From NCBI GenBank assembly GCA_000980375.1, contig LARD01000005.1:194251-258250 (forward strand): a stretch of 64,000 bases of DNA, in the 5' to 3' direction. The stretch comes from Clostridium sp. K4410.MGS-306 (lineage in GTDB: Bacteria > Cyanobacteriota > Vampirovibrionia > Gastranaerophilales > Gastranaerophilaceae). Position 1 is the first letter of the stretch. Every line of letters begins with the position of its first letter. The notes beneath the pieces are model-generated. The model did no database searches. It was not told the origin of the DNA and was given only the letters and a program-made list of their open reading frames with translations. Below, piece by piece: positions 1 through 64,000 of this stretch. The position numbers were made by a program, and so were the translations under genes.

Positions 1-1662
1 TGTTTCAACCATCCTTGCTTCGCATTCCATCTCGGCAGCCTGAAGCTCCAAAGAAAGCCTCATAATTGACTCTGGCTCTGCAGGAAGAGTACTAATGTTT
101 AATATTTTTTTAAGCTTCATAGCTGAAAGCGAATTTGAAATTGAAGAGAAAATACCGGATTTTTCGAGGTTTTTTTCGATACTTGAAAGCACTTTTTTTA
201 TCTCATCAACTTCATCTTTTTTGAGTTTTTTGTTTATAAATATTTTTTCTCCAAGATCAGCCTCAAGAGCGAGCTTTCTTGCCATAACTTCCTGCCAGCT
301 CTTCTCCAGCTCTATGATTTTTTCGCATTTGTTTTCAAGCTCTTTTATTGCATTTAAAAGAGCATACATGTCCTCTACATCAACAAGAATTGCTTCTTCG
401 TAACCTGTATCAATATCTATTTTATTTGCAATCAAATCTTGCAGCTGGAAGCTCAACTGTTTTTGATAATTTAATCGGCCTGCTCTTAAAGCAAGAAAAG
501 GTGCACCCAGTTCATTCAATCTTTGTGCAACAACATCCACTGCTTTATCCATTCGAGAAGCCACAAGAACAGTCTTACCGTTTGCAACAAGGTGTGCAAC
601 CAGGTTTACAATTGTCTGAGATTTACCTGTTCCAGGAGGGCCATAAACAGCCAGAAGCGGGTTTTGTTCAATTTTTCTTATTACATCTTCTTGAGAATCG
701 CTTAAAGAAAGAGGGGTTACAGCTGCAAAGTCTTTTAATTCTTTCTTTTCTTTGCCGGATTTATCAAACAGCTTGCCTATTCCTCTAAGGTATTCGTCAT
801 TTACAACAGAAAGAGCTGTTTCTCTAAAAACACCGCTTGGTTTTTCAGCAATTTGTGTAAGCTCATGTAAAACGCCTGCAGTGATAGAGGGACGTTTTGT
901 CAGTATTATTGCACTTTGGTTTGTTACAGAGACTTTGTCAAGTTTTATAGAAGGTTTGGTATCCTGCGAGTCTTCTATAAAATCATCAACATTTTCAGAG
1001 TCGATTTTTTGATAGAAATTCTCTGCTGCATCGTCTTTTACAAAATTTTCGTTATCATCATCTTCATGGTTTAAAGAAATATCAACATCAGGGAGAATCG
1101 ATTTTAATGTCGTAAGAAAGATGTTTAGTTTTTCCTGCGTAAGCGGCAATTCCGGCACAACTTCAAGAAGACCGTCAAGCATGTGCTCCATTTCATCTTC
1201 GTCATCGCTTTTTCTCATAAGCGCTGTCAATGCACCTGTGTTTAGTGACATTACATCATCCTGTAATGTGCATGAGATATTTACACCGTCTCTTTCAAGG
1301 CGGCAGGGAGTATATAAAAGCGGTGTTAAAAATTCGTTTTTACGTTTTGATTTTGAGTTTTTACCAACAAGAAACAGGTGGCCGTAGATCAGATATTTGT
1401 CCTTCTGGCTCATTTCACTTTGTATCATTAGTTCTGTCAGGTCACTGTCAGAGCCGTCTAACATGAGAGGGTGTTCAAAATGAGTAAAAAGCTGCTCTTC
1501 ACCTTTGAGAAAAATCCATTTGTTGTCTTTGTCCTGCTTAAGGTTTCTGAACGTTGAGCTTTGCACCTCTTCTCGCACACAATCGTGCAGGTAAAGGCTC
1601 AATCTTTTGATAAAACTGTCATGAAATGCTGATTGAATAATTTTTGTGGCTTCTTGTAACAT
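1..1662 (-). CDS. Superfamily 1 DNA2/NAM7-type helicase, 5' part (gene runs off the left edge)
   Basis: This reading frame stays open for 554 codons from an ATG at 1662 to the window edge, so only the N-terminal part is present. The first ~330 residues are a divergent, partly acidic region. They are followed by an intact Walker A motif, GPPGTGKSQTIVNLV, at about residues 341-355, preceded by NPLLAVY, and then a lysine/glutamate-rich, coiled-coil-like insertion. This arrangement is typical of AAA_11/DNA2-NAM7 superfamily 1 nucleic-acid helicases, which often have long charged insertions after motif I. The Walker B and later helicase motifs would lie outside the window. ATP-dependent unwinding of DNA or RNA is expected from the family; the substrate cannot be told. 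A weak AGAG-type ribosome site precedes the ATG. Confidence 0.8.
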   Translation of the reverse strand, partial: MLQEATKIIQSAFHDSFIKRLSLYLHDCVREEVQSSTFRNLKQDKDNKWIFLKGEEQLFTHFEHPLMLDGSDSDLTELMIQSEMSQKDKYLIYGHLFLVGKNSKSKRKNEFLTPLLYTPCRLERDGVNISCTLQDDVMSLNTGALTALMRKSDDEDEMEHMLDGLLEVVPELPLTQEKLNIFLTTLKSILPDVDISLNHEDDDNENFVKDDAAENFYQKIDSENVDDFIEDSQDTKPSIKLDKVSVTNQSAIILTKRPSITAGVLHELTQIAEKPSGVFRETALSVVNDEYLRGIGKLFDKSGKEKKELKDFAAVTPLSLSDSQEDVIRKIEQNPLLAVYGPPGTGKSQTIVNLVAHLVANGKTVLVASRMDKAVDVVAQRLNELGAPFLALRAGRLNYQKQLSFQLQDLIANKIDIDTGYEEAILVDVEDMYALLNAIKELENKCEKIIELEKSWQEVMARKLALEADLGEKIFINKKLKKDEVDEIKKVLSSIEKNLEKSGIFSSISNSLSAMKLKKILNISTLPAEPESIMRLSLELQAAEMECEARMVET

Positions 1663-1702
1663 AAAATCTCTCTATAAAAATATATAATCCCTTAAATAAA
1701 AT

Positions 1703-1735
1703 TATATACGATAATATTTTGCGCGTATCGTACGT
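1703..1735 (-). promoter_or_regulatory. Promoter region with a 7-bp inverted repeat before the helicase gene
   Basis: TACGATA (1707-1713) and TATCGTA (1726-1732) form a perfect 7-bp inverted repeat with a 12-base spacer. On the minus strand a TATAAT-like -10 box lies directly downstream (about 1702-1707), so the repeat covers the -35/-10 area of the helicase promoter. This is an operator-like position. No regulator is identified. Confidence 0.3.
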
Positions 1736-1763
1736 TTTGAGTAGATTGTAGAATTAATTGCCA

Positions 1764-1800
1764 ATAAAAAAGAGCCTCTGGATTAACCAAAGACTCTTCT
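1764..1800 (-). terminator. Intrinsic terminator after the HU gene
   Basis: On the minus strand AAGAGTCTTTGG pairs with CCAGAGGCTCTT (two G-U pairs) around a TTAAT loop and is followed by six U. It lies about 20 bases after the HU stop codon. Confidence 0.8.
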
Positions 1801-1818
1801 TTATTAAATCTAAAAAAA

Positions 1819-2091
1819 CTACTTAACAGCTTCTTTGAATTTTTTACCAGCTGAGAAAGCAGGAACTGTTTTAGCAGCGATTTTAATTGTAGCACCTGTT
1901 TGAGGGTTACGGCCAGAGCGAGCAGCTCTTTTTCTGGGTTCGAATGTACCGAAACCAACTAATGTAACTTTTTGACCTTTTGCTACAGATTTTGTAACTG
2001 TTTCTAATGTAGCAGCGATAACATCAGCAGCAGCTTTTTGAGAAACTTTTGCTTTTTTTGCAACTTCTTTTACTAATTCTTCTTTGTTCAT
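1819..2091 (-). CDS. hup: DNA-binding protein HU
   Basis: A 90-residue HU/IHF family histone-like protein that bends and compacts DNA as a dimer. The N-terminal helices (MNKEELVKEVAKKAKVSQKA) and the beta-arm signature (GFGTFEPRKRAARSGRNPQT, about residues 47-66) are canonical, and the length is exactly that of bacterial HU. I chose the ATG at 2091 because a strong AAGGAGG ribosome site sits 5 bases upstream. A longer in-frame start at 2160 would place the gene's own promoter inside the coding region. It is a single gene with its own promoter and terminator. Confidence 0.97.
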   Translation of the reverse strand: MNKEELVKEVAKKAKVSQKAAADVIAATLETVTKSVAKGQKVTLVGFGTFEPRKRAARSGRNPQTGATIKIAAKTVPAFSAGKKFKEAVK

Positions 2092-2119
2092 AAGAACCTC
2101 CTTTTTGTTAACAAAGACT

Positions 2120-2147
2120 ATTATATCTATTTTTCGCATTTTAGCAA
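2120..2147 (-). promoter_or_regulatory. Sigma70-type promoter of the HU gene
   Basis: Minus strand: -35 TTGCTA (2147-2142), 16-base spacer, -10 TATAAT (2125-2120). The start codon at 2091 follows with a consensus ribosome site between. Confidence 0.7.
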
Positions 2148-2249
2148 GCCTTTTTAACATAAAAATATGAAGAATTTGAAAATATATCTTGTTTTACACT
2201 GGTAGTAGACGGCAAAAATGTTGCAGCATAAGATTTTTTGGGGTGAATC

Positions 2250-3137
2250 TTATAAGTTCCATGCAGGATCTAAACGGCCGAATTTTACATTATTGTAATA
2301 ATAAGTTAAGATTTGATACGCATTGTAACCGTTTTGGGCAAGCTTGTTTGCGCCATGCTGGCTCATCCCGAGTCCATGCCCGTTTTTCTTAACACCCTCA
2401 TCAAAAGACGGCACTGACTTTAAATACGGAAGGTCTTTATTCCAAACTGCTCCTGAGTTGACTGTGTGACCGCCAGCGGATGCTGAATAGTATGCAGGGA
2501 TAACTTTTTTGTTATAAGTAATAACAACTCCTTTGGTTTCTAAAACAGCACTGTTTGTTGTCGCTGTTTCAGATGAGGCTCCGCCGTAGGCTTGATCTTC
2601 AGGTGTATCTTTAAGGTCATAGCCTCTGGATGCTCTTTTTCCTCTGTTGGCAATAGCATAGCTTCTTGCGGCAATGGCTTGCGCTTTTAGGGCTTCATAG
2701 TTCCATTTTGAAGGCATTTCAGACGGAACAACTCCTAGCATATAGTCTTCCAGCGGAAGGTTATTTACAACAACAAGTGAGCCGTCTCTGTTTTCAATAA
2801 TAAATTCGCCTCTGTACCATCTTCTTTTTGTTGATACAAATCCCTTTTCCGCAGGTTTTACAACAATTCTAGCAATGTTTAAGTTAAACCACTGGTCGTT
2901 GAGTTCAATCGATATTGTGCTGCCTGTAGCTTTGAATGCATAAGGCTTCATTGGTTTTAGTTTGTAAAAGGCTTTGTTGTGCAAAGGGCTTATTAATTCA
3001 GCTTCTTTGCTTGTGCCCACAGAAACTTGAGAAGCACCGTCCACTATGCCTATTTTCATTGCATGTGCTTTATTGGCATTAAAGACGGGTATTATTATTA
3101 AACTTAATATTAAAATAATAGATTTTAGCTTGTTCAT
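2250..3137 (-). CDS. SpoIID/LytB-domain protein, predicted secreted peptidoglycan lytic enzyme
   Basis: The protein opens with a Sec signal peptide (MNKLKSIILILSLIIIPVFN, cleavage likely after NKAHA) and continues into a SpoIID domain. Hallmarks are LPLEDYMLGVVPSEMPSKW (about residues 128-146), EALKAQAIAARSYA, and a C-terminal GHGLGMSQHGANKLAQNGYN segment. SpoIID is a lytic transglycosylase acting on denuded glycan strands. Outside spore-formers, including cyanobacteria, homologues act in ordinary wall remodelling, and nothing here suggests sporulation. The start at 3137 overlaps the upstream stop as TAATG, suggesting translational coupling; an in-frame ATG at 3146 is the alternative. Confidence 0.88.
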   Translation of the reverse strand: MNKLKSIILILSLIIIPVFNANKAHAMKIGIVDGASQVSVGTSKEAELISPLHNKAFYKLKPMKPYAFKATGSTISIELNDQWFNLNIARIVVKPAEKGFVSTKRRWYRGEFIIENRDGSLVVVNNLPLEDYMLGVVPSEMPSKWNYEALKAQAIAARSYAIANRGKRASRGYDLKDTPEDQAYGGASSETATTNSAVLETKGVVITYNKKVIPAYYSASAGGHTVNSGAVWNKDLPYLKSVPSFDEGVKKNGHGLGMSQHGANKLAQNGYNAYQILTYYYNNVKFGRLDPAWNL

Positions 3138-3439
3138 TATTGGCATTCTGCTTTTTCAAGAAATGCAATTACTTCGATTGCAATTTGTTTTCTTGTTTCG
3201 TCATCGGCATCTTTCAGATAATCAAAAGCTTCCGCTAACTGTTCGGAAGAATCATACCATCTGTTAAGAACATAATTAAATGCACCCAGAAGATTGCTTT
3301 TAAGAGTTATGCCGTAATCCTGTGCTCTGTTTTTAATAAATTCTGCACACTTTTGCTGAGTAGTATCATTCGAATTTTTAATCAGGCTTACTGCTAAGCT
3401 TAATGTCGGTTCTTTGTCATACCAGCGTTTATTTTCCAT
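3137..3439 (-). CDS. Small RWYD double-repeat protein, function unknown (paralogue of the gene at 51910-52242)
   Basis: I do not recognise a named family. The 100-residue, predicted all-helical protein is built from two similar modules. Each opens with R-W-Y-D (residues 5-8 and 60-63), followed by an amphipathic helix with a conserved leucine/alanine pattern and an acidic turn (NDTTQQK, DDETRKQ). A second gene in this window has the same two-module plan. There is no signal peptide or membrane segment, so it is probably cytosolic. It is co-transcribed with the SpoIID-like gene (TAATG overlap). A GGGAGAATT ribosome site precedes the ATG. Confidence 0.75.
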   Translation of the reverse strand: MENKRWYDKEPTLSLAVSLIKNSNDTTQQKCAEFIKNRAQDYGITLKSNLLGAFNYVLNRWYDSSEQLAEAFDYLKDADDETRKQIAIEVIAFLEKAECQ

Positions 3440-3548
3440 GATAATTCTCCCACAGACGATATTATAACATCAAAAATTTCATGAAAAACATAATGTGTTT
3501 GTATTATAATTATGCTCATATATAACACTATTAAAGGAATAAAATCGT

Positions 3549-5576
3549 ATGAATAAATATTTGCTGGAAATAGGAACAGAAGAATTACCTTACAAATTTG
3601 TAAATACAGGGCTTGCTCAATTAAAAAATGCATTTGAAAAACTTTTGCAAGAAAATCAGATTGAATTTACTGATATAAAAGCTTTTTCTACACCAAGACG
3701 TCTGGCTTTGATTATAGAAGGTTTTGAAGAAAAACAGCCTGATACAGTAAAAACAGTAAAAGGCCCTATTTTAAATATTGCATATGATGAAAATGGAAAC
3801 CTTTCCAAAGCAGGACAGGGCTTTGCAAAGAAAAACGGTGTTGATGAATCTGCTTTGTATCAAGAGGACAACTATGTTTGGGCCAAGGTAGAGCAAAAAG
3901 GCAAATCTATTAAAGATATTTTGCAGGAAAATGTTGAAAAAATTGTTTTAAAAATGCAAGGCCCTTATTTTATGAGATGGGCTGACCTGGATGTAAAATT
4001 TCAACGTCCCATAAGATGGGTTGTTTCTCTTTTAAATGATGATGAACTTAAGATTAAAATAGCAGAAGTTGAATCTTCAAGATATTCAAGAGGCCACAGA
4101 TTCAAATCTGATAAAGTAGAAATCAAAAATCCTGATAATTATGAAAAAGCACTTTTTGACAACAATGTTGTTGTTGATTCGGAGAAAAGAAAATCAATGA
4201 TTGTTGAATCCGCACGAAAAGAGGCTGCATCTATTGGTGCTGATGTTTATATGGAAGACGGACTTCTTGAAGAAGTTACAAATATCTGTGAATGGCCGGT
4301 GCCTGTAATATGTAATTTTGATGAAAAATATCTTGATATTCCTGAAAAAGTTACTGTTACCGTTATGGCTGTTCATCAAAGATATTTTCCTTTGTACAAG
4401 GCAGGGAAATTACTTAACAGCTTTATTACAATTACAAATTATATTGGCAATAATTTTGATAATATCAAAGCCGGTAATGAAAGAGTTGTTGTTGCAAGGC
4501 TGGATGACGCAATTTTCTTCTTTAATGAAGATACTAAAAAACCTTTTGAAAGCTATGTCGATGCATTAAAGGGAATAACTTTCCAAAAGGGCATGGGCTC
4601 GATGTTTGATAAAACAAACCGTATAATTAAATTATCTGAAATTTTAGCTGAAAAGCTCAATGCTCCTTTAGATACAGTAAAAAGAACAGCTCTTTTATGC
4701 AAAGCAGACCTTGTTACTAGTCTTGTTTTTGAATTTACAGAACTTCAGGGTTTTATTGGCTCTGATTATGCTTTTAATGCCGGTGAAAAACCTGCTGTTG
4801 TAAAAGGTATTAAAGAGCATTACTATCCTCTCGGGGCAGATTCTGAGCTTGCGGAATCTGTAGAAGGACAAATTGTCGGTATTGCTGACAAGATTGATAC
4901 AATTGTTGCTGTTTTTGCAGAAGGCAAAAAACCTACAGGTTCAGCAGACCCTCTAGGTGTAAGACGAGCAACTCTAGGTATTATTAAAACAATCATTCAA
5001 AAATCATTGAACATTGATTTGGAAGACTTAATCAAAAAATCAATTGCATTAATGCCTGTTGAAATTAAAGATAAAGAAGGTTTGTTTAATGAAGTTAAAA
5101 ACTTCTTTGAAAATAGATTGAGCATTTTCTATACGGAAAAATACAGGCATGATGTTGTTGAAGCTTGCATTTCTAATAAAGCAGTGCTTTCTAACCTTAA
5201 AGATTTTTCTGAAAGAGTAGAGTTTTTAGCACAAAAAATTTCTTCACCTGATTTTAATGTTCTTAACGAAGCTGCAAACAGAATAATCAGAATCACAAAA
5301 GATTATAAAACAGAACAATTACCCGACAAGTCATTATTTAATAATTCTGCTGAGTCGAAACTTATGGAATGCACAATATCTATTGACTCTGATAAGTTAA
5401 GTTATCAAGAACTTTACACAGAGCTTTCAAAAGCAGTAAAAGCTATTGATGAATTCTTTGATAATGTTCTTGTAATGGATAAGGACGAAAAAGTTAAAGA
5501 AAACAGACTTGCTCTTCTTTATCTTATTAAAAAGAAATTCGAAAAAATTGCAGATTTCTCAAAATTAGTAATTTGA
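3549..5576 (+). CDS. glyS: Glycine-tRNA ligase beta subunit
   Basis: A 675-residue protein matching the beta chain of the alpha2beta2 bacterial glycyl-tRNA synthetase. The N-terminus MNKYLLEIGTEELPYKFV is diagnostic, as are TPRRLALI, FMRWADLDVKFQRPIRWVVS (about 145-164), AVHQRYFPL and the C-terminal GSADPLGVRRATLGI motif. The beta chain carries tRNA recognition and the HD and anticodon-binding regions. The catalytic alpha subunit (glyQ) is not adjacent and must lie elsewhere. AAAGGA precedes the ATG, and the PDZ gene follows by 26 bases. Confidence 0.97.
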   Translation: MNKYLLEIGTEELPYKFVNTGLAQLKNAFEKLLQENQIEFTDIKAFSTPRRLALIIEGFEEKQPDTVKTVKGPILNIAYDENGNLSKAGQGFAKKNGVDESALYQEDNYVWAKVEQKGKSIKDILQENVEKIVLKMQGPYFMRWADLDVKFQRPIRWVVSLLNDDELKIKIAEVESSRYSRGHRFKSDKVEIKNPDNYEKALFDNNVVVDSEKRKSMIVESARKEAASIGADVYMEDGLLEEVTNICEWPVPVICNFDEKYLDIPEKVTVTVMAVHQRYFPLYKAGKLLNSFITITNYIGNNFDNIKAGNERVVVARLDDAIFFFNEDTKKPFESYVDALKGITFQKGMGSMFDKTNRIIKLSEILAEKLNAPLDTVKRTALLCKADLVTSLVFEFTELQGFIGSDYAFNAGEKPAVVKGIKEHYYPLGADSELAESVEGQIVGIADKIDTIVAVFAEGKKPTGSADPLGVRRATLGIIKTIIQKSLNIDLEDLIKKSIALMPVEIKDKEGLFNEVKNFFENRLSIFYTEKYRHDVVEACISNKAVLSNLKDFSERVEFLAQKISSPDFNVLNEAANRIIRITKDYKTEQLPDKSLFNNSAESKLMECTISIDSDKLSYQELYTELSKAVKAIDEFFDNVLVMDKDEKVKENRLALLYLIKKKFEKIADFSKLVI

Positions 5577-5602
5577 CGGTAATAATCTAACAAGAAATAA
5601 AT

Positions 5603-5995
5603 ATGGAACTTATAAGAGTTTTTATGGGCATATTACTTGTAATATGCCTTCTTTTAAACGTGAATTTTAAAAAGATTCATGACTATCTTGAAGAACAGAG
5701 AATACTCAATGAAACAATTGAGGCATCATCACCGTTGGGGCTTTATGTTGAAGATTTTAAAGGAAGGGTGAAAATTATTGATGTACTTGATTATACACCT
5801 GCCAGTAATGCCGGATTAGAACCTGGGGACAGAATTCTCAAAGTTAACGGCTGTAAAATAAAAAATGTAAAAGATTTTTTTGAGTGTATGGAAGAAGCCA
5901 ATCCGGATGAACACGTCAAACTTGTTGTACACAGAGTAGATAGTTGTTCGACTTTTCCCGTTGATATAGCGCCTTTTGAGACCACTTGTAAATAA
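5603..5995 (+). CDS. Membrane-anchored PDZ-domain protein
   Basis: A 130-residue protein with an N-terminal hydrophobic segment (about residues 5-21, no clear cleavage site) followed by one PDZ domain (about 45-115). The core YTPASNAGLEPGDRILKVNG is the classic carboxylate-binding and GDxIxxVNG portion of protease-type PDZ domains. There is no protease domain, so it is likely an accessory peptide-binding protein tethered to the inner membrane. It follows glyS closely on the same strand and may share its transcript. No ribosome site is obvious before the ATG. Confidence 0.75.
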   Translation: MELIRVFMGILLVICLLLNVNFKKIHDYLEEQRILNETIEASSPLGLYVEDFKGRVKIIDVLDYTPASNAGLEPGDRILKVNGCKIKNVKDFFECMEEANPDEHVKLVVHRVDSCSTFPVDIAPFETTCK

Positions 5996-6089
5996 TACTA
6001 ATTTTTTTATTGCATTTATGCTATTTTGTTGGTATAAAAAAGAGGCACTTTGTGCAGATGGTAGATTAGTGATTATACAAAGGAGAGTT

Positions 6090-7802
6090 ATGGGATTACC
6101 TAAAGTAGCATATTTTTCAATGGAGATAGCATTGGACCAATCCTTAAGCACCTATTCTGGCGGCTTGGGTTTCTTAGCTGGTTCACACATGCTTTCTGCC
6201 GGATACTTACAACTTCCTATGGTCGGTGTAACTATGTTGTGGTCTTACGGCTACTACAACCAGAGAATTAACGAAGAAGGTAACGTTGATGTTGCTTACA
6301 TCAGAAAACACTATGATTATTTACAAGATGTTGATGCGCAAGTTACTGTTGATATCTTTGGTGAAAAAGTTATCGTAAAAGCATTCAGAGTTGACCCTGA
6401 ATTATTTGGTTCTTGCCCTGTGTATTTATTGACAACAGATGTTGACGGCAACTCTGACTGGGCTCGTTCAATTTCTCACAAATTATATGACGGTAACGAA
6501 AAAATCAGAATCGCTCAAGAAACTGTTCTTGGTGTTGGCGGTATCAGATTGTTACAAGCTATTAAATATGATTTTGAATGCGTTCACATGAACGAAGGTC
6601 ATGCACTTCCTGCTGCATTTGAATTGTTGCAGCAAAACGGTGGCGACCTTGAAAAAACAAAAAGACAAGTTGTATTTACAACTCACACACCTGTTGCAGC
6701 AGGTAACGAAGTTCACTGGGTTGATACACTTATGGACGGCGGATTCTTTGCAGGCTGCTCAAGAGAAAGAGCTGTTGAGCTTGGTGGCGAACACTTCTCT
6801 TTAACAGTAGCTGCATTAAGAATGAGCCGTATTGCAAATGCTGTATCTCAGCTGCACGGTCTTGTTTCTAACAAAATGTGGAACTGGGTTGAAGGCAGAT
6901 GCCCGATTAGAGCTATTACAAATGCTGTTAACCTCCATTACTGGCAGGATGAAAGAATTAAAAATGCAAAAACTCTTCAAGACTTGTTAGATGCAAAAGT
7001 TGAAATGAAAAAAGAAGTTTTCAGCTACATTGCTAACACTACCGGTAAAAGATTTGACCCCAATGTTTTAACTATCACATGGGCAAGAAGATTTGCTGAC
7101 TACAAACGTGCATGGTTAATTTTCATGGACATGGACAGAATCTTGAAACTGTTAAATGCCAACAAAGTGCAATTGATTTTTGCAGGTAAATTCCATCCGG
7201 ATGATGCTATGGGACGTGAAATGTTCAATAACATTCTTCACAAATCATACAACATCAAAAACGTTGCAGTATTAGCAGGTTATGAACTTGAATTAAGCGG
7301 AAAATTAAAAAGAGCAACTGATGTTTGGTTGAATACACCTATCAGACCTTTGGAAGCATCAGGTACTTCAGGTATGTCTGCTAACGCAAACGGTGCATTA
7401 CACCTTTCAATCTTTGACGGTTGGACAGTTGAAGGTACTTTCCCCGGAATCAACGGCTATACTGTTGAATATCCCGGCCTGGATGATGATATTCCTTGGG
7501 AAGAACGTCACTGGAAAGATCATGACTGCATTATGGACATCATTGAAAACCAGATTATTCCTACTTACTATGACAATAAGATGGAATGGGCAAGAATGAT
7601 GAGACAGGCAGTAAGAACATCAGAAGCTTACTTCAACTCTGACAGAATGGTTATAGAATACTTTAACAGAATCTATAAACCAATCGCTCACGAAAATCCA
7701 AAAGAAGGCGGCTTGAATACAAACGCTCAAGACATGACAGTTGATCCTTCTCAAAAAGAAGAACCTAACATGGATGCTTGGACTTATTCGAATATTAAAT
7801 AA
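6090..7802 (+). CDS. GT35 alpha-glucan phosphorylase-like protein lacking the PLP lysine
   Basis: This 570-residue protein follows the short (TIGR02094-type) glycogen/maltodextrin phosphorylase plan: KVAYFSMEIALDQSLSTYSGG at the N-terminus, HMNEGHALPAAFELL, FTTHTPVAAGNEVHW, ITWARRFADYKRAWL and FAGKFHPDD. The phosphorylase active-site block reads EASGTSGMSANANG: Ser430 occupies the position of the lysine that carries pyridoxal phosphate in this family (EASGTSGMKAAxNG). It is therefore related to alpha-glucan phosphorylases but may not be a PLP-dependent phosphorylase. The start at 6090 has AAAGGAGAG 4 bases upstream; a longer in-frame start at 5976 overlaps the preceding gene and has none. A strong terminator follows. 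Confidence 0.85.
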   Translation: MGLPKVAYFSMEIALDQSLSTYSGGLGFLAGSHMLSAGYLQLPMVGVTMLWSYGYYNQRINEEGNVDVAYIRKHYDYLQDVDAQVTVDIFGEKVIVKAFRVDPELFGSCPVYLLTTDVDGNSDWARSISHKLYDGNEKIRIAQETVLGVGGIRLLQAIKYDFECVHMNEGHALPAAFELLQQNGGDLEKTKRQVVFTTHTPVAAGNEVHWVDTLMDGGFFAGCSRERAVELGGEHFSLTVAALRMSRIANAVSQLHGLVSNKMWNWVEGRCPIRAITNAVNLHYWQDERIKNAKTLQDLLDAKVEMKKEVFSYIANTTGKRFDPNVLTITWARRFADYKRAWLIFMDMDRILKLLNANKVQLIFAGKFHPDDAMGREMFNNILHKSYNIKNVAVLAGYELELSGKLKRATDVWLNTPIRPLEASGTSGMSANANGALHLSIFDGWTVEGTFPGINGYTVEYPGLDDDIPWEERHWKDHDCIMDIIENQIIPTYYDNKMEWARMMRQAVRTSEAYFNSDRMVIEYFNRIYKPIAHENPKEGGLNTNAQDMTVDPSQKEEPNMDAWTYSNIK

Positions 7803-7818
7803 ATAAAATTTGGATAAT

Positions 7819-7853
7819 ACAAAAGACTCTCTTGTTTAAAGAGGGTCTTTTGC
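7819..7853 (+). terminator. Intrinsic terminator after the GT35 gene
   Basis: AAAAGACTCTCTT pairs with AAAGAGGGTCTTTT across a short loop and runs into TTTTGCTTTT. Confidence 0.85.
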
Positions 7854-7913
7854 TTTTGTTAATCTACTTTATTGGTACTAATTTTTTGTATCATGCTTTA
7901 TTTATGGTACTTT

Positions 7914-7945
7914 TATAATATAATTATCCTATAGATTAGGATAAT
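7914..7945 (+). promoter_or_regulatory. tig-clpP-clpX promoter -10 box with an adjoining perfect palindrome
   Basis: TATAAT at 7914-7919 is followed by ATTATCCTA (7923-7931), the spacer TAGAT, and TAGGATAAT (7937-7945), a perfect 9+9 inverted repeat. The repeat spans the predicted transcription start. GGATAAT occurs again at 7967-7973 next to the trigger-factor ribosome site. The position fits a repressor operator or a 5' mRNA hairpin. It is not the CIRCE sequence. Confidence 0.5.
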
Positions 7946-7977
7946 ATGTCGTTAAAGAGAAATAAGGATAATTAAAG

Positions 7978-9285
7978 ATGAAAACTACAGTTGAAAAATT
8001 AGAGAATAATATGGTTAAAGTCGATATTGAAATCGACGCAGAAACCGCTGAAAAAGAATACAATAAAGCTTGTAAAAGACTTGCACAAAGAGTTAATATC
8101 CCCGGTTTCCGTAAGGGTAAAGCTCCTAAAGCAATATTGGAAAAAAATATCGGTGCTGAAGCTATTAAGCACGATGTTATGGATTCTCTTTTACCCTCAG
8201 CTTTTGCTCAGGCGATTAAAGAAAACGATTTAAATATTATCACAGAACCTGCTGTTGAATCTTATGATTTTGAAATTGGCAAACCTGTGAAAATTGTTGC
8301 AAAAATGGAATTAAAACCCGAAGTTAAATTTGAACAATACAAAGATCTTGAAGTTGAAGTTGAAGAGTTCAAAACAGCTGAAGATGCAATGGAAAAAGAA
8401 ATTGAAGAATTAACTGAAAAATTCACTACTCTTCAAACAGTTTCTGACAGAGAATCTACTGATAAAGATGTTGTGATGATGGACTTTGAAGGTTCTGTAG
8501 ATGGAAATTTAATTGATGGCGGTTCTGCTAAAAATTACATGTTAGATTTAGAACACAGCAATTTCATTCCTGGTTTTGCAGAACAGCTCGTTGGACATAA
8601 AACAGGAGAAGAATTTACAATTGACGTAACTTTCCCTGAAAATTACCATGACGAAAAATTAAATGGCAAACCGGCTCAATTCAAAATTAAAATTAATGAA
8701 ATTAAAGAAAAAATTAAACCTGAATTGAATGATGAACTTGCTAAAAAAGTAGGCAACTTTAAATCTGTTGACGAATTGAAAGCTGATATCCAAAAATATT
8801 TGGATAATACAGCTAAAGTTGAAAATGATAAAAGAAGTGCTAACAAATTGTTTGAAACAATCATGGAAAAAATGTCTGTAGAAGTACAACCTTCTATGGT
8901 TGAAAGAGAAAAACAGGCACTTTTGATAGACTTTAAACAAAAAGTTGCTCAATCAGGCGTAAACTGGGATGATGTTATGAAAAATGACGGACCGGAAAAA
9001 ATTGATGAAGAATTGAAAACAGAAGCGTTGAACAGAATCAAAAATTCTTTGATGATGTCTGAAATTGCAAAACTTGAAAACATCCAGGTGACTCCCCAGG
9101 ATTTGGAACAAAAAATAGGTGAGTTGGCTATGATGTATCAAACAGATAAAGGTACTATATTTAAAGAAATAGCAAGAAACACTGCAATGATTCAATCATT
9201 ATCACAGCAGGCATTAACTCAAAAAGTTACAAAATTCCTGCTTGAAAATAACAAAATCAAATTCGTTGCAGGCGACAAAAAGTAG
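7978..9285 (+). CDS. tig: Trigger factor, ribosome-associated chaperone and peptidyl-prolyl isomerase
   Basis: A 435-residue protein with the normal trigger-factor layout. The N-terminal ribosome-binding domain carries the signature GFRKGKAP (residues ~42-49). An FKBP-like PPIase domain follows (about 150-245, with VVMMDFEGSVDGNLIDGG and FTIDVTFPENY), and then the long helical C-terminal chaperone domain. It binds L23 at the ribosome exit tunnel and shields nascent chains. An AAGGATAA ribosome site precedes the ATG. It heads the classic tig-clpP-clpX cluster, linking early folding to proteolysis. Confidence 0.97.
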   Translation: MKTTVEKLENNMVKVDIEIDAETAEKEYNKACKRLAQRVNIPGFRKGKAPKAILEKNIGAEAIKHDVMDSLLPSAFAQAIKENDLNIITEPAVESYDFEIGKPVKIVAKMELKPEVKFEQYKDLEVEVEEFKTAEDAMEKEIEELTEKFTTLQTVSDRESTDKDVVMMDFEGSVDGNLIDGGSAKNYMLDLEHSNFIPGFAEQLVGHKTGEEFTIDVTFPENYHDEKLNGKPAQFKIKINEIKEKIKPELNDELAKKVGNFKSVDELKADIQKYLDNTAKVENDKRSANKLFETIMEKMSVEVQPSMVEREKQALLIDFKQKVAQSGVNWDDVMKNDGPEKIDEELKTEALNRIKNSLMMSEIAKLENIQVTPQDLEQKIGELAMMYQTDKGTIFKEIARNTAMIQSLSQQALTQKVTKFLLENNKIKFVAGDKK

Positions 9286-9331
9286 TTTATAATATATATT
9301 AGTATTACAGAAGAGCGAAAGGGCAAATAAT

Positions 9332-9931
9332 ATGAGCTTTGTACCAACAGTTGTAGAACAATCCAGCCGCGGAGAACGTGCATTTGACATATTTTCAAGA
9401 TTACTTAGAGAAAGAATCATCTTCCTCGGTACACCTATCGATGATATGGTTGCTAACCTTGTTGTAGCACAGATGCTGCTTTTGGATTCCGAAAACCCTG
9501 AAAAAGATATTATGTTATATATCAACTCACCGGGTGGCAGCGTAACAGCAGGTTTTGCAATTTATGATACAATGCAGCACATTCGCTCTGATGTTTCTAC
9601 TATTTGTCTCGGTCAGGCTGCTTCTATGGGTGCATTCCTGTTATCATCAGGTACAAAAGGTAAAAGACTTGCTTTACCTCACTCAAGAGTATTGATTCAC
9701 CAACCATTAGGCGGTGCACAGGGTCAGGCTACAGATATTGAAATTCAAGCTGCTGAAATTTTAAGAATTAAAAAATCATTAAACGAAATTTTGGCTTCAA
9801 ACACAGGACAATCTATCAAAAAAATCGAAAAAGATACAGACAGAGACTATATCATGACTCCGGAGGAAGCTCTTGAGTACGGTATGATTGATAAAGTTGT
9901 TTCTATGGATAAAGTTCAAAAATCAGAATAA
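9332..9931 (+). CDS. clpP: ATP-dependent Clp protease proteolytic subunit
   Basis: A 199-residue serine peptidase that forms the tetradecameric Clp chamber. The catalytic serine lies in [14 protein letters not shown] and the histidine in [14 protein letters not shown]; the aspartate follows in the usual C-terminal position ([20 protein letters not shown]). The length and the N-terminal axial-loop sequence ([20 protein letters not shown]) are standard. It sits 46 bases after tig and 31 before clpX, and a GAGCGAAAGGG ribosome site precedes the ATG. Confidence 0.98.
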
Positions 9932-9962
9932 TTGTCCATAATAAGAATCAGGAGATAATGTA

Positions 9963-11294
9963 ATGGTAAAACACGATGATAGCCGCTTAAAATGTTCATT
10001 TTGCGGAAAAACACAGGATCAGGTAAAAAAATTAATTGCCGGACCTGAAGTTTATATCTGCGATGAATGCGTGGAATTGTGTAATGAAATATTAGACGAA
10101 GAATTCTTTGAAAATAAAGATAAAGGTGAAAAAGAAGAGGTAAAAGAGGCAGATATTTCCTCTGTGCCGAAACCTCATGAAATTAAAGCCTATCTTGACG
10201 AGCATATTGTCGGCCAGGATGACGCTAAAAAAGTGTTGTCTGTTGCTGTTTACAACCATTACAAAAGAATTGCGCATAATGCTACAGAAAAAGATGCAAC
10301 AGGCATTGAAATTCAAAAAAGTAATATTTTACTGGTAGGTCCAACCGGTTCAGGTAAAACATTGCTTGCTCAAACCCTTGCAAAGATGCTTGATGTTCCT
10401 TTTGCGGTTGCAGATGCTACAACCCTGACAGAGGCAGGTTATGTTGGTGATGATGTTGAAAACATCCTTCTTCGTCTTTATCAGAGTGCTGAATTCGACG
10501 CTCAAAAAGCAGAAAGAGGCATTATCTATATCGATGAAATCGATAAAATTGCCCGTAAGTCTGAAAACCCCAGCATAACAAGAGACGTTTCAGGTGAAGG
10601 TGTACAGCAGGCACTTTTGAAAATGATTGAAGGTACTGTTGCAAATGTTCCTCCACAGGGCGGAAGAAAACATCCACATCAGGAATTTATTCAAATCGAT
10701 ACAAAAAATATTCTGTTCATTGTTGGCGGTGCTTTTGTTGGGTTGGATAAAATTGTTGAAAGAAGAGCTGACGAAGGTACATCACTAGGTTTTGGTGCAA
10801 AGGCTCCTGCAACAGCTGCAGAAAAAGAAATTGCAGCTCAAAAAATGCTCAAAAAATTGCAGCCTGAAGACCTTCTTAAATTCGGCTTGATTCCGGAATT
10901 TATCGGTCGTGTTCCTATCTATGCTGTTTTAGATCAGCTTGACGAAGCTACATTGAAAATGATTTTGACTGAACCTAAAAACGCTATCATCAAACAGTAT
11001 CAATGTCTTCTTAAAATGGATAATGTTGACCTTAAATTTGAACCCGAAGCTATTGAGCTCATTGCCAAAGAGGCTATCAAACGTAAGACAGGTGCTCGTG
11101 CTTTGCGTTCGATTGTGGAAGAACTTATGCTTAATATTATGTATGAAGTGCCTTCTCAAGAAGGGGTAAACGAGTTTACTGTTACGGCTGAAATGGTTAA
11201 AAAACGCGACAAGGTTGCAGAGTTAATCAAACTTCCTCAAAAAAATTCTGAACAGAATGTTTCATCAGTAGAAACTCAGGAAGAAATAGCTTAA
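9963..11294 (+). CDS. clpX: ATP-dependent Clp protease ATP-binding subunit ClpX
   Basis: A 443-residue AAA+ unfoldase that feeds substrates to ClpP. It starts with the ClpX zinc-binding domain (four cysteines in CSFCGK and CDECVELC, residues ~13-41). Walker A GPTGSGKT, Walker [15 protein letters not shown], the sensor and arginine-finger region ([17 protein letters not shown]) and a C-terminal D2 small domain follow. An AGGAGATAATG ribosome site precedes the start. It is the last gene of the tig-clpP-clpX operon, ahead of an intrinsic terminator. Confidence 0.98.
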
Positions 11295-11308
11295 TTTTTA
11301 CATCAAAA

Positions 11309-11345
11309 TAAAAAGACCTCTTCAAATACGAAGGGGTCTTTTGTT
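11309..11345 (+). terminator. Intrinsic terminator of the tig-clpP-clpX operon
   Basis: AAAAGACCTCTTC pairs with GAAGGGGTCTTTT (with G-U pairs) across an AAATAC loop, and the distal arm ends in TTTTGTT. Confidence 0.85.
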
Positions 11346-11432
11346 ACATTCTTTTAAGTTACCTTCCCAATACCGGCAAAAAATATTATTATGAGATTTA
11401 CAATATTATTATAATTTGGAAGGGAAATAATT

Positions 11433-11885
11433 ATGGATGTCAAAACTCTTAAAGCTCTTGGCAATGAATTCTACTCAAAAGGTGTTGGAAATGATTTAAA
11501 AGCTGCAAAAGAAACTTATGTTACTTTTCTAAATACAGCAAAAGAATCTCCTTCTGTAGCAAAATTGATTTTTAATGACTCTCTTGTTGCAAGCCGTGAT
11601 ATGTTTTTTAAAACTGCACGACATAACGCTGCAATTAGTGGTTCAGATGCTTCTATTAAAGAAGCTGTTAGAAAAGACAGTAATGTTAAAGATTTTATCT
11701 CTGTGCTGAAAAGTGATAAAGATGTTAAAGCACTTGAAAAAACGCTTAAAGAGTCTATAAATAATTTGTATAAAAGAACTAAATCTATAAGAGAGCAAGC
11801 CGTACTAAATGAAAACGGCAATGTTTCATTAAGTGCACTAAAAGATAAACGTTCAAAAAACTTTTTAACAAGATTTTTTGGATAA
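11433..11885 (+). CDS. Hypothetical helical protein
   Basis: The family is not recognised. The 150-residue, lysine-rich protein is predicted mostly helical, without a signal peptide or membrane segment. It ends in a basic, phenylalanine-containing tail (KDKRSKNFLTRFFG). A good ribosome site (GGAAGGG, 8 bases upstream) and a free-standing position after the clpX terminator support a real gene. queF follows 13 bases after its stop and may be co-transcribed. No catalytic motif is visible. Confidence 0.65.
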   Translation: MDVKTLKALGNEFYSKGVGNDLKAAKETYVTFLNTAKESPSVAKLIFNDSLVASRDMFFKTARHNAAISGSDASIKEAVRKDSNVKDFISVLKSDKDVKALEKTLKESINNLYKRTKSIREQAVLNENGNVSLSALKDKRSKNFLTRFFG

Positions 11886-11898
11886 ATAGAGATTTGTT

Positions 11899-12801
11899 AT
11901 GCAAAATAAAACAGAAAAAATAGCATCAACTCATCTTGGCAAAAAATCTACAGGAAGTTTATCCTATGACCCCTCATTACTAGTGCCGATTCCAAGAAAT
12001 GAAAACAGAGAACTGTATAAAATCGATAACGATAATTTACCTTTTCTTGGAGTGGACGTTTGGCATGCTTACGAATTTTCTTGCCTGACATCAAACGGCC
12101 TGCCTGTTACAAGAGTTATAAAACTCAAATACAACAGTGATAGTGAATATCTGATAGAATCAAAGTCTTTAAAGTTATATTTGAATTCTTTTAACATGTC
12201 TTCTTTTGGACAAACGATAGATGATTGTCTGGAAATTTGTAAAAGTATCATTGAAAAAGACCTAAGCAACGCCCTAAAAACCGAAGTAAGTATTAATTTT
12301 TTAACTGATGATACTAAGCGTGTTCAAATTTTTGACGAATTTGAAAATATTTTAAATTTTGTTGATACAAACAAATTGAAAATTGAAAAATTTAAAGAAT
12401 CCCCGCAACTGCTGGAGCTTGAGCTTTTATCAGATGAAAAGGAATATTATTTAACATTTGACTCGCTTCGTTCAAATTGCAGGGTTACGCATCAGCCTGA
12501 CTTTGGCGATATATTCATATATTACAAATCAAATCACCATATAAAAGAAGACAGCCTTGTAAAATATCTTTGTTCTTTTCGTTCTGAATTTCATTTTCAT
12601 GAAGAGTGCTGTGAGATGATTTATAAAAGACTGTATGATGTTTTAAATATTAATAAAAACGGTGATTTGTTTGTTTGCGCTTTGTATACAAGAAGGGGCG
12701 GTATTGATATTTGCCCTGTCAGATGGAGCAAAGACTGCAAAAATATGGCTGTTCCTTTAATTGATACTGCTCAATATGCAAGAAAAAGTATAAAGCAATA
12801 G
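11899..12801 (+). CDS. queF: NADPH-dependent 7-cyano-7-deazaguanine reductase, long (E. coli) type
   Basis: A 300-residue bimodular QueF that reduces preQ0 to preQ1 in queuosine tRNA modification. The N-terminal half carries YDPSLLVPIPRNENR, DNLPFLGVDVWHAYE and the QueF motif ESKSLKLYLNSF. The C-terminal half carries the catalytic cysteine in SNCRVTHQPDFGDIFIYY, FRSEFHFHEECCEMI and YTRRGGIDICPVR. The colinearity with the E. coli type is strong, although the usual SNCxxTHQPDWG has Phe for Trp. Here the cysteine forms the thioimide with the nitrile. FolE2 at 51087-51896 could provide the first step of the same pathway. Confidence 0.95.
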   Translation: MQNKTEKIASTHLGKKSTGSLSYDPSLLVPIPRNENRELYKIDNDNLPFLGVDVWHAYEFSCLTSNGLPVTRVIKLKYNSDSEYLIESKSLKLYLNSFNMSSFGQTIDDCLEICKSIIEKDLSNALKTEVSINFLTDDTKRVQIFDEFENILNFVDTNKLKIEKFKESPQLLELELLSDEKEYYLTFDSLRSNCRVTHQPDFGDIFIYYKSNHHIKEDSLVKYLCSFRSEFHFHEECCEMIYKRLYDVLNINKNGDLFVCALYTRRGGIDICPVRWSKDCKNMAVPLIDTAQYARKSIKQ

Positions 12802-12904
12802 TTTTAAATAATCTCCTTTATATAAATTCTTGTCAATGCTTATAAAAAATAGTAAAATAACTATACTTGTCTGAAATATAATCTGATGTAAGAGAGGATA
12901 TGAT

Positions 12905-14251
12905 ATGAAATTACACATGCAGATATTGATTGCTTTGGGTCTTGGAATTAAAAGAAACGGACATATTTTTCTTGGCTTAATTGCCGGTATAATTTTGGGT
13001 ATTGCAATGCATGCCTACAATGCGGGGCATGAGCCTACCGCTGTTTACAATATTTTGTATAGTGTTTTGAATTTTATCGGACAAGCTTTTATCAGATTAA
13101 TTCAAATGGTTATTATACCTTTGATTTTTAGTGCCATTATTATTGGTATTTCAAGTATTGGTGATAACAAACAGCTCGGTGCTTTTGGTATAAAAATGGT
13201 TGTATATTACTCGATTATATCAATTGCTGCCGTAATAATTGGTACAACACTTGCTTTAACTATTCATCCCGGTGATGGTGTTCAATCTTTTATTAGCCAA
13301 AAATCTGCAGTAGAAACACAACAAATTGTGAGCCAGGCAATTGCCGACCAAAAGGGCCATTTGTCAGAATTGTTTATTAACTTGATTCCTGCAAATCCAA
13401 TGGAAGCGCTTGCTAAGGGCGAGATGATTCCTATTATTATTTTTATAATGGTGTTTGCTATTGCTCTGGCTAAAGTGGGTGAAATAAACCGTCCTGTTGT
13501 TTCTTTCTTCGAGTCAATTTTTGCCGCAACAATGAAAGTTACTGACGGTATCATGTATCTTGCAGCGCCAGGTATTTTTGCTCTTACTGCAACTGCAATT
13601 TCTTCTTTCGGTATTTCTATATTTTCGAGTATATCAAAATATTTCCTTGCAATACTGATTGGTTTTGCAATACAGCTCTTTATTGTCTACCCTATATTGA
13701 TGAAAGTATTTTCAAAAGTGCCGGTAAGACTTTTCTTTGCTGCAATTGCAGAAGCTATGATGGTAGGTTTTGGTACTGCCAGCAGTTCAGCTACTTTACC
13801 TCTTGTCATTGCATGTTGTGAAAAAAGAGGTATTTCTCACAAAGTATGCAGCTTTGTTCTGCCTCTTGGCGTTACGTTAAATTTTGATGCAACTGCAATG
13901 TTTCAGGTTATTGCCGTGTTGTTCTTAACACAGGCATACGGTATTACCGTTGAACCTTTACAAATTATACAAATTGCTGTACTTGCAATTGTTGCATCAA
14001 GCACATGCGCTGGTATACCGGGCGGTGGTATAATTACTATTGCTCTTGTTCTTAACGGTCTGGGACTAACTCCTACACAGATGGTAGAAGGTTTTGCTTT
14101 CCTGTTTGCAGTGGACAGAATTGTAGATATGTTCAGAACTATGCTCAACATTACATCTGATGCTGTTGTTACAGCTGTTATTGCTGATAACGAAAATGAG
14201 CTAAACTACGATATGCTCACGAGTGAAGAGTCTTATAAAGATATAATTTAG
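12905..14251 (+). CDS. Dicarboxylate/amino acid:cation symporter (DAACS family)
   Basis: A 448-residue integral membrane protein of the GltP/DctA/excitatory amino-acid transporter family, which couples uptake of glutamate, aspartate or C4-dicarboxylates to Na+ or H+. It has about eight membrane segments plus two re-entrant loops. Visible family signatures are FIRLIQMVIIPLIFSAII (TM3), the serine-rich loop GFGTASSSATLPLV (about residues 288-301), NFDATAMFQVIAVLFL (TM7) and AGIPGGGIITIALVL (HP2). GAGAGGATATG gives a clear start. aroA begins one base after its stop. The exact substrate cannot be read from the sequence. Confidence 0.92.
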   Translation: MKLHMQILIALGLGIKRNGHIFLGLIAGIILGIAMHAYNAGHEPTAVYNILYSVLNFIGQAFIRLIQMVIIPLIFSAIIIGISSIGDNKQLGAFGIKMVVYYSIISIAAVIIGTTLALTIHPGDGVQSFISQKSAVETQQIVSQAIADQKGHLSELFINLIPANPMEALAKGEMIPIIIFIMVFAIALAKVGEINRPVVSFFESIFAATMKVTDGIMYLAAPGIFALTATAISSFGISIFSSISKYFLAILIGFAIQLFIVYPILMKVFSKVPVRLFFAAIAEAMMVGFGTASSSATLPLVIACCEKRGISHKVCSFVLPLGVTLNFDATAMFQVIAVLFLTQAYGITVEPLQIIQIAVLAIVASSTCAGIPGGGIITIALVLNGLGLTPTQMVEGFAFLFAVDRIVDMFRTMLNITSDAVVTAVIADNENELNYDMLTSEESYKDII

Positions 14252-14252
14252 T

Positions 14253-15524
14253 ATGAATTTAACTGTAGAAAAATCAAAAGGACTCAACGGGTGCGCAACA
14301 ATACCCGCAGATAAATCAATCAGCCACAGAAGCGCAATGTTTGCTGCATTGACAGGCGGTGTGCTTGAGGTTAAGAATTTTTCAATGGGTGCTGATTGTT
14401 TGAGCACATTGAGCATTATTAAAGAACTCGGATGTGAAGCAGAATTTATTGCACAAAAGCATCTTAAAATAAATGCAAAAAATGCTTTTAAAAAAGACAG
14501 ATACAATCTGGATTGCGGAAACTCAGGTACATCGATGAGACTTTTTTCCGGGATTGTTGCTTCCAGAGAAATTGAGGCAACACTCTTTGGCGATGAGAGC
14601 TTGAGCAAACGACCGATGAAAAGGGTTATTCTCCCGTTAGAGCTAATGGGGGCAAAAATCAAACACCAAAATTTTAAAGCTCCTCTTATTATACAAGGAA
14701 AAGAACTATATCCGATAGATTATAAGTCGCCTATTGCGTCAGCGCAGGTCAAGTCGTGTATTCTTCTCGCCGGGCTAAATACTTATGGAGAAACCAAGGT
14801 TACTGAGCCTTTTGTTTCTCGTGATCATACCGAAAGAATGCTTAAGTATCTGGGTGCTGATATTATTTCCGAAGGAAATGTTACAAAAATAAAAAAATCC
14901 ACACTTGAACCGAAAAATCTTTCTGTGTGTGGTGATATTTCGTCTGCTGCGTTTTTTATGGTTGCAGCTGCAATTGTTCCAAATTCTGACATAATCTTAA
15001 AAAATGTCGGGCTTAACCAGACAAGAACAGGTATTATAGATGTTCTTGTCCAAATGGGAGCTGATATTGAAATTTTGGATAAACGCCTTGAATCTAATGA
15101 AGAGGTTGGGGATATCAGAATAAAAACTTCTGAATTAAAAGCTGTAACAATTGAAGGCGAAATTATACCAAGATTAATAGATGAGTTACCTGTTATTGCA
15201 GTTTTGGCTTCGCAGGCAGAGGGTAAAACGGTTGTTAAAGATGCTGGGGATTTGAGAAATAAAGAATCTGATAGAATCAAATGCCTTGTAACTGAATTGT
15301 TAAAACTTGGCGTAGATATTGAAGAAACGCCTGACGGATTTATTGTAAACGGTAAAACTCGCCTTAAAGGCGGTGCTGTCACAGAGTGTTACCATGACCA
15401 TAGGCTGGCAATGAGTTTGTATGTTGCAGGGCTTGTTTGTGAGCAGCCTGTTTTGATTAACGAATTCCAGTGGGTAGATATTTCATTCCCGGAGTTTTTA
15501 CCGCTTATGGAATCATTATTTTAG
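14253..15524 (+). CDS. aroA: 3-phosphoshikimate 1-carboxyvinyltransferase (EPSP synthase)
   Basis: A 423-residue two-domain enzyme joining shikimate-3-phosphate and PEP in the chorismate pathway. Canonical motifs are ATIPADKSISHRSAMFAALT near the N-terminus, LDCGNSGTSMRL (PEP-binding), LSKRPMKRV, SAQVKSCILLAGL, the RDHTERML segment and the C-terminal RNKESDR and DHRLAMSL. The start is one base after the symporter stop, and no ribosome site is visible. Either translation is coupled or a local TATAAT (14242-14247, 5 bases before the ATG) is used. The end overlaps a possible minus-strand ORF by 4 bases. Confidence 0.96.
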   Translation: MNLTVEKSKGLNGCATIPADKSISHRSAMFAALTGGVLEVKNFSMGADCLSTLSIIKELGCEAEFIAQKHLKINAKNAFKKDRYNLDCGNSGTSMRLFSGIVASREIEATLFGDESLSKRPMKRVILPLELMGAKIKHQNFKAPLIIQGKELYPIDYKSPIASAQVKSCILLAGLNTYGETKVTEPFVSRDHTERMLKYLGADIISEGNVTKIKKSTLEPKNLSVCGDISSAAFFMVAAAIVPNSDIILKNVGLNQTRTGIIDVLVQMGADIEILDKRLESNEEVGDIRIKTSELKAVTIEGEIIPRLIDELPVIAVLASQAEGKTVVKDAGDLRNKESDRIKCLVTELLKLGVDIEETPDGFIVNGKTRLKGGAVTECYHDHRLAMSLYVAGLVCEQPVLINEFQWVDISFPEFLPLMESLF

Positions 15525-15760
15525 TTTTTTCTGTTGCGTCTAGAGCATTTGTTAAAATCTTTTACTTTTTCTACCCATGCGTATGTCTTGTTCTGTGTAA
15601 AAGCAAAGGGATTGGATGAGTAGCACTTTTCTTTAGACATTCTTTTGGATTTTACGTCTATTTCTTCCACTCTGTTTATTAAATTTTTAAAATATTCAAT
15701 TATTCCCATAATTTTTACTTTTTTACATAGTATTTCATTGATATCATCGCAGATTTCCAT
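15521..15760 (-). CDS. Possible small basic protein, function unknown
   Basis: A 79-codon frame starting at the ATG at 15760; an in-frame TTG lies at 15778. The product is cysteine- and lysine-rich (MEICDDINEILCKKVKIMGI at the start, KCSRRNRKN at the end) with a predicted amphipathic helix near residue 25. It fills the only sizeable gap between aroA and the response regulator and converges on aroA with a 4-base overlap. No ribosome site is evident and no family is recognised, so it may be spurious. Confidence 0.35.
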   Translation of the reverse strand: MEICDDINEILCKKVKIMGIIEYFKNLINRVEEIDVKSKRMSKEKCYSSNPFAFTQNKTYAWVEKVKDFNKCSRRNRKN

Positions 15761-15816
15761 TTTGATTTTATTACTCAAAAGTAGTGATTTGACTTACCCG
15801 AAGTGCTTATCTTTTG

Positions 15817-15828
15817 TATAATATACGC
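15817..15828 (+). promoter_or_regulatory. -10 box positioned for a leaderless mRNA (response regulator)
   Basis: TATAAT at 15817-15822 is separated from the ATG at 15829 by exactly six bases (ATACGC), so transcription should begin at or next to the A of the start codon. No ribosome site fits. The -35 region is poor (TTACCC at 15794-15799). Confidence 0.5.
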
Positions 15829-16236
15829 ATGAGTAAAATTTCAAAAAAGATTTTAATTGCAGAAGACAGCTATGAATGGCAAAAATTCCACTCTGCACTA
15901 TTAAAACAGTATGACAAAGCAAACCTTGATTTTACAATAACAGATTGTGCAAAAGATGCACTGAACCTTGTTGAAAAAAATCTTGAAACAACTTATGACC
16001 TGATTTTAACAGATCTTCAAATGGAAACGGATTTCTACCCGCAGGCTGCCGGAGAGTGGCTTTTGCAAAAAATTAAGGGCTACGTACAATATGCTAAAAC
16101 ACCGATAGTTATCATTTCAGCGTCTTATAATATTGGCTTTATCGCACGTTCTTGTGGTGTTGATTACCTTTCTAAACGGAGTTTGATAAATAATCCCGAT
16201 TCTTATTTTTTGATGCTTGATGAAAAACTTTTATAA
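15829..16236 (+). CDS. Single-domain response regulator (REC)
   Basis: A 135-residue stand-alone receiver domain. The acidic pair E12-D13 (LIAEDS), the phospho-acceptor D62 (LILTDLQM), the conserved Ser98 (VIISAS) and Lys116 (YLSKRS) are all present, so it should accept phosphate from a histidine kinase. There is no output domain: it probably acts by protein-protein contact, as CheY- or Spo0F-like proteins do, with an unknown partner. I start it at 15829 because a TTG at 15814 would overlap the -10 box. No kinase gene is nearby. Confidence 0.85.
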   Translation: MSKISKKILIAEDSYEWQKFHSALLKQYDKANLDFTITDCAKDALNLVEKNLETTYDLILTDLQMETDFYPQAAGEWLLQKIKGYVQYAKTPIVIISASYNIGFIARSCGVDYLSKRSLINNPDSYFLMLDEKLL

Positions 16237-16404
16237 TATTTATAAGAAATATTAAATAAATGCTTTGATTATTTTATGTTTATTGTAATATATTATTACA
16301 ACCAAAAAACAGGCAGGAATAGAATGAGGGGAAAAAGACGCATTCTATAAATTATGCTTGTAAAAAATAAATATAATCAGTAAAGCTAGATAAGAAGGTA
16401 AACA

Positions 16405-16572
16405 ATGGGAATCAAAGGAAAAGTAGATAAAATGGTAGTTCTCGCTTGTGAAGAATGCAAAGAAAGAAACTACACTACTACAAAAAACAAAAAAACTTTA
16501 AAAGAAAGAATGGAACTTAAAAAACATTGCCCCAGATGCAATAAACACACAGTTCACAAAGAAACTAAGTAA
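16405..16572 (+). CDS. rpmG: 50S ribosomal protein L33
   Basis: A 55-residue protein with the L33 zinc-ribbon pattern: CEEC near residue 14 and CPRC near residue 43, around a basic centre ([20 protein letters not shown]). The length is typical. It is followed by tRNA-Trp, secE and nusG, the conserved bacterial order. A GAAGGTAAACA leader precedes the ATG. A TATAAT at 16372-16377 probably serves as the -10 box of this cluster. Confidence 0.95.
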
Positions 16573-16597
16573 CATTTGAAAATTCAATATTTAAAGA

Positions 16598-16670
16598 GCG
16601 TCCTTAGTTCAGTTGGTAGAACGTCGGTCTCCAAAACCGGATGTCGAGGGTTCGAGTCCTTCAGGGCGCG
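16598..16670 (+). tRNA. trnW: tRNA-Trp (anticodon CCA)
   Basis: A 73-nt cloverleaf. The acceptor stem is GCGTCCT/AGGGCGC with one G-U and discriminator G. The D arm is GTTC/GAAC, the anticodon arm TCGGT/ACCGG with loop CTCCAAA, and the T arm GAGGG/CCTTC around TTCGAGT. The 3' CCA is not encoded. It lies between rpmG and secE, as in many bacteria. Confidence 0.97.
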
Positions 16671-16693
16671 ATTTAAATAAAAAGAGGAATATA

Positions 16694-16915
16694 ATGGCTA
16701 ACCAGACTAAAGATAAAATTGATGTTAAAGAAGCAATGACTGCTTACTTTAAATCTGTAAAGCTTGAATGGGGAAAAATCACATGGCCCGGTAAACATCA
16801 GGTTATTGTCGAAACAATTTATGTAATAGTTATTACCGCTGTTTTTACAATAGGCGTGCTTGCATGTGATACTATTTTCAATGCATTATTTAAAGGACTC
16901 GGTTTGATTCATTAG
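16694..16915 (+). CDS. secE: Protein translocase subunit SecE
   Basis: A 73-residue, single-span SecE of the SecYEG channel. The amphipathic pre-membrane helix contains the conserved VKLEWGKITWPGKHQV (residues ~25-40), followed by one membrane segment (IYVIVITAVFTIGVLAC). The ATG at 16694 has an AGAGGAA ribosome site. An upstream in-frame start would lie inside tRNA-Trp and is rejected. It precedes nusG by 43 bases. Confidence 0.96.
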   Translation: MANQTKDKIDVKEAMTAYFKSVKLEWGKITWPGKHQVIVETIYVIVITAVFTIGVLACDTIFNALFKGLGLIH

Positions 16916-16958
16916 GTTCACAAAAAAGATTTATTATTCAATTACAGGAATTAATATA

Positions 16959-17624
16959 ATGACAGAAAAAAATGAAGAACAAATGGAAGTAAATGCTGAA
17001 CAAAATGATATCAGTGTTTTTGAAAACGAAAAACACCAGATCGTTGAAGAAAAAGACGCTAAATTAAAAGCGGATATTCAGGCTTCTCACAGCAAAGAAC
17101 CACAAAAAAAGTGGTACATTGTTCACACTTATTCAGGATACGAAAACAAGGTAAAAGTTAACCTTGAAAAGCGTATTGAATATATGAACATGGGTGACAA
17201 AATCTTCCGCGTGGAAGTTCCTCAAAAAACAATAACTAAAGTCAAAGACGGCAAAAAACAAGACCGTGAAGAAAAAATCTTCCCCGGTTATGTTCTTGTT
17301 GAAATGATAATGGATGATGACAGCTGGTATGTTGTCAGACATACAGCAGGTGTTACAAAATTTGTCGGTACTTCTAAAAAACCGATTCCTGCTAAAGATT
17401 CTGAAATCAAAAAGATTATCCACAGAGTACAAACTCAAACAACTAAAATCGAGCTTGATGTTAAAGTTGGTGACAAAGTCAGAATCATTTCCGGCCCGTT
17501 TGCAGACTTTATCGGTGATATTACAGAAGTTTATCCTGATAAATCTAAACTTAGAGCTACAGTTTCTATCTTTGGACGTGAAACACCTGTTGAGCTCGAA
17601 TACAAACAAATTCAAAAGGTATAA
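16959..17624 (+). CDS. nusG: Transcription termination/antitermination protein NusG
   Basis: A 221-residue NusG. An acidic ~45-residue N-terminal extension precedes the NGN domain (KKWYIVHTYSGYENKVKVNL, FPGYVLVEMIMDDDSWYVVR, GVTKFVG). The C-terminal KOW domain (about 165-221) contains VKVGDKVRIISGPFADFIGD. It binds RNA polymerase and couples it to Rho or the ribosome. The extension is longer than in E. coli NusG. It is followed by an L1-stalk-like leader element and rplK. Confidence 0.96.
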   Translation: MTEKNEEQMEVNAEQNDISVFENEKHQIVEEKDAKLKADIQASHSKEPQKKWYIVHTYSGYENKVKVNLEKRIEYMNMGDKIFRVEVPQKTITKVKDGKKQDREEKIFPGYVLVEMIMDDDSWYVVRHTAGVTKFVGTSKKPIPAKDSEIKKIIHRVQTQTTKIELDVKVGDKVRIISGPFADFIGDITEVYPDKSKLRATVSIFGRETPVELEYKQIQKV

Positions 17625-17633
17625 TACTAGTCA

Positions 17634-17689
17634 GTGGAAGGGGATGCCTGTTAAAGTAATTTAAAGGCTGGAAACCCCGCAAATACCAC
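17634..17689 (+). promoter_or_regulatory. Structured RNA leader of rplK resembling the 23S rRNA L1-binding stalk
   Basis: Nested helices are visible: GTGG (17634-17637) with CCAC (17686-17689), GGGG (17640-17643) with CCCC (17675-17678), and GCC (17646-17648) with GGC (17666-17668), capped by TTAAA/TTTAA. The outer part (GUGG... AAAUACCAC) resembles the base of 23S helix 76 (GGUGGGAGGC... GAAAUACCACC), the L1 site. It is a likely autoregulatory operator for L1. A related element precedes rplA. Confidence 0.6.
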
Positions 17690-17703
17690 GAAAGGAGAAT
17701 AAA

Positions 17704-18129
17704 ATGGCTAAAAAAATCGTAGGAAAAATCAAGCTTCAAATTGAAGCAGGTAAAGCAAATCCGTCACCACCGGTTGGTCCGGCTCTGGGTCAGCATGGTG
17801 TTAACATCATGGATTTCTGTAAGCAATTCAATGCTAAAACAGAATCACAGGCAGGTTATATTATTCCTGTTGTTATTGATGTATATGAAGACAGAAGCTT
17901 CTCTTTCATAGTAAAAAGCCCTCCGGCTGCTGTGTTAATTAAGAAAGCTATTAACTTACCTAAAGGTTCAGCTGCACCTAACAAAACTAAAGTCGGCAAA
18001 ATTACTGTAGCTCAATTAGAAGAAATTGCAAAAATCAAAATGGATGACTTAAACGCAACTACTGTTGAAGCTGCGGTAAGAATGCTCAAAGGTTCAGCAA
18101 GAGCAATGGGTGTTACAGTAGAAGAATAA
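17704..18129 (+). CDS. rplK: 50S ribosomal protein L11
   Basis: A 141-residue L11 with the canonical N-terminal proline-rich segment ([20 protein letters not shown]) and the C-terminal rRNA-binding domain ([36 protein letters not shown]). It forms the GTPase-associated centre with 23S rRNA and is needed for RelA-type stringent signalling. A strong AAAGGAG lies 8 bases before the ATG. Structured elements flank the gene on both sides. Confidence 0.98.
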
Positions 18130-18135
18130 CAACAA

Positions 18136-18202
18136 GTGGAAGGGGATGCCGTATGGGGCACACCTTATAAGCCCGTAACGGATTAGAACCCGATATCACC
18201 AC
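18136..18202 (+). promoter_or_regulatory. Second L1-stalk-like RNA element, before rplA
   Basis: It shares GTGGAAGGGGATGCC with the rplK leader (18136-18150 versus 17634-17648) and ends in AACCCG-N5-CACCAC. GTGG pairs with CCAC (18199-18202) and GGG with CCC (18189-18191). An inner arm forms from CCGT/ACGG and GGGC/GCCC. The inner stems differ in sequence from the first element while the outer architecture is kept, which fits conserved protein recognition. Confidence 0.55.
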
Positions 18203-18216
18203 AGAAAGGAAAAGAA

Positions 18217-18939
18217 ATGAGTAAATTAACTAAAAGACAACAAAAACAGGCTGAAATGCTTGAAGGTTTTGTACAACCTTCATCAGCAGCTCATGCATTA
18301 AAAAAATTGCAAGAAATATCAGAAGCAACTGTAAAATTCGACGAAACTGTTGAATGCCACATGCGTCTCGGTATTGATGTAAAAAGAGCTGACCAGCTCG
18401 TTCGTTCAACTGTTGTATTGCCGGCTGGCCTTGGTAAAGATGTAAGAGTTTGCGTTATTGCTAAAGGTACAAAAGCTGACGAAGCTAAAGCAGCAGGTGC
18501 TGAAGAGGCAGGTGCTGAAGAAGTTATCGACAAAATTGCAGGCGGCTGGTTTGAATTCGACACATTGATTGCAACACCGGACTGCATGGGTATGCTCGGT
18601 AAACTTGGTAAAGTTTTAGGTCCTAAAGGCTTGATGCCTAACCCTAAAACCGGTACTGTTACACTTGACGTTGCTAAAGCAGTTAAAGATGCTAAAGCTG
18701 GTAAAGTTGAATTCCGTGCTGATAAACAGGGTATGATTCACTGTCCTATCGGTAAAATCAAATTCTCTTATGATGATTTGATGAAAAACTATGCAACTTT
18801 GGCAGATGCTGTTTTAAGAGCAAAACCTGCTGTTGCTAAAGGTGTATACGTTAAATCAGCTTATTTAACTACTACAATGGGTCCTGGTATCAAACTTGAT
18901 ACTAAAAACCTTGCAGCAGAAGTTAAAGAATACGTATAA
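18217..18939 (+). CDS. rplA: 50S ribosomal protein L1
   Basis: A 240-residue L1 with typical motifs: [54 protein letters not shown] and the C-terminal [11 protein letters not shown]1 binds the mobile stalk of 23S rRNA and in many bacteria represses its own mRNA by binding a stalk-like operator. Two such candidates lie upstream. An AGAAAGGAAAAG ribosome site precedes the ATG. An intrinsic terminator follows immediately; rplJ and rplL are not downstream here. Confidence 0.98.
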
Positions 18940-18956
18940 AAATATTCTAATATCTA

Positions 18957-18988
18957 TAAAGCCCTCAAGAAATTGAGGGCTTTTTTAT
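18957..18988 (+). terminator. Intrinsic terminator after rplA
   Basis: AGCCCTCAA and TTGAGGGCT form a perfect 9-bp stem with a GAAA loop, followed by TTTTTTA. Confidence 0.9.
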
Positions 18989-19001
18989 TTTATTTATTTT
19001 G

Positions 19002-20387
19002 TTATTGGCAGACTGATTTCAAATACTCATCCATTGCTTTTGCTGCTCTTTTACCGGCACCCATTGCATTTATTGCATTGGATTCTCCTGTCGGGGCAAC
19101 GTCTCCGCCGGCATATACTCCGGGAATTGAGGTTTCTCCTGTTTCTTCGTTAACTATGATGTAGCCTCTATTATTTGTTTCCAGCTCCAATCCTTCTTTT
19201 TGGGCAGATGTTTGTATAATCGGATTCGGGCCTGTGCCAAGAGCTACAATAACTGCATCAAGCTCTATAGTAACAGATTCGCCAGTGGGAACAGGTCGTC
19301 TTCTGCCAGAAGCATCTGGTTCACCAAGCTCCATTAAATCAAATTTCATAGCTTTTACATAACCGTCCTGGCCGATTATTTCAGAAGGTGCGTGTAAGAA
19401 TTTGAAGATAACACCTTCTTCTTTTGCGTGTCTGATTTCTTCAAGACGCGCAGGAAGCTCTGCTTCTGTTCTTCTGTATGCAATGTATACTTCTTTGTAT
19501 CCAACTCTTACAGCTGTTCTTGCAGCGTCCATTGCAACGTTACCGCCGCCTATAATTGCAACTTTTTTTCCAACCTTAAGCGGTGTCGGGGTCGATTCTT
19601 CATTTGCATGCATTAAGTTGACACGTGTTAAAAATTCATTTGCAGAATAAACACCGTTGAGGTTTTCACCCGGAATGTTCATCATCTTTGGCAATCCTGC
19701 ACCTGAGCATAAGAAAATAGCGTCAAAACCGTCTTCTTTGAGCTGGTTAATAGTTATTGATTTACCAACAATAACATTTTTTTCGAATTTTACACCAATA
19801 TTTTTAAGTCCTTCAATTTCTCTGTCAAGCACTGTTCTAGGAAGCCTGAATGGGGGGATCCCGTATCTTAAAACACCGCCGAGCTCGTGAAGCGCTTCAA
19901 ATACTGTTACATCATAGCCTGCCTTTCTTAAATCAGCAGCAGCTGTGATTCCAGCGCAACCTGAACCAACAATGGCAACTTTTTTGTTGCAGTCGTTTAT
20001 CTTGCCGATTTTTGCATTGGTTTTGTCGCCTACATATCTTTCGAGTGCGCCGATAGCAACAGGTTTGCCTTTAATGCCGAGTATACAGTTTCCTTCACAC
20101 TGGCGTTCCTGAGGGCATACACGTCCGCAAACAGAAGGCAGCATGCTTGTTTGTCTTATGATGTCGCCTGCTTTTTCTATATTACCTTCTTTTATAGCTG
20201 CAATAAATTCCGGAATTTGAATATTAACAGGGCAGCCTTTTACGCATTTTGCATTTTTGCAGTGCAAGCATCTAGATGCTTCTAAAGCGGCCTGTTCATC
20301 AGTAAAATTATTTTCCACAGCATCAAAGTTTGTTCTTCTTATTTTAGGATCCTGTTCCACAGGATGTTGTCTGTCGACTTTTTCCAT
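19002..20387 (-). CDS. gltA: NADPH-dependent glutamate synthase, GltA homotetrameric/GltD-like type
   Basis: A 461-residue flavin/iron-sulfur oxidoreductase. The N-terminal ferredoxin-like domain carries two cysteine clusters (CLHCKNAKCVKGCP and CGRVCPQERQCEGNC, residues ~40-105). An FAD-binding GSGCAGITAAADLRKAGYDV follows (~140-160), then an NADPH-binding GGGNVAMDAARTAVRVG (~282) and a C-terminal GVYAGGDVAPTGESNAINAMGAGKRA. The family includes the GOGAT small subunit and the homotetrameric GltA; NfnB- or sulfide-dehydrogenase-like roles cannot be excluded. Its placement just downstream of glnA on the same strand supports ammonium assimilation. GGAGAA precedes the ATG. Confidence 0.88.
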   Translation of the reverse strand: MEKVDRQHPVEQDPKIRRTNFDAVENNFTDEQAALEASRCLHCKNAKCVKGCPVNIQIPEFIAAIKEGNIEKAGDIIRQTSMLPSVCGRVCPQERQCEGNCILGIKGKPVAIGALERYVGDKTNAKIGKINDCNKKVAIVGSGCAGITAAADLRKAGYDVTVFEALHELGGVLRYGIPPFRLPRTVLDREIEGLKNIGVKFEKNVIVGKSITINQLKEDGFDAIFLCSGAGLPKMMNIPGENLNGVYSANEFLTRVNLMHANEESTPTPLKVGKKVAIIGGGNVAMDAARTAVRVGYKEVYIAYRRTEAELPARLEEIRHAKEEGVIFKFLHAPSEIIGQDGYVKAMKFDLMELGEPDASGRRRPVPTGESVTIELDAVIVALGTGPNPIIQTSAQKEGLELETNNRGYIIVNEETGETSIPGVYAGGDVAPTGESNAINAMGAGKRAAKAMDEYLKSVCQ

Positions 20388-20465
20388 TTATTTTTCTCCA
20401 TAATATCGTGTCCATAACTCACAATTAAATTATAATATAAGACGGTGTGTTTTGGTTAAATAACA

Positions 20466-21794
20466 TCAGATGTCTAAATATTTCTTAAGCTCCCATGGGG
20501 TAACCTGTTTTCTGTAATCATTCCATTCTTTTCTTTTTGAGTACAAAAACTCATTGAAGATGTAATCACCTAATGCAGCTCTTGCAACGAAACTTTTTTC
20601 AAACTCTTCAAGAGCCGTAAAAAGGTTTCTTGGTAATGATTTAATTTTTCTTTGTTTTATTTCATTGCTTGATAACAAAAACAAGTTTTTTTCCATTGGC
20701 GCAGGCGGGTCTACTTTGTTGCGTAGTCCGTCCATACAGGTTTGCAAAATTACAGCAAAAGCCAAATAAGGGTTTGCCGCTGCATCGGGAGAGCGAAGCT
20801 CAAGTCTTGTTGATTCACCTCGCTTTGACGGAATACGTACGAGTGCACTTCTTGTGACAACTGACCAGACAATGTAAATAGGTGCTTCATAGTCTTTTAC
20901 AAGACGTTTGTAACTGTTTATTGTCGGATTTAAAATTGCAGTTATGCCTTTAATATTCTTTAAAATAGAACCTATTGAATACAGAGCCTGCTCAGAGAGC
21001 TTGTGTGATCCATTTTCATCATAAAATGCATTTTTTCCGTTTTTATCACTTAAAGATATGTTTAAATGCAAGCCTGAACCATTTTGTCCGTATATTGGTT
21101 TTGGCATAAATGACGCTTTAAAACCAAAATTGTCAGCAATTGATTTGGTCACAAATTTAAAAGTCATTAGATTGTCTGCAGTTTTTAATATTTCATCATA
21201 TCCCAAATCTATCTCATGCTGGAATGGTGCACCTTCGTGGTGCAGTGCATCGGTTTCAAATCCCATTTCTTCAAGTGCTTGCATTACTTCAATAAGCGTT
21301 TCGTCATATCTGTTACTTCTATTTACGTCATAATAGCCGGTTTTTTCTGCACCTATATTCAAAATATTGTTGTCTTTATCTGTTTTGAATAAGAAGAACT
21401 CAACTTCAGGGCCTATTTGCATTGTGTAGCCGTATTGTTGAGCATTAGCAATTACTTTTTTAAGATTTGATCTCGGACATCCGGCAAAAGGTGTTCCGTC
21501 GGCATTATGTATGTCACAGATAAACCGTGCTGTGTTTTTGAGGTTTGAAAATTTTATCGGAAAAGTCATAAACGTAGATTTGTCAGGAACTATAGTCAAA
21601 TCGAGCGTTTCATTTTCTCTAAAACCGCTTAGGGATGAACCGTCAAAAGTAATTTTGTTTTCCAAAACTTCGTCAATTTGCGAAGCCGGTACATTTAGAG
21701 TTTTTATTTTTCCGTTTATATCTGCAAATTGGAGATAAAGTGTTTTTATTTTTTCTTGCTTTAATATGTCTTTTATTTGTTTGTCCGATAGCAT
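20466..21794 (-). CDS. glnA: Glutamine synthetase, type I
   Basis: Assimilates ammonium by converting glutamate to glutamine. With the ATG at 21794 the protein has 442 residues, the length of the Gram-positive/archaeal GSI-alpha form. Signatures: DGSSLSGFRENETLDLTIVP, MQIGPEVEFFLF, NRYDETLIEVMQALEEMGFE, HHEGAPFQHEIDL, GQNGSGLHLNISL, NPTINSYKRLV and the RIPSKRGESTRLELRSPDAA ATP/glutamate site. No adenylylation-loop Tyr (NLYDLP motif) is seen, so feedback or PII-type control is more likely. Upstream sequence to 21830 has no ribosome site and contains the promoter, so I place the start at 21794. Confidence 0.95.
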   Translation of the reverse strand: MLSDKQIKDILKQEKIKTLYLQFADINGKIKTLNVPASQIDEVLENKITFDGSSLSGFRENETLDLTIVPDKSTFMTFPIKFSNLKNTARFICDIHNADGTPFAGCPRSNLKKVIANAQQYGYTMQIGPEVEFFLFKTDKDNNILNIGAEKTGYYDVNRSNRYDETLIEVMQALEEMGFETDALHHEGAPFQHEIDLGYDEILKTADNLMTFKFVTKSIADNFGFKASFMPKPIYGQNGSGLHLNISLSDKNGKNAFYDENGSHKLSEQALYSIGSILKNIKGITAILNPTINSYKRLVKDYEAPIYIVWSVVTRSALVRIPSKRGESTRLELRSPDAAANPYLAFAVILQTCMDGLRNKVDPPAPMEKNLFLLSSNEIKQRKIKSLPRNLFTALEEFEKSFVARAALGDYIFNEFLYSKRKEWNDYRKQVTPWELKKYLDI

Positions 21795-21800
21795 AAGAAT

Positions 21801-21830
21801 ATTATCTGATATAGTGTTCAGACAGGTCAA
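21801..21830 (-). promoter_or_regulatory. glnA promoter, leaderless geometry
   Basis: Minus strand: -35 TTGACC (21830-21825), 18-base spacer, -10 GATAAT (21806-21801). Six bases then lead to the ATG at 21794. Transcription would start at the initiation codon; no ribosome site exists. Confidence 0.6.
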
Positions 21831-21959
21831 GTAAAGATTATTTGTAATATTTCTTAACTATTTTTTATGTTATAAAGCAATATTTTATATATAAATGTTT
21901 TTATTATTACAGAGAGATTAAATTTTATAACACGGCAAAACTAGAGATGAGGGGATTTT

Positions 21960-22124
21960 ATGGTTACAAAAGACATTTCAACTGTTAAATATTCTTACAG
22001 TTATTTACAAAAAGAAGATAACAAGCTTTTTTGTACAGACACAATTATTGGTAAGCTGCCAAAAATAAAAATGACACTTCCAAAATTGAATTTGGCTGAA
22101 AATTTAAATCTTGCTTTTTGTTAG
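21960..22124 (+). CDS. Small hypothetical protein (54 residues)
   Basis: A short frame with a good ribosome site (GATGAGGGG, about 5 bases before the ATG). The product has no membrane span and no recognisable family; it starts MVTKDISTVKYSYSYLQKED and ends in a leucine/lysine-rich stretch (KIKMTLPKLNLAENLNLAFC). It converges with the HicB-like gene, sharing 4 bases. The start signal and the clean gap upstream argue for a real gene; a toxin-like or regulatory role is only speculation. Confidence 0.5.
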   Translation: MVTKDISTVKYSYSYLQKEDNKLFCTDTIIGKLPKIKMTLPKLNLAENLNLAFC

Positions 22125-22339
22125 ATATTAACAAGATTGGGTAAAAATTTATATACGGGTTTTACTTTAACAGGAAAATCCGTATTTTCTCGTTCAAGAA
22201 TTTTTTCAAGGTTGAGTATTGCATCTTGTTCACTGTGGCCAAATCCTATCAGCTTTTTTACAATACAATTTGCAACAAACACATTGTTTTTATTGTTTTT
22301 ATAAATCAAAGCCGGGTATTGAATTTCTGTTATTGTCAT
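22121..22339 (-). CDS. HicB-like small protein (partial RNase H-like fold)
   Basis: A 72-residue protein resembling the HicB antitoxin N-terminal fold: a beta-beta pattern (ITEIQYPALIYK, VFVANCIVKKLIGFG) followed by the helix SEQDAILNLEKILERE, as in HicB-like domains where A-x-x-N-L precedes the loop. No DNA-binding RHH tail is present and no HicA toxin lies beside it, so it may be an orphan or a non-TA member. The ATG at 22339 has GAGAGGTG 5 bases upstream; a TTG at 22354 is less likely. Confidence 0.55.
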   Translation of the reverse strand: MTITEIQYPALIYKNNKNNVFVANCIVKKLIGFGHSEQDAILNLEKILERENTDFPVKVKPVYKFLPNLVNI

Positions 22340-22508
22340 AGATTCACCTCTCAAACTTTTTATATATTATCGACTTCTTTTTGCGTTTTATTTAGTATCC
22401 TTTTAAAAATTTCAATTTTTTGTAGTAGATTAATATTATTTAAAAATCTATAAACACGTGCGTTTTCTTGTGGTAATATGTTACAAACAGCTTATGGGAT
22501 TTAAATCT

Positions 22509-23003
22509 ATGAAAAAAATATTCTTATCTTTATTTGTTTTATTCGGTGCTGTAAATTCATCTTTTGCAGTAGAAATACCGGATGTCATGAGAAAAACAAT
22601 GGCCCAAGACCCTATAGGTGCTACAGGGATTTTACAGCTTATTATTTCAATGGCTTTTGTTATAGGGCTTATCTATGTGACCGGATGGATTTACACAAAG
22701 CTTAATATTGTTAACAGACAAAAATTAGATAAAATTAATAAAGATAACTCTGACGGCTCAAGATTTACTGTTTTGCAGTCAATGTCACTGGGTCAACAAA
22801 GGCACTTGTATTCTATTGAAATGAATAATAAGGTATTTCTTGTTGCTTCTACACCCAGCCATATTAACGTTTTGAAAGAATTCGATAAGGAACCGGGTGC
22901 TGATAAGCAAGATATAATTGCCGAAAAAGATGTTCCTGTTCAACAAGAAAATGTCAAAACAAACATTGATATAGATGAACTTTATAAAAAATACAAAAAT
23001 TAA
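22509..23003 (+). CDS. fliO: FliO/MopB-family flagellar biosynthesis protein
   Basis: A 164-residue protein with a signal-peptide-like N-terminus (MKKIFLSLFVLFGAVNSSFA), a membrane segment (about residues 42-62) and a cytoplasmic domain. RFTVLQSMSLGQQRHLYSIE and VFLVASTPSHINVLKEF match the FliO pattern (lplG-x-x-x-x-hhhhE, then hhhGhT). FliO assists assembly of the FliP ring in the flagellar export apparatus. No other export gene is adjacent, so it is an isolated copy here. The start is uncertain: an ATG at 22494 is also in frame. Confidence 0.7.
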   Translation: MKKIFLSLFVLFGAVNSSFAVEIPDVMRKTMAQDPIGATGILQLIISMAFVIGLIYVTGWIYTKLNIVNRQKLDKINKDNSDGSRFTVLQSMSLGQQRHLYSIEMNNKVFLVASTPSHINVLKEFDKEPGADKQDIIAEKDVPVQQENVKTNIDIDELYKKYKN

Positions 23004-23021
23004 ATATATACGGAGTAAGAT

Positions 23022-23912
23022 GTGAGAAGAGAAGTTTTAATAGGAAATAAAACAGTTGGGGATAACTCTCCTTGTTTTATCATTGCAGAGATTGGTATAA
23101 ACCATAACGGTTCACTTGATTTGGCCAAAAAGATGATAGAAGAGGCTGTTTTTGCGGGATGTGATGCTGTTAAATTTCAAAAAAGAACAGTTACTAAAGT
23201 CTACACACCCGAAGAACTTGATGTTTACAGGCCAAATTACTACGGAAATACCAATAGAGATTTAAAACTCGGGTTAGAATTTAGTTTAGAAGATTACAAA
23301 GAGATTGATTCTTATTGTAAAGCTAAAAAAATAATGTGGTTTGCTTCTTGCTGGGATTTAGACTCTGTTGATTTTATTGAACAGTTTGATGTTCCCTGTC
23401 ATAAAATTGCATCTGCTCTTTTGACCGATGATGAAATGCTGTTGCGTCTTAAAAAGACGAACAAACCTATTTTGCTTTCTACCGGTATGAGCTCAATGGA
23501 AGAGATAAGACATGCCGTAAAGGTGCTGGGCGAAGAAAATCTTGTTATATTCCACTGCACATCTACATATCCGACAGAGCACAAGGAAATCAACCTTCGT
23601 GTAATAGAAGAACTAAGAAAAGAATTTAATTGTCCTATCGGATACAGCGGACATGAAAAAGGTCTTTTGCCTTCTATACTGTCTGTTCAGCTTGGTGCTT
23701 GTTCTGTAGAAAGACACATTACAATAGACAGAACATTATGGGGCTCTGATCAGGCTGCCAGCCTTGAGCCCGAAGGGCTAAGACGTATGGTTCGTGATAT
23801 CAGAGAAGTAAAAGTGGTTCTTGGCGACGGTAAAAAAATAGTCTATGATTCTGAATTACCTGTTCGTAAAAAATTAAGAAAAACATCTAAGGTATTGGTA
23901 GAAAATGTATAA
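23022..23912 (+). CDS. neuB: N-acetylneuraminate/nonulosonate synthase, short form without SAF domain
   Basis: A NeuB-family enzyme condensing PEP with a hexosamine to make a nine-carbon sialic-type acid. Motifs: FIIAEIGINHNGSLDLAKKM, GCDAVKFQKR, WFASCWDLDSVDFIEQF, PILLSTGMSS, HCTSTYPTEHKEINL and GYSGHEKGLLPSILSVQLGA with ERHITIDRTLWGSDQAASLE. At 296 residues it ends shortly after the barrel (VRKKLRKTSKVLVENV) and lacks the C-terminal antifreeze-like SAF domain. The start is GTG at 23022 with GGAG upstream. It overlaps the KdsC-like gene by 8 bases. The precise sugar product (Neu5Ac, legionaminate or other) is not resolvable. Confidence 0.88.
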   Translation: MRREVLIGNKTVGDNSPCFIIAEIGINHNGSLDLAKKMIEEAVFAGCDAVKFQKRTVTKVYTPEELDVYRPNYYGNTNRDLKLGLEFSLEDYKEIDSYCKAKKIMWFASCWDLDSVDFIEQFDVPCHKIASALLTDDEMLLRLKKTNKPILLSTGMSSMEEIRHAVKVLGEENLVIFHCTSTYPTEHKEINLRVIEELRKEFNCPIGYSGHEKGLLPSILSVQLGACSVERHITIDRTLWGSDQAASLEPEGLRRMVRDIREVKVVLGDGKKIVYDSELPVRKKLRKTSKVLVENV

Positions 23913-24408
23913 AACACTTAATTTATCATCAGATATAAAACTGATTGTAAGTGATTTTGACGGTATTTTTACTGACAATTCGGTTTATATTTTAAATGAA
24001 ACTTCAAGACTTAAAAAACTCAGTTATAAAGATCTTATGGGAGTTTCAATTGCAGTAAAAAATGGAATCAATGTTGCAATTATTTCGGGTGAACAAAGCA
24101 AAGAGATTGATTATGTTGCAGGAAAATTTAACCTTGAAGATATTCATCAGGGAATAAGAATAAAGTGCCCGATACTTGACGATTTAAAGAAAAAATATAA
24201 TTTAAAAGATGAAGAAATATTATACGTTGGTGATGATATTAATGACATTGAGTGCCTCAATAGTGTAAAATATGCTATAACTGTAGAAGATGCAAATTAC
24301 AAAGTAAAACAAATCCCTCATATACAAATTACAAAAGCAAATGCAGGCAACGGGGCTTTTAGAGAAATAGTGGATAACATAATTGCGTTAAGAGAAAATG
24401 AAAAATAA
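23905..24408 (+). CDS. KdsC/NeuC-type HAD phosphatase (nonulosonate pathway)
   Basis: A 167-residue C0-type HAD phosphatase. Motif I is VSDFDGIFTDN (residues ~16-26), motif II IISGEQS, a lysine follows in the LDDLKKKY region, and motif IV is VGDDINDIECL. These match KdsC (KDO-8-phosphate phosphatase) and the phosphatase modules of sialic-acid pathways. Overlap with neuB strongly suggests it acts on the phosphorylated product or precursor of that synthase. It also overlaps the following TPR gene by 11 bases, indicating a tightly coupled operon. Confidence 0.82.
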   Translation: MYKTLNLSSDIKLIVSDFDGIFTDNSVYILNETSRLKKLSYKDLMGVSIAVKNGINVAIISGEQSKEIDYVAGKFNLEDIHQGIRIKCPILDDLKKKYNLKDEEILYVGDDINDIECLNSVKYAITVEDANYKVKQIPHIQITKANAGNGAFREIVDNIIALRENEK

Positions 24409-26116
24409 AATTTTATTCTTGGGCGAAGAAATTAAAAAACAAATAGAAAAATTTGACAGATTTGTAAATAATTACGATGACGTTTCTCAAACGACCCAAA
24501 TTCCTTCTTCTGCTTATATGAACTGGGCTGTTAACCTTGCACAAAACGGTAATATGGAAGATGCAATGGAAAAGCTCGAAACAGCATCTCTTATGCCTAA
24601 TCAAAATCCCGGAGTTTATATAAATCTTGGTATTGCTCTTTTGAGACAGAAAAATTTTGAAGAAGCAATAAAAAATTTTAGAAAAGCAGTTAAGATTGAT
24701 AAATTTAATTCAAGAGCTTATTCAATGTGGGCTTCGGCTTTATCTGAAATAGGTGATTTGAAAGGTGCTGTTGATATATACAAAATTGCTCAAAAATATG
24801 ACCCCAGAGACCCAGATATATATTTAAACTGGGGTGTTTCACTTGCAAGAGCAGGAAAACAAGAAGAGGCAAAAGCAAAGTTTAAAAAATCGGTTTCTTT
24901 AAATCCTCTCAATCCGGTCACTCCTTTTTTATGGGGGCTTATATTGTTGGAGCAGCAGGATTATAAAGACGCAATATCAAAATTTAATCACAGCCTTATT
25001 TATACAGACAATAAGTACGATGCACTTTATTATATTGCATTGTGTTATATAAAACTCGGTGATTATAAATTTGCTCAAGAATATGCTCAAAAAGCGCTTG
25101 ATGTTGATAATTCCAAAGTTGATTCATACATTATACTGGCGGATTGTTATCTCAATACCTGTCAGGAGCAAAAATGTCTTGATATTTTTAATATGGCTGA
25201 AAAAAATGCACAAACTAACACACAGTTTTATACAAACTGGGGTTTGGCGCTTCAAAAATACAACTATATAGATCAAGCACGTGAAAAATTCTACAGATCT
25301 TTGATGCTTGAGCCTAATCAAGAACTTGTGTTATTTAATCTTGGTGTTAATTTTCTTTTGAGTAAGGAAGTTACACAGGCGGCTGAGTTTTTTAACAAAG
25401 TACTTGAAATTAATCCGTCTCATCCTCTTGCCTTGTTTAATCTTGCAGCAATAGCTTATAACAATGGGGATTTTTCAACTGCATTAGAGTTGTACAAAAG
25501 CTCTTATGAAAATGATAAAAAAAACTATCATCTGTATTTTAATATTGCCGGCTGCTATTACCAGAAAGGTGATATGGAAAATGCCAGAGCGTATTATAAA
25601 AAATGTATTGAATATTGTCCTAAATTTGTTCAGGCATATATAAGCTTTGCTAATCTGCTTTTGGAAATTGGCGAACCACAAGAAGCTTTAAGAAAAGCAA
25701 GAACAGCCTTTTTGATGGACAAAGATTCTGCTTATACCAATTTTGCGTTTGGTATTATATTGATGCGCCTTGGCAGCTATGATGACGCATTAGAAAAATT
25801 TTGGGGTGCTATAAAAATCGATAACGGTTATCTTTTGGCGTACCTGGCTATTGCAGAAACTTATCTTTTGAAAAAAGACTACGAAAAATCACTGGAAACT
25901 CTTGAATCTATAAATGCAGAATCGAAAGAGTTGCCGGAATTTTTAGAAGTGCAGCAAAGAGTACTTGAGGCAGCTGTAAATGATGTCGAAATATCACAAT
26001 CGGTATCAAATTATGCTATTCAATATTGTAATAAATTCTTAGAGCTGTATAATAACGATAAGGTACAGGGCATAAAAAATATTTTAGTAGATAAATGCAG
26101 ATTTGAGGCAAATTAA
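24398..26116 (+). CDS. Tetratricopeptide-repeat protein
   Basis: A 572-residue protein almost wholly composed of TPR units, about a dozen in tandem. Examples are PGVYINLGIALLRQKNFEEA, PDIYLNWGVSLARAGKQEEA and PLALFNLAAIAYNNGDFSTA. There is no signal peptide or membrane segment. TPR solenoids are protein-binding scaffolds. The position directly behind neuB and the phosphatase (11-base overlap) makes a role in surface-glycan or flagellar glycosylation conceivable, but no glycosyltransferase domain is visible. lysC follows after 2 bases. Confidence 0.85.
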   Translation: MKNKILFLGEEIKKQIEKFDRFVNNYDDVSQTTQIPSSAYMNWAVNLAQNGNMEDAMEKLETASLMPNQNPGVYINLGIALLRQKNFEEAIKNFRKAVKIDKFNSRAYSMWASALSEIGDLKGAVDIYKIAQKYDPRDPDIYLNWGVSLARAGKQEEAKAKFKKSVSLNPLNPVTPFLWGLILLEQQDYKDAISKFNHSLIYTDNKYDALYYIALCYIKLGDYKFAQEYAQKALDVDNSKVDSYIILADCYLNTCQEQKCLDIFNMAEKNAQTNTQFYTNWGLALQKYNYIDQAREKFYRSLMLEPNQELVLFNLGVNFLLSKEVTQAAEFFNKVLEINPSHPLALFNLAAIAYNNGDFSTALELYKSSYENDKKNYHLYFNIAGCYYQKGDMENARAYYKKCIEYCPKFVQAYISFANLLLEIGEPQEALRKARTAFLMDKDSAYTNFAFGIILMRLGSYDDALEKFWGAIKIDNGYLLAYLAIAETYLLKKDYEKSLETLESINAESKELPEFLEVQQRVLEAAVNDVEISQSVSNYAIQYCNKFLELYNNDKVQGIKNILVDKCRFEAN

Positions 26117-26118
26117 AA

Positions 26119-27378
26119 GTGGGTATAATAGTTCAAAAATTTGGCGGTACATCTGTTGCAGATACAGATAAAATCAAAAATGTTGCATCTGCCGTAATAC
26201 GTGAAAAAAAGAATGGCAATGATGTAATTGTAGTTGTCTCTGCAATGGGACACACAACAGATTACCTTGTTAAAATGGCCAGAGATATAACATCCTGCCC
26301 CAACTCACGAGAGATGGACATGCTGCTTGCAACAGGTGAACAGGTTTCTATTGCGTTACTGACAATGGCTATTCAGGCACAGGGCTATGCTGCGGTGAGT
26401 ATGAATGCTATGCAGGTGGGTATTATTACAGAATGTGTCCATTCAAAAGCAAGAATTGTTGATATCAAAACAAACAAACTCAAAGAACACCTTGATAAAG
26501 GTGAAATAATTGTTGTTGCCGGTTTTCAAGGGGTTACTCCGGATGGAGAAATAACTACTCTTGGCAGAGGCGGTTCTGATACATCAGCTGTTGCAATTGC
26601 CGGTGCAATGAATGCTGATAGATGTGATATTTATACGGATGTTGAAGGCGTTTATACTACAGACCCAAGAATTGTGCCGTGTGCAACAAAATTAAAAGAA
26701 ATATCATATGAAGAAATGTTGGAGCTTGCGCATGTGGGAGCAAATGTCTTACATCCTCGTTCTGTTGAAACTGCAAAACAATATCAGGTGCCTTTGAGGG
26801 TTAGAAGCACCTTTAAATTAGATGATTTAGGAACTTATATAATAGGAGTTGACGAAATGGAAATTTATAAACCGGTCGCAGGGGTTGCTTCCGATTTGTC
26901 TCAAATCAGAGTTGTTATAACAGAAGTGCCAGATAGACCCGGCAATGCTGCAAAGATTTTTGAAATGCTGTCAAAATCTGATATAAGCGTTGATATGATT
27001 ATTCAATCTTATGGCAGAAGCGATGACACCAACGATATAGCATTTACCGTATGCCGTTCTGACTATGAAAGAACCATGGAATTGGTTAAAGACATTATTA
27101 AAGAAATCAATGCCTCGGGGGTTCTTGTTGATGAGGATATTGCAAAGGTCTCTATCGTAGGTGCCGGCATGGTTGACCGTCCTGGTATTGCTGCTTCAAT
27201 GTTTAAAGCACTGGCAGAAAGCGGAATAAATATCAAAATGATTTCAACAAGTGAAATTAAAATAAGTTGTCTTGTTGAAAAAGAACAGTCTGATGCAGCT
27301 ATCAAGGCTCTTCATACTGCATTCCATCTCGATTCTAAAGAAACTGCAGTTGTTATGGGTGATTTGCCGGATGTATAA
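26119..27378 (+). CDS. lysC: Aspartate kinase
   Basis: A 419-residue aspartokinase, first enzyme of the Lys/Thr/Met/DAP pathway. The catalytic domain shows IVQKFGGTSVAD, VVVVSAMGHTTD, TTLGRGGSDTSAVAIA and CDIYTDVEGVYTTDPRIV. Two C-terminal ACT domains (about 265-405) should give lysine and/or threonine feedback: VITEVPDRPGNAAKIFEML and VSIVGAGMVDRPGIAASMFK. The length fits the monofunctional cyanobacterial/Bacillus II type. The start is GTG, two bases after the TPR gene stop. Confidence 0.96.
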   Translation: MGIIVQKFGGTSVADTDKIKNVASAVIREKKNGNDVIVVVSAMGHTTDYLVKMARDITSCPNSREMDMLLATGEQVSIALLTMAIQAQGYAAVSMNAMQVGIITECVHSKARIVDIKTNKLKEHLDKGEIIVVAGFQGVTPDGEITTLGRGGSDTSAVAIAGAMNADRCDIYTDVEGVYTTDPRIVPCATKLKEISYEEMLELAHVGANVLHPRSVETAKQYQVPLRVRSTFKLDDLGTYIIGVDEMEIYKPVAGVASDLSQIRVVITEVPDRPGNAAKIFEMLSKSDISVDMIIQSYGRSDDTNDIAFTVCRSDYERTMELVKDIIKEINASGVLVDEDIAKVSIVGAGMVDRPGIAASMFKALAESGINIKMISTSEIKISCLVEKEQSDAAIKALHTAFHLDSKETAVVMGDLPDV

Positions 27379-27450
27379 ACTCCAGCTTAATATTTATTAA
27401 ACTTTTTATAAAAACTAACAAATTTTTTAATTGAGAAGTATTGGTATGGT

Positions 27451-28308
27451 ATGCAAATGTTAATTGACAAAGAAAATAACTCTAAAGATAAGATAATTAA
27501 ACCTGATTTTTCAACAAAAACAGGCAGAGAGTTTCTTGCTTTTTACTTGCAAACCAAATTTAAACAAATATTGTCTTATGATAAAAAAACTGAACGTCCG
27601 ATTTTTAAAGAAATTAATCCCAATTTCATTTCTAAATTTTCAAGACGTTTGATTGAAAATCCAAATAAAAAGTTTTTGATTGGCGTAACCGGAGAATCTG
27701 CAAGCGGTAAAACCACAATTTGCAAACAAATAAAAAAAACAAGCACAGATTTGGACTTTCCTCTTGAGTTTTTAAGTATTGATAACTATTTTAACGATAT
27801 ATCAGACCTTATAGCAAAGTATGGTACGTTCGATGCCTTGCGTGATAACGGTTACGATGTAGATTCTCCTGAAAGTTTCCAGCTTGACCTTTTAAAGGAA
27901 GATTTGACAAAGCTTTCAAACGGAGAAAATATCAAAGCACCGGAGTATCTTATTAACGGAACAGGTGTTAGTGTTCCTAATTCTATTCCTATTTCTGCGG
28001 AAAAATTTATTCTTGTAGAGGGAATGGCTGCTATGTACAAGGATATCAAAGACCTGTTTGATGTAAAAATTTATATTGATATTGACCCTAAAATCCAAAA
28101 AAAATGGTTTATGGAACGCGCATCTAAACGCAATCAATCTGAAGAAAATGCCTTGAAACACTGGGATTATGTTGGTGATGCTGCCGAAAAATATATAAGA
28201 CCTTCAAAATCAGAGGCTGATATTATTATTAACGGTGCATCTTCGCTCGATTATTTTTCACAAATTATTGAATTTATACATACTGCAACCAATTGTTTTA
28301 TTTCATAA
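27451..28308 (+). CDS. Uridine kinase/phosphoribulokinase-like P-loop kinase
   Basis: A 285-residue protein with a P-loop GVTGESASGKTT (about residues 77-88), a following LSIDNYFND (substrate-aspartate block typical of uridine kinases, DxFY-like), FILVEGMAAMY (Walker B region) and a lid-like WFMERASKRN. The fold is that of uridine kinase, PRK and pantothenate kinase. The N-terminal ~70 residues are extra and unassigned. The substrate could be a nucleoside or another sugar/alcohol. The start is uncertain (27451 or 27457); an extended -10, TGGTATGGT, ends 6 bases before 27457. Confidence 0.72.
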   Translation: MQMLIDKENNSKDKIIKPDFSTKTGREFLAFYLQTKFKQILSYDKKTERPIFKEINPNFISKFSRRLIENPNKKFLIGVTGESASGKTTICKQIKKTSTDLDFPLEFLSIDNYFNDISDLIAKYGTFDALRDNGYDVDSPESFQLDLLKEDLTKLSNGENIKAPEYLINGTGVSVPNSIPISAEKFILVEGMAAMYKDIKDLFDVKIYIDIDPKIQKKWFMERASKRNQSEENALKHWDYVGDAAEKYIRPSKSEADIIINGASSLDYFSQIIEFIHTATNCFIS

Positions 28309-28500
28309 TTAATTTTCAAAGCGGATTAAACGTAGTAATAATAAGCTTTTGCATTTTTAATGTTAACTTTTGTTAAGTAAAATATAAGAAATATATAAAA
28401 AAGACGCAATTTTTATTTCTAAAAATTGTTTATATAAGTACGAGAGATATTAAGAGAAACAAAACAAAAGAGAGTAGAAAATCCACAGGAGGAACAATTT

Positions 28501-28689
28501 ATGTCAAGAGTACTTATTTCAATGCCCGAAAAATTCTTAGATGAAATCGACCAGGTTGCAGACAACGAAAATCGTTCAAGAAGTGAATTGATTCGTGAAG
28601 CATTGAGAACTTACATTCACAGAAACAAAGTACGTGAAAACACACTTGCAGCCAAAAACGCTACTATCTTAGAGGCATTACTGGACTAA
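28501..28689 (+). CDS. Ribbon-helix-helix (CopG/Arc-type) DNA-binding protein
   Basis: A 62-residue protein with the RHH fold: beta-strand SRVLISMPEKFLDEID, then helix NENRSRSELIREALRTYIHR, as in CopG, ParD and NikR N-termini. It should bind DNA as a dimer through the strand. It has an almost perfect ribosome site (AGGAGG, 7 bases before the ATG), suggesting high expression. No toxin or metal-binding domain is attached and no partner is adjacent, so it is probably a free-standing regulator. A 15-bp near-repeat covers its 3' end and the sequence just downstream. Confidence 0.85.
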   Translation: MSRVLISMPEKFLDEIDQVADNENRSRSELIREALRTYIHRNKVRENTLAAKNATILEALLD

Positions 28690-28742
28690 AAAAGCTTTAA
28701 TTATCAACAAAATTCTTAAAACTAGACGCAATACTGGACTAA
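28675..28742. repeat. 15-bp near-perfect direct repeat at the 3' end of the RHH gene
   Basis: GCATTACTGGACTAA (28675-28689, including the stop codon) recurs as GCAATACTGGACTAA (28728-28742), one mismatch. The second copy overlaps AGACGCAAT (28724-28732), which also occurs upstream of the gene at 28402-28410. The repeats could be regulator sites or remnants of a small duplication. Confidence 0.55.
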
Positions 28743-28774
28743 TAGGGGAAAAGGAAATAGGTTTTATTAAAAAA

Positions 28775-28808
28775 ATGCGGTCACGATATATTCGGACCGC
28801 TTTATTTT
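28775..28808 (+). terminator. Likely terminator downstream of the RHH gene
   Basis: GCGGTC and GACCGC pair across a 12-base AT-rich loop and are followed by TTTATTTTAT. It lies about 90 bases after the stop. Confidence 0.6.
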
Positions 28809-28848
28809 ATGGTTAGTTTATTATGGTATTGGTTTATAATAGTCTATT

Positions 28849-30078
28849 CTATTTGATAAACGGATTAGCTGAATTAGCGTTTAAAAGTGATGCTGAACCT
28901 GCTGCTTGTTTATATTGGTTCATATCGTAGTTGTATCCGTTAAATCCCGGTACAACAGGTACTCCGTTGAAAACACCGGTTGAAATATTACTATTGTTTT
29001 TATTAATCTGTTGTTCTACATTCTGTGTAGTTTGTGCTGTCTGGACTTGTTGTGCTGCTTGTGCATCCAAGATGATTTTTTCTGCTGTTGCTTTAGCCAT
29101 TAATGCTTCTTCATTTTTTGGATCTTCTGCAAGTATAGATTCTGCTTGTTTAAGTGCTTCTTGTGCAAGTACTAATTTTGTAGCTGGATCATTTTCAACC
29201 TGAACAGTTGTTTCTTTAATAGCACTTTCTTTGGCCAATTCGATTTCAGACTTGCCGGTGATTGCTTTTGCTGTTTTTGCAGCAACTGCTCCGCCAATAG
29301 CACCACCTATAAATCTACCTAAGAAACCGCCAATTGCTGTACCTACGCCAGGGCATATTGCAGTACCGATTGCTGCACCTACAGACATACCGAGTGCATC
29401 ACCTGCTAACCAGCCTACTGCTCCAACGCCTACTTCTGTACCGGTTTTAGCAATTTGTTTCATACCTGATTTAAAACCTAATTGTTGGAAAGCGGGTACA
29501 ACATCAGTAAATGTTTTTATTGTACCATCCATTACTGCCATAAAACCTGCACCGGAACGTCCCATAGCTTTACCAAAACCTGTTTCTCTAAGTCTTGCGT
29601 ATCCGGGAATTTTGTCCATTAATTTTCCCATACCAAAGGGAAGTCTTGCTTCGTTAGGTGTAGTTCTTGATTTAAAGAAATCTCCGTATTCTCTGTTTAA
29701 GAAGTCTCTTCCTGCGTTAACAGCCTGACCTCTTGTATATGGATATTGTTTTTTTACATTTTTAATTGTTTCAGAAAAATTCCAACCTTTAGCTGTGCCG
29801 GCTTTTCTCGCAGCTTTAAAGTTTTCAAGTTCTTGACCTGAAAGACCATTGTTTTTTAAAGCTCCGATTCCTTGAAAACCGCCCATAATACCTGCAAAAG
29901 GCAAAACTCCAACAGCTGTTTCCACAACACCAGGTTCTTGAACAGTTGCAATAGGTTCTCCGTTAGTGAATTTTATCAGGTTTTGTATTTCATTTTTATT
30001 TAAAACTACAGCACCGGAAGCTGCTCTGTATGCTGCCGGATATGGATTATAGTTGTAACCTGAAACACTATTCATCAT
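28849..30078 (-). CDS. Glycine-zipper protein with a Tyr/Asn-rich N-terminus, function unknown
   Basis: A 409-residue protein of no recognised family. It opens with a short Asn/Tyr/Pro/Ala-rich tail (SGYNYNPYPAAYRAASG) and continues with a basic region. A central run of small residues (about 225-290) shows glycine-zipper spacing (GDALGMSVGAAIGTAI, GGFLGRFIGGAIGGAVAA), as in membrane-inserting or pore-associated proteins. After an acidic helical stretch with TPR-like composition the tail is Gln/Asn-rich. No Sec signal is present. I chose ATG 30078 (AGGTAG upstream) over a distal start at 30180. Confidence 0.6.
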   Translation of the reverse strand: MMNSVSGYNYNPYPAAYRAASGAVVLNKNEIQNLIKFTNGEPIATVQEPGVVETAVGVLPFAGIMGGFQGIGALKNNGLSGQELENFKAARKAGTAKGWNFSETIKNVKKQYPYTRGQAVNAGRDFLNREYGDFFKSRTTPNEARLPFGMGKLMDKIPGYARLRETGFGKAMGRSGAGFMAVMDGTIKTFTDVVPAFQQLGFKSGMKQIAKTGTEVGVGAVGWLAGDALGMSVGAAIGTAICPGVGTAIGGFLGRFIGGAIGGAVAAKTAKAITGKSEIELAKESAIKETTVQVENDPATKLVLAQEALKQAESILAEDPKNEEALMAKATAEKIILDAQAAQQVQTAQTTQNVEQQINKNNSNISTGVFNGVPVVPGFNGYNYDMNQYKQAAGSASLLNANSANPFIK

Positions 30079-30237
30079 AACTTTAACTACCTGTAATAAA
30101 TCTAACCTTACATATATAAAAACAATTGAGTTAAATAAATTTCCTCTAAAATACAAAATGTAAACAAATGTTAACAACATGGCAAAAATTCATTATCATC
30201 TGTTTTATATTAGTGACAGAAGTGGTGGAATTCTCAT

Positions 30238-31806
30238 ATGTTTGTTAATAACAATTTTAATCGTTTTAATTTCAAAGCCGCAGCAAATGCCGCACAATCA
30301 GATAATAACGGAGAAGTTCGGACAAGGAATCTATACGCAAATGATATGCATGGCATTTTGAGCGGTTATAGAAAAATGATTACAGTAAGAGACAGATTTG
30401 AAGCAGAAAACAAAAAGAATCCTTCTATTATTGCTTCTACCTATCTTTCAGGTGACGGTAATGTTGGTGCAAACAGGCAAAAAAATAAACTTGTGATTGC
30501 TTTGGAAAATTTTATTAAACCAAGAGCAAAAGCACCTGGAAATCACGATTTTGATGATCAAGGCTCCAAAGGTTTGTCAGAGCTTCTTGATGCATCTAAA
30601 GTGAAAACTCTTGCTTTGAATCTTGTAACAAAACCAAACTCTGCTTTGCAAGATGATATGGATGCAGGCAGATTGGCAAAATCAATGATTTTTGAAGAAA
30701 ACGGACAAAAATTCGGGGTTATAGGGTTAATACCTTCTGATTTATTTAAAAGAATAAACCAACAAAGTAAAGATAAAAGCAAAGATATTGATGTGCTTAA
30801 TCTTCAAGACACGATAAAAGCTGTACAAGATGAAGTTAATAAAATGGAAGCACAGAATGTAAACAAAATTACTCTTGTATCTCATATGGGTATAGATGCT
30901 GACAAAGAAATTATCAAAAACGTTGTAGGTGTTGATATTGTTCATGGCGCTCACTCTCATGATCTGCTTAAAGGGCTTGTTCCTGGCGAAAACTATTTTA
31001 TATCAAAGCGCGGCGAGCCTGTAATTATGACACAAGCCGGCAAAAACGGACACTGGTATGGCATACTGGATGTTGTTTATGATAAAAACGGAAAAATCAT
31101 AAAAGCCAAAAACGATGTAAAATCTCTTGATGATGAGACTGACAGCTTAAAAGCAGTTGTGCTTGAAAAAATGATGATTGGTGAACCTAAAAAAATCGGT
31201 GAACTTGCTCATGATGTAAAATCAATGCCGGAAACAATTCTGGATGAAAATCCAATGTGCTCTTTCCTTTGTGATGCTTACAAAAAACTTACGGGTGCTG
31301 ATATTGTTTTAAACAATGCAGGAACAATGAGAAATACCCTGCATAAAGGCGATGTTACTGACCGTATGATTATTGATATGATGCCTTATTACAATAATAT
31401 CTCAACTTACAAATTGAGTGAAAAAGATATTGTAGACGCTATAAACAGCGGTATCGAAGCTACTGCGAAATATCACAGAACAGGTGCTTTGCAGGTTGCA
31501 GGCATGTCTTATGTAATAGGCAAGAACGGAAAAATTAAAGAAGCATACCTTCTCAAAGATGACGGCACTAAAGAATCTATGAATGTACAAAACCCTAGAG
31601 CCGATAAATTCTATACTGTTGCATACAATTCTTTCCTTGGTGGAGGTACAGACGGTTTAGAAATGCTTCACGCTCCGGAAAAAATGATTAAAACCTTTGA
31701 TGCAAATGAAACAGACCTGTTGATAGATTATTTTAAAACCTTTGATAACAAACCTCTATCCATAGATAAAACCGGTAGAATCACTCGTGAAAAGAATCAG
31801 GTATAG
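30238..31806 (+). CDS. 5'-nucleotidase/UshA-family metallophosphatase without a Sec signal
   Basis: A 522-residue two-domain enzyme. The metallophosphatase domain has the five metal-binding blocks: NLYANDMHG (residue ~32), LSGDGNVG, APGNHDFD, LVSHMGID and VHGAHSHD. The C-terminal nucleotidase domain carries NNAGTMRNTL, DMMPYYNNIST and VAYNSFLGGGTDG. Family members hydrolyse nucleotides, UDP-sugars or cyclic nucleotides, usually in the periplasm. Here the N-terminus is MFVNNNFNRFNFKAAANAAQ rather than a signal peptide. The 3' end overlaps the convergent AsmA-like gene by 26 bases. Confidence 0.85.
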   Translation: MFVNNNFNRFNFKAAANAAQSDNNGEVRTRNLYANDMHGILSGYRKMITVRDRFEAENKKNPSIIASTYLSGDGNVGANRQKNKLVIALENFIKPRAKAPGNHDFDDQGSKGLSELLDASKVKTLALNLVTKPNSALQDDMDAGRLAKSMIFEENGQKFGVIGLIPSDLFKRINQQSKDKSKDIDVLNLQDTIKAVQDEVNKMEAQNVNKITLVSHMGIDADKEIIKNVVGVDIVHGAHSHDLLKGLVPGENYFISKRGEPVIMTQAGKNGHWYGILDVVYDKNGKIIKAKNDVKSLDDETDSLKAVVLEKMMIGEPKKIGELAHDVKSMPETILDENPMCSFLCDAYKKLTGADIVLNNAGTMRNTLHKGDVTDRMIIDMMPYYNNISTYKLSEKDIVDAINSGIEATAKYHRTGALQVAGMSYVIGKNGKIKEAYLLKDDGTKESMNVQNPRADKFYTVAYNSFLGGGTDGLEMLHAPEKMIKTFDANETDLLIDYFKTFDNKPLSIDKTGRITREKNQV

Positions 31807-34800
31807 AATTCAAAAAATCTGGCTGGGCTGATGGTTGTGATGGCTTTTGTTCATTATTTTGTTCTGTCAAAATAGCAGGTGTTTGCTTTTCAGCAGCGGC
31901 TTCTTTTTGAGATATAGCTTTTTTCTTTGTGCCTGTTGGATTTACCCAGGTAAATGATTTTACAGATTTTACACTGTCAGGGTCTCCTTCTATTACCACA
32001 CGGAAATTTTTTGTCTGATATCGATAATCCGGACTCAACGCAGGAATTCTTGAAATATCCATTTCCGGAATTTCTGTATTAAAAGAATTGAATAAATTTG
32101 CTATGGCTGGTCCGTATTTTGTATGTTCATCTAAAAAGTCTTTTATTGTTACAGTGCCTAAAAGTCCCATAGAGCTTGAAACTTCTGAGGAGACTCTGCC
32201 CAAAATTTGTAAATCTGTATAATTAGTCAATAAATTAATGCTGCCTGTTATATACATACTCATTTGTGGACCTGATGTAAGGACGGGGTTAAGATGTGCA
32301 TAACCTGACGAAAATTTAATCATACCTTTTAAATATGTTACATAACCCGTATCCTTAGGGCTAATAGCCTGTTTTGCACTGTTAAGGCTGGCGTAAATCA
32401 GCTTTTGTGAAAGTAAATTTTGAGCATATAAAAAGTGCTCGAATCGTCCGAGAGGACCTAAATGTCCGTTTTTGACGAGAATATCGGCTCTTCCTTTTAA
32501 CGTTTTCATTTGTTGTTCAAAGCTGGTGCCAAGCATATCTACAGAAGCATCAAAGTTCAACCTGCCTGAAATTTTCTGGTCTCCCGGTAAAAAATCCTTT
32601 GCAGCAGAAGCCGCATCCATGTTTCTTCCCTGTATATCGGCATGCAACGAGTTGTATGGGAAATTGTATGTTATATTTCCGGCTGCTTTTCCTCCGTATG
32701 CATCTGCAAACATTTTGTTTATGAGCAAGATATTCTTTTTGGATGATATGTCTGCCGAGATATTCTCTGCTTTTATCTGACCGGTTTTAAAAGATTTTAT
32801 GTTCACTTTTCCTGTTTTAATGATAAATGGAAATTCTGTTCCAGGACCGTATTTTGCTTGTTCAAATAATGGCATTAATGCCATAAGATAATCCATATCA
32901 ATATATTGTGAGTTCAGCTTAAGATAATTGATGTTGTTTGTCTGAAGTGCATCTGTAGGCGCAATAGCTTCTATCGAAACATCCATGCTTTTTATTTTTA
33001 GATTATTTATTTGAGCATTGATAAAAGATTTGTTTAATGAAAGTGCAATATTTTGTGCTTTTATAAAGTATTGAGGTATTAATACATCTGTTAAAAGTAT
33101 ATTGCCATTAACATTAGGTTTTTGTGCTGTACCGTTTATTATTAAATCTGCAGTTAAATCGGCTCTGGAATCCTTAATTTCCGGTAAAGATATATTCAGC
33201 TTGTCTTCTGTTGATATATGAAGATTTTCAAGCTCTGCAACAGTTGCATAATTTTTTATTTTTCCTTTAACACTTATTGCTTTTTTTAGTTTGTTTTTAT
33301 TGATTGTTTTTGTCAGTCCGTTTATTCCGTTAGCATAAAATATGGAAATATCATCAATTGTTAAATTTGAGCCTTCCAATTTTGCTTCTGCACTAGTGAG
33401 GGTGTTTATTGCCGCAAAACTGTTGATATGAAGTGGTGTAATGTAGTTTGAATGATTTGCCAGTATGTCGATTTTGATTTTTTGTTCTCTGCTGTTTCCT
33501 GTTACTGAGGCTTTTATGGGCAAATACCCCTGTGCAAAGAGTTTTATATCTTTGGGTGCAAATGTTTTTAACAATGCTGTATCTACTGTGCCGGAGGCAT
33601 TTATATTAATTGTAGGAGATTTTAAATAGTCGGTTATATTTCCTGACAATACAATTTTTGCATTGCCAAGGTTAATTTTGCTCGGGTTGATAGTCAGTGT
33701 TTTGTTGTCAAATTTTGCGGATAAGACCTGTGATTTTATTGTGTTTGATGAATTTGGTATGTTTTTTGATACACACAAAATGTCGTTTAGTGTGACAATG
33801 CCTGAATAGATGTTCTTGTCGGTTTTGGCATCTATTAATAATTCACGAATACTGATCTTAATATTATTAAGGGTTTCTGTCGCATTAAAATTGGTGATAA
33901 GCGCATTAATTTGAGGCGCAGCTTCTGTTAGCTTTCCCTGAATTTTTGTTGTAAAAGACAATTTGCCGCTTTTTACAACGAGATTTTTTTGAGGTTTAAG
34001 CATAGGGAATGCGTTCATAATGTGGTTTAGATCCAGATTGTTTGCACTTATCAAGATATTCCCGTTGGCCTTGGAATCAATTGTTCCTTTAATTTTTACA
34101 GGCTGCTCATTTACCAGAACATCGGATTGTTTAATTTTTATGTTGTCATTGGAAAAGTCTACCAATGCATTTATTTTGTTGATTCTAAGAGGTATGCTTT
34201 TGTGCGCAATATTTGCATTGTTAACTTTAAGGCTGCCGTTAGAGTGAAGCGTTTTGAAATTTGTTTGTACTTTAAAGTCTGCACTTATAGTTCCGTCTGC
34301 TTTAAATTCGGTTAGATTATTTTTTATTTTTAAAAGCTCAAGAACTGAAATTGTAAGCTTTTGTAGATTTGATATACTGGCCTTGGGGCAAAGGCATTTC
34401 ATATCTATTTCATAGGGTTTTGTAATTTTAACATTTGCATTTATATCAGTGCTTTCATTTTTGGCCGTATAAAATTTAGAGACTACAGTTGCTTTACCTT
34501 TATCAAGATTTATGTGGAAAAAACTAGGTGGCAATGTTTGATTGCCGATTTTCATTGTGAATTTATCGATATCAATTTTTCCACTTAAATATTTAAAATT
34601 GTTGCCTTTTGCATGCACTTTCAAATCTGCATTCAAATTTGCAAAAAGATTGTACTTGTAAAGCTCGTCCGCAGTTATATCAAACATTTTTTTATGTATG
34701 TCAATAAACATTGACTTTGGCACGGCAAGTTTGAGGTTATATTTTACATACCTTTTGTCAAAACAATAAAAATCACCGCTGCTGTCAAAGTTTACGTAAT

Positions 34801-35353
34801 GTACGTCAATGTTTTGTGAAATTTTGAAGTTGTTGCCTGCCAGCTTAAATTTTTGGCCTGATTTTTCATCTTTTATTTTTATAATATATTTTTTTACTTT
34901 GAGCTTTGGCAGCTCTTTGGAAAAATTTATGCTACAGTTATCTGTTTTGATATTTTTTTCAAGATATTCCTGTAAAGTTGTTTTTCCGTTTTTTAACAGT
35001 TTTGTTGATAGTTGAAACTCATCTGCTTTTATATTGTTAATCTTTAACTCTTTTTTCAAAAGATTAAAAACAGAAACTTTAACCTCAGCTTTTTTTATGT
35101 CTAAAAACTGTTTTTTATCAGGATAAAAGGCCTGAATTTCATCAGCTTTTAAAGAAACATCAAGAGTGGGTGCCACACCAAGCTTGTATTTGTGAATTAC
35201 AATAATGAGCCCTGTTTCTTTTTTTACTGTATCAGTAAGAATTTTTGAATAATCCTTGCTGTTTATAACATACGGCAAACCAAGATACAGCCCTGTATAT
35301 AAAATTACCAGACACGCAATTATAAAAATTGCTGTTTTTTTTAGTATGTTCAT
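31781..35353 (-). CDS. AsmA-like/YhdP-type envelope protein
   Basis: A 1190-residue protein with a single N-terminal membrane anchor (about residues 7-29) and a long periplasmic body made of repeated beta-strand units. The C-terminal block with LKGRADILVKNGHLGPLGRF and GTVTIKDFLDEHTKYGPAIA resembles the AsmA C-terminal domain. AsmA-like proteins form hydrophobic groove bridges thought to carry phospholipids between inner and outer membranes. Its presence implies a double-membrane envelope. An AAGGAGTGAGG ribosome site precedes the ATG, with TATAAT just upstream. Confidence 0.8.
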   Translation of the reverse strand: MNILKKTAIFIIACLVILYTGLYLGLPYVINSKDYSKILTDTVKKETGLIIVIHKYKLGVAPTLDVSLKADEIQAFYPDKKQFLDIKKAEVKVSVFNLLKKELKINNIKADEFQLSTKLLKNGKTTLQEYLEKNIKTDNCSINFSKELPKLKVKKYIIKIKDEKSGQKFKLAGNNFKISQNIDVHYVNFDSSGDFYCFDKRYVKYNLKLAVPKSMFIDIHKKMFDITADELYKYNLFANLNADLKVHAKGNNFKYLSGKIDIDKFTMKIGNQTLPPSFFHINLDKGKATVVSKFYTAKNESTDINANVKITKPYEIDMKCLCPKASISNLQKLTISVLELLKIKNNLTEFKADGTISADFKVQTNFKTLHSNGSLKVNNANIAHKSIPLRINKINALVDFSNDNIKIKQSDVLVNEQPVKIKGTIDSKANGNILISANNLDLNHIMNAFPMLKPQKNLVVKSGKLSFTTKIQGKLTEAAPQINALITNFNATETLNNIKISIRELLIDAKTDKNIYSGIVTLNDILCVSKNIPNSSNTIKSQVLSAKFDNKTLTINPSKINLGNAKIVLSGNITDYLKSPTININASGTVDTALLKTFAPKDIKLFAQGYLPIKASVTGNSREQKIKIDILANHSNYITPLHINSFAAINTLTSAEAKLEGSNLTIDDISIFYANGINGLTKTINKNKLKKAISVKGKIKNYATVAELENLHISTEDKLNISLPEIKDSRADLTADLIINGTAQKPNVNGNILLTDVLIPQYFIKAQNIALSLNKSFINAQINNLKIKSMDVSIEAIAPTDALQTNNINYLKLNSQYIDMDYLMALMPLFEQAKYGPGTEFPFIIKTGKVNIKSFKTGQIKAENISADISSKKNILLINKMFADAYGGKAAGNITYNFPYNSLHADIQGRNMDAASAAKDFLPGDQKISGRLNFDASVDMLGTSFEQQMKTLKGRADILVKNGHLGPLGRFEHFLYAQNLLSQKLIYASLNSAKQAISPKDTGYVTYLKGMIKFSSGYAHLNPVLTSGPQMSMYITGSINLLTNYTDLQILGRVSSEVSSSMGLLGTVTIKDFLDEHTKYGPAIANLFNSFNTEIPEMDISRIPALSPDYRYQTKNFRVVIEGDPDSVKSVKSFTWVNPTGTKKKAISQKEAAAEKQTPAILTEQNNEQKPSQPSAQPDFLNSIPDSFHE

Positions 35354-35444
35354 TACCTCACTCCTTACAAATTATATAATAAATTTTAATACCTGTCATT
35401 ATTGTGATATAGTGTTAAGAAACCAGTTTTAACGGGGTAGGTTT

Positions 35445-36335
35445 ATGAATTATTATTCAAACAAATTTGAAAAGTCTGTAGAAGGTAAATTAAAAAACTT
35501 TTTAGTACAAGACGGAGCCGAAATATCTGCACAGCAGAACGCTATTTGGCGTGCGCGTACATCAAAATATTCTGCTATTTTTTATAACACAGGAAAGTTC
35601 TTGATACAGGGCTCTGATGTCAGCGAGATATCAAAAAAGGTAGAAGAATTTTTAGGAGTTTCGTCTTCGTCATCTGATGTGTGCGCAAGGCAAAATCTTT
35701 CTCAAAATGTTCCGTTAAAACACATTGGCAGCGACGAATCAGGCAAAGGTGATTTTTTCGGGCCTCTTGTTATTGCAGGGGTGCTTGTTGATGAGTCTAA
35801 CATAGAAGTTTTGCAAAAAGCCGGAATTAAAGACTGTAAAAAAGTTGATGACAAAAATATTAACAAACTTGCCGCCATAATAAAAAATAACTGTACTTTT
35901 TCTGTAATAACAATAAACCCGGCAAAGTATAACGAGCTTTATGCAAAGCTTAAAAATCTAAATCTGCTCCTTGCCTGGGGGCACGCAAGAGCCATTGAAA
36001 ATATACTGGAGAAAAAAGATTGTGATTATGCACTGTCGGACAAGTTTGGTGATGAAAAACTTATCCAAAATGCGCTTTTAAAAAGAGGAAAAAATATACA
36101 TCTGGAGCAGCGTTGTAAAGCTGAAAGTGATATTGCGGTTGCAGCTGCTTCTATTCTTGCCCGAGCACATTTTCTTTCAGGGCTTGCTGAAATTTCTGTT
36201 AAATATGGCGTAGAAATTCCTAAGGGTGCTTCGGACAAGGTTTTGCAAACTGCTAAGAGTATCAGTGAAAAATATTCTAAAGATGAATTGAAAAATGCTG
36301 TAAAAACTCATTTTAAAACTTTTAGTCAAATATAG
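35445..36335 (+). CDS. rnhC: Ribonuclease HIII
   Basis: A 296-residue RNase HIII. The N-terminal TBP-like domain (about 1-85) is followed by the RNase H2-type catalytic domain starting IGSDESGKGDFFGPLVIAGV, in which Asp and Glu of the first motif replace the DE(A)GRG of RNase HII. SDKFGDEKL and CKAESDIAVAAASILARAHF supply the remaining carboxylates. It cleaves RNA in RNA/DNA hybrids. A GGGGTAGG ribosome site precedes the start. gcvT follows after 79 bases. Confidence 0.95.
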   Translation: MNYYSNKFEKSVEGKLKNFLVQDGAEISAQQNAIWRARTSKYSAIFYNTGKFLIQGSDVSEISKKVEEFLGVSSSSSDVCARQNLSQNVPLKHIGSDESGKGDFFGPLVIAGVLVDESNIEVLQKAGIKDCKKVDDKNINKLAAIIKNNCTFSVITINPAKYNELYAKLKNLNLLLAWGHARAIENILEKKDCDYALSDKFGDEKLIQNALLKRGKNIHLEQRCKAESDIAVAAASILARAHFLSGLAEISVKYGVEIPKGASDKVLQTAKSISEKYSKDELKNAVKTHFKTFSQI

Positions 36336-36414
36336 TATAATAGACATTTTTTTCCTTGACATGCACCTTAAAATAAACTACAAATATGTAATATAGACTT
36401 TTGCGGGGCAAAAT

Positions 36415-37521
36415 ATGGGACAAAAAACTGTTTTTTATGACAAGCATATAGAAATGGGTGCCAGAATGGTTGAATTCGGCGGCTGGGAGATGCCTGTTCA
36501 GTACACAAGCATAATTGATGAACACAAAAATGTCCGCAAAAATGCAGGGTTGTTTGATGTCTCTCATATGGGCCAGGTGTTTATTTCCGGCTCCGATGCT
36601 CTAAATTTCCTGCAAAAAATAGTTCCTCAAGATATATCAAAACTTGCGGATAAAAAAGCTGTTTATTGCCAGCTCACCATGGAAAATGGCGGGCTTGTGG
36701 ATGATTTGATTATTTATAAAATAGCTGATAACAACTATCTTGTTATTGTAAATGCAGCTAACATAGAAAAAGACTATAACTGGTTCGTTTCTCAAAATGA
36801 CGGTTTCGATGTAAAAATTGATAATAAATCAGATTCCTATTCAATGCTTGCTCTTCAAGGGCCTGCGGCTTGCAAAATTATTGAAAAATTGGGCATTGCT
36901 ACAGAATCACAACCGACATTTTTTAGTATCATTGAAACGAAAATTAAAGATATTCCTGTATTTCTCGCCAGAACAGGTTATACAGGTGAAGATGGATTTG
37001 AAATCATTGTACAAAACAGTTTTGCGCTGAAGCTTTGGGATTATGTTTTTGAATACGGTAAGGAATTTGAACTTAAACCAATTGGCCTTGGTGCAAGAGA
37101 TACTCTCCGTTTGGAAGCAGGATTGATGTTATACGGAAATGACCTAACTGAGGAAACTACACCTGTTGAAGCAGGGCTGAAATGGTCGTTGCCTATAGAT
37201 AAAGCAGAAAATTACAACGGTAAAGCAGTAATAACAAGCCAGTTAAAAAATGGTACTGATAAAAAACTTATTGGTTTTGAAATGACACAACGTGCTATTG
37301 CCAGACATGAATATGAAATTTTTTACAACGGACATAAAACAGGTTTTGTCACAAGCGGTGGATATTCGCCCACTCTGGACAAAAATATCGGCATGGGATA
37401 TGTTGATACAAAAGATAATATTAAGCTGGACTCTGAGATACAAGTTATGGTAAGAAATAAGTTATATAACGCAAAGGTTGTTAAATTGCCATTTGTTAAA
37501 AAAAATTATAAAAAAGATTAA
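36415..37521 (+). CDS. gcvT: Aminomethyltransferase (glycine cleavage T protein)
   Basis: A 368-residue GcvT that transfers the methylene group from aminomethyl-lipoyl H protein to tetrahydrofolate, releasing ammonia. Motifs: MVEFGGWEMPVQYTSIIDEH at the N-terminus, LFDVSHMGQV, CQLTMENGGLVDDLIIYK, ARTGYTGEDGFEI, LGARDTLRLEAGLMLYGNDL, and the C-terminal GYVTSGGYSPTLxK-type sequence (GFVTSGGYSPTL). It is the first gene of gcvT-gcvH-gcvPA. GCGGGG provides the ribosome site. Confidence 0.97.
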   Translation: MGQKTVFYDKHIEMGARMVEFGGWEMPVQYTSIIDEHKNVRKNAGLFDVSHMGQVFISGSDALNFLQKIVPQDISKLADKKAVYCQLTMENGGLVDDLIIYKIADNNYLVIVNAANIEKDYNWFVSQNDGFDVKIDNKSDSYSMLALQGPAACKIIEKLGIATESQPTFFSIIETKIKDIPVFLARTGYTGEDGFEIIVQNSFALKLWDYVFEYGKEFELKPIGLGARDTLRLEAGLMLYGNDLTEETTPVEAGLKWSLPIDKAENYNGKAVITSQLKNGTDKKLIGFEMTQRAIARHEYEIFYNGHKTGFVTSGGYSPTLDKNIGMGYVDTKDNIKLDSEIQVMVRNKLYNAKVVKLPFVKKNYKKD

Positions 37522-37554
37522 AATAGTAATTTAGACATATAGGAGATAGTAAAA

Positions 37555-37938
37555 ATGATGATACCTGAGGGTATTTTATGTTCAAAAAGCCATGAATATT
37601 TATTAGAAGGCGAAAATGGTATTTATACCGTTGGATTGACTGATTATGCAGTTGAACAGCTGGGCGACATTGTTTTTATTGAATTACCTGAAGCAGGTAC
37701 TGAATTTGCCAAAGGCGAAGTCTTTGCAACTGTAGAATCTGTGAAAGCAGCATCAGAAATCTATATGCCTGTTGGCGGAAGAGTTGTTGAAATCAATGAA
37801 AAAATTGTTGAAAGACCTGAAATTTTAAACGAAAGCCCATACGAAGAAGGATGGCTTATTAAAATTGAATGTGAAGATGCTCACGCTGATTCAGGTGATT
37901 TGCTTGAATACGAAGATTACAAAGAAGAAATAGAATAG
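37555..37938 (+). CDS. gcvH: Glycine cleavage system H protein
   Basis: A 127-residue lipoyl carrier. The lipoylation lysine lies in VFATVESVKAASEIYMPVGG (about residues 60-79). The N-terminal SHEYLLEGENGIYTVGLTDYA and LGDIVFIELPEAG are also standard. The lipoyl arm shuttles the aminomethyl group between P, T and L proteins. It is preceded by AGGAGATAG and placed between gcvT and gcvPA. Confidence 0.97.
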   Translation: MMIPEGILCSKSHEYLLEGENGIYTVGLTDYAVEQLGDIVFIELPEAGTEFAKGEVFATVESVKAASEIYMPVGGRVVEINEKIVERPEILNESPYEEGWLIKIECEDAHADSGDLLEYEDYKEEIE

Positions 37939-37947
37939 CGTTATAAA

Positions 37948-39201
37948 ATGATAAATTTTGAAGCACATACAAATGACGAACGAACACAAATGCTTAAAGA
38001 TTTGGGTTTGGCCTCAACAGATGATTTGTATAAAAATCTGCCTGTTGAAATTAAAACAAAAGGCTTAAATCTTTTAGAGCCATACTCAGAACTTAAGGTT
38101 ACACAGGAAATAAAAAAACTGTCTCAAGCAAACAAAACTGATTATGCCTCTTTTCTTGGCGGCGGTGCTTCAAGAAGATTTATTCCATCGGCTGTTTCTC
38201 AAATTTCTTCACGTTTTGAATTCAATACAGCCTACACCCCTTATCAGGCTGAGATTTCGCAGGGCACTTTGCAGTCTATATATGAATATCAATCAATGAT
38301 ATGCAATTTGACAAATCAGGATGTTTCCAATGCTTCAATGTATGATGCGGCAACAGCTTGCGCTGAAGCAGTTTTGATGGCGGTCAGGATAACTGGAAGA
38401 AAAAAAGTCCTGGTATGCAGAAGAATGAATCCACAATATCAACAGGTAATAAATACATATGCTAACGCTGCTGATATAGAAATATCCAATGATTTGTCAG
38501 TAATAGGTGATGATGTTGCTTGCGTTATATTACAGACTCCTGATTATTTTGGCGCAATACATGATGTAGAAAAACTGAAGGCTAATATATCAGATGCCAA
38601 AACAATGCTTATCTGCTGCTGTGATTTAATAGCACTGTCTGTACTTGAGCCTCCTGTTTGTGATGTAGTTGTAGGTGACTTGCAGCCTGTTGGCAACAGT
38701 CTGTCTTTTGGCGGCCCTTATGGCGGTTTTCTTGCCTGCGCAGACAAATATAAACGTCAAATTCCGGGAAGAGTCGTGGGACGTACGGTTGATAAAGATG
38801 GAAAACAAGCATTTTGTCTCACTCTTCAAACAAGAGAGCAACATATTAGACGGGAAAAAGCAACAAGCAATATTTGTTCTAATCAGGCACTTATTGCGCT
38901 GCAAACTACAGTTTATTTAACTTTGATGGGCAATGCCGGGTTGCGACAGGTTGCTCAATTGAGTGCGGTCAATGCGCATAAACTTGCCCAAAAGCTCATG
39001 GATAAAGGGTTTGAACTCCAATCGAAAAATTTCTTTAACGAATTTGTTTTGAAAGTAAATAATTCTGACCAATTTTTGGCTAATTTGAAAGAGAACAATA
39101 TCCTTGGCGGATTAAAGCTAGATGACAACAGAATCCTTGTCTGTGTTACAGAAATGAATACAGAAGAAGAAATTAATAATTACGAATACTTTGCTGTTTA
39201 G
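37948..39201 (+). CDS. gcvPA: Glycine dehydrogenase (decarboxylating) subunit 1
   Basis: A 417-residue N-terminal half of a split P protein. Motifs: FLGGGASRRFIPSAVSQISS, FNTAYTPYQAEISQGTLQSI, YEYQSMICNLTNQDVSNASM, SFGGPYGGFLAC and GRVVGRTVDKDGKQAFCLTL with REQHIRREKATSNICSNQAL. The PLP lysine is in subunit 2 (GcvPB), which is not encoded next to it: the following gene is rpe on the opposite strand, overlapping by 4 bases. The protein is slightly shorter than the ~445-residue norm but shows no frame disruption. Confidence 0.95.
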   Translation: MINFEAHTNDERTQMLKDLGLASTDDLYKNLPVEIKTKGLNLLEPYSELKVTQEIKKLSQANKTDYASFLGGGASRRFIPSAVSQISSRFEFNTAYTPYQAEISQGTLQSIYEYQSMICNLTNQDVSNASMYDAATACAEAVLMAVRITGRKKVLVCRRMNPQYQQVINTYANAADIEISNDLSVIGDDVACVILQTPDYFGAIHDVEKLKANISDAKTMLICCCDLIALSVLEPPVCDVVVGDLQPVGNSLSFGGPYGGFLACADKYKRQIPGRVVGRTVDKDGKQAFCLTLQTREQHIRREKATSNICSNQALIALQTTVYLTLMGNAGLRQVAQLSAVNAHKLAQKLMDKGFELQSKNFFNEFVLKVNNSDQFLANLKENNILGGLKLDDNRILVCVTEMNTEEEINNYEYFAV

Positions 39202-39842
39202 CCTTTTAAAGATTGTATAGCATCATTTATGTCTGTTGACTTGAAAATATAAGAACCTGCAACAAGAGAATTTGCGCCTAAATCTCTGCAGATTTTTGCC
39301 GTTTCTTCATTTATCCCGCCGTCTACTTGTATTATCAAGTTTTCCGGTGCATTTTGTCTTATAATCGGGATTTTTTGTGCACAATCTTCCATAAATGTTT
39401 GTCCGCCAAACCCTGGTTCTACAGTCATAATCAACACCATATCAACCATAAGCAGGTATTTTAATATTTCTTGAGGCGGAGTCTTTGGTTTTATTGATAA
39501 ACCTACAAGAATGTCATGAGATTTTATATGAGAGATGACATCTTCTGTAAGCTCTCCTGTTGCTTCGTAATGAATTGTTATTATATCTGCACCGGCTTTG
39601 ACAAAATCCTCCACATAATTTTGAGGATTTTCTATCATCAAGTGCACGTCAAGAGGAATGTTGCAATGCGGCTTGATTGCTTTTACAACAGGTGCTCCTA
39701 TTGTGATATTAGGAACAAAATGACCGTCCATTACATCAATATGTATCCAGTCAGCACCGCATTTTTGCAATTCTTTTACTTCATTTTCAAGGTTTGCAAA
39801 ATCTGCTGACAATATTGAAGGTGACACAATAATTTTACTCAT
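39198..39842 (-). CDS. rpe: Ribulose-phosphate 3-epimerase
   Basis: A 214-residue TIM-barrel enzyme of the pentose phosphate pathway. Motifs: SPSILSADFANLENEV, ADWIHIDVMDGHFVPNITIG (metal His and Asp), PLDVHLMIENPQNYV, MTVEPGFGGQTF and IQVDGGINEETAKICRDLGA. It is the last gene of a minus-strand run pyrH-frr-cdsA-rnc-rpe and overlaps rnc by 8 bases and the convergent gcvPA by 4. Confidence 0.97.
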   Translation of the reverse strand: MSKIIVSPSILSADFANLENEVKELQKCGADWIHIDVMDGHFVPNITIGAPVVKAIKPHCNIPLDVHLMIENPQNYVEDFVKAGADIITIHYEATGELTEDVISHIKSHDILVGLSIKPKTPPQEILKYLLMVDMVLIMTVEPGFGGQTFMEDCAQKIPIIRQNAPENLIIQVDGGINEETAKICRDLGANSLVAGSYIFKSTDINDAIQSLKG

Positions 39843-40578
39843 TGCAGCTTTCCTCTTCTTTATCCTGTTGTATTATACCAAGCGCTTTGCAGGCTTTAAA
39901 AGCCGCTTTCTGCTGTGCTTGTTTTTTTGTTTTTCCTTCTGCTTGTGCAAGTATTTTGTCTTTGTACGAAACTTGTACACTAAATATTTTATTATGAGGC
40001 TCTCCGGACTCTTTTATTATTTTATAAACAGGTAAATCTTTTGTTTTACCCTGTGTGTATTCTTGTAGCAGCGCTTTGGCATTGTATATTGTCTTATTTT
40101 CAAATATATCCTTTATAAAGGGTTGAAGTTTTTTGATGATAAATGTTTTAAGACTCTCTTTGTCTGATGAAAGGTATAAGGCACCGAATAAGGCCTCCAT
40201 TACACAGGCTTGTATGGACTCTAACTTTCTTCCTCCGCATTTTTCTTCAGCACTGCTTACTTTGATAAAATCTTCTATACCAAGCTGTTGCGCTACCTTG
40301 TGCAAAATTTCATCACTTACCACAATGGATCTGATTTTTGTCAATTCTCCTTCATGAGCTTCTGGATAATGTTCAAAAAGGTAATCAGTAACTGCCATTT
40401 TCAAAACAGCATCACCTAAAAACTCCAGCCTTTCATAGCATTCAAAATAAGAAAGCTCATGTTCTTTTGTAAAAGAACTATGAGTGAAAGCAGTCTTTAT
40501 AAGTGATATTGAGAAATCACTGAAACCAAGACTTTTTATAAATTCACACAATTTCTGCTCACTACAGTCCGACTGCAT
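39835..40578 (-). CDS. rnc: Ribonuclease III
   Basis: A 247-residue double-strand-specific RNase. The catalytic signature ECYERLEFLGDAVLKM (about residues 44-59) and the second acidic cluster in CVMEALFGALYLS are present. The C-terminal dsRNA-binding domain (about 165-240) ends with KTKKQAQQKAAFKACKALG. It processes rRNA precursors and structured mRNAs. Overlaps with cdsA (17 bases) and rpe (8 bases) indicate operonic translation. Confidence 0.96.
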   Translation of the reverse strand: MQSDCSEQKLCEFIKSLGFSDFSISLIKTAFTHSSFTKEHELSYFECYERLEFLGDAVLKMAVTDYLFEHYPEAHEGELTKIRSIVVSDEILHKVAQQLGIEDFIKVSSAEEKCGGRKLESIQACVMEALFGALYLSSDKESLKTFIIKKLQPFIKDIFENKTIYNAKALLQEYTQGKTKDLPVYKIIKESGEPHNKIFSVQVSYKDKILAQAEGKTKKQAQQKAAFKACKALGIIQQDKEEESCNE

Positions 40579-41470
40579 TTAACGCCTTTCTGGCAAAACT
40601 TAAAAAATCCAATGTTAACTGGTCGCTTACTACAAAATAATTGAAGTAAAAATAAGCAACAGGTGTACTGAATAAATAACTGTCCGCTCTATCTAAAAAT
40701 CCGCCATGACCCGGGAGTGAATTGCCTGAATCTTTGACACCCGCATCTCTTTTGATAAGTGATTCTGCCAAATCACCAAGTTGGGCAAATGTTGTAATCA
40801 AAAGGCCTGCAATAAGGGCTTGATACCATTCGATGTGTATAATCCAGCCTATTAATAGAGCTGTTAAGATTGCAAGTAAAGACCCTCCAATAGACCCTTC
40901 AATGGTTTTTTTAGGGCTGACAACAGGCGCAAGAGGATGTTTACCGAATTTTGAACCGAAAACATATCCTCCGACATCCGTCATGAGTATTGTAAAGAAT
41001 AAAAGTAATAAAAATCCAAGACCGGAGCACATCTTTATTGAAAAGAAACCCAATGAATCTTGATTTAATTGTCTTAAAAGAATCACATAACAGGGAAGCC
41101 AACCGCCGTATATAAAACCAAGCACTGTTGTTGCTACGTTTGCAATATACGGCTGTCTTCCTTTACATAATACAAGCGTGAATGCACCTATTGTCCCAAA
41201 AGTGAGTACAACAGGCACAAGATCGAATCTTTTTAACGCAGTAAGGATTACAAAGCAAATATCTGCAATAATAATCAAATGCAAAAAAGGTCTAAACCCT
41301 TTTTTTTGCAAAATATCAACATATTCTTTGGAACCAATATATGCAACATACATTACAAGAAGCATAAGCGGTATTCCTCCTGCATAAACGCATGCAAGAA
41401 CGAATAACCCTATTGCGGTGCCTGTAATTATCCTCAATGTTGTATTGTTAAAAAGACCCAATATATTCAC
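40562..41470 (-). CDS. cdsA: Phosphatidate cytidylyltransferase
   Basis: A 302-residue polytopic membrane enzyme making CDP-diacylglycerol. It has about eight hydrophobic segments and the C-terminal CTP-transferase signature KRDAGVKDSGNSLPGHGGFLD-RADS (about residues 235-258), plus DVGGYVFGSKFGKHPLAPVVSPKKTIEG split around residue 165. The start is GTG at 41470, sharing one base with the frr stop codon. Confidence 0.95.
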   Translation of the reverse strand: MNILGLFNNTTLRIITGTAIGLFVLACVYAGGIPLMLLVMYVAYIGSKEYVDILQKKGFRPFLHLIIIADICFVILTALKRFDLVPVVLTFGTIGAFTLVLCKGRQPYIANVATTVLGFIYGGWLPCYVILLRQLNQDSLGFFSIKMCSGLGFLLLLFFTILMTDVGGYVFGSKFGKHPLAPVVSPKKTIEGSIGGSLLAILTALLIGWIIHIEWYQALIAGLLITTFAQLGDLAESLIKRDAGVKDSGNSLPGHGGFLDRADSYLFSTPVAYFYFNYFVVSDQLTLDFLSFARKALNAVGL

Positions 41471-42030
41471 TATACTGTCATAACCTCTTTTTCTTTTTCT
41501 GCAGCAATTTCGTCAATAATTTTTACATATTTATCAGTCAATTTTTGAATTTTATCCTGATTATCTTTTACTGCATCTTCAGGAAGGTTTTCTTCTTTTT
41601 CTAATTTTTTCAGGTCATCAGTCATATCTCTTCTGATATTTCTTACTGCAACTTTAGAATCTTCTGCTGTTTTTTTAACGTCTTTACAGATTTCTTTTCT
41701 TCTTTCTTCTGTCAAAGGCGGGAATGTTAATCTTATGACAAGACCGTCTGAGTTTGGTGTAATACCAAGCTCTGCTTTAATCATAGCTTTTTCGATTTCT
41801 TTTAAGATAGTTTTGTCATAAGGGGTAATAACAAGTGTTTGTCCGTCTTGTACTGATACCTGAGACATCTGTCTTAATGGAGTGGGAACACCGTAATAGT
41901 CTACCACTACTTTATCCAAAATAAGCGGATTAGCTCTGCCTGTACGGATTTGTCCGAATTCTTTTTTTAAAGCGGCAACAGCTTTTTCCATCTTTTCTGT
42001 ACCGTTTGATAACATTTCATCAACTGTCAT
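41470..42030 (-). CDS. frr: Ribosome recycling factor
   Basis: A 186-residue RRF that, with EF-G, splits post-termination ribosomes. Recognisable blocks are KAVAALKKEFGQIRTGRANP (about 17-36), VDYYGVPTPLRQMSQVSV, MIKAELGITPNSDGLVIRLT-type strand sequence and RKEICKDVKKTAEDSKVAVR with NIRRD. It starts 2 bases after pyrH, as is usual. Confidence 0.97.
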   Translation of the reverse strand: MTVDEMLSNGTEKMEKAVAALKKEFGQIRTGRANPLILDKVVVDYYGVPTPLRQMSQVSVQDGQTLVITPYDKTILKEIEKAMIKAELGITPNSDGLVIRLTFPPLTEERRKEICKDVKKTAEDSKVAVRNIRRDMTDDLKKLEKEENLPEDAVKDNQDKIQKLTDKYVKIIDEIAAEKEKEVMTV

Positions 42031-42032
42031 TT

Positions 42033-42758
42033 TTATTCTCCTACAAAAGTCCCTAATTTTTCGCCTCGTAAAAGTTTTGCAATACTGCCTTTTGCTGCAA
42101 AATCAAATACAATAATCGGAATATTATTTTGTTTGCATAATGCGCATGATGCAGTATCCATAACTTTCAGACCTTTAACAATTATATCATCATAAGATAT
42201 TTTGTCATATTTTTTTGCTTCGGGGTTAACTCTTGGGTCATCCGAATACACACCGTCAACACCGTTTTTAGCCATCAGCATAACCTGTGCATCAATTTCA
42301 GAAGCTCTTAAAGCTGCAGCTGTATCTGTTGTAAAGAATGGATTGCCTGTGCCTGCAGCAAAAATTACAACTCTGCTTTTTTCAAGGTGTCTCATTGCTT
42401 TAAATCTTATATAAGGCTCTGCAATTTTATCCATGTCAATAGCTGTCTGTACTCTGCAAGATACATTGAGCTTTCTCAATGCACTTTGTATAGCTATTGC
42501 ATTCATAACTGTTGCAAGCATCCCTACATAATCACCGGAGGCTTGATCCATTCCGAGTTTTGCACTGTTTTTCATTCCTCGAAATATATTTCCTCCACCC
42601 ACAACAACCGCGATTTCGGCACCCATGTCGTGGGCTTCTTTTATTTCTTTTGCAATCATTTCAACAGGTTTTTGGTCTATGCCAAACTCTTGATCACCAA
42701 GAAGAGCCTCCCCGCTAACTTTTAACAAAACTCTTTTATATTTTAAGCTATTGTCCAT
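42033..42758 (-). CDS. pyrH: Uridylate (UMP) kinase
   Basis: A 241-residue hexameric amino-acid-kinase-fold UMP kinase. Motifs: KRVLLKVSGEALLGDQEFGI, IAVVVGGGNIFRG, DYVGMLATVMNAIAIQSALR, FAAGTGNPFFTTDTAAALRA and KNGVDGVYSDDPRVNPEAKK. It heads the minus-strand run with frr and cdsA. AGGAAAC precedes the ATG. tsf, often upstream, is not here. Confidence 0.97.
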   Translation of the reverse strand: MDNSLKYKRVLLKVSGEALLGDQEFGIDQKPVEMIAKEIKEAHDMGAEIAVVVGGGNIFRGMKNSAKLGMDQASGDYVGMLATVMNAIAIQSALRKLNVSCRVQTAIDMDKIAEPYIRFKAMRHLEKSRVVIFAAGTGNPFFTTDTAAALRASEIDAQVMLMAKNGVDGVYSDDPRVNPEAKKYDKISYDDIIVKGLKVMDTASCALCKQNNIPIIVFDFAAKGSIAKLLRGEKLGTFVGE

Positions 42759-42845
42759 TTTTGTTTCCTATACTGTATGTCATTATTAAAGAAATTATAC
42801 CGAAAAATAGATTTACTGTAAATTTTCGTTTACAGTAAAAATCTG

Positions 42846-43673
42846 TTACTCTTCGCTATTATCTTCATTTGTATTTTTTGACGGAGTTTCCGTTTGTTTT
42901 AGTATCAAAGCAGGTAGTGATTTGTACTGGTAATAGTTTGTATTTAATTGATTTTTATTTATTCTTCGAGTGATTTTGTTATTGTAGTTTAAAACAATTT
43001 CGTACTTTTCTTCCTGGAGTGTTACAATGCTTTCGTCATCATTTTTTTCTTTTGCATTATATTGAGCCTTTGTTGAGGCATTATCAAACAGGTAATTGCT
43101 TCTGTAATATTTGCCATTTACCAGTTTGTACAAATAAAACTTTTCATTGATATAAGATGAATTCTGGTTTACAGTAGCTGGATCAACGTAAGAAACAACT
43201 GCATAGGAATTTTCATCCATCAATGTAAATCCCTTGTAGAGCTTGTACTGTTCAGCTTTTTCTCCTGATTCAAAAGTGAAATACCCCTGATTAATTTCTC
43301 CTTCTTCAATATCATCGTCCGGAGATGAGTTATCCTCTTTGATTGAACCATATTGGCTACGTTTCATAATTTCTTCCGGTGTTTCTGCCAGTGTTGTTTC
43401 TTGTTGTTCTATATTGTTTTGAACAGCTTGATTATTGGGGTCTGTAATCGGTGCAGCTTCTTCTTGCTCATATTGCGCATTTTGGCGTTCATTATCCCTT
43501 TGGTTTTGATTTTCCACAGCTAATTGTGCACGTCTAAAAGCTTCATCTTGAATCGTTTGCTGCGGGTTTTTCTGTTCTGCCATTTTTGTATATCTGTTGC
43601 TTGCATCCATAATTACAAATACGATTATTAATATAAATGCAGCATAAATAAAATATTTTATTTTCCCGTACAT
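42846..43673 (-). CDS. Membrane-anchored acidic/glutamine-rich protein, function unknown
   Basis: A 275-residue protein with one N-terminal membrane segment (about residues 6-23). A ~100-residue low-complexity linker rich in Gln, Asn and Glu follows, then a globular part (about 125-255) dominated by Tyr, Asn and Lys (YKLYKGFTLMDENSYAVVSY, NEKFYLYKLVNGKYYRSNYL). The topology suggests an extracytoplasmic domain on a flexible tether. No family is recognised. AAGGGGT precedes the ATG, just after the pnp terminator. Confidence 0.65.
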   Translation of the reverse strand: MYGKIKYFIYAAFILIIVFVIMDASNRYTKMAEQKNPQQTIQDEAFRRAQLAVENQNQRDNERQNAQYEQEEAAPITDPNNQAVQNNIEQQETTLAETPEEIMKRSQYGSIKEDNSSPDDDIEEGEINQGYFTFESGEKAEQYKLYKGFTLMDENSYAVVSYVDPATVNQNSSYINEKFYLYKLVNGKYYRSNYLFDNASTKAQYNAKEKNDDESIVTLQEEKYEIVLNYNNKITRRINKNQLNTNYYQYKSLPALILKQTETPSKNTNEDNSEE

Positions 43674-43689
43674 ATAATTACCCCTTTTT

Positions 43690-43733
43690 TTTATGAAAAA
43701 GGGAACTTATTACTAAGCTCCCTTTTTGGTATT
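43690..43733 (-). terminator. Intrinsic terminator after pnp
   Basis: On the minus strand AAAAAGGGAGCTTA pairs with TAAGTTCCCTTTTT across a GTAA loop and is followed by CATAAAA. The stem is long and strong, but its own arm supplies the U tract. Confidence 0.7.
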
Positions 43734-43742
43734 ATCAGTTAT

Positions 43743-45872
43743 TTATACAGACGCTTTTTCTTCGTCAGAAACACCTTTAACAGTAAGGTTTACTCTGCCT
43801 TTGTCGTCAATTTTGATAACTTTAACAACAACTTCATCACCAACGTTTAAGTGCGGTTCTATTGTTTCAATTCTCTCGTTGCAAACTTGAGAAATGTGAA
43901 CCATACCGTCTTTGCCGGGTGCAAGCTCTACAAATGCGCCGATTGGAATGATTCTAACAACTTTTCCTTTTTTAACCATACCAACTTCAGGTTTAAAAGT
44001 AATTGCATCAATCATTCTGATAGCAATATCAGTACCTTCTTTGTCGTTGCTTGTGATTGTAACAGTACCGTCATCCTGGATATCAATTTCCGCACCTGAA
44101 CATTCGATGATGTGTCTGATGTTTTTGCCGCCAGGTCCGATTACAGCGCCGATATCTTCGTTAGCAATCTTCATTGTGTGGATTCTTGGTGCGTATGGTG
44201 ACATTTCTTTAGCCGGTTCAGTGATTACTTCTCTCATTTTGCCGAGGATGTGTAATCTGCCTTCTTTAGCCTGTTCTAAAGCTCTTCTTAATGTGTCGTT
44301 TGAAATGCCTTTTGCTTTCATATCCATTTGAAGTGCTGTGATACCTGTGTCGTTACCTGTAACTTTAAAGTCCATATCGCCTAAGAAGTCTTCAATACCT
44401 TGGATATCTGTTAATACGATATCTTCGCCGCCTTCTTTGATAAGACCCATTGCAACGCCGCCAATCATACATTTAACAGGAACACCTGCGTTCATCAATG
44501 CCATTGATGTTGCACAAGTTGAGCCCATTGATGTAGAACCGTTTGATTCCAATACATCTGATGTAACTCTGATTGTGTAGCCGAATTCATCTTGAGAAGG
44601 AAGTGCAGGAACGTTAGCTCTTTCAGCCAGGTGTCCGTGACCAACTTCACGTCTGCCGGGACCTCTTAATGGTTTAACTTCACCAACCGAGAATCCTGGG
44701 AAGATGTATTTGTGCATAAATGTTCTTTTTGTTTCAGGGTCAACACCGTCAAGCTCTTGAGCCATTCCGGGGCCGGCAAGAGTTGCTACTGACATAATTT
44801 GAGTTTGGCCTCTTGTGAACACTGCAGAACCGTGTGCTCTTGGTACAACACCTACTTCGCACCAGATAGGACGAACTTCGTTGTATTTTCTTCCATCAGC
44901 TCTTACGCCTTCTTCTTTAATCATTTTTCTCATGATTTTCTTTTCAAGAGCTTTGAATTCTTCTGCAACAAAGTCAATTCCTGTTTCAGCCATCATGATT
45001 TTAGCTTCGTGGTCGTCACCGTATGAATCAAACTCTGCTTTAACCATTTTTTTAGCTTCATCAAGTTTAGCTTTTCTGCCTTCTCTGTCAAAGTCATGAT
45101 AAGCTTCTGTAACTTTGTCATATGCAATATCATTGATGATTTTTGCAATAGCTGTTGTGTCGTAAGGGTTAACAAATTCAGGTTTGTTAATGCCGCATTC
45201 TCTTGCAAATTGCTCTTGAAGTTCGCATTGTCTTGCAATTTCTTTTTGAGCAAATTCAACAGCGTTCATAATATCTTCTTCTGTAACGAATTTTGCGCCT
45301 GCTTCAACCATGATTACAGAATCGTGAGTACCTGCTACAACGATATCAATATCAGATTTTGCAGCGTCAGCATAAGACGGGTTAGCAACAAATTGTCCGT
45401 CAATTCTGCCTACTCTTACAGCACCGATAGGGCCTTCAAAAGGAGCTTCTGTCAACATCAAAGCTGCTGAAGAGCCTAACATAGCCAATGTATCAGGCTG
45501 GCATTCGTGGTCTAAGCTTACTAATTGTGAAACGATTTGAACGTCGTTTCTGTATCCTTTAGGGAACAAAGGTCTGATTGGTCTGTCGATTAATCTTGAA
45601 ATCAAGATTGCTTTATCAGAAGCTTTACCTTCGCTTCTGTTGTATCCGCCGGGGATTCTGCCCACAGCTGACATTCTTTCTTCGTAATCAATTAATAACG
45701 GGAAGAAATCTATCCCAACTCTCGGTTCAGGGCTTACAACAGCATGAACCAATAACATTGTGTCGCCGCAGCGTACAACTACCGAACCACTCGCTGATTT
45801 GGCATACTTCCCTGTTTCAATGGTAACTACTTTGTCACCTACAGGAATTTCGATTTTTTTAACATCTACCAT
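43743..45872 (-). CDS. pnp: Polyribonucleotide nucleotidyltransferase (PNPase)
   Basis: A 709-residue phosphorolytic 3'-5' exoribonuclease. Two RNase PH domains are seen (first with GIDFFPLLIDYEERMSAVGR and RLIDRPIRPLFPKGYRNDV, second with SDVLESNGSTSMGSTCATSM and the helix-rich linker between). A KH domain follows (IGAVIGPGGKNIRHIIE, about 570-585) and then an S1 domain (GMVKKGKVVRIIPIGAFVEL). It trims and degrades mRNA and can add tails. An AAGGAAAAAG ribosome site precedes the ATG. Confidence 0.98.
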   Translation of the reverse strand: MVDVKKIEIPVGDKVVTIETGKYAKSASGSVVVRCGDTMLLVHAVVSPEPRVGIDFFPLLIDYEERMSAVGRIPGGYNRSEGKASDKAILISRLIDRPIRPLFPKGYRNDVQIVSQLVSLDHECQPDTLAMLGSSAALMLTEAPFEGPIGAVRVGRIDGQFVANPSYADAAKSDIDIVVAGTHDSVIMVEAGAKFVTEEDIMNAVEFAQKEIARQCELQEQFARECGINKPEFVNPYDTTAIAKIINDIAYDKVTEAYHDFDREGRKAKLDEAKKMVKAEFDSYGDDHEAKIMMAETGIDFVAEEFKALEKKIMRKMIKEEGVRADGRKYNEVRPIWCEVGVVPRAHGSAVFTRGQTQIMSVATLAGPGMAQELDGVDPETKRTFMHKYIFPGFSVGEVKPLRGPGRREVGHGHLAERANVPALPSQDEFGYTIRVTSDVLESNGSTSMGSTCATSMALMNAGVPVKCMIGGVAMGLIKEGGEDIVLTDIQGIEDFLGDMDFKVTGNDTGITALQMDMKAKGISNDTLRRALEQAKEGRLHILGKMREVITEPAKEMSPYAPRIHTMKIANEDIGAVIGPGGKNIRHIIECSGAEIDIQDDGTVTITSNDKEGTDIAIRMIDAITFKPEVGMVKKGKVVRIIPIGAFVELAPGKDGMVHISQVCNERIETIEPHLNVGDEVVVKVIKIDDKGRVNLTVKGVSDEEKASV

Positions 45873-46060
45873 GTTTTCTTTTTCCTTTTTTCTTTTTCTA
45901 CTTTTGCACTTTTACTGTGTTCCTTTAAAGTATATCGTAAACATTAACTTCATTCAATTTTTTAATAAAATTAAGTATTGTAAATTAATGTTTTATTTAT
46001 TTAAGTTTTTCTTTAAAAATGCCGTTAATATGATTGTTGCAGTAAGATAGGATGCGTTAA

Positions 46061-46357
46061 ATGAGTATTGAGCCTTTAAATTTTTCAAATAACAAATATG
46101 AATTGACTGGAAATGAGCAAAATACCGTTACTCAAAAGAAAGATACGATAAATAACGTCATGAACCCCGACAATAGAATTGTTGAAGATGAATCCTACAA
46201 AACAAATAGCGAAGCAGATAAAGAAAAAACAAAATCTGATGAAGGAGAAAAACTTTCTTTTAAAGACCGCTGGCAAAATTTTAAAGGCAAACTACACAAA
46301 ATACTGCATAAAGAAAAAAAACAACCAAAAGACAAACCTCATATTGCTGAAAAATAA
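46061..46357 (+). CDS. Small charged protein, function unknown
   Basis: A 98-residue, highly charged and probably disordered protein: MSIEPLNFSNNKYELTGN start, an acidic middle (EADKEKTKSDEGEK) and a basic C-terminus (KGKLHKILHKEKKQPKDKPH). No signal peptide, membrane segment or known domain is seen. The Asn/Phe-containing N-terminus is faintly like other proteins of this window. It is alone on the plus strand and followed by a bidirectional terminator. Confidence 0.5.
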   Translation: MSIEPLNFSNNKYELTGNEQNTVTQKKDTINNVMNPDNRIVEDESYKTNSEADKEKTKSDEGEKLSFKDRWQNFKGKLHKILHKEKKQPKDKPHIAEK

Positions 46358-46379
46358 CTCGTATAACACTACCGAATTA

Positions 46380-46421
46380 TAAAAAAAAGCGGACTGAGAA
46401 CAGCCCGCTTTTTTTATTGTT
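46380..46421. terminator. Bidirectional terminator between the small charged protein and rpmA
   Basis: AAAAAAAAGCGGACTG pairs with CAGCCCGCTTTTTTT (one mismatch) across a GAGAA loop. Both strands end in a U-rich run, so it can serve both converging genes. Confidence 0.85.
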
Positions 46422-46427
46422 TTAATC

Positions 46428-46682
46428 TTATACAGCGTAAACGCTAACTTGTTTTCTGTCTCTTCTGTGGGGTTCGAATTGAACTTTACCATCGATGAGA
46501 GCAAACAATGTGTCATCTTTACCGATACCAACATTGTTGCCGGGGTGGAATTTAGTGCCTCTTTGACGAACAATAATATTGCCGGCAAGAACCTGTTCAC
46601 CGCCGAATTTTTTAACGCCTAATCGCTTACTTTCGCTGTCGCGTCCGTTTTTGGATGAGCCAACGCCCTTCTTATGTGCCAT
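46428..46682 (-). CDS. rpmA: 50S ribosomal protein L27
   Basis: An 84-residue L27 with the normal order of motifs: [60 protein letters not shown]. The sequence begins at MAHKKG without the cleavable Firmicutes-type N-terminal extension (the Prp site), so the mature tail is made directly. It is cotranscribed with rplU, 30 bases downstream of it. Confidence 0.98.
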
Positions 46683-46712
46683 TTTTATTTCTCCTTGTAA
46701 TTGTTGTTATAT

Positions 46713-47075
46713 TTATGCTTCTTCTGTTATTGTTTCAGCTTCTGCTGCTTTTGTTTTAGCTGCAGTTGTTCTGATTTTTGTAACCATTACTCTTGTAAAG
46801 AACTGTCTGTGGCCTTGTTTTTTTCTATAGCCTTTTTTAGCTCTTTGTTTGAATACAATTACTTTTTTATCTTTGTCATGTTTAACAATTTTACCTTCAA
46901 CAGAAGCTTTGTCTACGTAAGGAGCACCAACTTTAGACTTAGCACCGTTTACGAGCATAACAACTTTGTCGAATACAACTTTGTCATTTTCTTCGCCGTC
47001 TACGAGTTCGATATCAACGTAGCGACCTTCTTCTAATTTGTACTGTTTTCCGCCTGTTTCAACTATTGCGTACAT
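46713..47075 (-). CDS. rplU: 50S ribosomal protein L21
   Basis: A 120-residue L21: [20 protein letters not shown] at the N-terminus, [20 protein letters not shown] in the middle and the rRNA-binding [20 protein letters not shown] near the end. A ~16-residue Ala/Thr/Glu-rich C-terminal tail ([18 protein letters not shown]) is extra. GAAAGGAAA precedes the ATG, and a good promoter lies about 80 bases upstream. Confidence 0.97.
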
Positions 47076-47151
47076 TTGTATTTCCTTTCATTTCGGGAGT
47101 CGTAGCCTGAGCATTTAATGACGACTTACCCATCTAACATTCGTATTGATA

Positions 47152-47180
47152 AGTTTATCAACTACATAACTAACTGTCAA
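47152..47180 (-). promoter_or_regulatory. Promoter of rplU-rpmA
   Basis: Minus strand: consensus -35 TTGACA (47180-47175), 17-base spacer and -10 TAAACT (47157-47152), about 77 bases before the rplU start. The transcribed leader contains no obvious terminator. Confidence 0.55.
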
Positions 47181-47215
47181 CACTGGATATATAAGCAAAT
47201 TAACAAATTTAAATA

Positions 47216-47323
47216 ATAAAAACCCGACAATCATTAGTCGGGTAAAATAGCTGGATCGTGTCTGGGTAATTAAATGTTAATATTTATACTACCCGTTGAT
47301 TTTTAGTTGTATATTACCCGACT
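47216..47323 (-). terminator. Terminator with a competing upstream pairing (attenuator-like) after the radical-SAM gene
   Basis: Minus strand: ACCCGAC (47243-47237) pairs with GTCGGGT (47228-47222) followed by TTTTATTATTT, a terminator. The same arm, extended to TTACCCGAC (47245-47237), is fully complementary over 9 bp to GTCGGGTAA (47322-47314). A nested helix between 47295-47288 and 47270-47264 supports that alternative. The two folds exclude each other. Confidence 0.55.
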
Positions 47324-47333
47324 GTCTTATATT

Positions 47334-48776
47334 TTATTCTTTTATATTCTTTTTTGTAATAACAAAGTTTTCTACCAAATTTGCAAGAGCAGGAGTTGGG
47401 GTATCTTTGCCATTTATATTGAGCTGAATTTCTGTTTTTAAAAACCTTGCGTAGTCCATGTTATAGACTCTTCCATCTGTGTCTATATATCTTTGCATAA
47501 TCAAAGGAGCTCTTCGTGCATTTTCTTTGTAATAATTTATTACTTGCGGTGTAATTTTTGCATGGTCTTGCAATCTTGTTGTTTTAATATTGTGATCTTT
47601 TATGAACTGTGCCATACGGCCTGATGAGTTTAGTCCTGTATCTATTACAGACAGTTTATTTTCAAAAATATTATAAAACTTATTCAGATCTTCTTTGCTT
47701 TTAATGACTTTTTGTTCTCCTGCCAGGTCTTTTGTATACATATCTTTTAGTTTTTTCAAGACTTCCTGGCATAGTAAAATCAAATCATTTGCATTAAAGT
47801 TTTTTGTGCTTTTTTCTGACGGATGAAATGCCCTTAAGAGAACTGAAAACTTGGGGCTTTGTGCAATCGGTGTAAAAGTAAAAAGAGTGTTTGCCATATC
47901 TGAAACAAAACGTTCTCTTAATCGTAATGCTTTTTCTTTATCACCTTTTTCCATTGCTTTTACGGATGAAATATAGCTCTGATTAAAGACATTGAAAGAG
48001 ACATTAAAAGCGTTAAGCTTTTCCATATTTTGGCTTTGGGCAAAGTGCTTTGCATATTTTTCGGCCCTTTGCTGTAATTTTGTATTATTTTTGTACCATC
48101 CAGATGTGTCGAAGGCAGTCTTTCTTCCTAGAGAATCAAATAATTCTGTTGATAAATCAATAAAGTCAAATTCCCTGCCTTTTTTATTTTTTAAAGCTAT
48201 ATCCATGCAATCAGCGTCATAAAAAAGCTCTGTTGTCCTGTATATTATTTGATCTTTTACGTAGGGAAGATTTTCACCATAGATATCTATGTTGTGGAGC
48301 CTTTTTCTCAAGGTTTTGAATCCGTCTGTAATTGAATGAAAGTCTTCATAAGTCATTTCTCTTTTAGATGGTTTTGCATCAGCATAGCAATAGCCGCACA
48401 TTTTTTTGCAGCCTCGTTTAACAGCTATTACATGCAAATTTTCACACAGGTATTGGATTTCTTTTATACTCAAATCCTTAAAAACCTTTATGTTGTATTG
48501 AATTCCTTCAAGCGGTTCTAGGTTGCATTCTCTAAATGTGAATTTGTCTTTTCCCCATTCGTGGTCAATAAAGTCTTTTAATTTATCAGCATATTTTTGC
48601 GCTTTTCTATATGTTAAGTAACCCGCTATTTTTTGAGCAGGATTAAAACCCTTAAAACTTACACCGGATACTGGTTTTGTCGTGCAAAGCGCTGTGGTTG
48701 AATATCCAAAGTTGTTATTTCTTTGATAATTTTCGGGTTTGGTATATGTATTGTTTTTTATAGATGATATTTTCAT
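47334..48776 (-). CDS. Unusual radical-SAM-like protein with an Asn/Phe-rich N-terminal tail
   Basis: A 480-residue protein. After a ~45-residue tail (NNNFGYS at 21-26, VSFKGF at 39-44) and a helical segment comes RGCKKMCGYCYADAKPS. Cysteines 123, 127 and 130 form the CX3CX2C motif that holds the [4Fe-4S] cluster of radical-SAM enzymes. The rest has little similarity to named subfamilies that I can recognise (no SPASM-like cysteine cluster; a DIYGENLP segment may take the place of the GGE motif). The reaction and substrate are unknown. No peptide precursor gene is adjacent. It ends at the attenuator-like hairpin. Confidence 0.65.
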   Translation of the reverse strand: MKISSIKNNTYTKPENYQRNNNFGYSTTALCTTKPVSGVSFKGFNPAQKIAGYLTYRKAQKYADKLKDFIDHEWGKDKFTFRECNLEPLEGIQYNIKVFKDLSIKEIQYLCENLHVIAVKRGCKKMCGYCYADAKPSKREMTYEDFHSITDGFKTLRKRLHNIDIYGENLPYVKDQIIYRTTELFYDADCMDIALKNKKGREFDFIDLSTELFDSLGRKTAFDTSGWYKNNTKLQQRAEKYAKHFAQSQNMEKLNAFNVSFNVFNQSYISSVKAMEKGDKEKALRLRERFVSDMANTLFTFTPIAQSPKFSVLLRAFHPSEKSTKNFNANDLILLCQEVLKKLKDMYTKDLAGEQKVIKSKEDLNKFYNIFENKLSVIDTGLNSSGRMAQFIKDHNIKTTRLQDHAKITPQVINYYKENARRAPLIMQRYIDTDGRVYNMDYARFLKTEIQLNINGKDTPTPALANLVENFVITKKNIKE

Positions 48777-48814
48777 ACCCGCTTTAAAGCATGTAAAAAA
48801 ATATTTTTGCTAAA

Positions 48815-49519
48815 CTATTGCGTCATCAGCTTGTTATACATATCCAGTGCTTCTTGCGCCTTTTTAGGCTTTTTCAGCATTTTGTATGTATAAGCTAAAT
48901 TGTAATAAAATGCGGGTTCTTCAGGGTTTGCTTTTATTGCAAGACCAAATTCATATCTTGCATTGTACCAGCTTTTTTTCTTTAAATAGCAGCATCCCTT
49001 GTTGTAATATGCGTATGCATAATCTTTTTTTATTCTTAAAACTTTTCTGTATTCATTCAGCGCCATGTTGATTTTGTTGTCTGAAAAGTAAATATTTCCA
49101 AGATTGTAATGTGCTTTATAGTTTTTATCGTCAGCCTGAATAGCTTTTTTTAAGAAAAATACAGCATCAATTTCTTTGTTGTTGTCCTGAGCAATGTTTG
49201 CAAGAAAAAGCCAGTCATCAGAGATTTTTTCGGTGTCAGGTATTTTGCTGAAAAGCTCAAGGCTCTCATTTAGCTTGTTTGAGTTGTACAAAAATTTTGC
49301 CTGTTCTCGCAAATCATTTGCAGCATTTTTCTGTGCTTCGTTAGGTTTTGTTTTTTCTATTGCTTGGGGAAGTGGTGTTTTCTCCGGTATATCGTTAATT
49401 TGTTTTTTTATTTCCTGCGGTTTTGCGGCATCTTTAGCTGATGTTGGCACAGGTGCTGCCAGAGCGGGGATATTGCCTGCCAGAATAAATATCATCAATA
49501 ATTTTAATATATTTTTCAT
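48815..49519 (-). CDS. Exported TPR protein
   Basis: A 234-residue protein with a Sec signal peptide (MKNILKLLMIFILAGNIPAL, cleavage near AAPVP), a Lys/Pro/Gln-rich linker and four or five TPR units from about residue 75 (DDWLFLANIAQDNNKEIDAV, YKAHYNLGNIYFSDNKINMA, YAYAYYNKGCCYLKKKSWYN, PAFYYNLAYTYKMLKKPKKA). It should act as a periplasmic or membrane-associated protein-binding scaffold. The ATG at 49519 lies 6 bases from a TATAAT box; an in-frame ATG at 49537 would lie upstream of the -10 box. Confidence 0.8.
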   Translation of the reverse strand: MKNILKLLMIFILAGNIPALAAPVPTSAKDAAKPQEIKKQINDIPEKTPLPQAIEKTKPNEAQKNAANDLREQAKFLYNSNKLNESLELFSKIPDTEKISDDWLFLANIAQDNNKEIDAVFFLKKAIQADDKNYKAHYNLGNIYFSDNKINMALNEYRKVLRIKKDYAYAYYNKGCCYLKKKSWYNARYEFGLAIKANPEEPAFYYNLAYTYKMLKKPKKAQEALDMYNKLMTQ

Positions 49520-49525
49520 ACCAAG

Positions 49526-49554
49526 ATTATAATTCAATGCTTTGCTTTTAACAA
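49526..49554 (-). promoter_or_regulatory. Promoter of the exported TPR gene, leaderless geometry
   Basis: Minus strand: -35 TTGTTA (49554-49549), 17-base spacer and perfect -10 TATAAT (49531-49526). Six bases (CTTGGT) separate it from the ATG at 49519. Transcription should start at the initiation codon. Confidence 0.65.
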
Positions 49555-49661
49555 ATTAGGATGTAAACAAATATTACAATTTTTTTTGACTTTGGGATTT
49601 TTACAATTAAATTGTTTTTATAAATATACAGGTTTTAGTTTACGAAAATAAGAAGAGTATT

Positions 49662-49832
49662 ATGAGCAAAGAAAAAAGTAATGAATTAAAAATTGTTGTT
49701 GAATCAAATTTTACACTGTTTGATTTAAGAATCAGAGCTTCTCAAATCAAAAACGGTTATTTGCTTCGCAATAGTTTAAGCACACTGGCTGATTTTGTAG
49801 AATCGTCTAAATTGCAATTTAAAAGCGTTTGA
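49662..49832 (+). CDS. Small hypothetical protein (56 residues)
   Basis: A short frame with an AGAAGAG ribosome site 5 bases before the ATG. The product (start MSKEKSNELKIVVESNFTLF) has an alternating strand-like N-terminal half and a helical C-terminal half (LSTLADFVESSKLQ). It stops 6 bases before the convergent aminotransferase gene. No family is recognised. The absence of another gene here and the clear start favour a real small protein. Confidence 0.45.
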   Translation: MSKEKSNELKIVVESNFTLFDLRIRASQIKNGYLLRNSLSTLADFVESSKLQFKSV

Positions 49833-49838
49833 CGGAGT

Positions 49839-51086
49839 TTATTTAGAAAAATAGAATCCGTCTTTTTTCATTCTGTCAATAACTTCGTACAGTTGTTCAT
49901 CTGTTGCTACGGCAGATAAACGGAACCAGCCTTCGCCGTTAGCACCGAATCCGTTGCCCGGAACAACAACTATTCCTGATGTTTTTAACAGATCATCTGT
50001 AAATTCTTTTGATGTTTTATATCTTGGCGGAATAGGCAGCCATATGTAGAAAGTAGCTTTTGGTATGTCATTCTCTTCAATTTTCCAGCCGAGTTCTCTG
50101 AATCCGTTGATAACAATCTGCTGTTTTTTCTTAAAGCTTTTGTTTGCTTGTTCAATGTATTCATCGCCTTCTTTGGAGTTGAGAACAGCTGTTGCACATT
50201 TTTGCAATGCTTTAAAAAGACCTGTGTCAATAGTTGACTTTAATCGGCCGAAGGTGCCTACAGCTTCTTTATTTCCGCAAATCCATCCGAGCCTAAAACC
50301 TGTCATTGAATATGGTTTTGAAAAACTGTAAAACTCTACTGCAACATCTTTTGCACCTTCTATTTCAAAAATGCTGTGCGGCTTTGCTTGTTCTTCAAAA
50401 TAGATATCACAGTAGGCTGCATCGCTCATAAGCCAGATCTGTTTTTCTTTGCAAAAATCCACTACTTGTTTTAAATAATCTTTTGTACAAGTTGCACCAA
50501 GAGGATTTGACGGATAATTAATCATCATTGCTTTAACTTTAGACGGGTTTAGGCCGTCTTTTATCAAGTTTTCCCAGATTTTGTTCATATCAGGCATGTA
50601 GTTGTTTTCTTTATTTAAAGAAATAGGATAACTTATACCTCCATTTGTCTTTATCATTTGAGAATAAGACGCATATCCCGGGTCAGGAACCAGTATAATA
50701 TCTTTGTCTTGTTCAATATTGGTCGGATTTATTAAAGCTCTTATAAAGTTTGCAATACCTTCTTTTGAACCTATAAGAGAGAAAATTTCTGTTTGCGGAT
50801 CAAGCTCTACATTGAATCTGTTTTTCATCCTTTTGGCAATTGCTTCAAGGTAAAAATTTTCGCCTTTTGGAGAGGAATATGTATGTATCTGCGGAAATTT
50901 AAGTGCTTCTACGAGCTTGTCGTAAACAAATTGTGGGGGAGGTGCCACAGGTGCGCCCATTGCAAGTGCAATAGGTGCTCTTCCTTTTGCTTCCAGCTCC
51001 GGTGCCAGTCTTGCTGCTTCCTGTTTAATCCTGAACATAATATATGTCTCAATGGATTTCACATATTCATTAAAATGTTCTTTCAT
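49839..51086 (-). CDS. dapL: Class I/II aminotransferase, LL-diaminopimelate aminotransferase-like
   Basis: A 415-residue fold-type I PLP enzyme. ALAMGAPVAPPPQFVYDKLV, HTYSSPKGENFYLEAIAKRM, LVPDPGYASYSQMIKTNGG, NYPSNPLGATCTKDYLKQVV and the PLP-lysine block YSFSKPYSMTGFRLGWICGN are visible, plus the substrate-carboxylate arginine in EGWFRLSAVA. The closest plan is DapL, which makes LL-DAP from tetrahydrodipicolinate in cyanobacteria and related groups, fitting lysC in this window. An alanine- or aspartate-type specificity cannot be excluded. It starts directly at the end of folE2. Confidence 0.75.
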   Translation of the reverse strand: MKEHFNEYVKSIETYIMFRIKQEAARLAPELEAKGRAPIALAMGAPVAPPPQFVYDKLVEALKFPQIHTYSSPKGENFYLEAIAKRMKNRFNVELDPQTEIFSLIGSKEGIANFIRALINPTNIEQDKDIILVPDPGYASYSQMIKTNGGISYPISLNKENNYMPDMNKIWENLIKDGLNPSKVKAMMINYPSNPLGATCTKDYLKQVVDFCKEKQIWLMSDAAYCDIYFEEQAKPHSIFEIEGAKDVAVEFYSFSKPYSMTGFRLGWICGNKEAVGTFGRLKSTIDTGLFKALQKCATAVLNSKEGDEYIEQANKSFKKKQQIVINGFRELGWKIEENDIPKATFYIWLPIPPRYKTSKEFTDDLLKTSGIVVVPGNGFGANGEGWFRLSAVATDEQLYEVIDRMKKDGFYFSK

Positions 51087-51896
51087 TTATTTTTTAGACT
51101 CCAATTGATATGCCCAGGCACTGTGGTTATGTATGCTTTCCAGTGATTCAACTTCTGCCTCAAAGTAGTTGATTCTTTTGTCTTCTCTAAACATTAAAAC
51201 AACGTCTCTTAAAACGTCTTCCACAAATTTGGGGTTGTCATATGCGTGTTCTGTCACATATTTTTCATCTTCTCTTTTCAACAGAGGATACACTTCGCAG
51301 GATGCCTTTTCTTCAATTTCTGATATCAAATCTTCCAGCCAGATATGTTCTGATTCATCGTAGCTTATTAATATTTTTATTAGCGCACGCTGATTATGAG
51401 CCGAATAATCAGATATTTCTTTAGAACAAGGACACAGTGTTGTAACAGGCACTTTTGTTCCGAGAAAGAACTTGTATTCATCGTTATCAAGCTTGCCTTC
51501 AAAAACGCAGTCGTATGCCATTAATGATTTTTGCTTAGAAACAGGTGCTTCTTTTTCTATAAAATACTTGAATGAAAATTTAACCTGTGCACTATGCGCA
51601 CCGAGCTTTTGTTGAATTGCTTCAAGGCAGCCTTTTATGTCTACTCCGAGAAGCTCTTTTTCTCTCCATTCGTTCAATATCTCCATAAAACGAGACATGT
51701 GCGTGCCTTTAAAGTTTGAATCCAACGAAGCACAAATTTGGGCAGTTGCATAAACTACCTGATTTTCCTGTCCTTTTCTTTGGATAATTAACGGAACATC
51801 AACATTTTTTATTCCAACTTTTTGTATATCTATACCCCTGTTATCAATGAGGTTTTGAACATCCCGTAGGGGGACATCTTTTATGTGGCTTTTCAT
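51087..51896 (-). CDS. folE2: GTP cyclohydrolase FolE2 (type IB)
   Basis: A 269-residue FolE2 making dihydroneopterin triphosphate from GTP, the entry to folate and to queuosine/7-deazaguanine. Typical segments are KDVPLRDVQNLIDNRGIDIQ near the N-terminus, KGTHMSRFMEIL (about 64-75), TTLCPCSKEISDYSAHNQRA with the metal cysteine, and CEVYPLLKREDEKYVTEHAYD-like sequence with NPKFVEDVLRDVV. FolE2 is a T-fold relative of QueF and may use metals other than zinc. It is embedded in the minus-strand run between the RWYD gene and dapL. Confidence 0.95.
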   Translation of the reverse strand: MKSHIKDVPLRDVQNLIDNRGIDIQKVGIKNVDVPLIIQRKGQENQVVYATAQICASLDSNFKGTHMSRFMEILNEWREKELLGVDIKGCLEAIQQKLGAHSAQVKFSFKYFIEKEAPVSKQKSLMAYDCVFEGKLDNDEYKFFLGTKVPVTTLCPCSKEISDYSAHNQRALIKILISYDESEHIWLEDLISEIEEKASCEVYPLLKREDEKYVTEHAYDNPKFVEDVLRDVVLMFREDKRINYFEAEVESLESIHNHSAWAYQLESKK

Positions 51897-51909
51897 TTTT
51901 TTCCTGTTT

Positions 51910-52242
51910 TTATCTCAAGTCTTCTAAATTTTCCGAGGATTTTTGTTCCAATGCCAGAAGCAGTTTTAATGCGGCAATTCTTTGTACTTTGGGCGGTGCA
52001 AGGCGCAGCATCTCAATGGCTTTCATCATAACAGGGTCATTATCGTACCAGCGGTTGCCTTTGCCTTGATATTTGGCAATTGTTTCATATAAGTGCTCAA
52101 TTACATCAGCAGCAACCTGTTCTTGCAGTGTCAAGATATAATCGGCTGCTTCTGCTTTAGTTTCGTCTGTTTGAAGACGCAAAAGCTCAAGTGCTTCTTT
52201 TAATACAGGGTCTTTATCATACCAGCGTCTTGCTTCTGTCAT
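51910..52242 (-). CDS. RWYD double-repeat protein (paralogue of 3137-3439), function unknown
   Basis: A 110-residue helical protein with two modules. The first starts RRWYDKDPVLKEALELLRLQ (residue 5) and the second NRWYDNDPVMMKAIEMLRLA (residue 63). Each carries R-W-Y-D-x-D-P-h-h-x-x-A-h-x-h-L-R-L, followed by a second helix rich in Ala/Leu. The same plan is seen in the protein encoded at 3137-3439. It is cytosolic by composition. It lies between hydF and folE2 in a tightly packed run with GAGGA before the ATG. The partners give no clear clue to function. Confidence 0.75.
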   Translation of the reverse strand: MTEARRWYDKDPVLKEALELLRLQTDETKAEAADYILTLQEQVAADVIEHLYETIAKYQGKGNRWYDNDPVMMKAIEMLRLAPPKVQRIAALKLLLALEQKSSENLEDLR

Positions 52243-52285
52243 TTTTATATCCTCGTTTTTTTACTGTTTATTCATTATATTAATT

Positions 52286-53503
52286 TTATTCCACCGTGTC
52301 TAATATGTTAAACGGTTTGACAGCCCTTTTTAGTATGCCTGTGCAGTGGGCAATTGCAATACCATAGTTTGTTATAGGTAAATTTGCTTTTTTACATTTC
52401 ATAATTCTGCTCAAGACTTCTTTTCTATTGGTCATACAAGCACCGCAATGGATAAGAAGTTTGTATTGTTCCAGCTCATCAGGGAAGTCATGCCCGCTGT
52501 GATAGACAAATTCTATATTTTTTCCGGTTTTATTCTTTATCCATCTTGGGATTTTTACTCTTGCAATATCGTCTTCTATCTGGTGATGAGAGCAACTTTC
52601 GCAAATAAGCACCCTGTCATTATCATTGAGAGTATCAATTGCTTTTGCACCTTTATAAAACTCTTTCAGGTCGCCTTTCATTCGGGCAAATACTATGGAA
52701 AAAGAGGTTAAGGGGATTTCTTCTGCAACATCTTGTGCCACTTCTTTAAAAGCTTGTGAGTCTGTAATCACCAGTTTTGGGGAGTTTTGTAATTCATCAA
52801 GCGCCTCTTTCAGCTCTGTTTCTTGAGTAACAAAGGCTTTGCACCTGTTATCAAGCAGGTCTCTTAGTACCTGAACCTGCGGCAGTATAATTCTGCCTTT
52901 TGGTGCTTCTTTATCAACTGGTATTACAAGTACAACAGTGTCTTTTGCCTGTACTATGTCACCCAGAATGGAAGGCGGTGTTATAAAATCATCAGGACAA
53001 ACATTGATGAGCTGTTCTTTCAATCTGAAAATAACTTCTCTGTTGTTTTTAAGACTGGTGAGTAGCGGCAATTTAATATATTTTGTAATTTCATCCAGTT
53101 TATCAGCGTTTATGGGGGTTATATCCTGTTTGTTGACAACAGCCAGAACAGGAATATTTCTTGACTGAAACTCTTCATACAGCTGTTTTTCGTAATTGTC
53201 CCAGCCTTCATAATCGCAGACAATTATTGCAATATCTGTTCTGTCAAAGATTTTTTTTGTTTTTTCAATTCTTTGTTCACCTAAATCACCAATATCATCT
53301 ATTCCAGCTGTATCAATAAAAACAACAGGGCCGAGCGGTAGAAATTCCATTGTTTTTTCAACAGGGTCTGTAGTTGTCCCTGCAATATCTGAGACTATCG
53401 AAATCTCTTGATTCACAAGAGCATTAAGCAATGAGGATTTGCCTGCATTTCTTTTTCCAAATATACCGATGTGAAGCCTGTTAGCTTTGGGTGTTGATAG
53501 CAT
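52286..53503 (-). CDS. hydF: [FeFe]-hydrogenase maturation GTPase HydF
   Basis: A 405-residue scaffold that assembles the 2Fe subcluster for [FeFe]-hydrogenase. It begins with a TrmE-like GTPase domain (P-loop FGKRNAGKSSLLNALVNQE, G2/G3 SDIAGTTTDPV and FIDTAGIDDIGDLGEQR, NKQD). A dimerisation region follows, and the C-terminal cluster-binding cysteines/histidines are CESCSHHQIEDD and LLIHCGACMTNRKEVL. HydE and HydG are not beside it. Its presence predicts fermentative H2 metabolism. It overlaps the upstream flippase-like gene by 23 bases. Confidence 0.95.
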   Translation of the reverse strand: MLSTPKANRLHIGIFGKRNAGKSSLLNALVNQEISIVSDIAGTTTDPVEKTMEFLPLGPVVFIDTAGIDDIGDLGEQRIEKTKKIFDRTDIAIIVCDYEGWDNYEKQLYEEFQSRNIPVLAVVNKQDITPINADKLDEITKYIKLPLLTSLKNNREVIFRLKEQLINVCPDDFITPPSILGDIVQAKDTVVLVIPVDKEAPKGRIILPQVQVLRDLLDNRCKAFVTQETELKEALDELQNSPKLVITDSQAFKEVAQDVAEEIPLTSFSIVFARMKGDLKEFYKGAKAIDTLNDNDRVLICESCSHHQIEDDIARVKIPRWIKNKTGKNIEFVYHSGHDFPDELEQYKLLIHCGACMTNRKEVLSRIMKCKKANLPITNYGIAIAHCTGILKRAVKPFNILDTVE

Positions 53504-54506
53504 CTTGATTTTCCTCTATTTCTGCTTTGATTTCTTCCAGCTTTGTATCTGTCAGGGTAAAATATATTATCGAAATTACTGTAATTATCAGCATGATTGT
53601 GATTTGGTGGATAAAAGCAATACCCAGAGCATTTGCTTTTTCGATATGGTATATGCCAAGAGCCAGAATATATGCATATTGATAAGGTCCGACAAAAACC
53701 GATGAAGACGGTATAATTGTAGACAATGCAATAAAACTGATTACAAAAAAGGCAATTGAAAAACCAAAATGATGTCCGAATCCGGTTATCAAAATGTATG
53801 TTAGAATGCATTCAATACCCCATGCAATACAGCTGGCCGCAAAAGCGAGTGTAAAACATTTAGGGTTGTTAAGAGCCTGAAACCCGTCCATAAACTTATT
53901 TAGCATCCCTGCAATTTTTGTAAAGAACGGCTCAAATTGTGTTAAAAAAGGTATATTAGAGAGTTTATCAAAAAACCATGAAATTTTGTTGAATTTGAAT
54001 ACAAGAAAAAACACTGCCAGACTGCCAAGAAACAGTGCTGCTGCAATATAGGTAATATTCAACACCCATTGATGTTTGAAGTACGTTAAAACAGCAAAAA
54101 ACAGTATTAAAAGCACTGAAATCCCGTCGATGATTCTCTCCAGAATGATTGAACCGAGGAGTTTCATCTTGCTTTCATTGAGTTTGTTTCCTACGTGGTA
54201 TGCTCTCCATATATCGCCTGCACGTGCGGGAAGATAGCTGTTAAGAGTGTTGCCTGTCGTAAAAGAAAAAAATGCTTCTTTTACTGTGATTTTACTGTCA
54301 TTACAAAGCAGATACTTCCATCTAAAACCTCTTACATAAAGCCCCAGCACATAAAGTGGAATAAACACCAGCAAGACCTTGTAGTTGAATATTTTAAATG
54401 TTTCAATCAACTGATGAAAGTCAAGTTTCCATACAATCAGAGCTATAAATATCACGCTGATAATAAGCCCTATTATTTTATCCTTGTGTTTAATTACCTT
54501 TTTCAA
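53481..54506 (-). CDS. Lysylphosphatidylglycerol-synthase-TM/UPF0104 flippase-like membrane protein
   Basis: A 341-residue polytopic protein (about eight membrane spans) of the family related to the flippase half of MprF and to AglD. Signatures are LYVRGFRWKYLL, the loop TGNTLNSYLPARAGDIWRAY (about residues 86-105), LGSIILERIIDGISVL and a C-terminal SSSVFVGPYQYAYILALGI. The MprF acyl-transferase domain is absent. Members are thought to move lipids or lipid-linked sugars, but the substrate is unknown. A charged cytosolic tail ends the protein. Confidence 0.85.
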   Translation of the reverse strand: MKKVIKHKDKIIGLIISVIFIALIVWKLDFHQLIETFKIFNYKVLLVFIPLYVLGLYVRGFRWKYLLCNDSKITVKEAFFSFTTGNTLNSYLPARAGDIWRAYHVGNKLNESKMKLLGSIILERIIDGISVLLILFFAVLTYFKHQWVLNITYIAAALFLGSLAVFFLVFKFNKISWFFDKLSNIPFLTQFEPFFTKIAGMLNKFMDGFQALNNPKCFTLAFAASCIAWGIECILTYILITGFGHHFGFSIAFFVISFIALSTIIPSSSVFVGPYQYAYILALGIYHIEKANALGIAFIHQITIMLIITVISIIYFTLTDTKLEEIKAEIEENQDAINTQS

Positions 54507-54507
54507 T

Positions 54508-55464
54508 TTACTTAACCTTTACAAGCACCTTTACTGAAGATTTTTCTTTGTTTCTTTCAAACGCCTCTATGGAATCATCAATTGCGTAGATATCGGAGAT
54601 TAGAGGCTTAACATCTATTCTTTTTTGTTCCAGCATTCTCAAAGCAGGAGCAAACTGACCGCAGCGAGATCCAAGTACTGTTATTTCATCAATAACAATA
54701 GGTGCAAGGTTGAATTCTTTTGACGCAGCAATAGTACTTTTTAAAATAAGTGTTCCTCTTGGTTTTGTCAGAGCCAGTGATGTTTCAAAACCTGTTATCG
54801 AACCTGTTGCTTCAACCACAAAATCATAAGCTTTTTCTATTTTTAAATTGTTCAAAAGTTCTGTTTTTACGCCCTGTGCTTTTGCAATGTTGAGTTTTTC
54901 TTCATGTTTACCCACAAGAGTAATATCTAATCCTGCAGCGTTAAGAGCCAGTGCTATAATTAACCCCAGTTTGCCGTCTCCGAGCACAATTACTCTTTTA
55001 TAAGGCGGTATGTGAACCTGTTCTAAAATTTCCAGAGCAGCAGCCAGCGGTTCAACAAAAACAGCCTCTTCATCCGTAACATTATCAGGAATTACAAGCA
55101 AATTCTTTTCAGGCAGGCAGACATATTCTGCAAAACAGCCTTCTCTTTGCCAGATACCCAGTGTTGAGCGGTTGAAGCAGTGTCTTTCTAACCCCTGTGC
55201 GCACCAGTCGCATTGTCCGCAGCCGCAATTTATTTCTCCGACTACTCTTTTACCGATGAGGTCTTTGTTTTCTGCTTTTTCAACAACACCTGTAAATTCA
55301 TGACCCAAAATGCCTTTATAACCCATATATCCAAGAGTTATTTCATAGTCTGTATTACATATCCCTATTGTGTTTACCTTGATAAGTGCTTCACCTTTTT
55401 GCGGCACAGTCATGGGATAGTTGTTATCTAATTTTAAACCATTATCAAATACGACAGCTTTCAT
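54508..55464 (-). CDS. Zinc-dependent medium-chain alcohol/polyol dehydrogenase
   Basis: A 318-residue MDR-family oxidoreductase. The catalytic zinc ligands lie in GICNTDYEI and LGHEFTGVVE (residues ~33-62). The structural zinc loop has four cysteines in CGCGQCDWCAQGLERHC (about 79-95), and the NAD(P) site is VIVLGDGKLGLIIALALNAA (about 159-178). It resembles sorbitol/threonine-type dehydrogenases but is short by ~25 residues. Substrate unknown. It is the first gene of the run dehydrogenase-flippase-hydF-RWYD-folE2-dapL, with GAGGAG before the ATG. Confidence 0.88.
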   Translation of the reverse strand: MKAVVFDNGLKLDNNYPMTVPQKGEALIKVNTIGICNTDYEITLGYMGYKGILGHEFTGVVEKAENKDLIGKRVVGEINCGCGQCDWCAQGLERHCFNRSTLGIWQREGCFAEYVCLPEKNLLVIPDNVTDEEAVFVEPLAAALEILEQVHIPPYKRVIVLGDGKLGLIIALALNAAGLDITLVGKHEEKLNIAKAQGVKTELLNNLKIEKAYDFVVEATGSITGFETSLALTKPRGTLILKSTIAASKEFNLAPIVIDEITVLGSRCGQFAPALRMLEQKRIDVKPLISDIYAIDDSIEAFERNKEKSSVKVLVKVK

Positions 55465-55541
55465 CTTATCTCCTCACTCCAATTCTTAATCCGTTATATG
55501 ACTCATTTATTATAGAGGAATAAAAAACTGTTGTCCAAGAC

Positions 55542-56969
55542 TTATGCAGCCGGTGTAATTACATTTAATCTGTTATTTTGCAAGGCATTTTGTACTTCTT
55601 GCTGCGATTTTGTATCTTTATATACCTGCATCAGCTCTTTCCAGGCTTCCACAAACTCAACATTGTCAATTAATACTGATTTTGGTATGCCGGCATGGTG
55701 AATTTTGGGTAACAATTCTGCAACATGGTATGTTATTGGTTCAGATACTCCGTCATCTGTGTCGTTGCAAACAAAGTATTTGTTGCCTTTTTTATCTTTT
55801 TCTATTCCTGTAATGGTAATTTCATGGCCGCCAATTACATTATTGTCGCTATCACAGTAAGTGTAACCGATAATTACATTATCTCCGCCTTTGATAGTAT
55901 TTTCTATGTGTTCAAGAGTTTCATTTTGCTCACATTCATATCCTATCAGTTTGCCATTGTCATCAATTTTTTGATATGTTACGCAAACTTTGCCTTTGCC
56001 CGTAGCCAATTCTTCTGCAAAGTTCTTTTCTATATCAATAAGTCCGCTATCGTCATCATTGTATTTTGGTATTCTTCTGTCTATTAATGAATCATAGGTG
56101 TTTTGTGCGCCTATATTCATAAATGTTGATTGCATTAGAACATCTATTACCGAGCGTTCGTCTTTATCTTTATATTTATTTTGTATTCTGGCTCTTATTA
56201 TTGCATTTTTATCCGGCTTCAGATTAACTTTTAGAGTTTTCCAGTTTTCCATTTTGTGCTCTGTTCCAAATTCGTTAAGCATCCATATAGTATTCATTAA
56301 GCCTTGTGACAGGTCGTCCACATTAATGTTTTTTGTAACACAAATGTTTTCAGACGTAAGTCCCTCTGCCATTCTTGCAAATTCTGCCGGCATTCTGTGT
56401 GCAATATCAAATTCAATACTTGCAGCTGGGCATGTGCTGGATTTTACATCAAGGTCATGTGCTGTAATATTTTTGCCCTGGCGTTTTTCTTCATTAATAA
56501 TATCAGCCTGAAGAGCAGCAGGAATATCACCAAACTTTTGCGTAATAATATATGGTTTATTTATCGTTTTTATTACATCTTCAATAATATTTTTTGCATC
56601 CAGTCCCGAAGCCCTTGGTGTAGTGGCAATTTTGTATAAATTATCCAGAGTTGTTGACCTGTCATTGGAATTTGTACTTAAAAGTTTGCCTTTTTTCAAC
56701 AGTTCATTTAGCTCTTTTTTTACTCTTTTATCTAAAATAGCGGAAATTTCATTAAATTTTTGATGCTCATCTCTTCCAGAAAGCGATGTTCTTATCTGGT
56801 AAGAACCAAAATTGGGCGAGGCTTTACGCATAAAAGAATCATAGTTTGTAAAACCAGGATTTGTTACAAAGCTTGGCGCAGCACTGTTTTGCTTCACGGC
56901 ATTTATCGGGTGCTGCAAATGTAGATTGTATTTATTATTTTCAATGTTAAATAATGATATACTATTCAC
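55542..56969 (-). CDS. Predicted papain-fold (C39-like) protein with an Asn/Phe-rich N-terminal tail
   Basis: A 475-residue protein of no named family. A ~60-residue tail rich in Asn, Ser and Phe ends in SPNFGSYQIRTS. Later, STCPAASIEFDIAHRMP (Cys180) and GGHEITITGI (His382) followed by YFVCNDTDDG (Asn402/Asp403) reproduce the Cys-His-Asn/Asp order of papain-like and C39-type bacterial cysteine peptidases. Such proteins include bacteriocin processors, YopT-like effectors and surface peptidases. The start is GTG with GGGCGG upstream and TATAAT further up. The ~200 residues between Cys and His are unusually long, so the assignment is tentative. Confidence 0.55.
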   Translation of the reverse strand: MNSISLFNIENNKYNLHLQHPINAVKQNSAAPSFVTNPGFTNYDSFMRKASPNFGSYQIRTSLSGRDEHQKFNEISAILDKRVKKELNELLKKGKLLSTNSNDRSTTLDNLYKIATTPRASGLDAKNIIEDVIKTINKPYIITQKFGDIPAALQADIINEEKRQGKNITAHDLDVKSSTCPAASIEFDIAHRMPAEFARMAEGLTSENICVTKNINVDDLSQGLMNTIWMLNEFGTEHKMENWKTLKVNLKPDKNAIIRARIQNKYKDKDERSVIDVLMQSTFMNIGAQNTYDSLIDRRIPKYNDDDSGLIDIEKNFAEELATGKGKVCVTYQKIDDNGKLIGYECEQNETLEHIENTIKGGDNVIIGYTYCDSDNNVIGGHEITITGIEKDKKGNKYFVCNDTDDGVSEPITYHVAELLPKIHHAGIPKSVLIDNVEFVEAWKELMQVYKDTKSQQEVQNALQNNRLNVITPAA

Positions 56970-57079
56970 TTTGAACTTTCCGCCCTATTATACTTTATTA
57001 AAAACTGAAAATATAAAAAATTGCGTTTTTGCATTATAATTAATAAGTAATATTAAGAATTTGTTATATAGTCTGAGTT

Positions 57080-58090
57080 TTGATAAAAGATATCGATTTT
57101 AGTAAAATTAAATTTATACCCGCTTCGCCTGAAGATTTAATACTTGCTTTAGACAGGCTAACGCGTTTTAAGTATCCTGAAATTAAGTATTATAGAGTTT
57201 TTTCAGAGCTTCTTTGCAAATATTTTAAAGAGCCTCGTCTTTCTAAAAATCAAATAAAAGATATGGATACTGCTGTATTAAAACGACTTGTTGAAATTTT
57301 TTGGAATGAGTCAGTATCCAAATACACTCCGGCTGTAAAATCTGATAAACAATTGAATGAGCTGCTTTTAAAGGAGCTTTATGACACTTATAATCTTTCG
57401 CAAGAGGTAAAAATCCTGACTGATATAAATATCAATATAAACGGTGTATTGGCTTTGATTTCTGACAAAAACAATTTACCTCTGAATTTAAAAAGATTGG
57501 CTGTAATTGAACATGACCATCAAAACCTGATTGAAAAACGTCAGAAGTATGGTTTGAGGTTTCCTGTTGAAAAAGTTGTTTTATGCGAGGGCATTACAGA
57601 AGAAATTCTTTTGCCAAAGTTTGCTAAGCTTTCGGGTTTTGATTTTGATAAAAACGGAGTAAAACTGATAAGTGCAGGCGGAAAAAATCAGGTTGCGAAG
57701 CTGTATTGTGAACTTAAAGATGAGCTTAAAATTCCAATTTTTATTCTGCTTGACGCAGATGCAGTTGAAATTTCAGAAAAAATCAATTGTGTTTTAAGAG
57801 ATACTGACTCAATGTATCTTATCTGTCACGGTGAGTTTGAGGATATTTTTTCTTTAAACCTTATTAAAAGGACAATAAATAAACGTTTTAAAAATATTTG
57901 TGAATGCTGCATTGCTGATTTTAAACGCAATGAACCAATGACAAAAACTCTGTCTGAATTTTACCGCTTGCATGAGCTTGGTGATTTTCAAAAAGCTGAT
58001 TTTGCAAAGGAGCTGGCGCAAAACCTAAAGTATGAAACTGATTTAACTGATGAAATAAAACAAATCGTAGATAGAATTAAGATACTATAA
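57080..58090 (+). CDS. Stand-alone OLD-type TOPRIM protein
   Basis: A 336-residue protein starting at TTG. The N-terminal ~160 residues are helical and unassigned. Then comes a TOPRIM domain: VVLCEGITEEILLPKFAKLS (catalytic Glu170), GVKLISAGGKNQVAKL, FILLDADAVE (Asp225, Asp227) and GEFEDIFSLN. This is the arrangement of the C-terminal nuclease of OLD-family ATP-dependent endonucleases, but no ABC ATPase precedes it in the gene or upstream. It may be a nuclease working with a separate ATPase or a relic that works alone. No ribosome site is obvious before the TTG. Confidence 0.65.
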   Translation: MIKDIDFSKIKFIPASPEDLILALDRLTRFKYPEIKYYRVFSELLCKYFKEPRLSKNQIKDMDTAVLKRLVEIFWNESVSKYTPAVKSDKQLNELLLKELYDTYNLSQEVKILTDINININGVLALISDKNNLPLNLKRLAVIEHDHQNLIEKRQKYGLRFPVEKVVLCEGITEEILLPKFAKLSGFDFDKNGVKLISAGGKNQVAKLYCELKDELKIPIFILLDADAVEISEKINCVLRDTDSMYLICHGEFEDIFSLNLIKRTINKRFKNICECCIADFKRNEPMTKTLSEFYRLHELGDFQKADFAKELAQNLKYETDLTDEIKQIVDRIKIL

Positions 58091-58094
58091 AATA

Positions 58095-58126
58095 TAAAAA
58101 GGCCTCCGGTTGGAGACCTTTTTTGT
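58095..58126. terminator. Bidirectional terminator between the TOPRIM gene and the diguanylate cyclase
   Basis: AAAAAGGCCTCC pairs with GGAGACCTTTTTT (one mismatch) across a GGTT loop. Both strands end in U-rich tracts. Confidence 0.85.
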
Positions 58127-58134
58127 TTTATGAA

Positions 58135-59016
58135 TTAGTACTCTATATTTATCTGTGAGAACTGAACAATTTTGTTTTTGCCGCGTTTTTTTGCGTTGTA
58201 TAAGGCATGTTCAGCGTAGCGGATAAGAGTGTTGCCATCCTCTTCAACATTTTGCAGGAATGGATAAGAAGCAATACCGCCGGAAATAGTAATGGGGTGT
58301 CTTTCTTCTTCTCCGGCAGGAATAAATTCCATTTTTTCAATTTCTCTTCTGAATCTTTCTGCAAAAATAAACGCATTTTCTTCCGGTGTATTGGGCAGAA
58401 GTACAATAAATTCTTCGTCACCATAGCGTGTTAAGATGTCTTCTTTTCTTATAAAGCCCTTTAGCATTTCTGCAATTTTTTTGAGCAATACATCGCCCCA
58501 GTCATAACCGTACATATCGTTTACAACTTTAAAGAAGTCAATGTCTAACAATAAGCAACTTAATTTTGTATCATATCTTTTAGAACGTGAAATTTCTGCT
58601 TCAAGGCGTTCATGGAGAAATCTTCTGTTGTGAAGACCGGTAAGAGCGTCTGTTGTTGATACCTGATTAATAGTTTCTTTAAGCTCTTTAATTTTTAAAA
58701 GATTTTTGAGTCTTAAATTTAGTTCTTTTTCATCAAGCGGCTTTGATACGTAGTCGTAAGAGTCGCCTCTGAATATAATTTCATCATTAAACTTGTCTGC
58801 CACAATCAATGCAGGTGCAACAAGCTTTGTTACCATAGAGATTTCTTTTAATTTTTCATCAGAACAGTCAAAAACTATTACTGATGGGTTGAATTTTTGT
58901 GCATCTTTTACTTCTTCAATATTTTTTACTCTTACATCACAATCATCATTATTTGCACTAAGAGTATTTTCTAATTCTGCAGAAGCGTTGTCACTGAAAA
59001 TTACAATATTTTTCAT
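58135..59016 (-). CDS. Diguanylate cyclase with receiver-like domain, variant GDEEF motif
   Basis: A 293-residue protein. The N-terminal domain (about 1-110) resembles a receiver (Asp50 in VIVFDCSDE, Lys92 in YVSKPLDE), but the first acidic pocket is weak (IFSDNAS). The GGDEF domain begins at DALTGLHNRRFLHERLEAEI. The signature loop reads RYGDEEFIVLLP (GDEEF, residues 199-203) instead of GG[DE]EF. The allosteric I-site RKED (190-193) is exactly five residues upstream. LLLDIDFFKVVNDMYGYDWGD supplies the other metal/GTP residues. Cyclic-di-GMP synthesis is likely but not certain. Confidence 0.85.
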   Translation of the reverse strand: MKNIVIFSDNASAELENTLSANNDDCDVRVKNIEEVKDAQKFNPSVIVFDCSDEKLKEISMVTKLVAPALIVADKFNDEIIFRGDSYDYVSKPLDEKELNLRLKNLLKIKELKETINQVSTTDALTGLHNRRFLHERLEAEISRSKRYDTKLSCLLLDIDFFKVVNDMYGYDWGDVLLKKIAEMLKGFIRKEDILTRYGDEEFIVLLPNTPEENAFIFAERFRREIEKMEFIPAGEEERHPITISGGIASYPFLQNVEEDGNTLIRYAEHALYNAKKRGKNKIVQFSQINIEY

Positions 59017-59144
59017 AACAATTATCCTTGTGTTTCCTATTATAAATATAATACCAAATGTCTTAAGAAATGTATATAACTCAAATGAACCAAAATACTA
59101 ACATTCCTTCAAATGTAGTATAGAATAATAAAAAAATTGAGATT

Positions 59145-60344
59145 ATGATATATAATCATAGACTATTGGGGGATATTGCTTTGGCCAGGCCACAGTACAA
59201 GATTGATTACAATCAAAGATATGCTTATACAACTGATCAAAAGAAATATGCAAACAATGTAAGACCTGCTGTTCCTCGCAGAAAAAAACAGCAGATAAGA
59301 AAAACAAACCCGCTTGCATTGATATTCCAGGTTTTGTTTGCAGTGCTTTTTATAATGCAGGTTGCGCCTGTTTATATGGATAAAGTTACTCGCCCTGTTT
59401 TTTTGCGTGTAAATAAGTATCCTGCTATTCAGGTCGATGTAAATGCTATTTTGAGGCCGACATCTTTGTATTTGCACAACAGCCATTTTATGGGTGTAAA
59501 TTTCCTTTCCGGTACTGAAACTGCAAAACCGCAAATGCAAACGTTATATGAAACTTTCCATATGCATGACTTGGAAAATAACCTTAAATTTCTTGCCTCT
59601 AAATATCCTTCTTTAAAACCATCTGTTTATGTATGGGAGTATGAATCTGGCAAGCATGCCGATATTAATTCAACAGAGGTTTACCCTACTGCAAGTATTA
59701 TAAAAATACCTGTTTTGATACAACTGTTTCGTTCGATTGAAGCCGGTATGCTCAAGCTCGATGATAAAATAGCAATGACGCAATATTATAAATCAGAAGG
59801 CTCTGGTAGTTTGCAGTTTAAAGGCAACAATGCAATCTATACAGTAGATGATTTGGCAAGAGTTATGATAACAGAGTCTGACAATTCTGCAACAAATATG
59901 TTGATGGATGCTACAGGCGGTATGAATGCTATGAACCAATCTTTGAGAAAATGGGGAATGAAAGAAACAAGAGTAAATGACTGGCTGCCTGATTTGCAAG
60001 GTACAAACGTCACTACTTCTAAAGAAATGGCAACATTGCTGTACAACATTGATAATCCAAATTTCCTCTCTCTTAATTCCAGAGAAAAAATGGTGGATTA
60101 TATGAGCCATGTCCACAATAACAGGCTTATTCAGGCAGGATTGCCATCTGATGCAATATTCATTCACAAAACAGGTGATATAGGCAAGATGCTTGGAGAT
60201 GCCGGTATTGTTTACACACCTAACGGCAAAAAGTATATTGTTGTTATGCTCGTAAACAGACCTTATAATTCACCACAGGGAAAAGATTTTATAGTTGCAG
60301 CTTCATCATTAATATACAATTATATGGTTAACACCAATTTGTAA
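59145..60344 (+). CDS. Class A beta-lactamase-fold serine hydrolase, membrane-anchored, without Glu166
   Basis: A 399-residue protein with a basic cytosolic N-terminus and one membrane segment (about residues 57-74). The penicillin-recognising domain has TASIIKIPV (Ser184-x-x-Lys187), ITESDNSATNM (SDN, 245-247) and FIHKTGDIG (KTG, 342-344). Where class A enzymes have WEPELN (Glu166, Asn170), this reads DWLPDLQG: Leu281 and Gln285. A true deacylating beta-lactamase is thus unlikely; a DD-peptidase or penicillin-binding role fits better. A TTG at 59181 with GGGGGAT upstream is an alternative start after a TATAAT at 59150-59155. Confidence 0.8.
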   Translation: MIYNHRLLGDIALARPQYKIDYNQRYAYTTDQKKYANNVRPAVPRRKKQQIRKTNPLALIFQVLFAVLFIMQVAPVYMDKVTRPVFLRVNKYPAIQVDVNAILRPTSLYLHNSHFMGVNFLSGTETAKPQMQTLYETFHMHDLENNLKFLASKYPSLKPSVYVWEYESGKHADINSTEVYPTASIIKIPVLIQLFRSIEAGMLKLDDKIAMTQYYKSEGSGSLQFKGNNAIYTVDDLARVMITESDNSATNMLMDATGGMNAMNQSLRKWGMKETRVNDWLPDLQGTNVTTSKEMATLLYNIDNPNFLSLNSREKMVDYMSHVHNNRLIQAGLPSDAIFIHKTGDIGKMLGDAGIVYTPNGKKYIVVMLVNRPYNSPQGKDFIVAASSLIYNYMVNTNL

Positions 60345-60417
60345 TTGCGTATTGATATTGCGTTGTTCTTATATTATAGTTTATATATAGTGAATTTTAG
60401 AATATTCGGAGAAAAAT

Positions 60418-60666
60418 ATGACTCATCAAATAATTAAAGTAGCGTGGGACCTCAACGAAAACTGCGAAAACAGATATCAACTGGTTTATGAAATTGCAGA
60501 ACTTGCTAAAAAACTCGTTGATGAATATCAAATGAAAAAGCCTAAAGATGAATTGGGCTTTGATGATTATGGTTTTGATAACAGCTCTATTAAAAAAGAA
60601 AATCCTGTTGAGCATGCCATTATGGTTAAAGCTTCCGAATCTGACGAAAGCAGACTCGTAGGTTAA
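60418..60666 (+). CDS. rpoZ: Putative RNA polymerase omega subunit (divergent)
   Basis: An 82-residue protein. ENRYQLVYEIAELAKKLVDE (about residues 16-35) resembles the omega signature NR[YF]xLVxxAxxRAxxL. NPVEHAIMVKASESDES near the C-terminus recalls the KPVxxAIxE segment of omega. The basic R-A-R patch is missing and a Gly/Asp-rich insertion separates the two parts. Size and a CGGAG ribosome site support a real gene. Omega assists RNA polymerase assembly. The assignment rests on short motifs and could be wrong. Confidence 0.45.
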   Translation: MTHQIIKVAWDLNENCENRYQLVYEIAELAKKLVDEYQMKKPKDELGFDDYGFDNSSIKKENPVEHAIMVKASESDESRLVG

Positions 60667-60687
60667 TAAATAAAAATTTTCTTTCAA

Positions 60688-60720
60688 CAAAAAAGCTCTC
60701 TAATTTAGAGAGCTTTTTTA
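60688..60720. terminator. Bidirectional terminator between the omega-like gene and rpsT
   Basis: AAAAAAGCTCTCT and AGAGAGCTTTTTT form a perfect stem across an AATTT loop, with U tracts on both strands. Confidence 0.9.
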
Positions 60721-60734
60721 AACCAATTTATTAA

Positions 60735-61004
60735 CTATTTTGCTAACAATTTGTTAACAGCAAGAGTTAATCTTGATTTTTTTCTTGCAGCAGTGTTTTT
60801 GTGCAAAACACCTTTAGAAACAGCTTTGTCACACAGTTTGTATGTGTGGCTGATAGCTGGTTTCAATTCTGCTTCGTTTTTGGCTTGTGCTAATTCAAGA
60901 GTTTTTCTGATTGCAGTTTTGATTTCAGATTTTACAGCAACGTTTTTCAATCTGTTTCTTTCTGCAATAAGTACTCTTTTTTTAGATGATTTAATGTTAG
61001 CCAT
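60735..61004 (-). CDS. rpsT: 30S ribosomal protein S20
   Basis: An 89-residue, basic, three-helix S20: MANIKSSKKRVLIAERNRLK at the start, SEIKTAIRKTLELAQAKNEA, and KGVLHKNTAARKKSRLTLAV in the last helix. It binds 16S rRNA early in 30S assembly. GAAAGGAAAAC precedes the ATG. A 5-bp hairpin (GGGCG/CGCCC) sits in the leader at about 61033-61049. Confidence 0.97.
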   Translation of the reverse strand: MANIKSSKKRVLIAERNRLKNVAVKSEIKTAIRKTLELAQAKNEAELKPAISHTYKLCDKAVSKGVLHKNTAARKKSRLTLAVNKLLAK

Positions 61005-61350
61005 TTTGTTTTCCTTTCATTTGCATTTCTTCGGGCGGTATTTACGCCCCCCTCTGAAATCTGCAATGAGGTTTGGTGAGTAATATTATTATAATCTAAC
61101 AAGTTTTGATTACAAGAGGTGTTGATACTGAATATTATGTTTTTATGTTGTTGTAATATTTTATGATTACAGTATTGAATAGCTCTACAAATAATTAAGC
61201 TTAACAATTCTTTACAAGTGTTTCAAATTCAATAATAATGCCTAATAGCATAGCATAGCTTGCAATAATTGTGACTTAGACAATTTCAATTTTATTGGTG
61301 TTTTTAAAAATATGTAGATGAAACTTTTTATTAAAGAAAGGATGGTAATT
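61005..61350. other. Divergent intergenic region between rpsT and a hypothetical gene
   Basis: About 345 bases without a convincing gene. It holds the rpsT leader with a GGGCG-GTATTTA-CGCCC hairpin (about 61033-61049), AT-rich sequence that probably includes both promoters, and a short TAGCA-type tandem repeat near 61246-61260. Short frames here lack start signals. Confidence 0.6.
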
Positions 61351-61659
61351 ATGGTAGCAGCATTAAAGTCAGGAATTAAAGCATTTGCTAATGCAGTTAG
61401 AAGAGAAGCAGTACAAAATAAAAAGTTTACAGAAGAATTAGTTTATAATCATGGAATTCGTTCTGAAATTACACCAAATGCTTTAAAAGGAATTACTAAA
61501 GATATGTTTACTCCTGCAGGAAAATTGTCCGAAAGCGGTTCTAATGAAGTCAAATCGATAATTAAGGAGTTTGGGCTTTCTCAAAATGCAACTTGGTCAG
61601 ATATTTTATCTGCGTTGGTAAATATTAAAAAGAATGCACCTTTAGTTCATAAAATATAA
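61351..61659 (+). CDS. Hypothetical protein
   Basis: A 102-residue protein, not recognised. It begins with an amphipathic, basic helix (MVAALKSGIKAFANAVRREA), then a mixed segment (NHGIRSEITPNALKGITKDM) and a C-terminal helical part. No signal peptide or catalytic motif is visible. The ATG at 61351 has AAAGGA upstream; an in-frame ATG at 61318 would add 11 residues without a ribosome site. It ends shortly before a bidirectional terminator facing ftsZ. Confidence 0.6.
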   Translation: MVAALKSGIKAFANAVRREAVQNKKFTEELVYNHGIRSEITPNALKGITKDMFTPAGKLSESGSNEVKSIIKEFGLSQNATWSDILSALVNIKKNAPLVHKI

Positions 61660-61672
61660 ATATAATACTCTA

Positions 61673-61707
61673 TAAAAAAGACTCGCTAGTTAGCGAGTCT
61701 TTTTTTG
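61673..61707. terminator. Bidirectional terminator between a hypothetical gene and ftsZ
   Basis: AAAAAAGACTCGCTA and TAGCGAGTCTTTTTT form a long perfect stem with a tiny loop and U tracts on both strands. Confidence 0.92.
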
Positions 61708-61717
61708 TTTATATCCG

Positions 61718-62926
61718 TTATTTCTGTAAAAACGGAGGAATATCAATAATGCTCATCAAATCATTTTGTGATTTTTGAGGTGAAATTGCCGGTTTTGGCT
61801 GAGGTGTGCTTGGTGCCAGTGAAGGAGCACTGTTTGTTGCAGATGCACTGCCTGTGTTAAATGAACCTGAGAAGAAATCAGCAGCACTTAAAGATTTAGC
61901 TGCTTCTTTTTTACCGGTATCAGGTGTTTTCATCTCAAAACCTGTTGCAATAACTGTGATTTGGATTTCTCCCTGGATTCTGTCATCAATAACAGAACCG
62001 AACGTAAAGATAGCATCTTCAGCAATTGCATCATGAATTACCTGTGCAGCTTCTGTTACTTCGTGTAATGTCATGTCAGAACCGCCAGTAACATTCATAA
62101 TAATACCGGACGCACCGTTAATAGATGTTTCAAGCAATGGTGAATTGATAGCGAGTTTAGCTGCTTCCATAGCTCTGCCTTCGCCTGTACCTCTACCGAT
62201 ACCCATTAAAGCAGAACCGCTTGATTGCATTACAGCTTTAACATCGGCAAAGTCTACGTTAATCATACCTGGTACTGTGATGATGTCAGATATACCCTGT
62301 ACACCTCTTAACAATACTTCATCAACAACCTGGAATGCTTCTTTCATTGTTGTTCTTCTTTCAACAACTTCAAGCAGTTTGTCGTTAGGTATAACAATGA
62401 GAGCGTCTACAGTTTCTTTTAATTTTTCAAGACCCTGCATAGCCTGATTCATTCTTCTTTTACCTTCAAAGCTGAAAGGTTTTGTTACAACACCGATTGT
62501 CAAAGCGCCTAATTCTTTTGCTATTTTTGCAACAACAGGAGCAGCACCGGTACCTGTACCTCCGCCCATGCCTGCAGTTACAAACACCATATCAGCACCG
62601 TCAAGTGCTTGTACAATCTGGTCTCTTGTTTCTTCAGCAGCTTTTTCACCAACTGAAGGGTCTCCGCCGGCGCCAAGTCCTTCTGTCAATTTACCGCCTA
62701 ATTGAATTTTGTTTTCTGCCAAAGACATTTTTAATACCTGAGCATCTGTATTCATTGCCCAGAAGTCAACGCCTGTAAGGCCTGCTTTAATCATTCTGTT
62801 AACAGCATTACCGCCGCCGCCTCCGGCGCCGATTACTTTAATGTCTGCTACATTTGATACTTGCGGAGTTTCCGTGTCTTGTTCTTTGTCTCTTCTGCCG
62901 AAGATATCTGGTCCGAAATTTTCCAC
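61718..62926 (-). CDS. ftsZ: Cell division protein FtsZ
   Basis: A 402-residue tubulin homologue that polymerises at midcell. The GTPase core shows [16 protein letters not shown] (about 31-46), [19 protein letters not shown] (tubulin signature, ~115-133), the T7-loop segment [11 protein letters not shown] and [14 protein letters not shown] Ser/Ala/Pro-rich linker leads to the C-terminal peptide [10 protein letters not shown] that binds FtsA/SepF-type anchors. The start is GTG at 62926 with AGAGGAAAA upstream. No other division gene adjoins it. The leader is long and contains a possible 14-codon ORF. Confidence 0.98.
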
Positions 62927-63340
62927 TTATTTTCCTCTTTCAATCTAATCTTTTTTACCGAAAGGTATCTAATCTAGTGTCGACATTGCCGACTCAACTT
63001 CTCGAGCCGTCATTGACTCACCTTTTCAATTGACACTCAAAAAATCCGTTCACGTCACGTTGTTCCTTATCACGAATTTTTCTCGGACATTTTTTATTAC
63101 AACTTACTCATTATACTATTTTAAAAAAATTAAATAGTAAAGAAAATTAAGATATTTTAATACTTTTTTTAATATAAGTTAAAGATTCTCTTAACAATTT
63201 TTTTTTATGATGTATCATAAAGACATGTCATCTATTCATGATTAAATTTGTTTACATTACTTAATAAATCATGGGAATATGCGCAATTTTTTATATTTTT
63301 AATTGTTTTTAAAAGTACATAGTGTGTTTAAGGTGGGGAC
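62927..63340. other. Divergent intergenic region upstream of ftsZ
   Basis: About 410 bases. On the minus strand a TATAAT box near 63110-63115 suggests an ftsZ leader of ~180 bases. That leader has short inverted repeats around GTCGACA/TGTCGAC-like and GAGTCGG/CCGACTC sequences and a candidate leader ORF. The part from 63120 to 63310 is very AT-rich and probably holds the promoter of the plus-strand gene. No other gene is evident. Confidence 0.5.
62969..63013 (-). CDS. Candidate 14-residue leader peptide upstream of ftsZ
   Basis: MTAREVESAMSTLD is encoded from an ATG at 63013 with AAGGTGAG 5 bases upstream, a better ribosome site than that of ftsZ itself. It stops 43 bases before the ftsZ GTG. 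It could be a regulatory upstream ORF. Such a short frame can easily occur by chance. Confidence 0.25.
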   Translation of the reverse strand: MTAREVESAMSTLD

Positions 63341-64000
63341 ATGAAAGTTCAAGGAAATTACAATCAATACTCTGCGGCGCGCTCAAAACAGCAATCGTTC
63401 GGCAATTACGTTAATGCCCGCAGAATTAACAGGGCTGTTGGCTCTATGATGAGTGGAAAAACAAAAACACTTTATACTCTTGGTAAAAATAATGGAGAAA
63501 ATTTAAACAATACTGTTACTGCAGTTGGTACGGCAGCTGTTGCTCCAATATTTATTCGCTACAATCCGCTTTCTGATGAAGATCCCAAAGTTAAAGCTTA
63601 TTCAGCTCTTAGACAGCCACTTTCTGCCGTATTAGCTCTTGGTGTTCAACTTCCGGTTATGACAGCTTACAATAAACTTCTTGATATGTGGGCAACTTCA
63701 GGAAGGGTAAGAAGATTTGATCTGAGTGCAAAACCTCCTGAAACAACTCTTAAAAACCTTGCTAATGCTAGATACAACCAAGAAATGAGGGTTTTAAAAG
63801 CACAAGGTCTTTCTAAAAAAGAAATGGATGAAAAATTCTTTAAAGGCAGAACAAAAGCAGAAGTAATCGAAGATTTTGTAAATCAATCCAGAGATGATAT
63901 TTTCTACGCCAAAAGAGATCATCTTCGTGAATTGGCAGCAAATGGTCAGCCGATAACTGTTGCTCCGCTACGAGATGCGAATGGTAAAATTGTTGATTAT
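63341..64000 (+). CDS. Asn/Phe-tailed hypothetical protein, 3' end beyond the window
   Basis: The first 220 residues of a longer protein, not recognised. The N-terminus MKVQGNYNQYSAARSKQQSF continues GNYVNARR, like other tailed proteins here, with no Sec signal. Two weakly hydrophobic stretches (TVTAVGTAAVAPIFIRYN at about 58-75 and LSAVLALGVQLPVMTAYNK near 94-112) may be membrane-associated. A charged helical region follows, with NARYNQEMRVLKAQGLSKKE. AGGTGGGG, 4 bases before the ATG, is a strong start signal. Confidence 0.6.
   Translation, partial: MKVQGNYNQYSAARSKQQSFGNYVNARRINRAVGSMMSGKTKTLYTLGKNNGENLNNTVTAVGTAAVAPIFIRYNPLSDEDPKVKAYSALRQPLSAVLALGVQLPVMTAYNKLLDMWATSGRVRRFDLSAKPPETTLKNLANARYNQEMRVLKAQGLSKKEMDEKFFKGRTKAEVIEDFVNQSRDDIFYAKRDHLRELAANGQPITVAPLRDANGKIVDY

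Follow-up and report, generated by a model that had tools for sequence, protein, structure and literature searches.

Several proteins encoded within the window, by which we mean the whole 64,000-nucleotide stretch of DNA analysed here, had been predicted to begin with an Asn-rich tail that ends in an F-G or F-K motif, while lacking a Sec signal. The locus raises the question of whether such a tail is a shared signal and, if so, what reads it.

Tailed proteins in the window

All five of the proteins in question were located as claimed, and four of them carry a polar tail with a Phe motif (Table 1). The fifth, a glycine-zipper protein, had been proposed to carry a Tyr version, which we could not establish, since F-[GK] is absent from its Tyr-rich start and also from a 65% identical orthologue in G001, the genome of a Candidatus Gastranaerophilales MAG. 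NNNFGYS, a further motif read in the radical-SAM-like protein, proved not to be conserved, its Phe column being a gap in 90 of 99 aligned rows.

Table 1. Positions of the tails and tail-bearing proteins in the 64,000-nucleotide window
Feature	Motif	Position	Strand	Basis
Glycine-zipper protein (28849-30078), Tyr-rich start, doubtful member		30016..30078	-	no F-[GK]
5′-nucleotidase-like protein, tail, residues 1-28	N-F12-K-A (NFKAA)	30238..30321	+	sequence
5′-nucleotidase-like enzyme, no Sec-like start		30238..31806	+	sequence, Pfam
Radical-SAM-like protein		47334..48776	-	Pfam below cut-off; homologue annotations
Radical-SAM-like protein, tail, residues 1-46	V-S-F41-K-G (SFKGF)	48639..48776	-	sequence, alignment
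Papain-like cysteine protease candidate		55542..56969	-	weak fold matches; gene neighbourhood
Papain-like protein, tail, residues 1-57	P-N-F54-G-S (NFGSY)	56799..56969	-	sequence, alignment, model
Protein starting at 63341, tail, residues 1-24	Q-S-F20-G-N (SFGNY)	63341..63412	+	sequence, relatives

The carriers differ in how firmly they can be identified. The 5′-nucleotidase-like protein matches Pfam 5_nucleotid_C at 67.6 bits, over the cut-off, and relatives of it were found in 97 of 98 Gastranaerophilales genomes. The relative in G001 is 78% identical, which places the window in or near this order. The window copy of the radical-SAM-like protein scores 14.6 bits against Pfam Radical_SAM, under the 29.5 cut-off, and several of its homologues are annotated with Pfam radical SAM. 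A Pfam search with the papain-like protein returned no match, and its fold matches to papain-like proteases are weak (best E 3.6e-4, with low TM-scores). In related genomes its gene usually sits directly upstream of a 5′-nucleotidase gene, on the same strand in at least 44 of 51; in the 44 pairs counted, the two matches are separated by 17 to 324 bases in 43 and by 1439 in one. The two genes are ~22 kb apart in G001 and ~24 kb apart in the window. The frame of the protein at 63341-64000 continues past the end of the window; its G001 orthologue has AFKA in the tail and a relative in a second genome, G002, has TFTG, and both share an MKV start.

The Phe motif is enriched at N-termini

We counted the motif in G001, the source of the 5′-nucleotidase relative (1,447,547 stitched bases, 1312 proteins predicted by our own simple gene caller), in 420 kb of G002, and in loci pooled from G002 and six other genomes of the order. 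For these counts, ORF starts were chosen by ribosome-site score, because with longest-ORF starts the enrichment is drowned out by signal peptides and by the translation of non-coding sequence; the caller still misplaces starts, and the window proteins at 55542-56969 and 63341 came out truncated. The tailed set was restricted to proteins without a hydrophobic 15-mer in residues 1-60, and this hydropathy threshold, rather than a signal-peptide predictor, is the sole basis on which a protein is called Sec-less here.

In G001, [SN]-F-[KGT]-[GAS] occurs within residues 2-60 of 40 of the 1012 proteins lacking a hydrophobic N-terminus, compared with a mean of 11.7 and a maximum of 22 among 300 shuffles of the same N-termini. 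Its frequency falls with distance from the start, from 20/1012 at residues 2-21 to 13/1012 at 22-41 and 8/1010 at 42-61, and in each 20-residue step beyond residue 61 the share of proteins with it is 0 to 0.6%. Internal 60-residue windows carry it in 11/880, 6/730, and 6/578 cases, and the last 60 residues in 13/1012; it is rare in hydrophobic (Sec- or transmembrane-like) N-termini (3/300) and occurs in 0 of 91 conserved G001 proteins, defined as at least 55% identical to a protein in the G002 sample. Versions with an acidic residue before or after the Phe, or with Tyr or Leu in its place, gave no comparable N-terminal peak in G001. The 40 motif-bearing proteins fall into 34 BLAST families, in what is a partial genome. 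Both shuffled N-termini and those of conserved proteins, proposed at the outset as the places where a chance motif would turn up equally often, thus have it less often.

The other samples agree to differing degrees. In G002 the motif is present in 10/279 proteins (shuffle mean 3.5, with 10 reached in 1 of 300), although a high background in the protein interior (7/225 across residues 82-161) leaves a modest N-terminal excess. The third pool of loci gave 8/129, against a shuffle mean of 1.7 and with none of 300 shuffles reaching that number; one of the eight is a ribosomal protein by sequence. FlhA-less relatives yielded 0/180 proteins (20 stretches from 13 genomes of the class), to which we give little weight because the sample is small, its composition is unmatched, and the interiors of those proteins also seldom contain the motif. 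A position weight matrix found 58 matches where 10.1 were expected, and as it was fitted on the same data we do not use this tally as a test. Taken with the G001 counts, we are confident that the N-terminal signal is real in Gastranaerophilales and reaches beyond the window.

The beginning of the tail is distinctive as well. An M[KRQ][IVL] start is found in 12 of the 40 tailed G001 proteins and in 58 of the 972 others (p 5.6e-6), and M.[IVL]..[IVLMF] in 13/40 and 75/972, respectively, which is an enrichment yet a minority of tails. Relative to other N-termini, 33 tails are rich in Asn (12.0 vs 7.1%), with Ser, Thr, Pro, Gln, and Tyr also raised and Glu and Asp lowered. The Phe lies at residue 19 or earlier in 20 of the 40 tails and at residue 30 or later in 16, and in 10 it is as near the start as residues 5-12. 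An exact F-G or F-K consensus is too narrow, as the Phe is followed by K, G, or T, and by A or S in main-clade papain-like proteins. The predicted motif therefore stands as an enriched Phe-centred one, with F-G and F-K covering only part of the residues that follow, and the sequences call for a broader consensus, roughly [SNPA]-F-[KGTAS]-[GAS], in many cases preceded by a start like M-[KRQ]-[IV].

The Phe is kept within families

Alignments of individual families show which parts of the tail persist. In the radical-SAM-like family, all 99 aligned rows (99 of 99) have F41; position 2 is occupied by K, R, or Q in 94 of them and position 3 by I or V in 96. The papain-like family has Phe in 85 and Tyr in 14 of 111 rows at the motif column, preceded by S (66), A (17), or N (14) and followed by G (52) or K (16), while both length and letters vary between a conserved x-N-I-S start and the motif; across papain-like loci of the order, a loose pattern fails in 10 of 30. 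A second tailed family, represented by G001 L063:9716-11467, has Phe in 80 of 82 rows, the other two being gaps, and the next residues are K (65), T (6), G (5), or R (3) and then G (62), S (14), or N (4). F-[GK] is not universal among 5′-nucleotidase orthologues, where it occurs in 9 of the 19 with a readable N-terminus (of 30 loci). Retention of the tail by orthologues, which the original prediction had taken as a test of the signal, was accordingly seen for the most part in three families and in about half of the fourth.

AlphaFold models place the motif consistently. In the papain-like model pLDDT is below 50 over residues 1-57 (motif F54), and in that of the second tailed family it is below 50 over residues 1-33 (motif F31), so in both models the motif sits at the border between disorder and fold. 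A search of solved folds with the second tailed family gave no match at E ≤ 0.001. When 20 G001 candidates were scanned singly, four exceeded a Pfam cut-off (one starch-synthase-like, one mTERF-like, and two AAA proteins), and one AAA candidate has an M41-like stretch that falls under its cut-off.

That this N-terminal signal is lineage-specific and selectively maintained is well supported, because positional enrichment with controls is joined by a Phe kept in otherwise hypervariable tails and by the spread over 34 families. Of the suggestion that the tail is a targeting, secretion, or docking signal, the lineage-specific signal is the part that is well supported, whereas secretion is a role that we infer.

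A second type III export gene set

Genomes of Gastranaerophilales share a set of type III export genes that we call T3SS-2 and that we read in relatives of the window's source. FHIPEP (FlhA/SctV) is present in eight of eight genomes of the order and in 94 of 146 drawn from the class, and a stand-alone FlhA C-domain of ~490 residues was found in all eight. FliP and FliF occur in 23 of 23 chosen Gastranaerophilales genomes, whereas flagellin, MotB_plug, and FlgD are confined to the same five of these and absent from the other 18. FliP, FliF, and full-length FlhA are each present twice in the five flagellin-bearing genomes; the 18 non-flagellated ones have one FliP each, and 17 of them one FliF (G036 has an extra weak match).

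The FlhA of this set, FlhA-2, fits neither of the known models. Against the flagellar model TIGR01398 (cut-off 772.1) it scores 694.1 in G001 and 673.1 in G002, where its start is shortened, compared with 843.5 for the flagellar FlhA of G001, and against the injectisome SctV model TIGR01399 it scores 588.9, below the cut-off of 692.25; FliE, by comparison, is over the cut-off of its flagellar model. FlhA-2 is 78-83% identical to that of G001 in 50 further main-clade genomes and 60-68% identical in 17, with FlhA of 23 more distant class members at 41-47% and flagellar FlhA at 36-40%. To judge from these identities, such strong conservation is not what decay looks like.

A single run of genes in the genome G014 comprises two FlgE/F/G-type rod proteins, FlgB- and FlgC-like proteins, an SLT transglycosylase without a Sec-like start, FliE, FliF, two genes without assignment that stand in the place of FliG, FliH, FlhA, and FliI. 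The rod proteins and transglycosylase were assigned by Pfam, FlhA and FliF by genome searches, and the other genes of the run by position and likeness to scanned G001 or G002 genes. In G001, which is flagellated and has a flagellin-like gene near its FliF-FliI run, FliO, FliP, FliQ, and FliR lie together with a FliMN-like protein; a Pfam search with the 116-residue protein encoded between FliQ and FliR gave no match. All components of a type III export gate (FliP, FliQ, FliR, FlhA, and FlhB) and a FliI-type ATPase are present, and the FlhB-family protein probably belongs to T3SS-2 rather than to the flagellum.

Such genes have been noticed before in this group. The passages available to us describe incomplete flagellar gene sets, interpreted there as flagella that are partial or have been lost (Di Rienzi 2013, PMC3787301; Soo 2014, PMC4040986; Utami 2018, PMC5877343), and the first lists two flhA genes in ACD20; those from Utami 2018 report partial gene sets and include a secretion-system scan in the methods, with no type III result in the same passages. 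The gene kinds that we find are the same as in these accounts, an export apparatus and rod with no filament. Unlike those readings, we describe a separate and strongly conserved second system, with five flagellated genomes carrying both sets. A literature search covering titles and abstract openings of open-access papers found nothing on such a tail in this group, nor on a type III system of non-flagellar kind.

Co-occurrence of the tail and T3SS-2

Across 146 genomes of the class, 68 have FlhA-2 (at least 60% identity) and 67 have the papain-like tailed family; 65 have both and 76 neither, some of the protease matches being weak. The exceptions are FlhA-2 alone in G049, G137, and G150 and the protease alone in G046 and G160. 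Among 40 genomes searched for the second tailed family, weak matches were found in 10 of 17 with FlhA-2 and in G160, compared with none of 14 with another FlhA and none of eight without FlhA. This co-occurrence fits a link between tail and T3SS-2 but does not prove one, because both follow one clade and are confounded by descent.

FliK is a classic type III substrate, and G014 FliK carries SFKA at residues 13-16; the motif is absent from G001 FliK, identified by position. UshA-type 5′-nucleotidases and papain-like proteases are usually extracytoplasmic, and the tailed proteins of both types have no Sec-like start by the hydropathy threshold despite being such cargo types.

Discussion

The reading that we put forward, tentatively and at close to an even chance, is that the tail is a two-part export signal read by T3SS-2 independently of any flagellum. 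The sequences show the signal, its conservation, and the machine with its distribution, from which we infer the reader, the docking site, and the destination of the proteins. The first part would be a handful of small hydrophobic residues right at the N-terminus, in many cases M-[KRQ]-[IV], and the second [SN]-F-[KGT]-[GAS] at the edge of the folded domain, with a disordered spacer of variable length between them. The Phe motif would dock on the export gate from the cytoplasmic side, on FlhB-2, the FlhA-2 C-domain, or the stand-alone FlhA-C paralogue, and the N-terminal residues would open the FliPQR gate, with FliH and FliI helping to feed the unfolded chain through a short rod of FlgB/C/F/G type. 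The proposed route ends at the rod, and passage of the outer membrane lies outside it.

The nearest precedent is flagellar, although the motif is not the flagellar one. The gate recognition motif of flagellar subunits has the general form FxxxPhi, and we rejected its identity with the tail motif as only 14 of 40 tails have a hydrophobic residue at F+4, a column that is mostly Q, S, T, or P in the papain-like family. In the passages available to us, early flagellar subunits need a hydrophobic N-terminal signal and, ~24 residues on, a Phe-led gate recognition motif, FLTLL in FlgD (Bryant et al. 2022, PMC8983047). The tails resemble the early rod and hook signal described there in their disordered N-terminus, small hydrophobic residues at the start, Phe-led motif further in, and apparent lack of a cleaved signal, in genomes with an FlhA/FlhB/FliPQR-type gate, and the half of them with Phe within the first 19 residues have it closer than flagellar subunits would allow according to the same passages (PMC8983047). 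They differ in the motif itself, in a spacing that is often shorter, and in carriers that are enzymes and unknown proteins rather than structural subunits. Injectisomes also secrete unrelated proteins with uncleaved, disordered, polar N-terminal signals, and these are not known to share a tight common motif; the tails appear to be like them in the former respect and are unlike them in having one shared Phe motif, as T3SS-2 itself is unlike an injectisome in that FlhA-2 falls short of the SctV cut-off.

Further observations also stand against export: a number of the tailed proteins look like enzymes of the cytosol (radical SAM, AAA, and starch-synthase-like), and the motif is missing in 10 of the 19 readable 5′-nucleotidases and in some papain-like loci. 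The first of these makes an internal docking tag the main rival, in which the Phe motif would bind a scaffold or membrane adaptor and gather enzymes without exporting them. Members of these three types would suit the cytosol, and a single short Phe motif beside a folded domain, where our models place it, is typical of docking motifs; the Phe can also stand very near the start. We nevertheless consider docking unlikely, given that the 5′-nucleotidase and papain-like protease are of types usually found outside the cytoplasm, and that the extreme N-terminus, for which docking alone would have no need, is also conserved within families and enriched in type.

Export by another route, such as a type IV-pilus-like or type I-like system or vesicles, would also fit the cargo types, the reader of the tail is itself a proposal, and type IV pilus genes are reported in passages on a termite-gut member (PMC5877343). 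Gut types are, however, stated in the parts available to us to lack a type I system (Di Rienzi 2013, PMC3787301), and inspection by eye showed neither a prepilin-like nor a glycine-rich repeat pattern alongside the tail, so that we regard this as improbable. Least credible of all, in our view, is that the tails share no function, being AT-driven low-complexity sequence in which the Phe merely packs on the first element of the fold. Asn-rich tails do occur in AT-rich genomes, the motif does lie at the fold border, conservation within families is by itself compatible with packing, and the internal background in G002 is high; yet shuffles and internal windows of G001 carry the motif less, the choice of residues is restricted both before and after the Phe, the Tyr, Leu, and acidic versions show no comparable peak, a particular start type is co-enriched with the motif, and the conserved proteins are free of it.

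Returning to export by T3SS-2, it is possible, if on the doubtful side, that the T3SS-2 of Gastranaerophilales in human and animal guts is a type III system of a third kind, distinct from both flagellum and injectisome, and has a two-part label of its own for exporting dozens of mostly unknown proteins, including those of the papain-like protease and 5′-nucleotidase gene pair, from the cell or into neighbouring cells. If so, a sequence-readable address code would reveal the secretome of these gut bacteria, an order about whose interactions with the host little is known, and what earlier work reported as incomplete flagella would be a functioning secretion machine. The code would also offer a natural test of how type III systems recognise cargo, since the signal is short, modular, and common to 34 families in one partial genome. 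Even if T3SS-2 is not the reader, a shared sorting motif at such a scale in one bacterial lineage would be unusual.

Gene pairing and other proteins in the window

Among the matches listed, the genes for the papain-like protein and the 5′-nucleotidase-like enzyme adjoin on one strand in at least 44 of 51 related genomes; in the window, these two tailed-protein genes (55542-56969 and 30238-31806, respectively) are separated by ~24 kb. The window also codes for a class-A beta-lactamase-like protein (59145-60344; Beta-lactamase2, E 1.7e-63), which has a positively charged start plus a membrane segment and falls under the NCBIfam beta-lactamase cut-offs shown in the search. A small protein with a polar start (46061-46357), whose relative in the main comparison genome, G001, has NFKG near residue 70, was left out of the set of Sec-less proteins with a disordered N-terminal tail and the [SN]-F-[KGT]-[GAS] motif.

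Components associated with T3SS-2

The FliG position in the gene run of T3SS-2, the second, flagellum-independent type III system of Gastranaerophilales, is occupied by a conserved protein of 319-365 residues, and a Pfam scan of three copies (L106, L108, and L109) gave no match at E ≤ 0.01. An SLT transglycosylase without a Sec-like start adjoins FliE and rod-like genes, and is perhaps itself exported via the type III system. We also note an additional FlhA C-domain match (44-50% identity) within ~600-residue open frames in four main-clade genomes. All eight of the eight genomes examined for FlhA encode, in addition, a stand-alone version of its C-domain; this protein is ~490 residues long, carries an N-terminal part of its own, and is a possible candidate for a soluble cargo receptor.

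Coordinates of T3SS-2-associated and FlhA C-domain features (L, loci from related genomes; G, related genomes)
Feature	Coordinates
FliG-position protein	L106:11912-12892, L108:7233-8249, L111:11484-12581, L109:10066-11025
SLT transglycosylase	L091:2955-3635, L109:6796-7413
Stand-alone FlhA C-domain protein	L076:7881-9341, L110:8539-10020, L112:8711-10171, L117:8725-10203
Additional FlhA C-domain match	G042:C9:81059-81679, G054:C8:86721-87344, G050:C3:13760-14401, G066:C2:139417-140046
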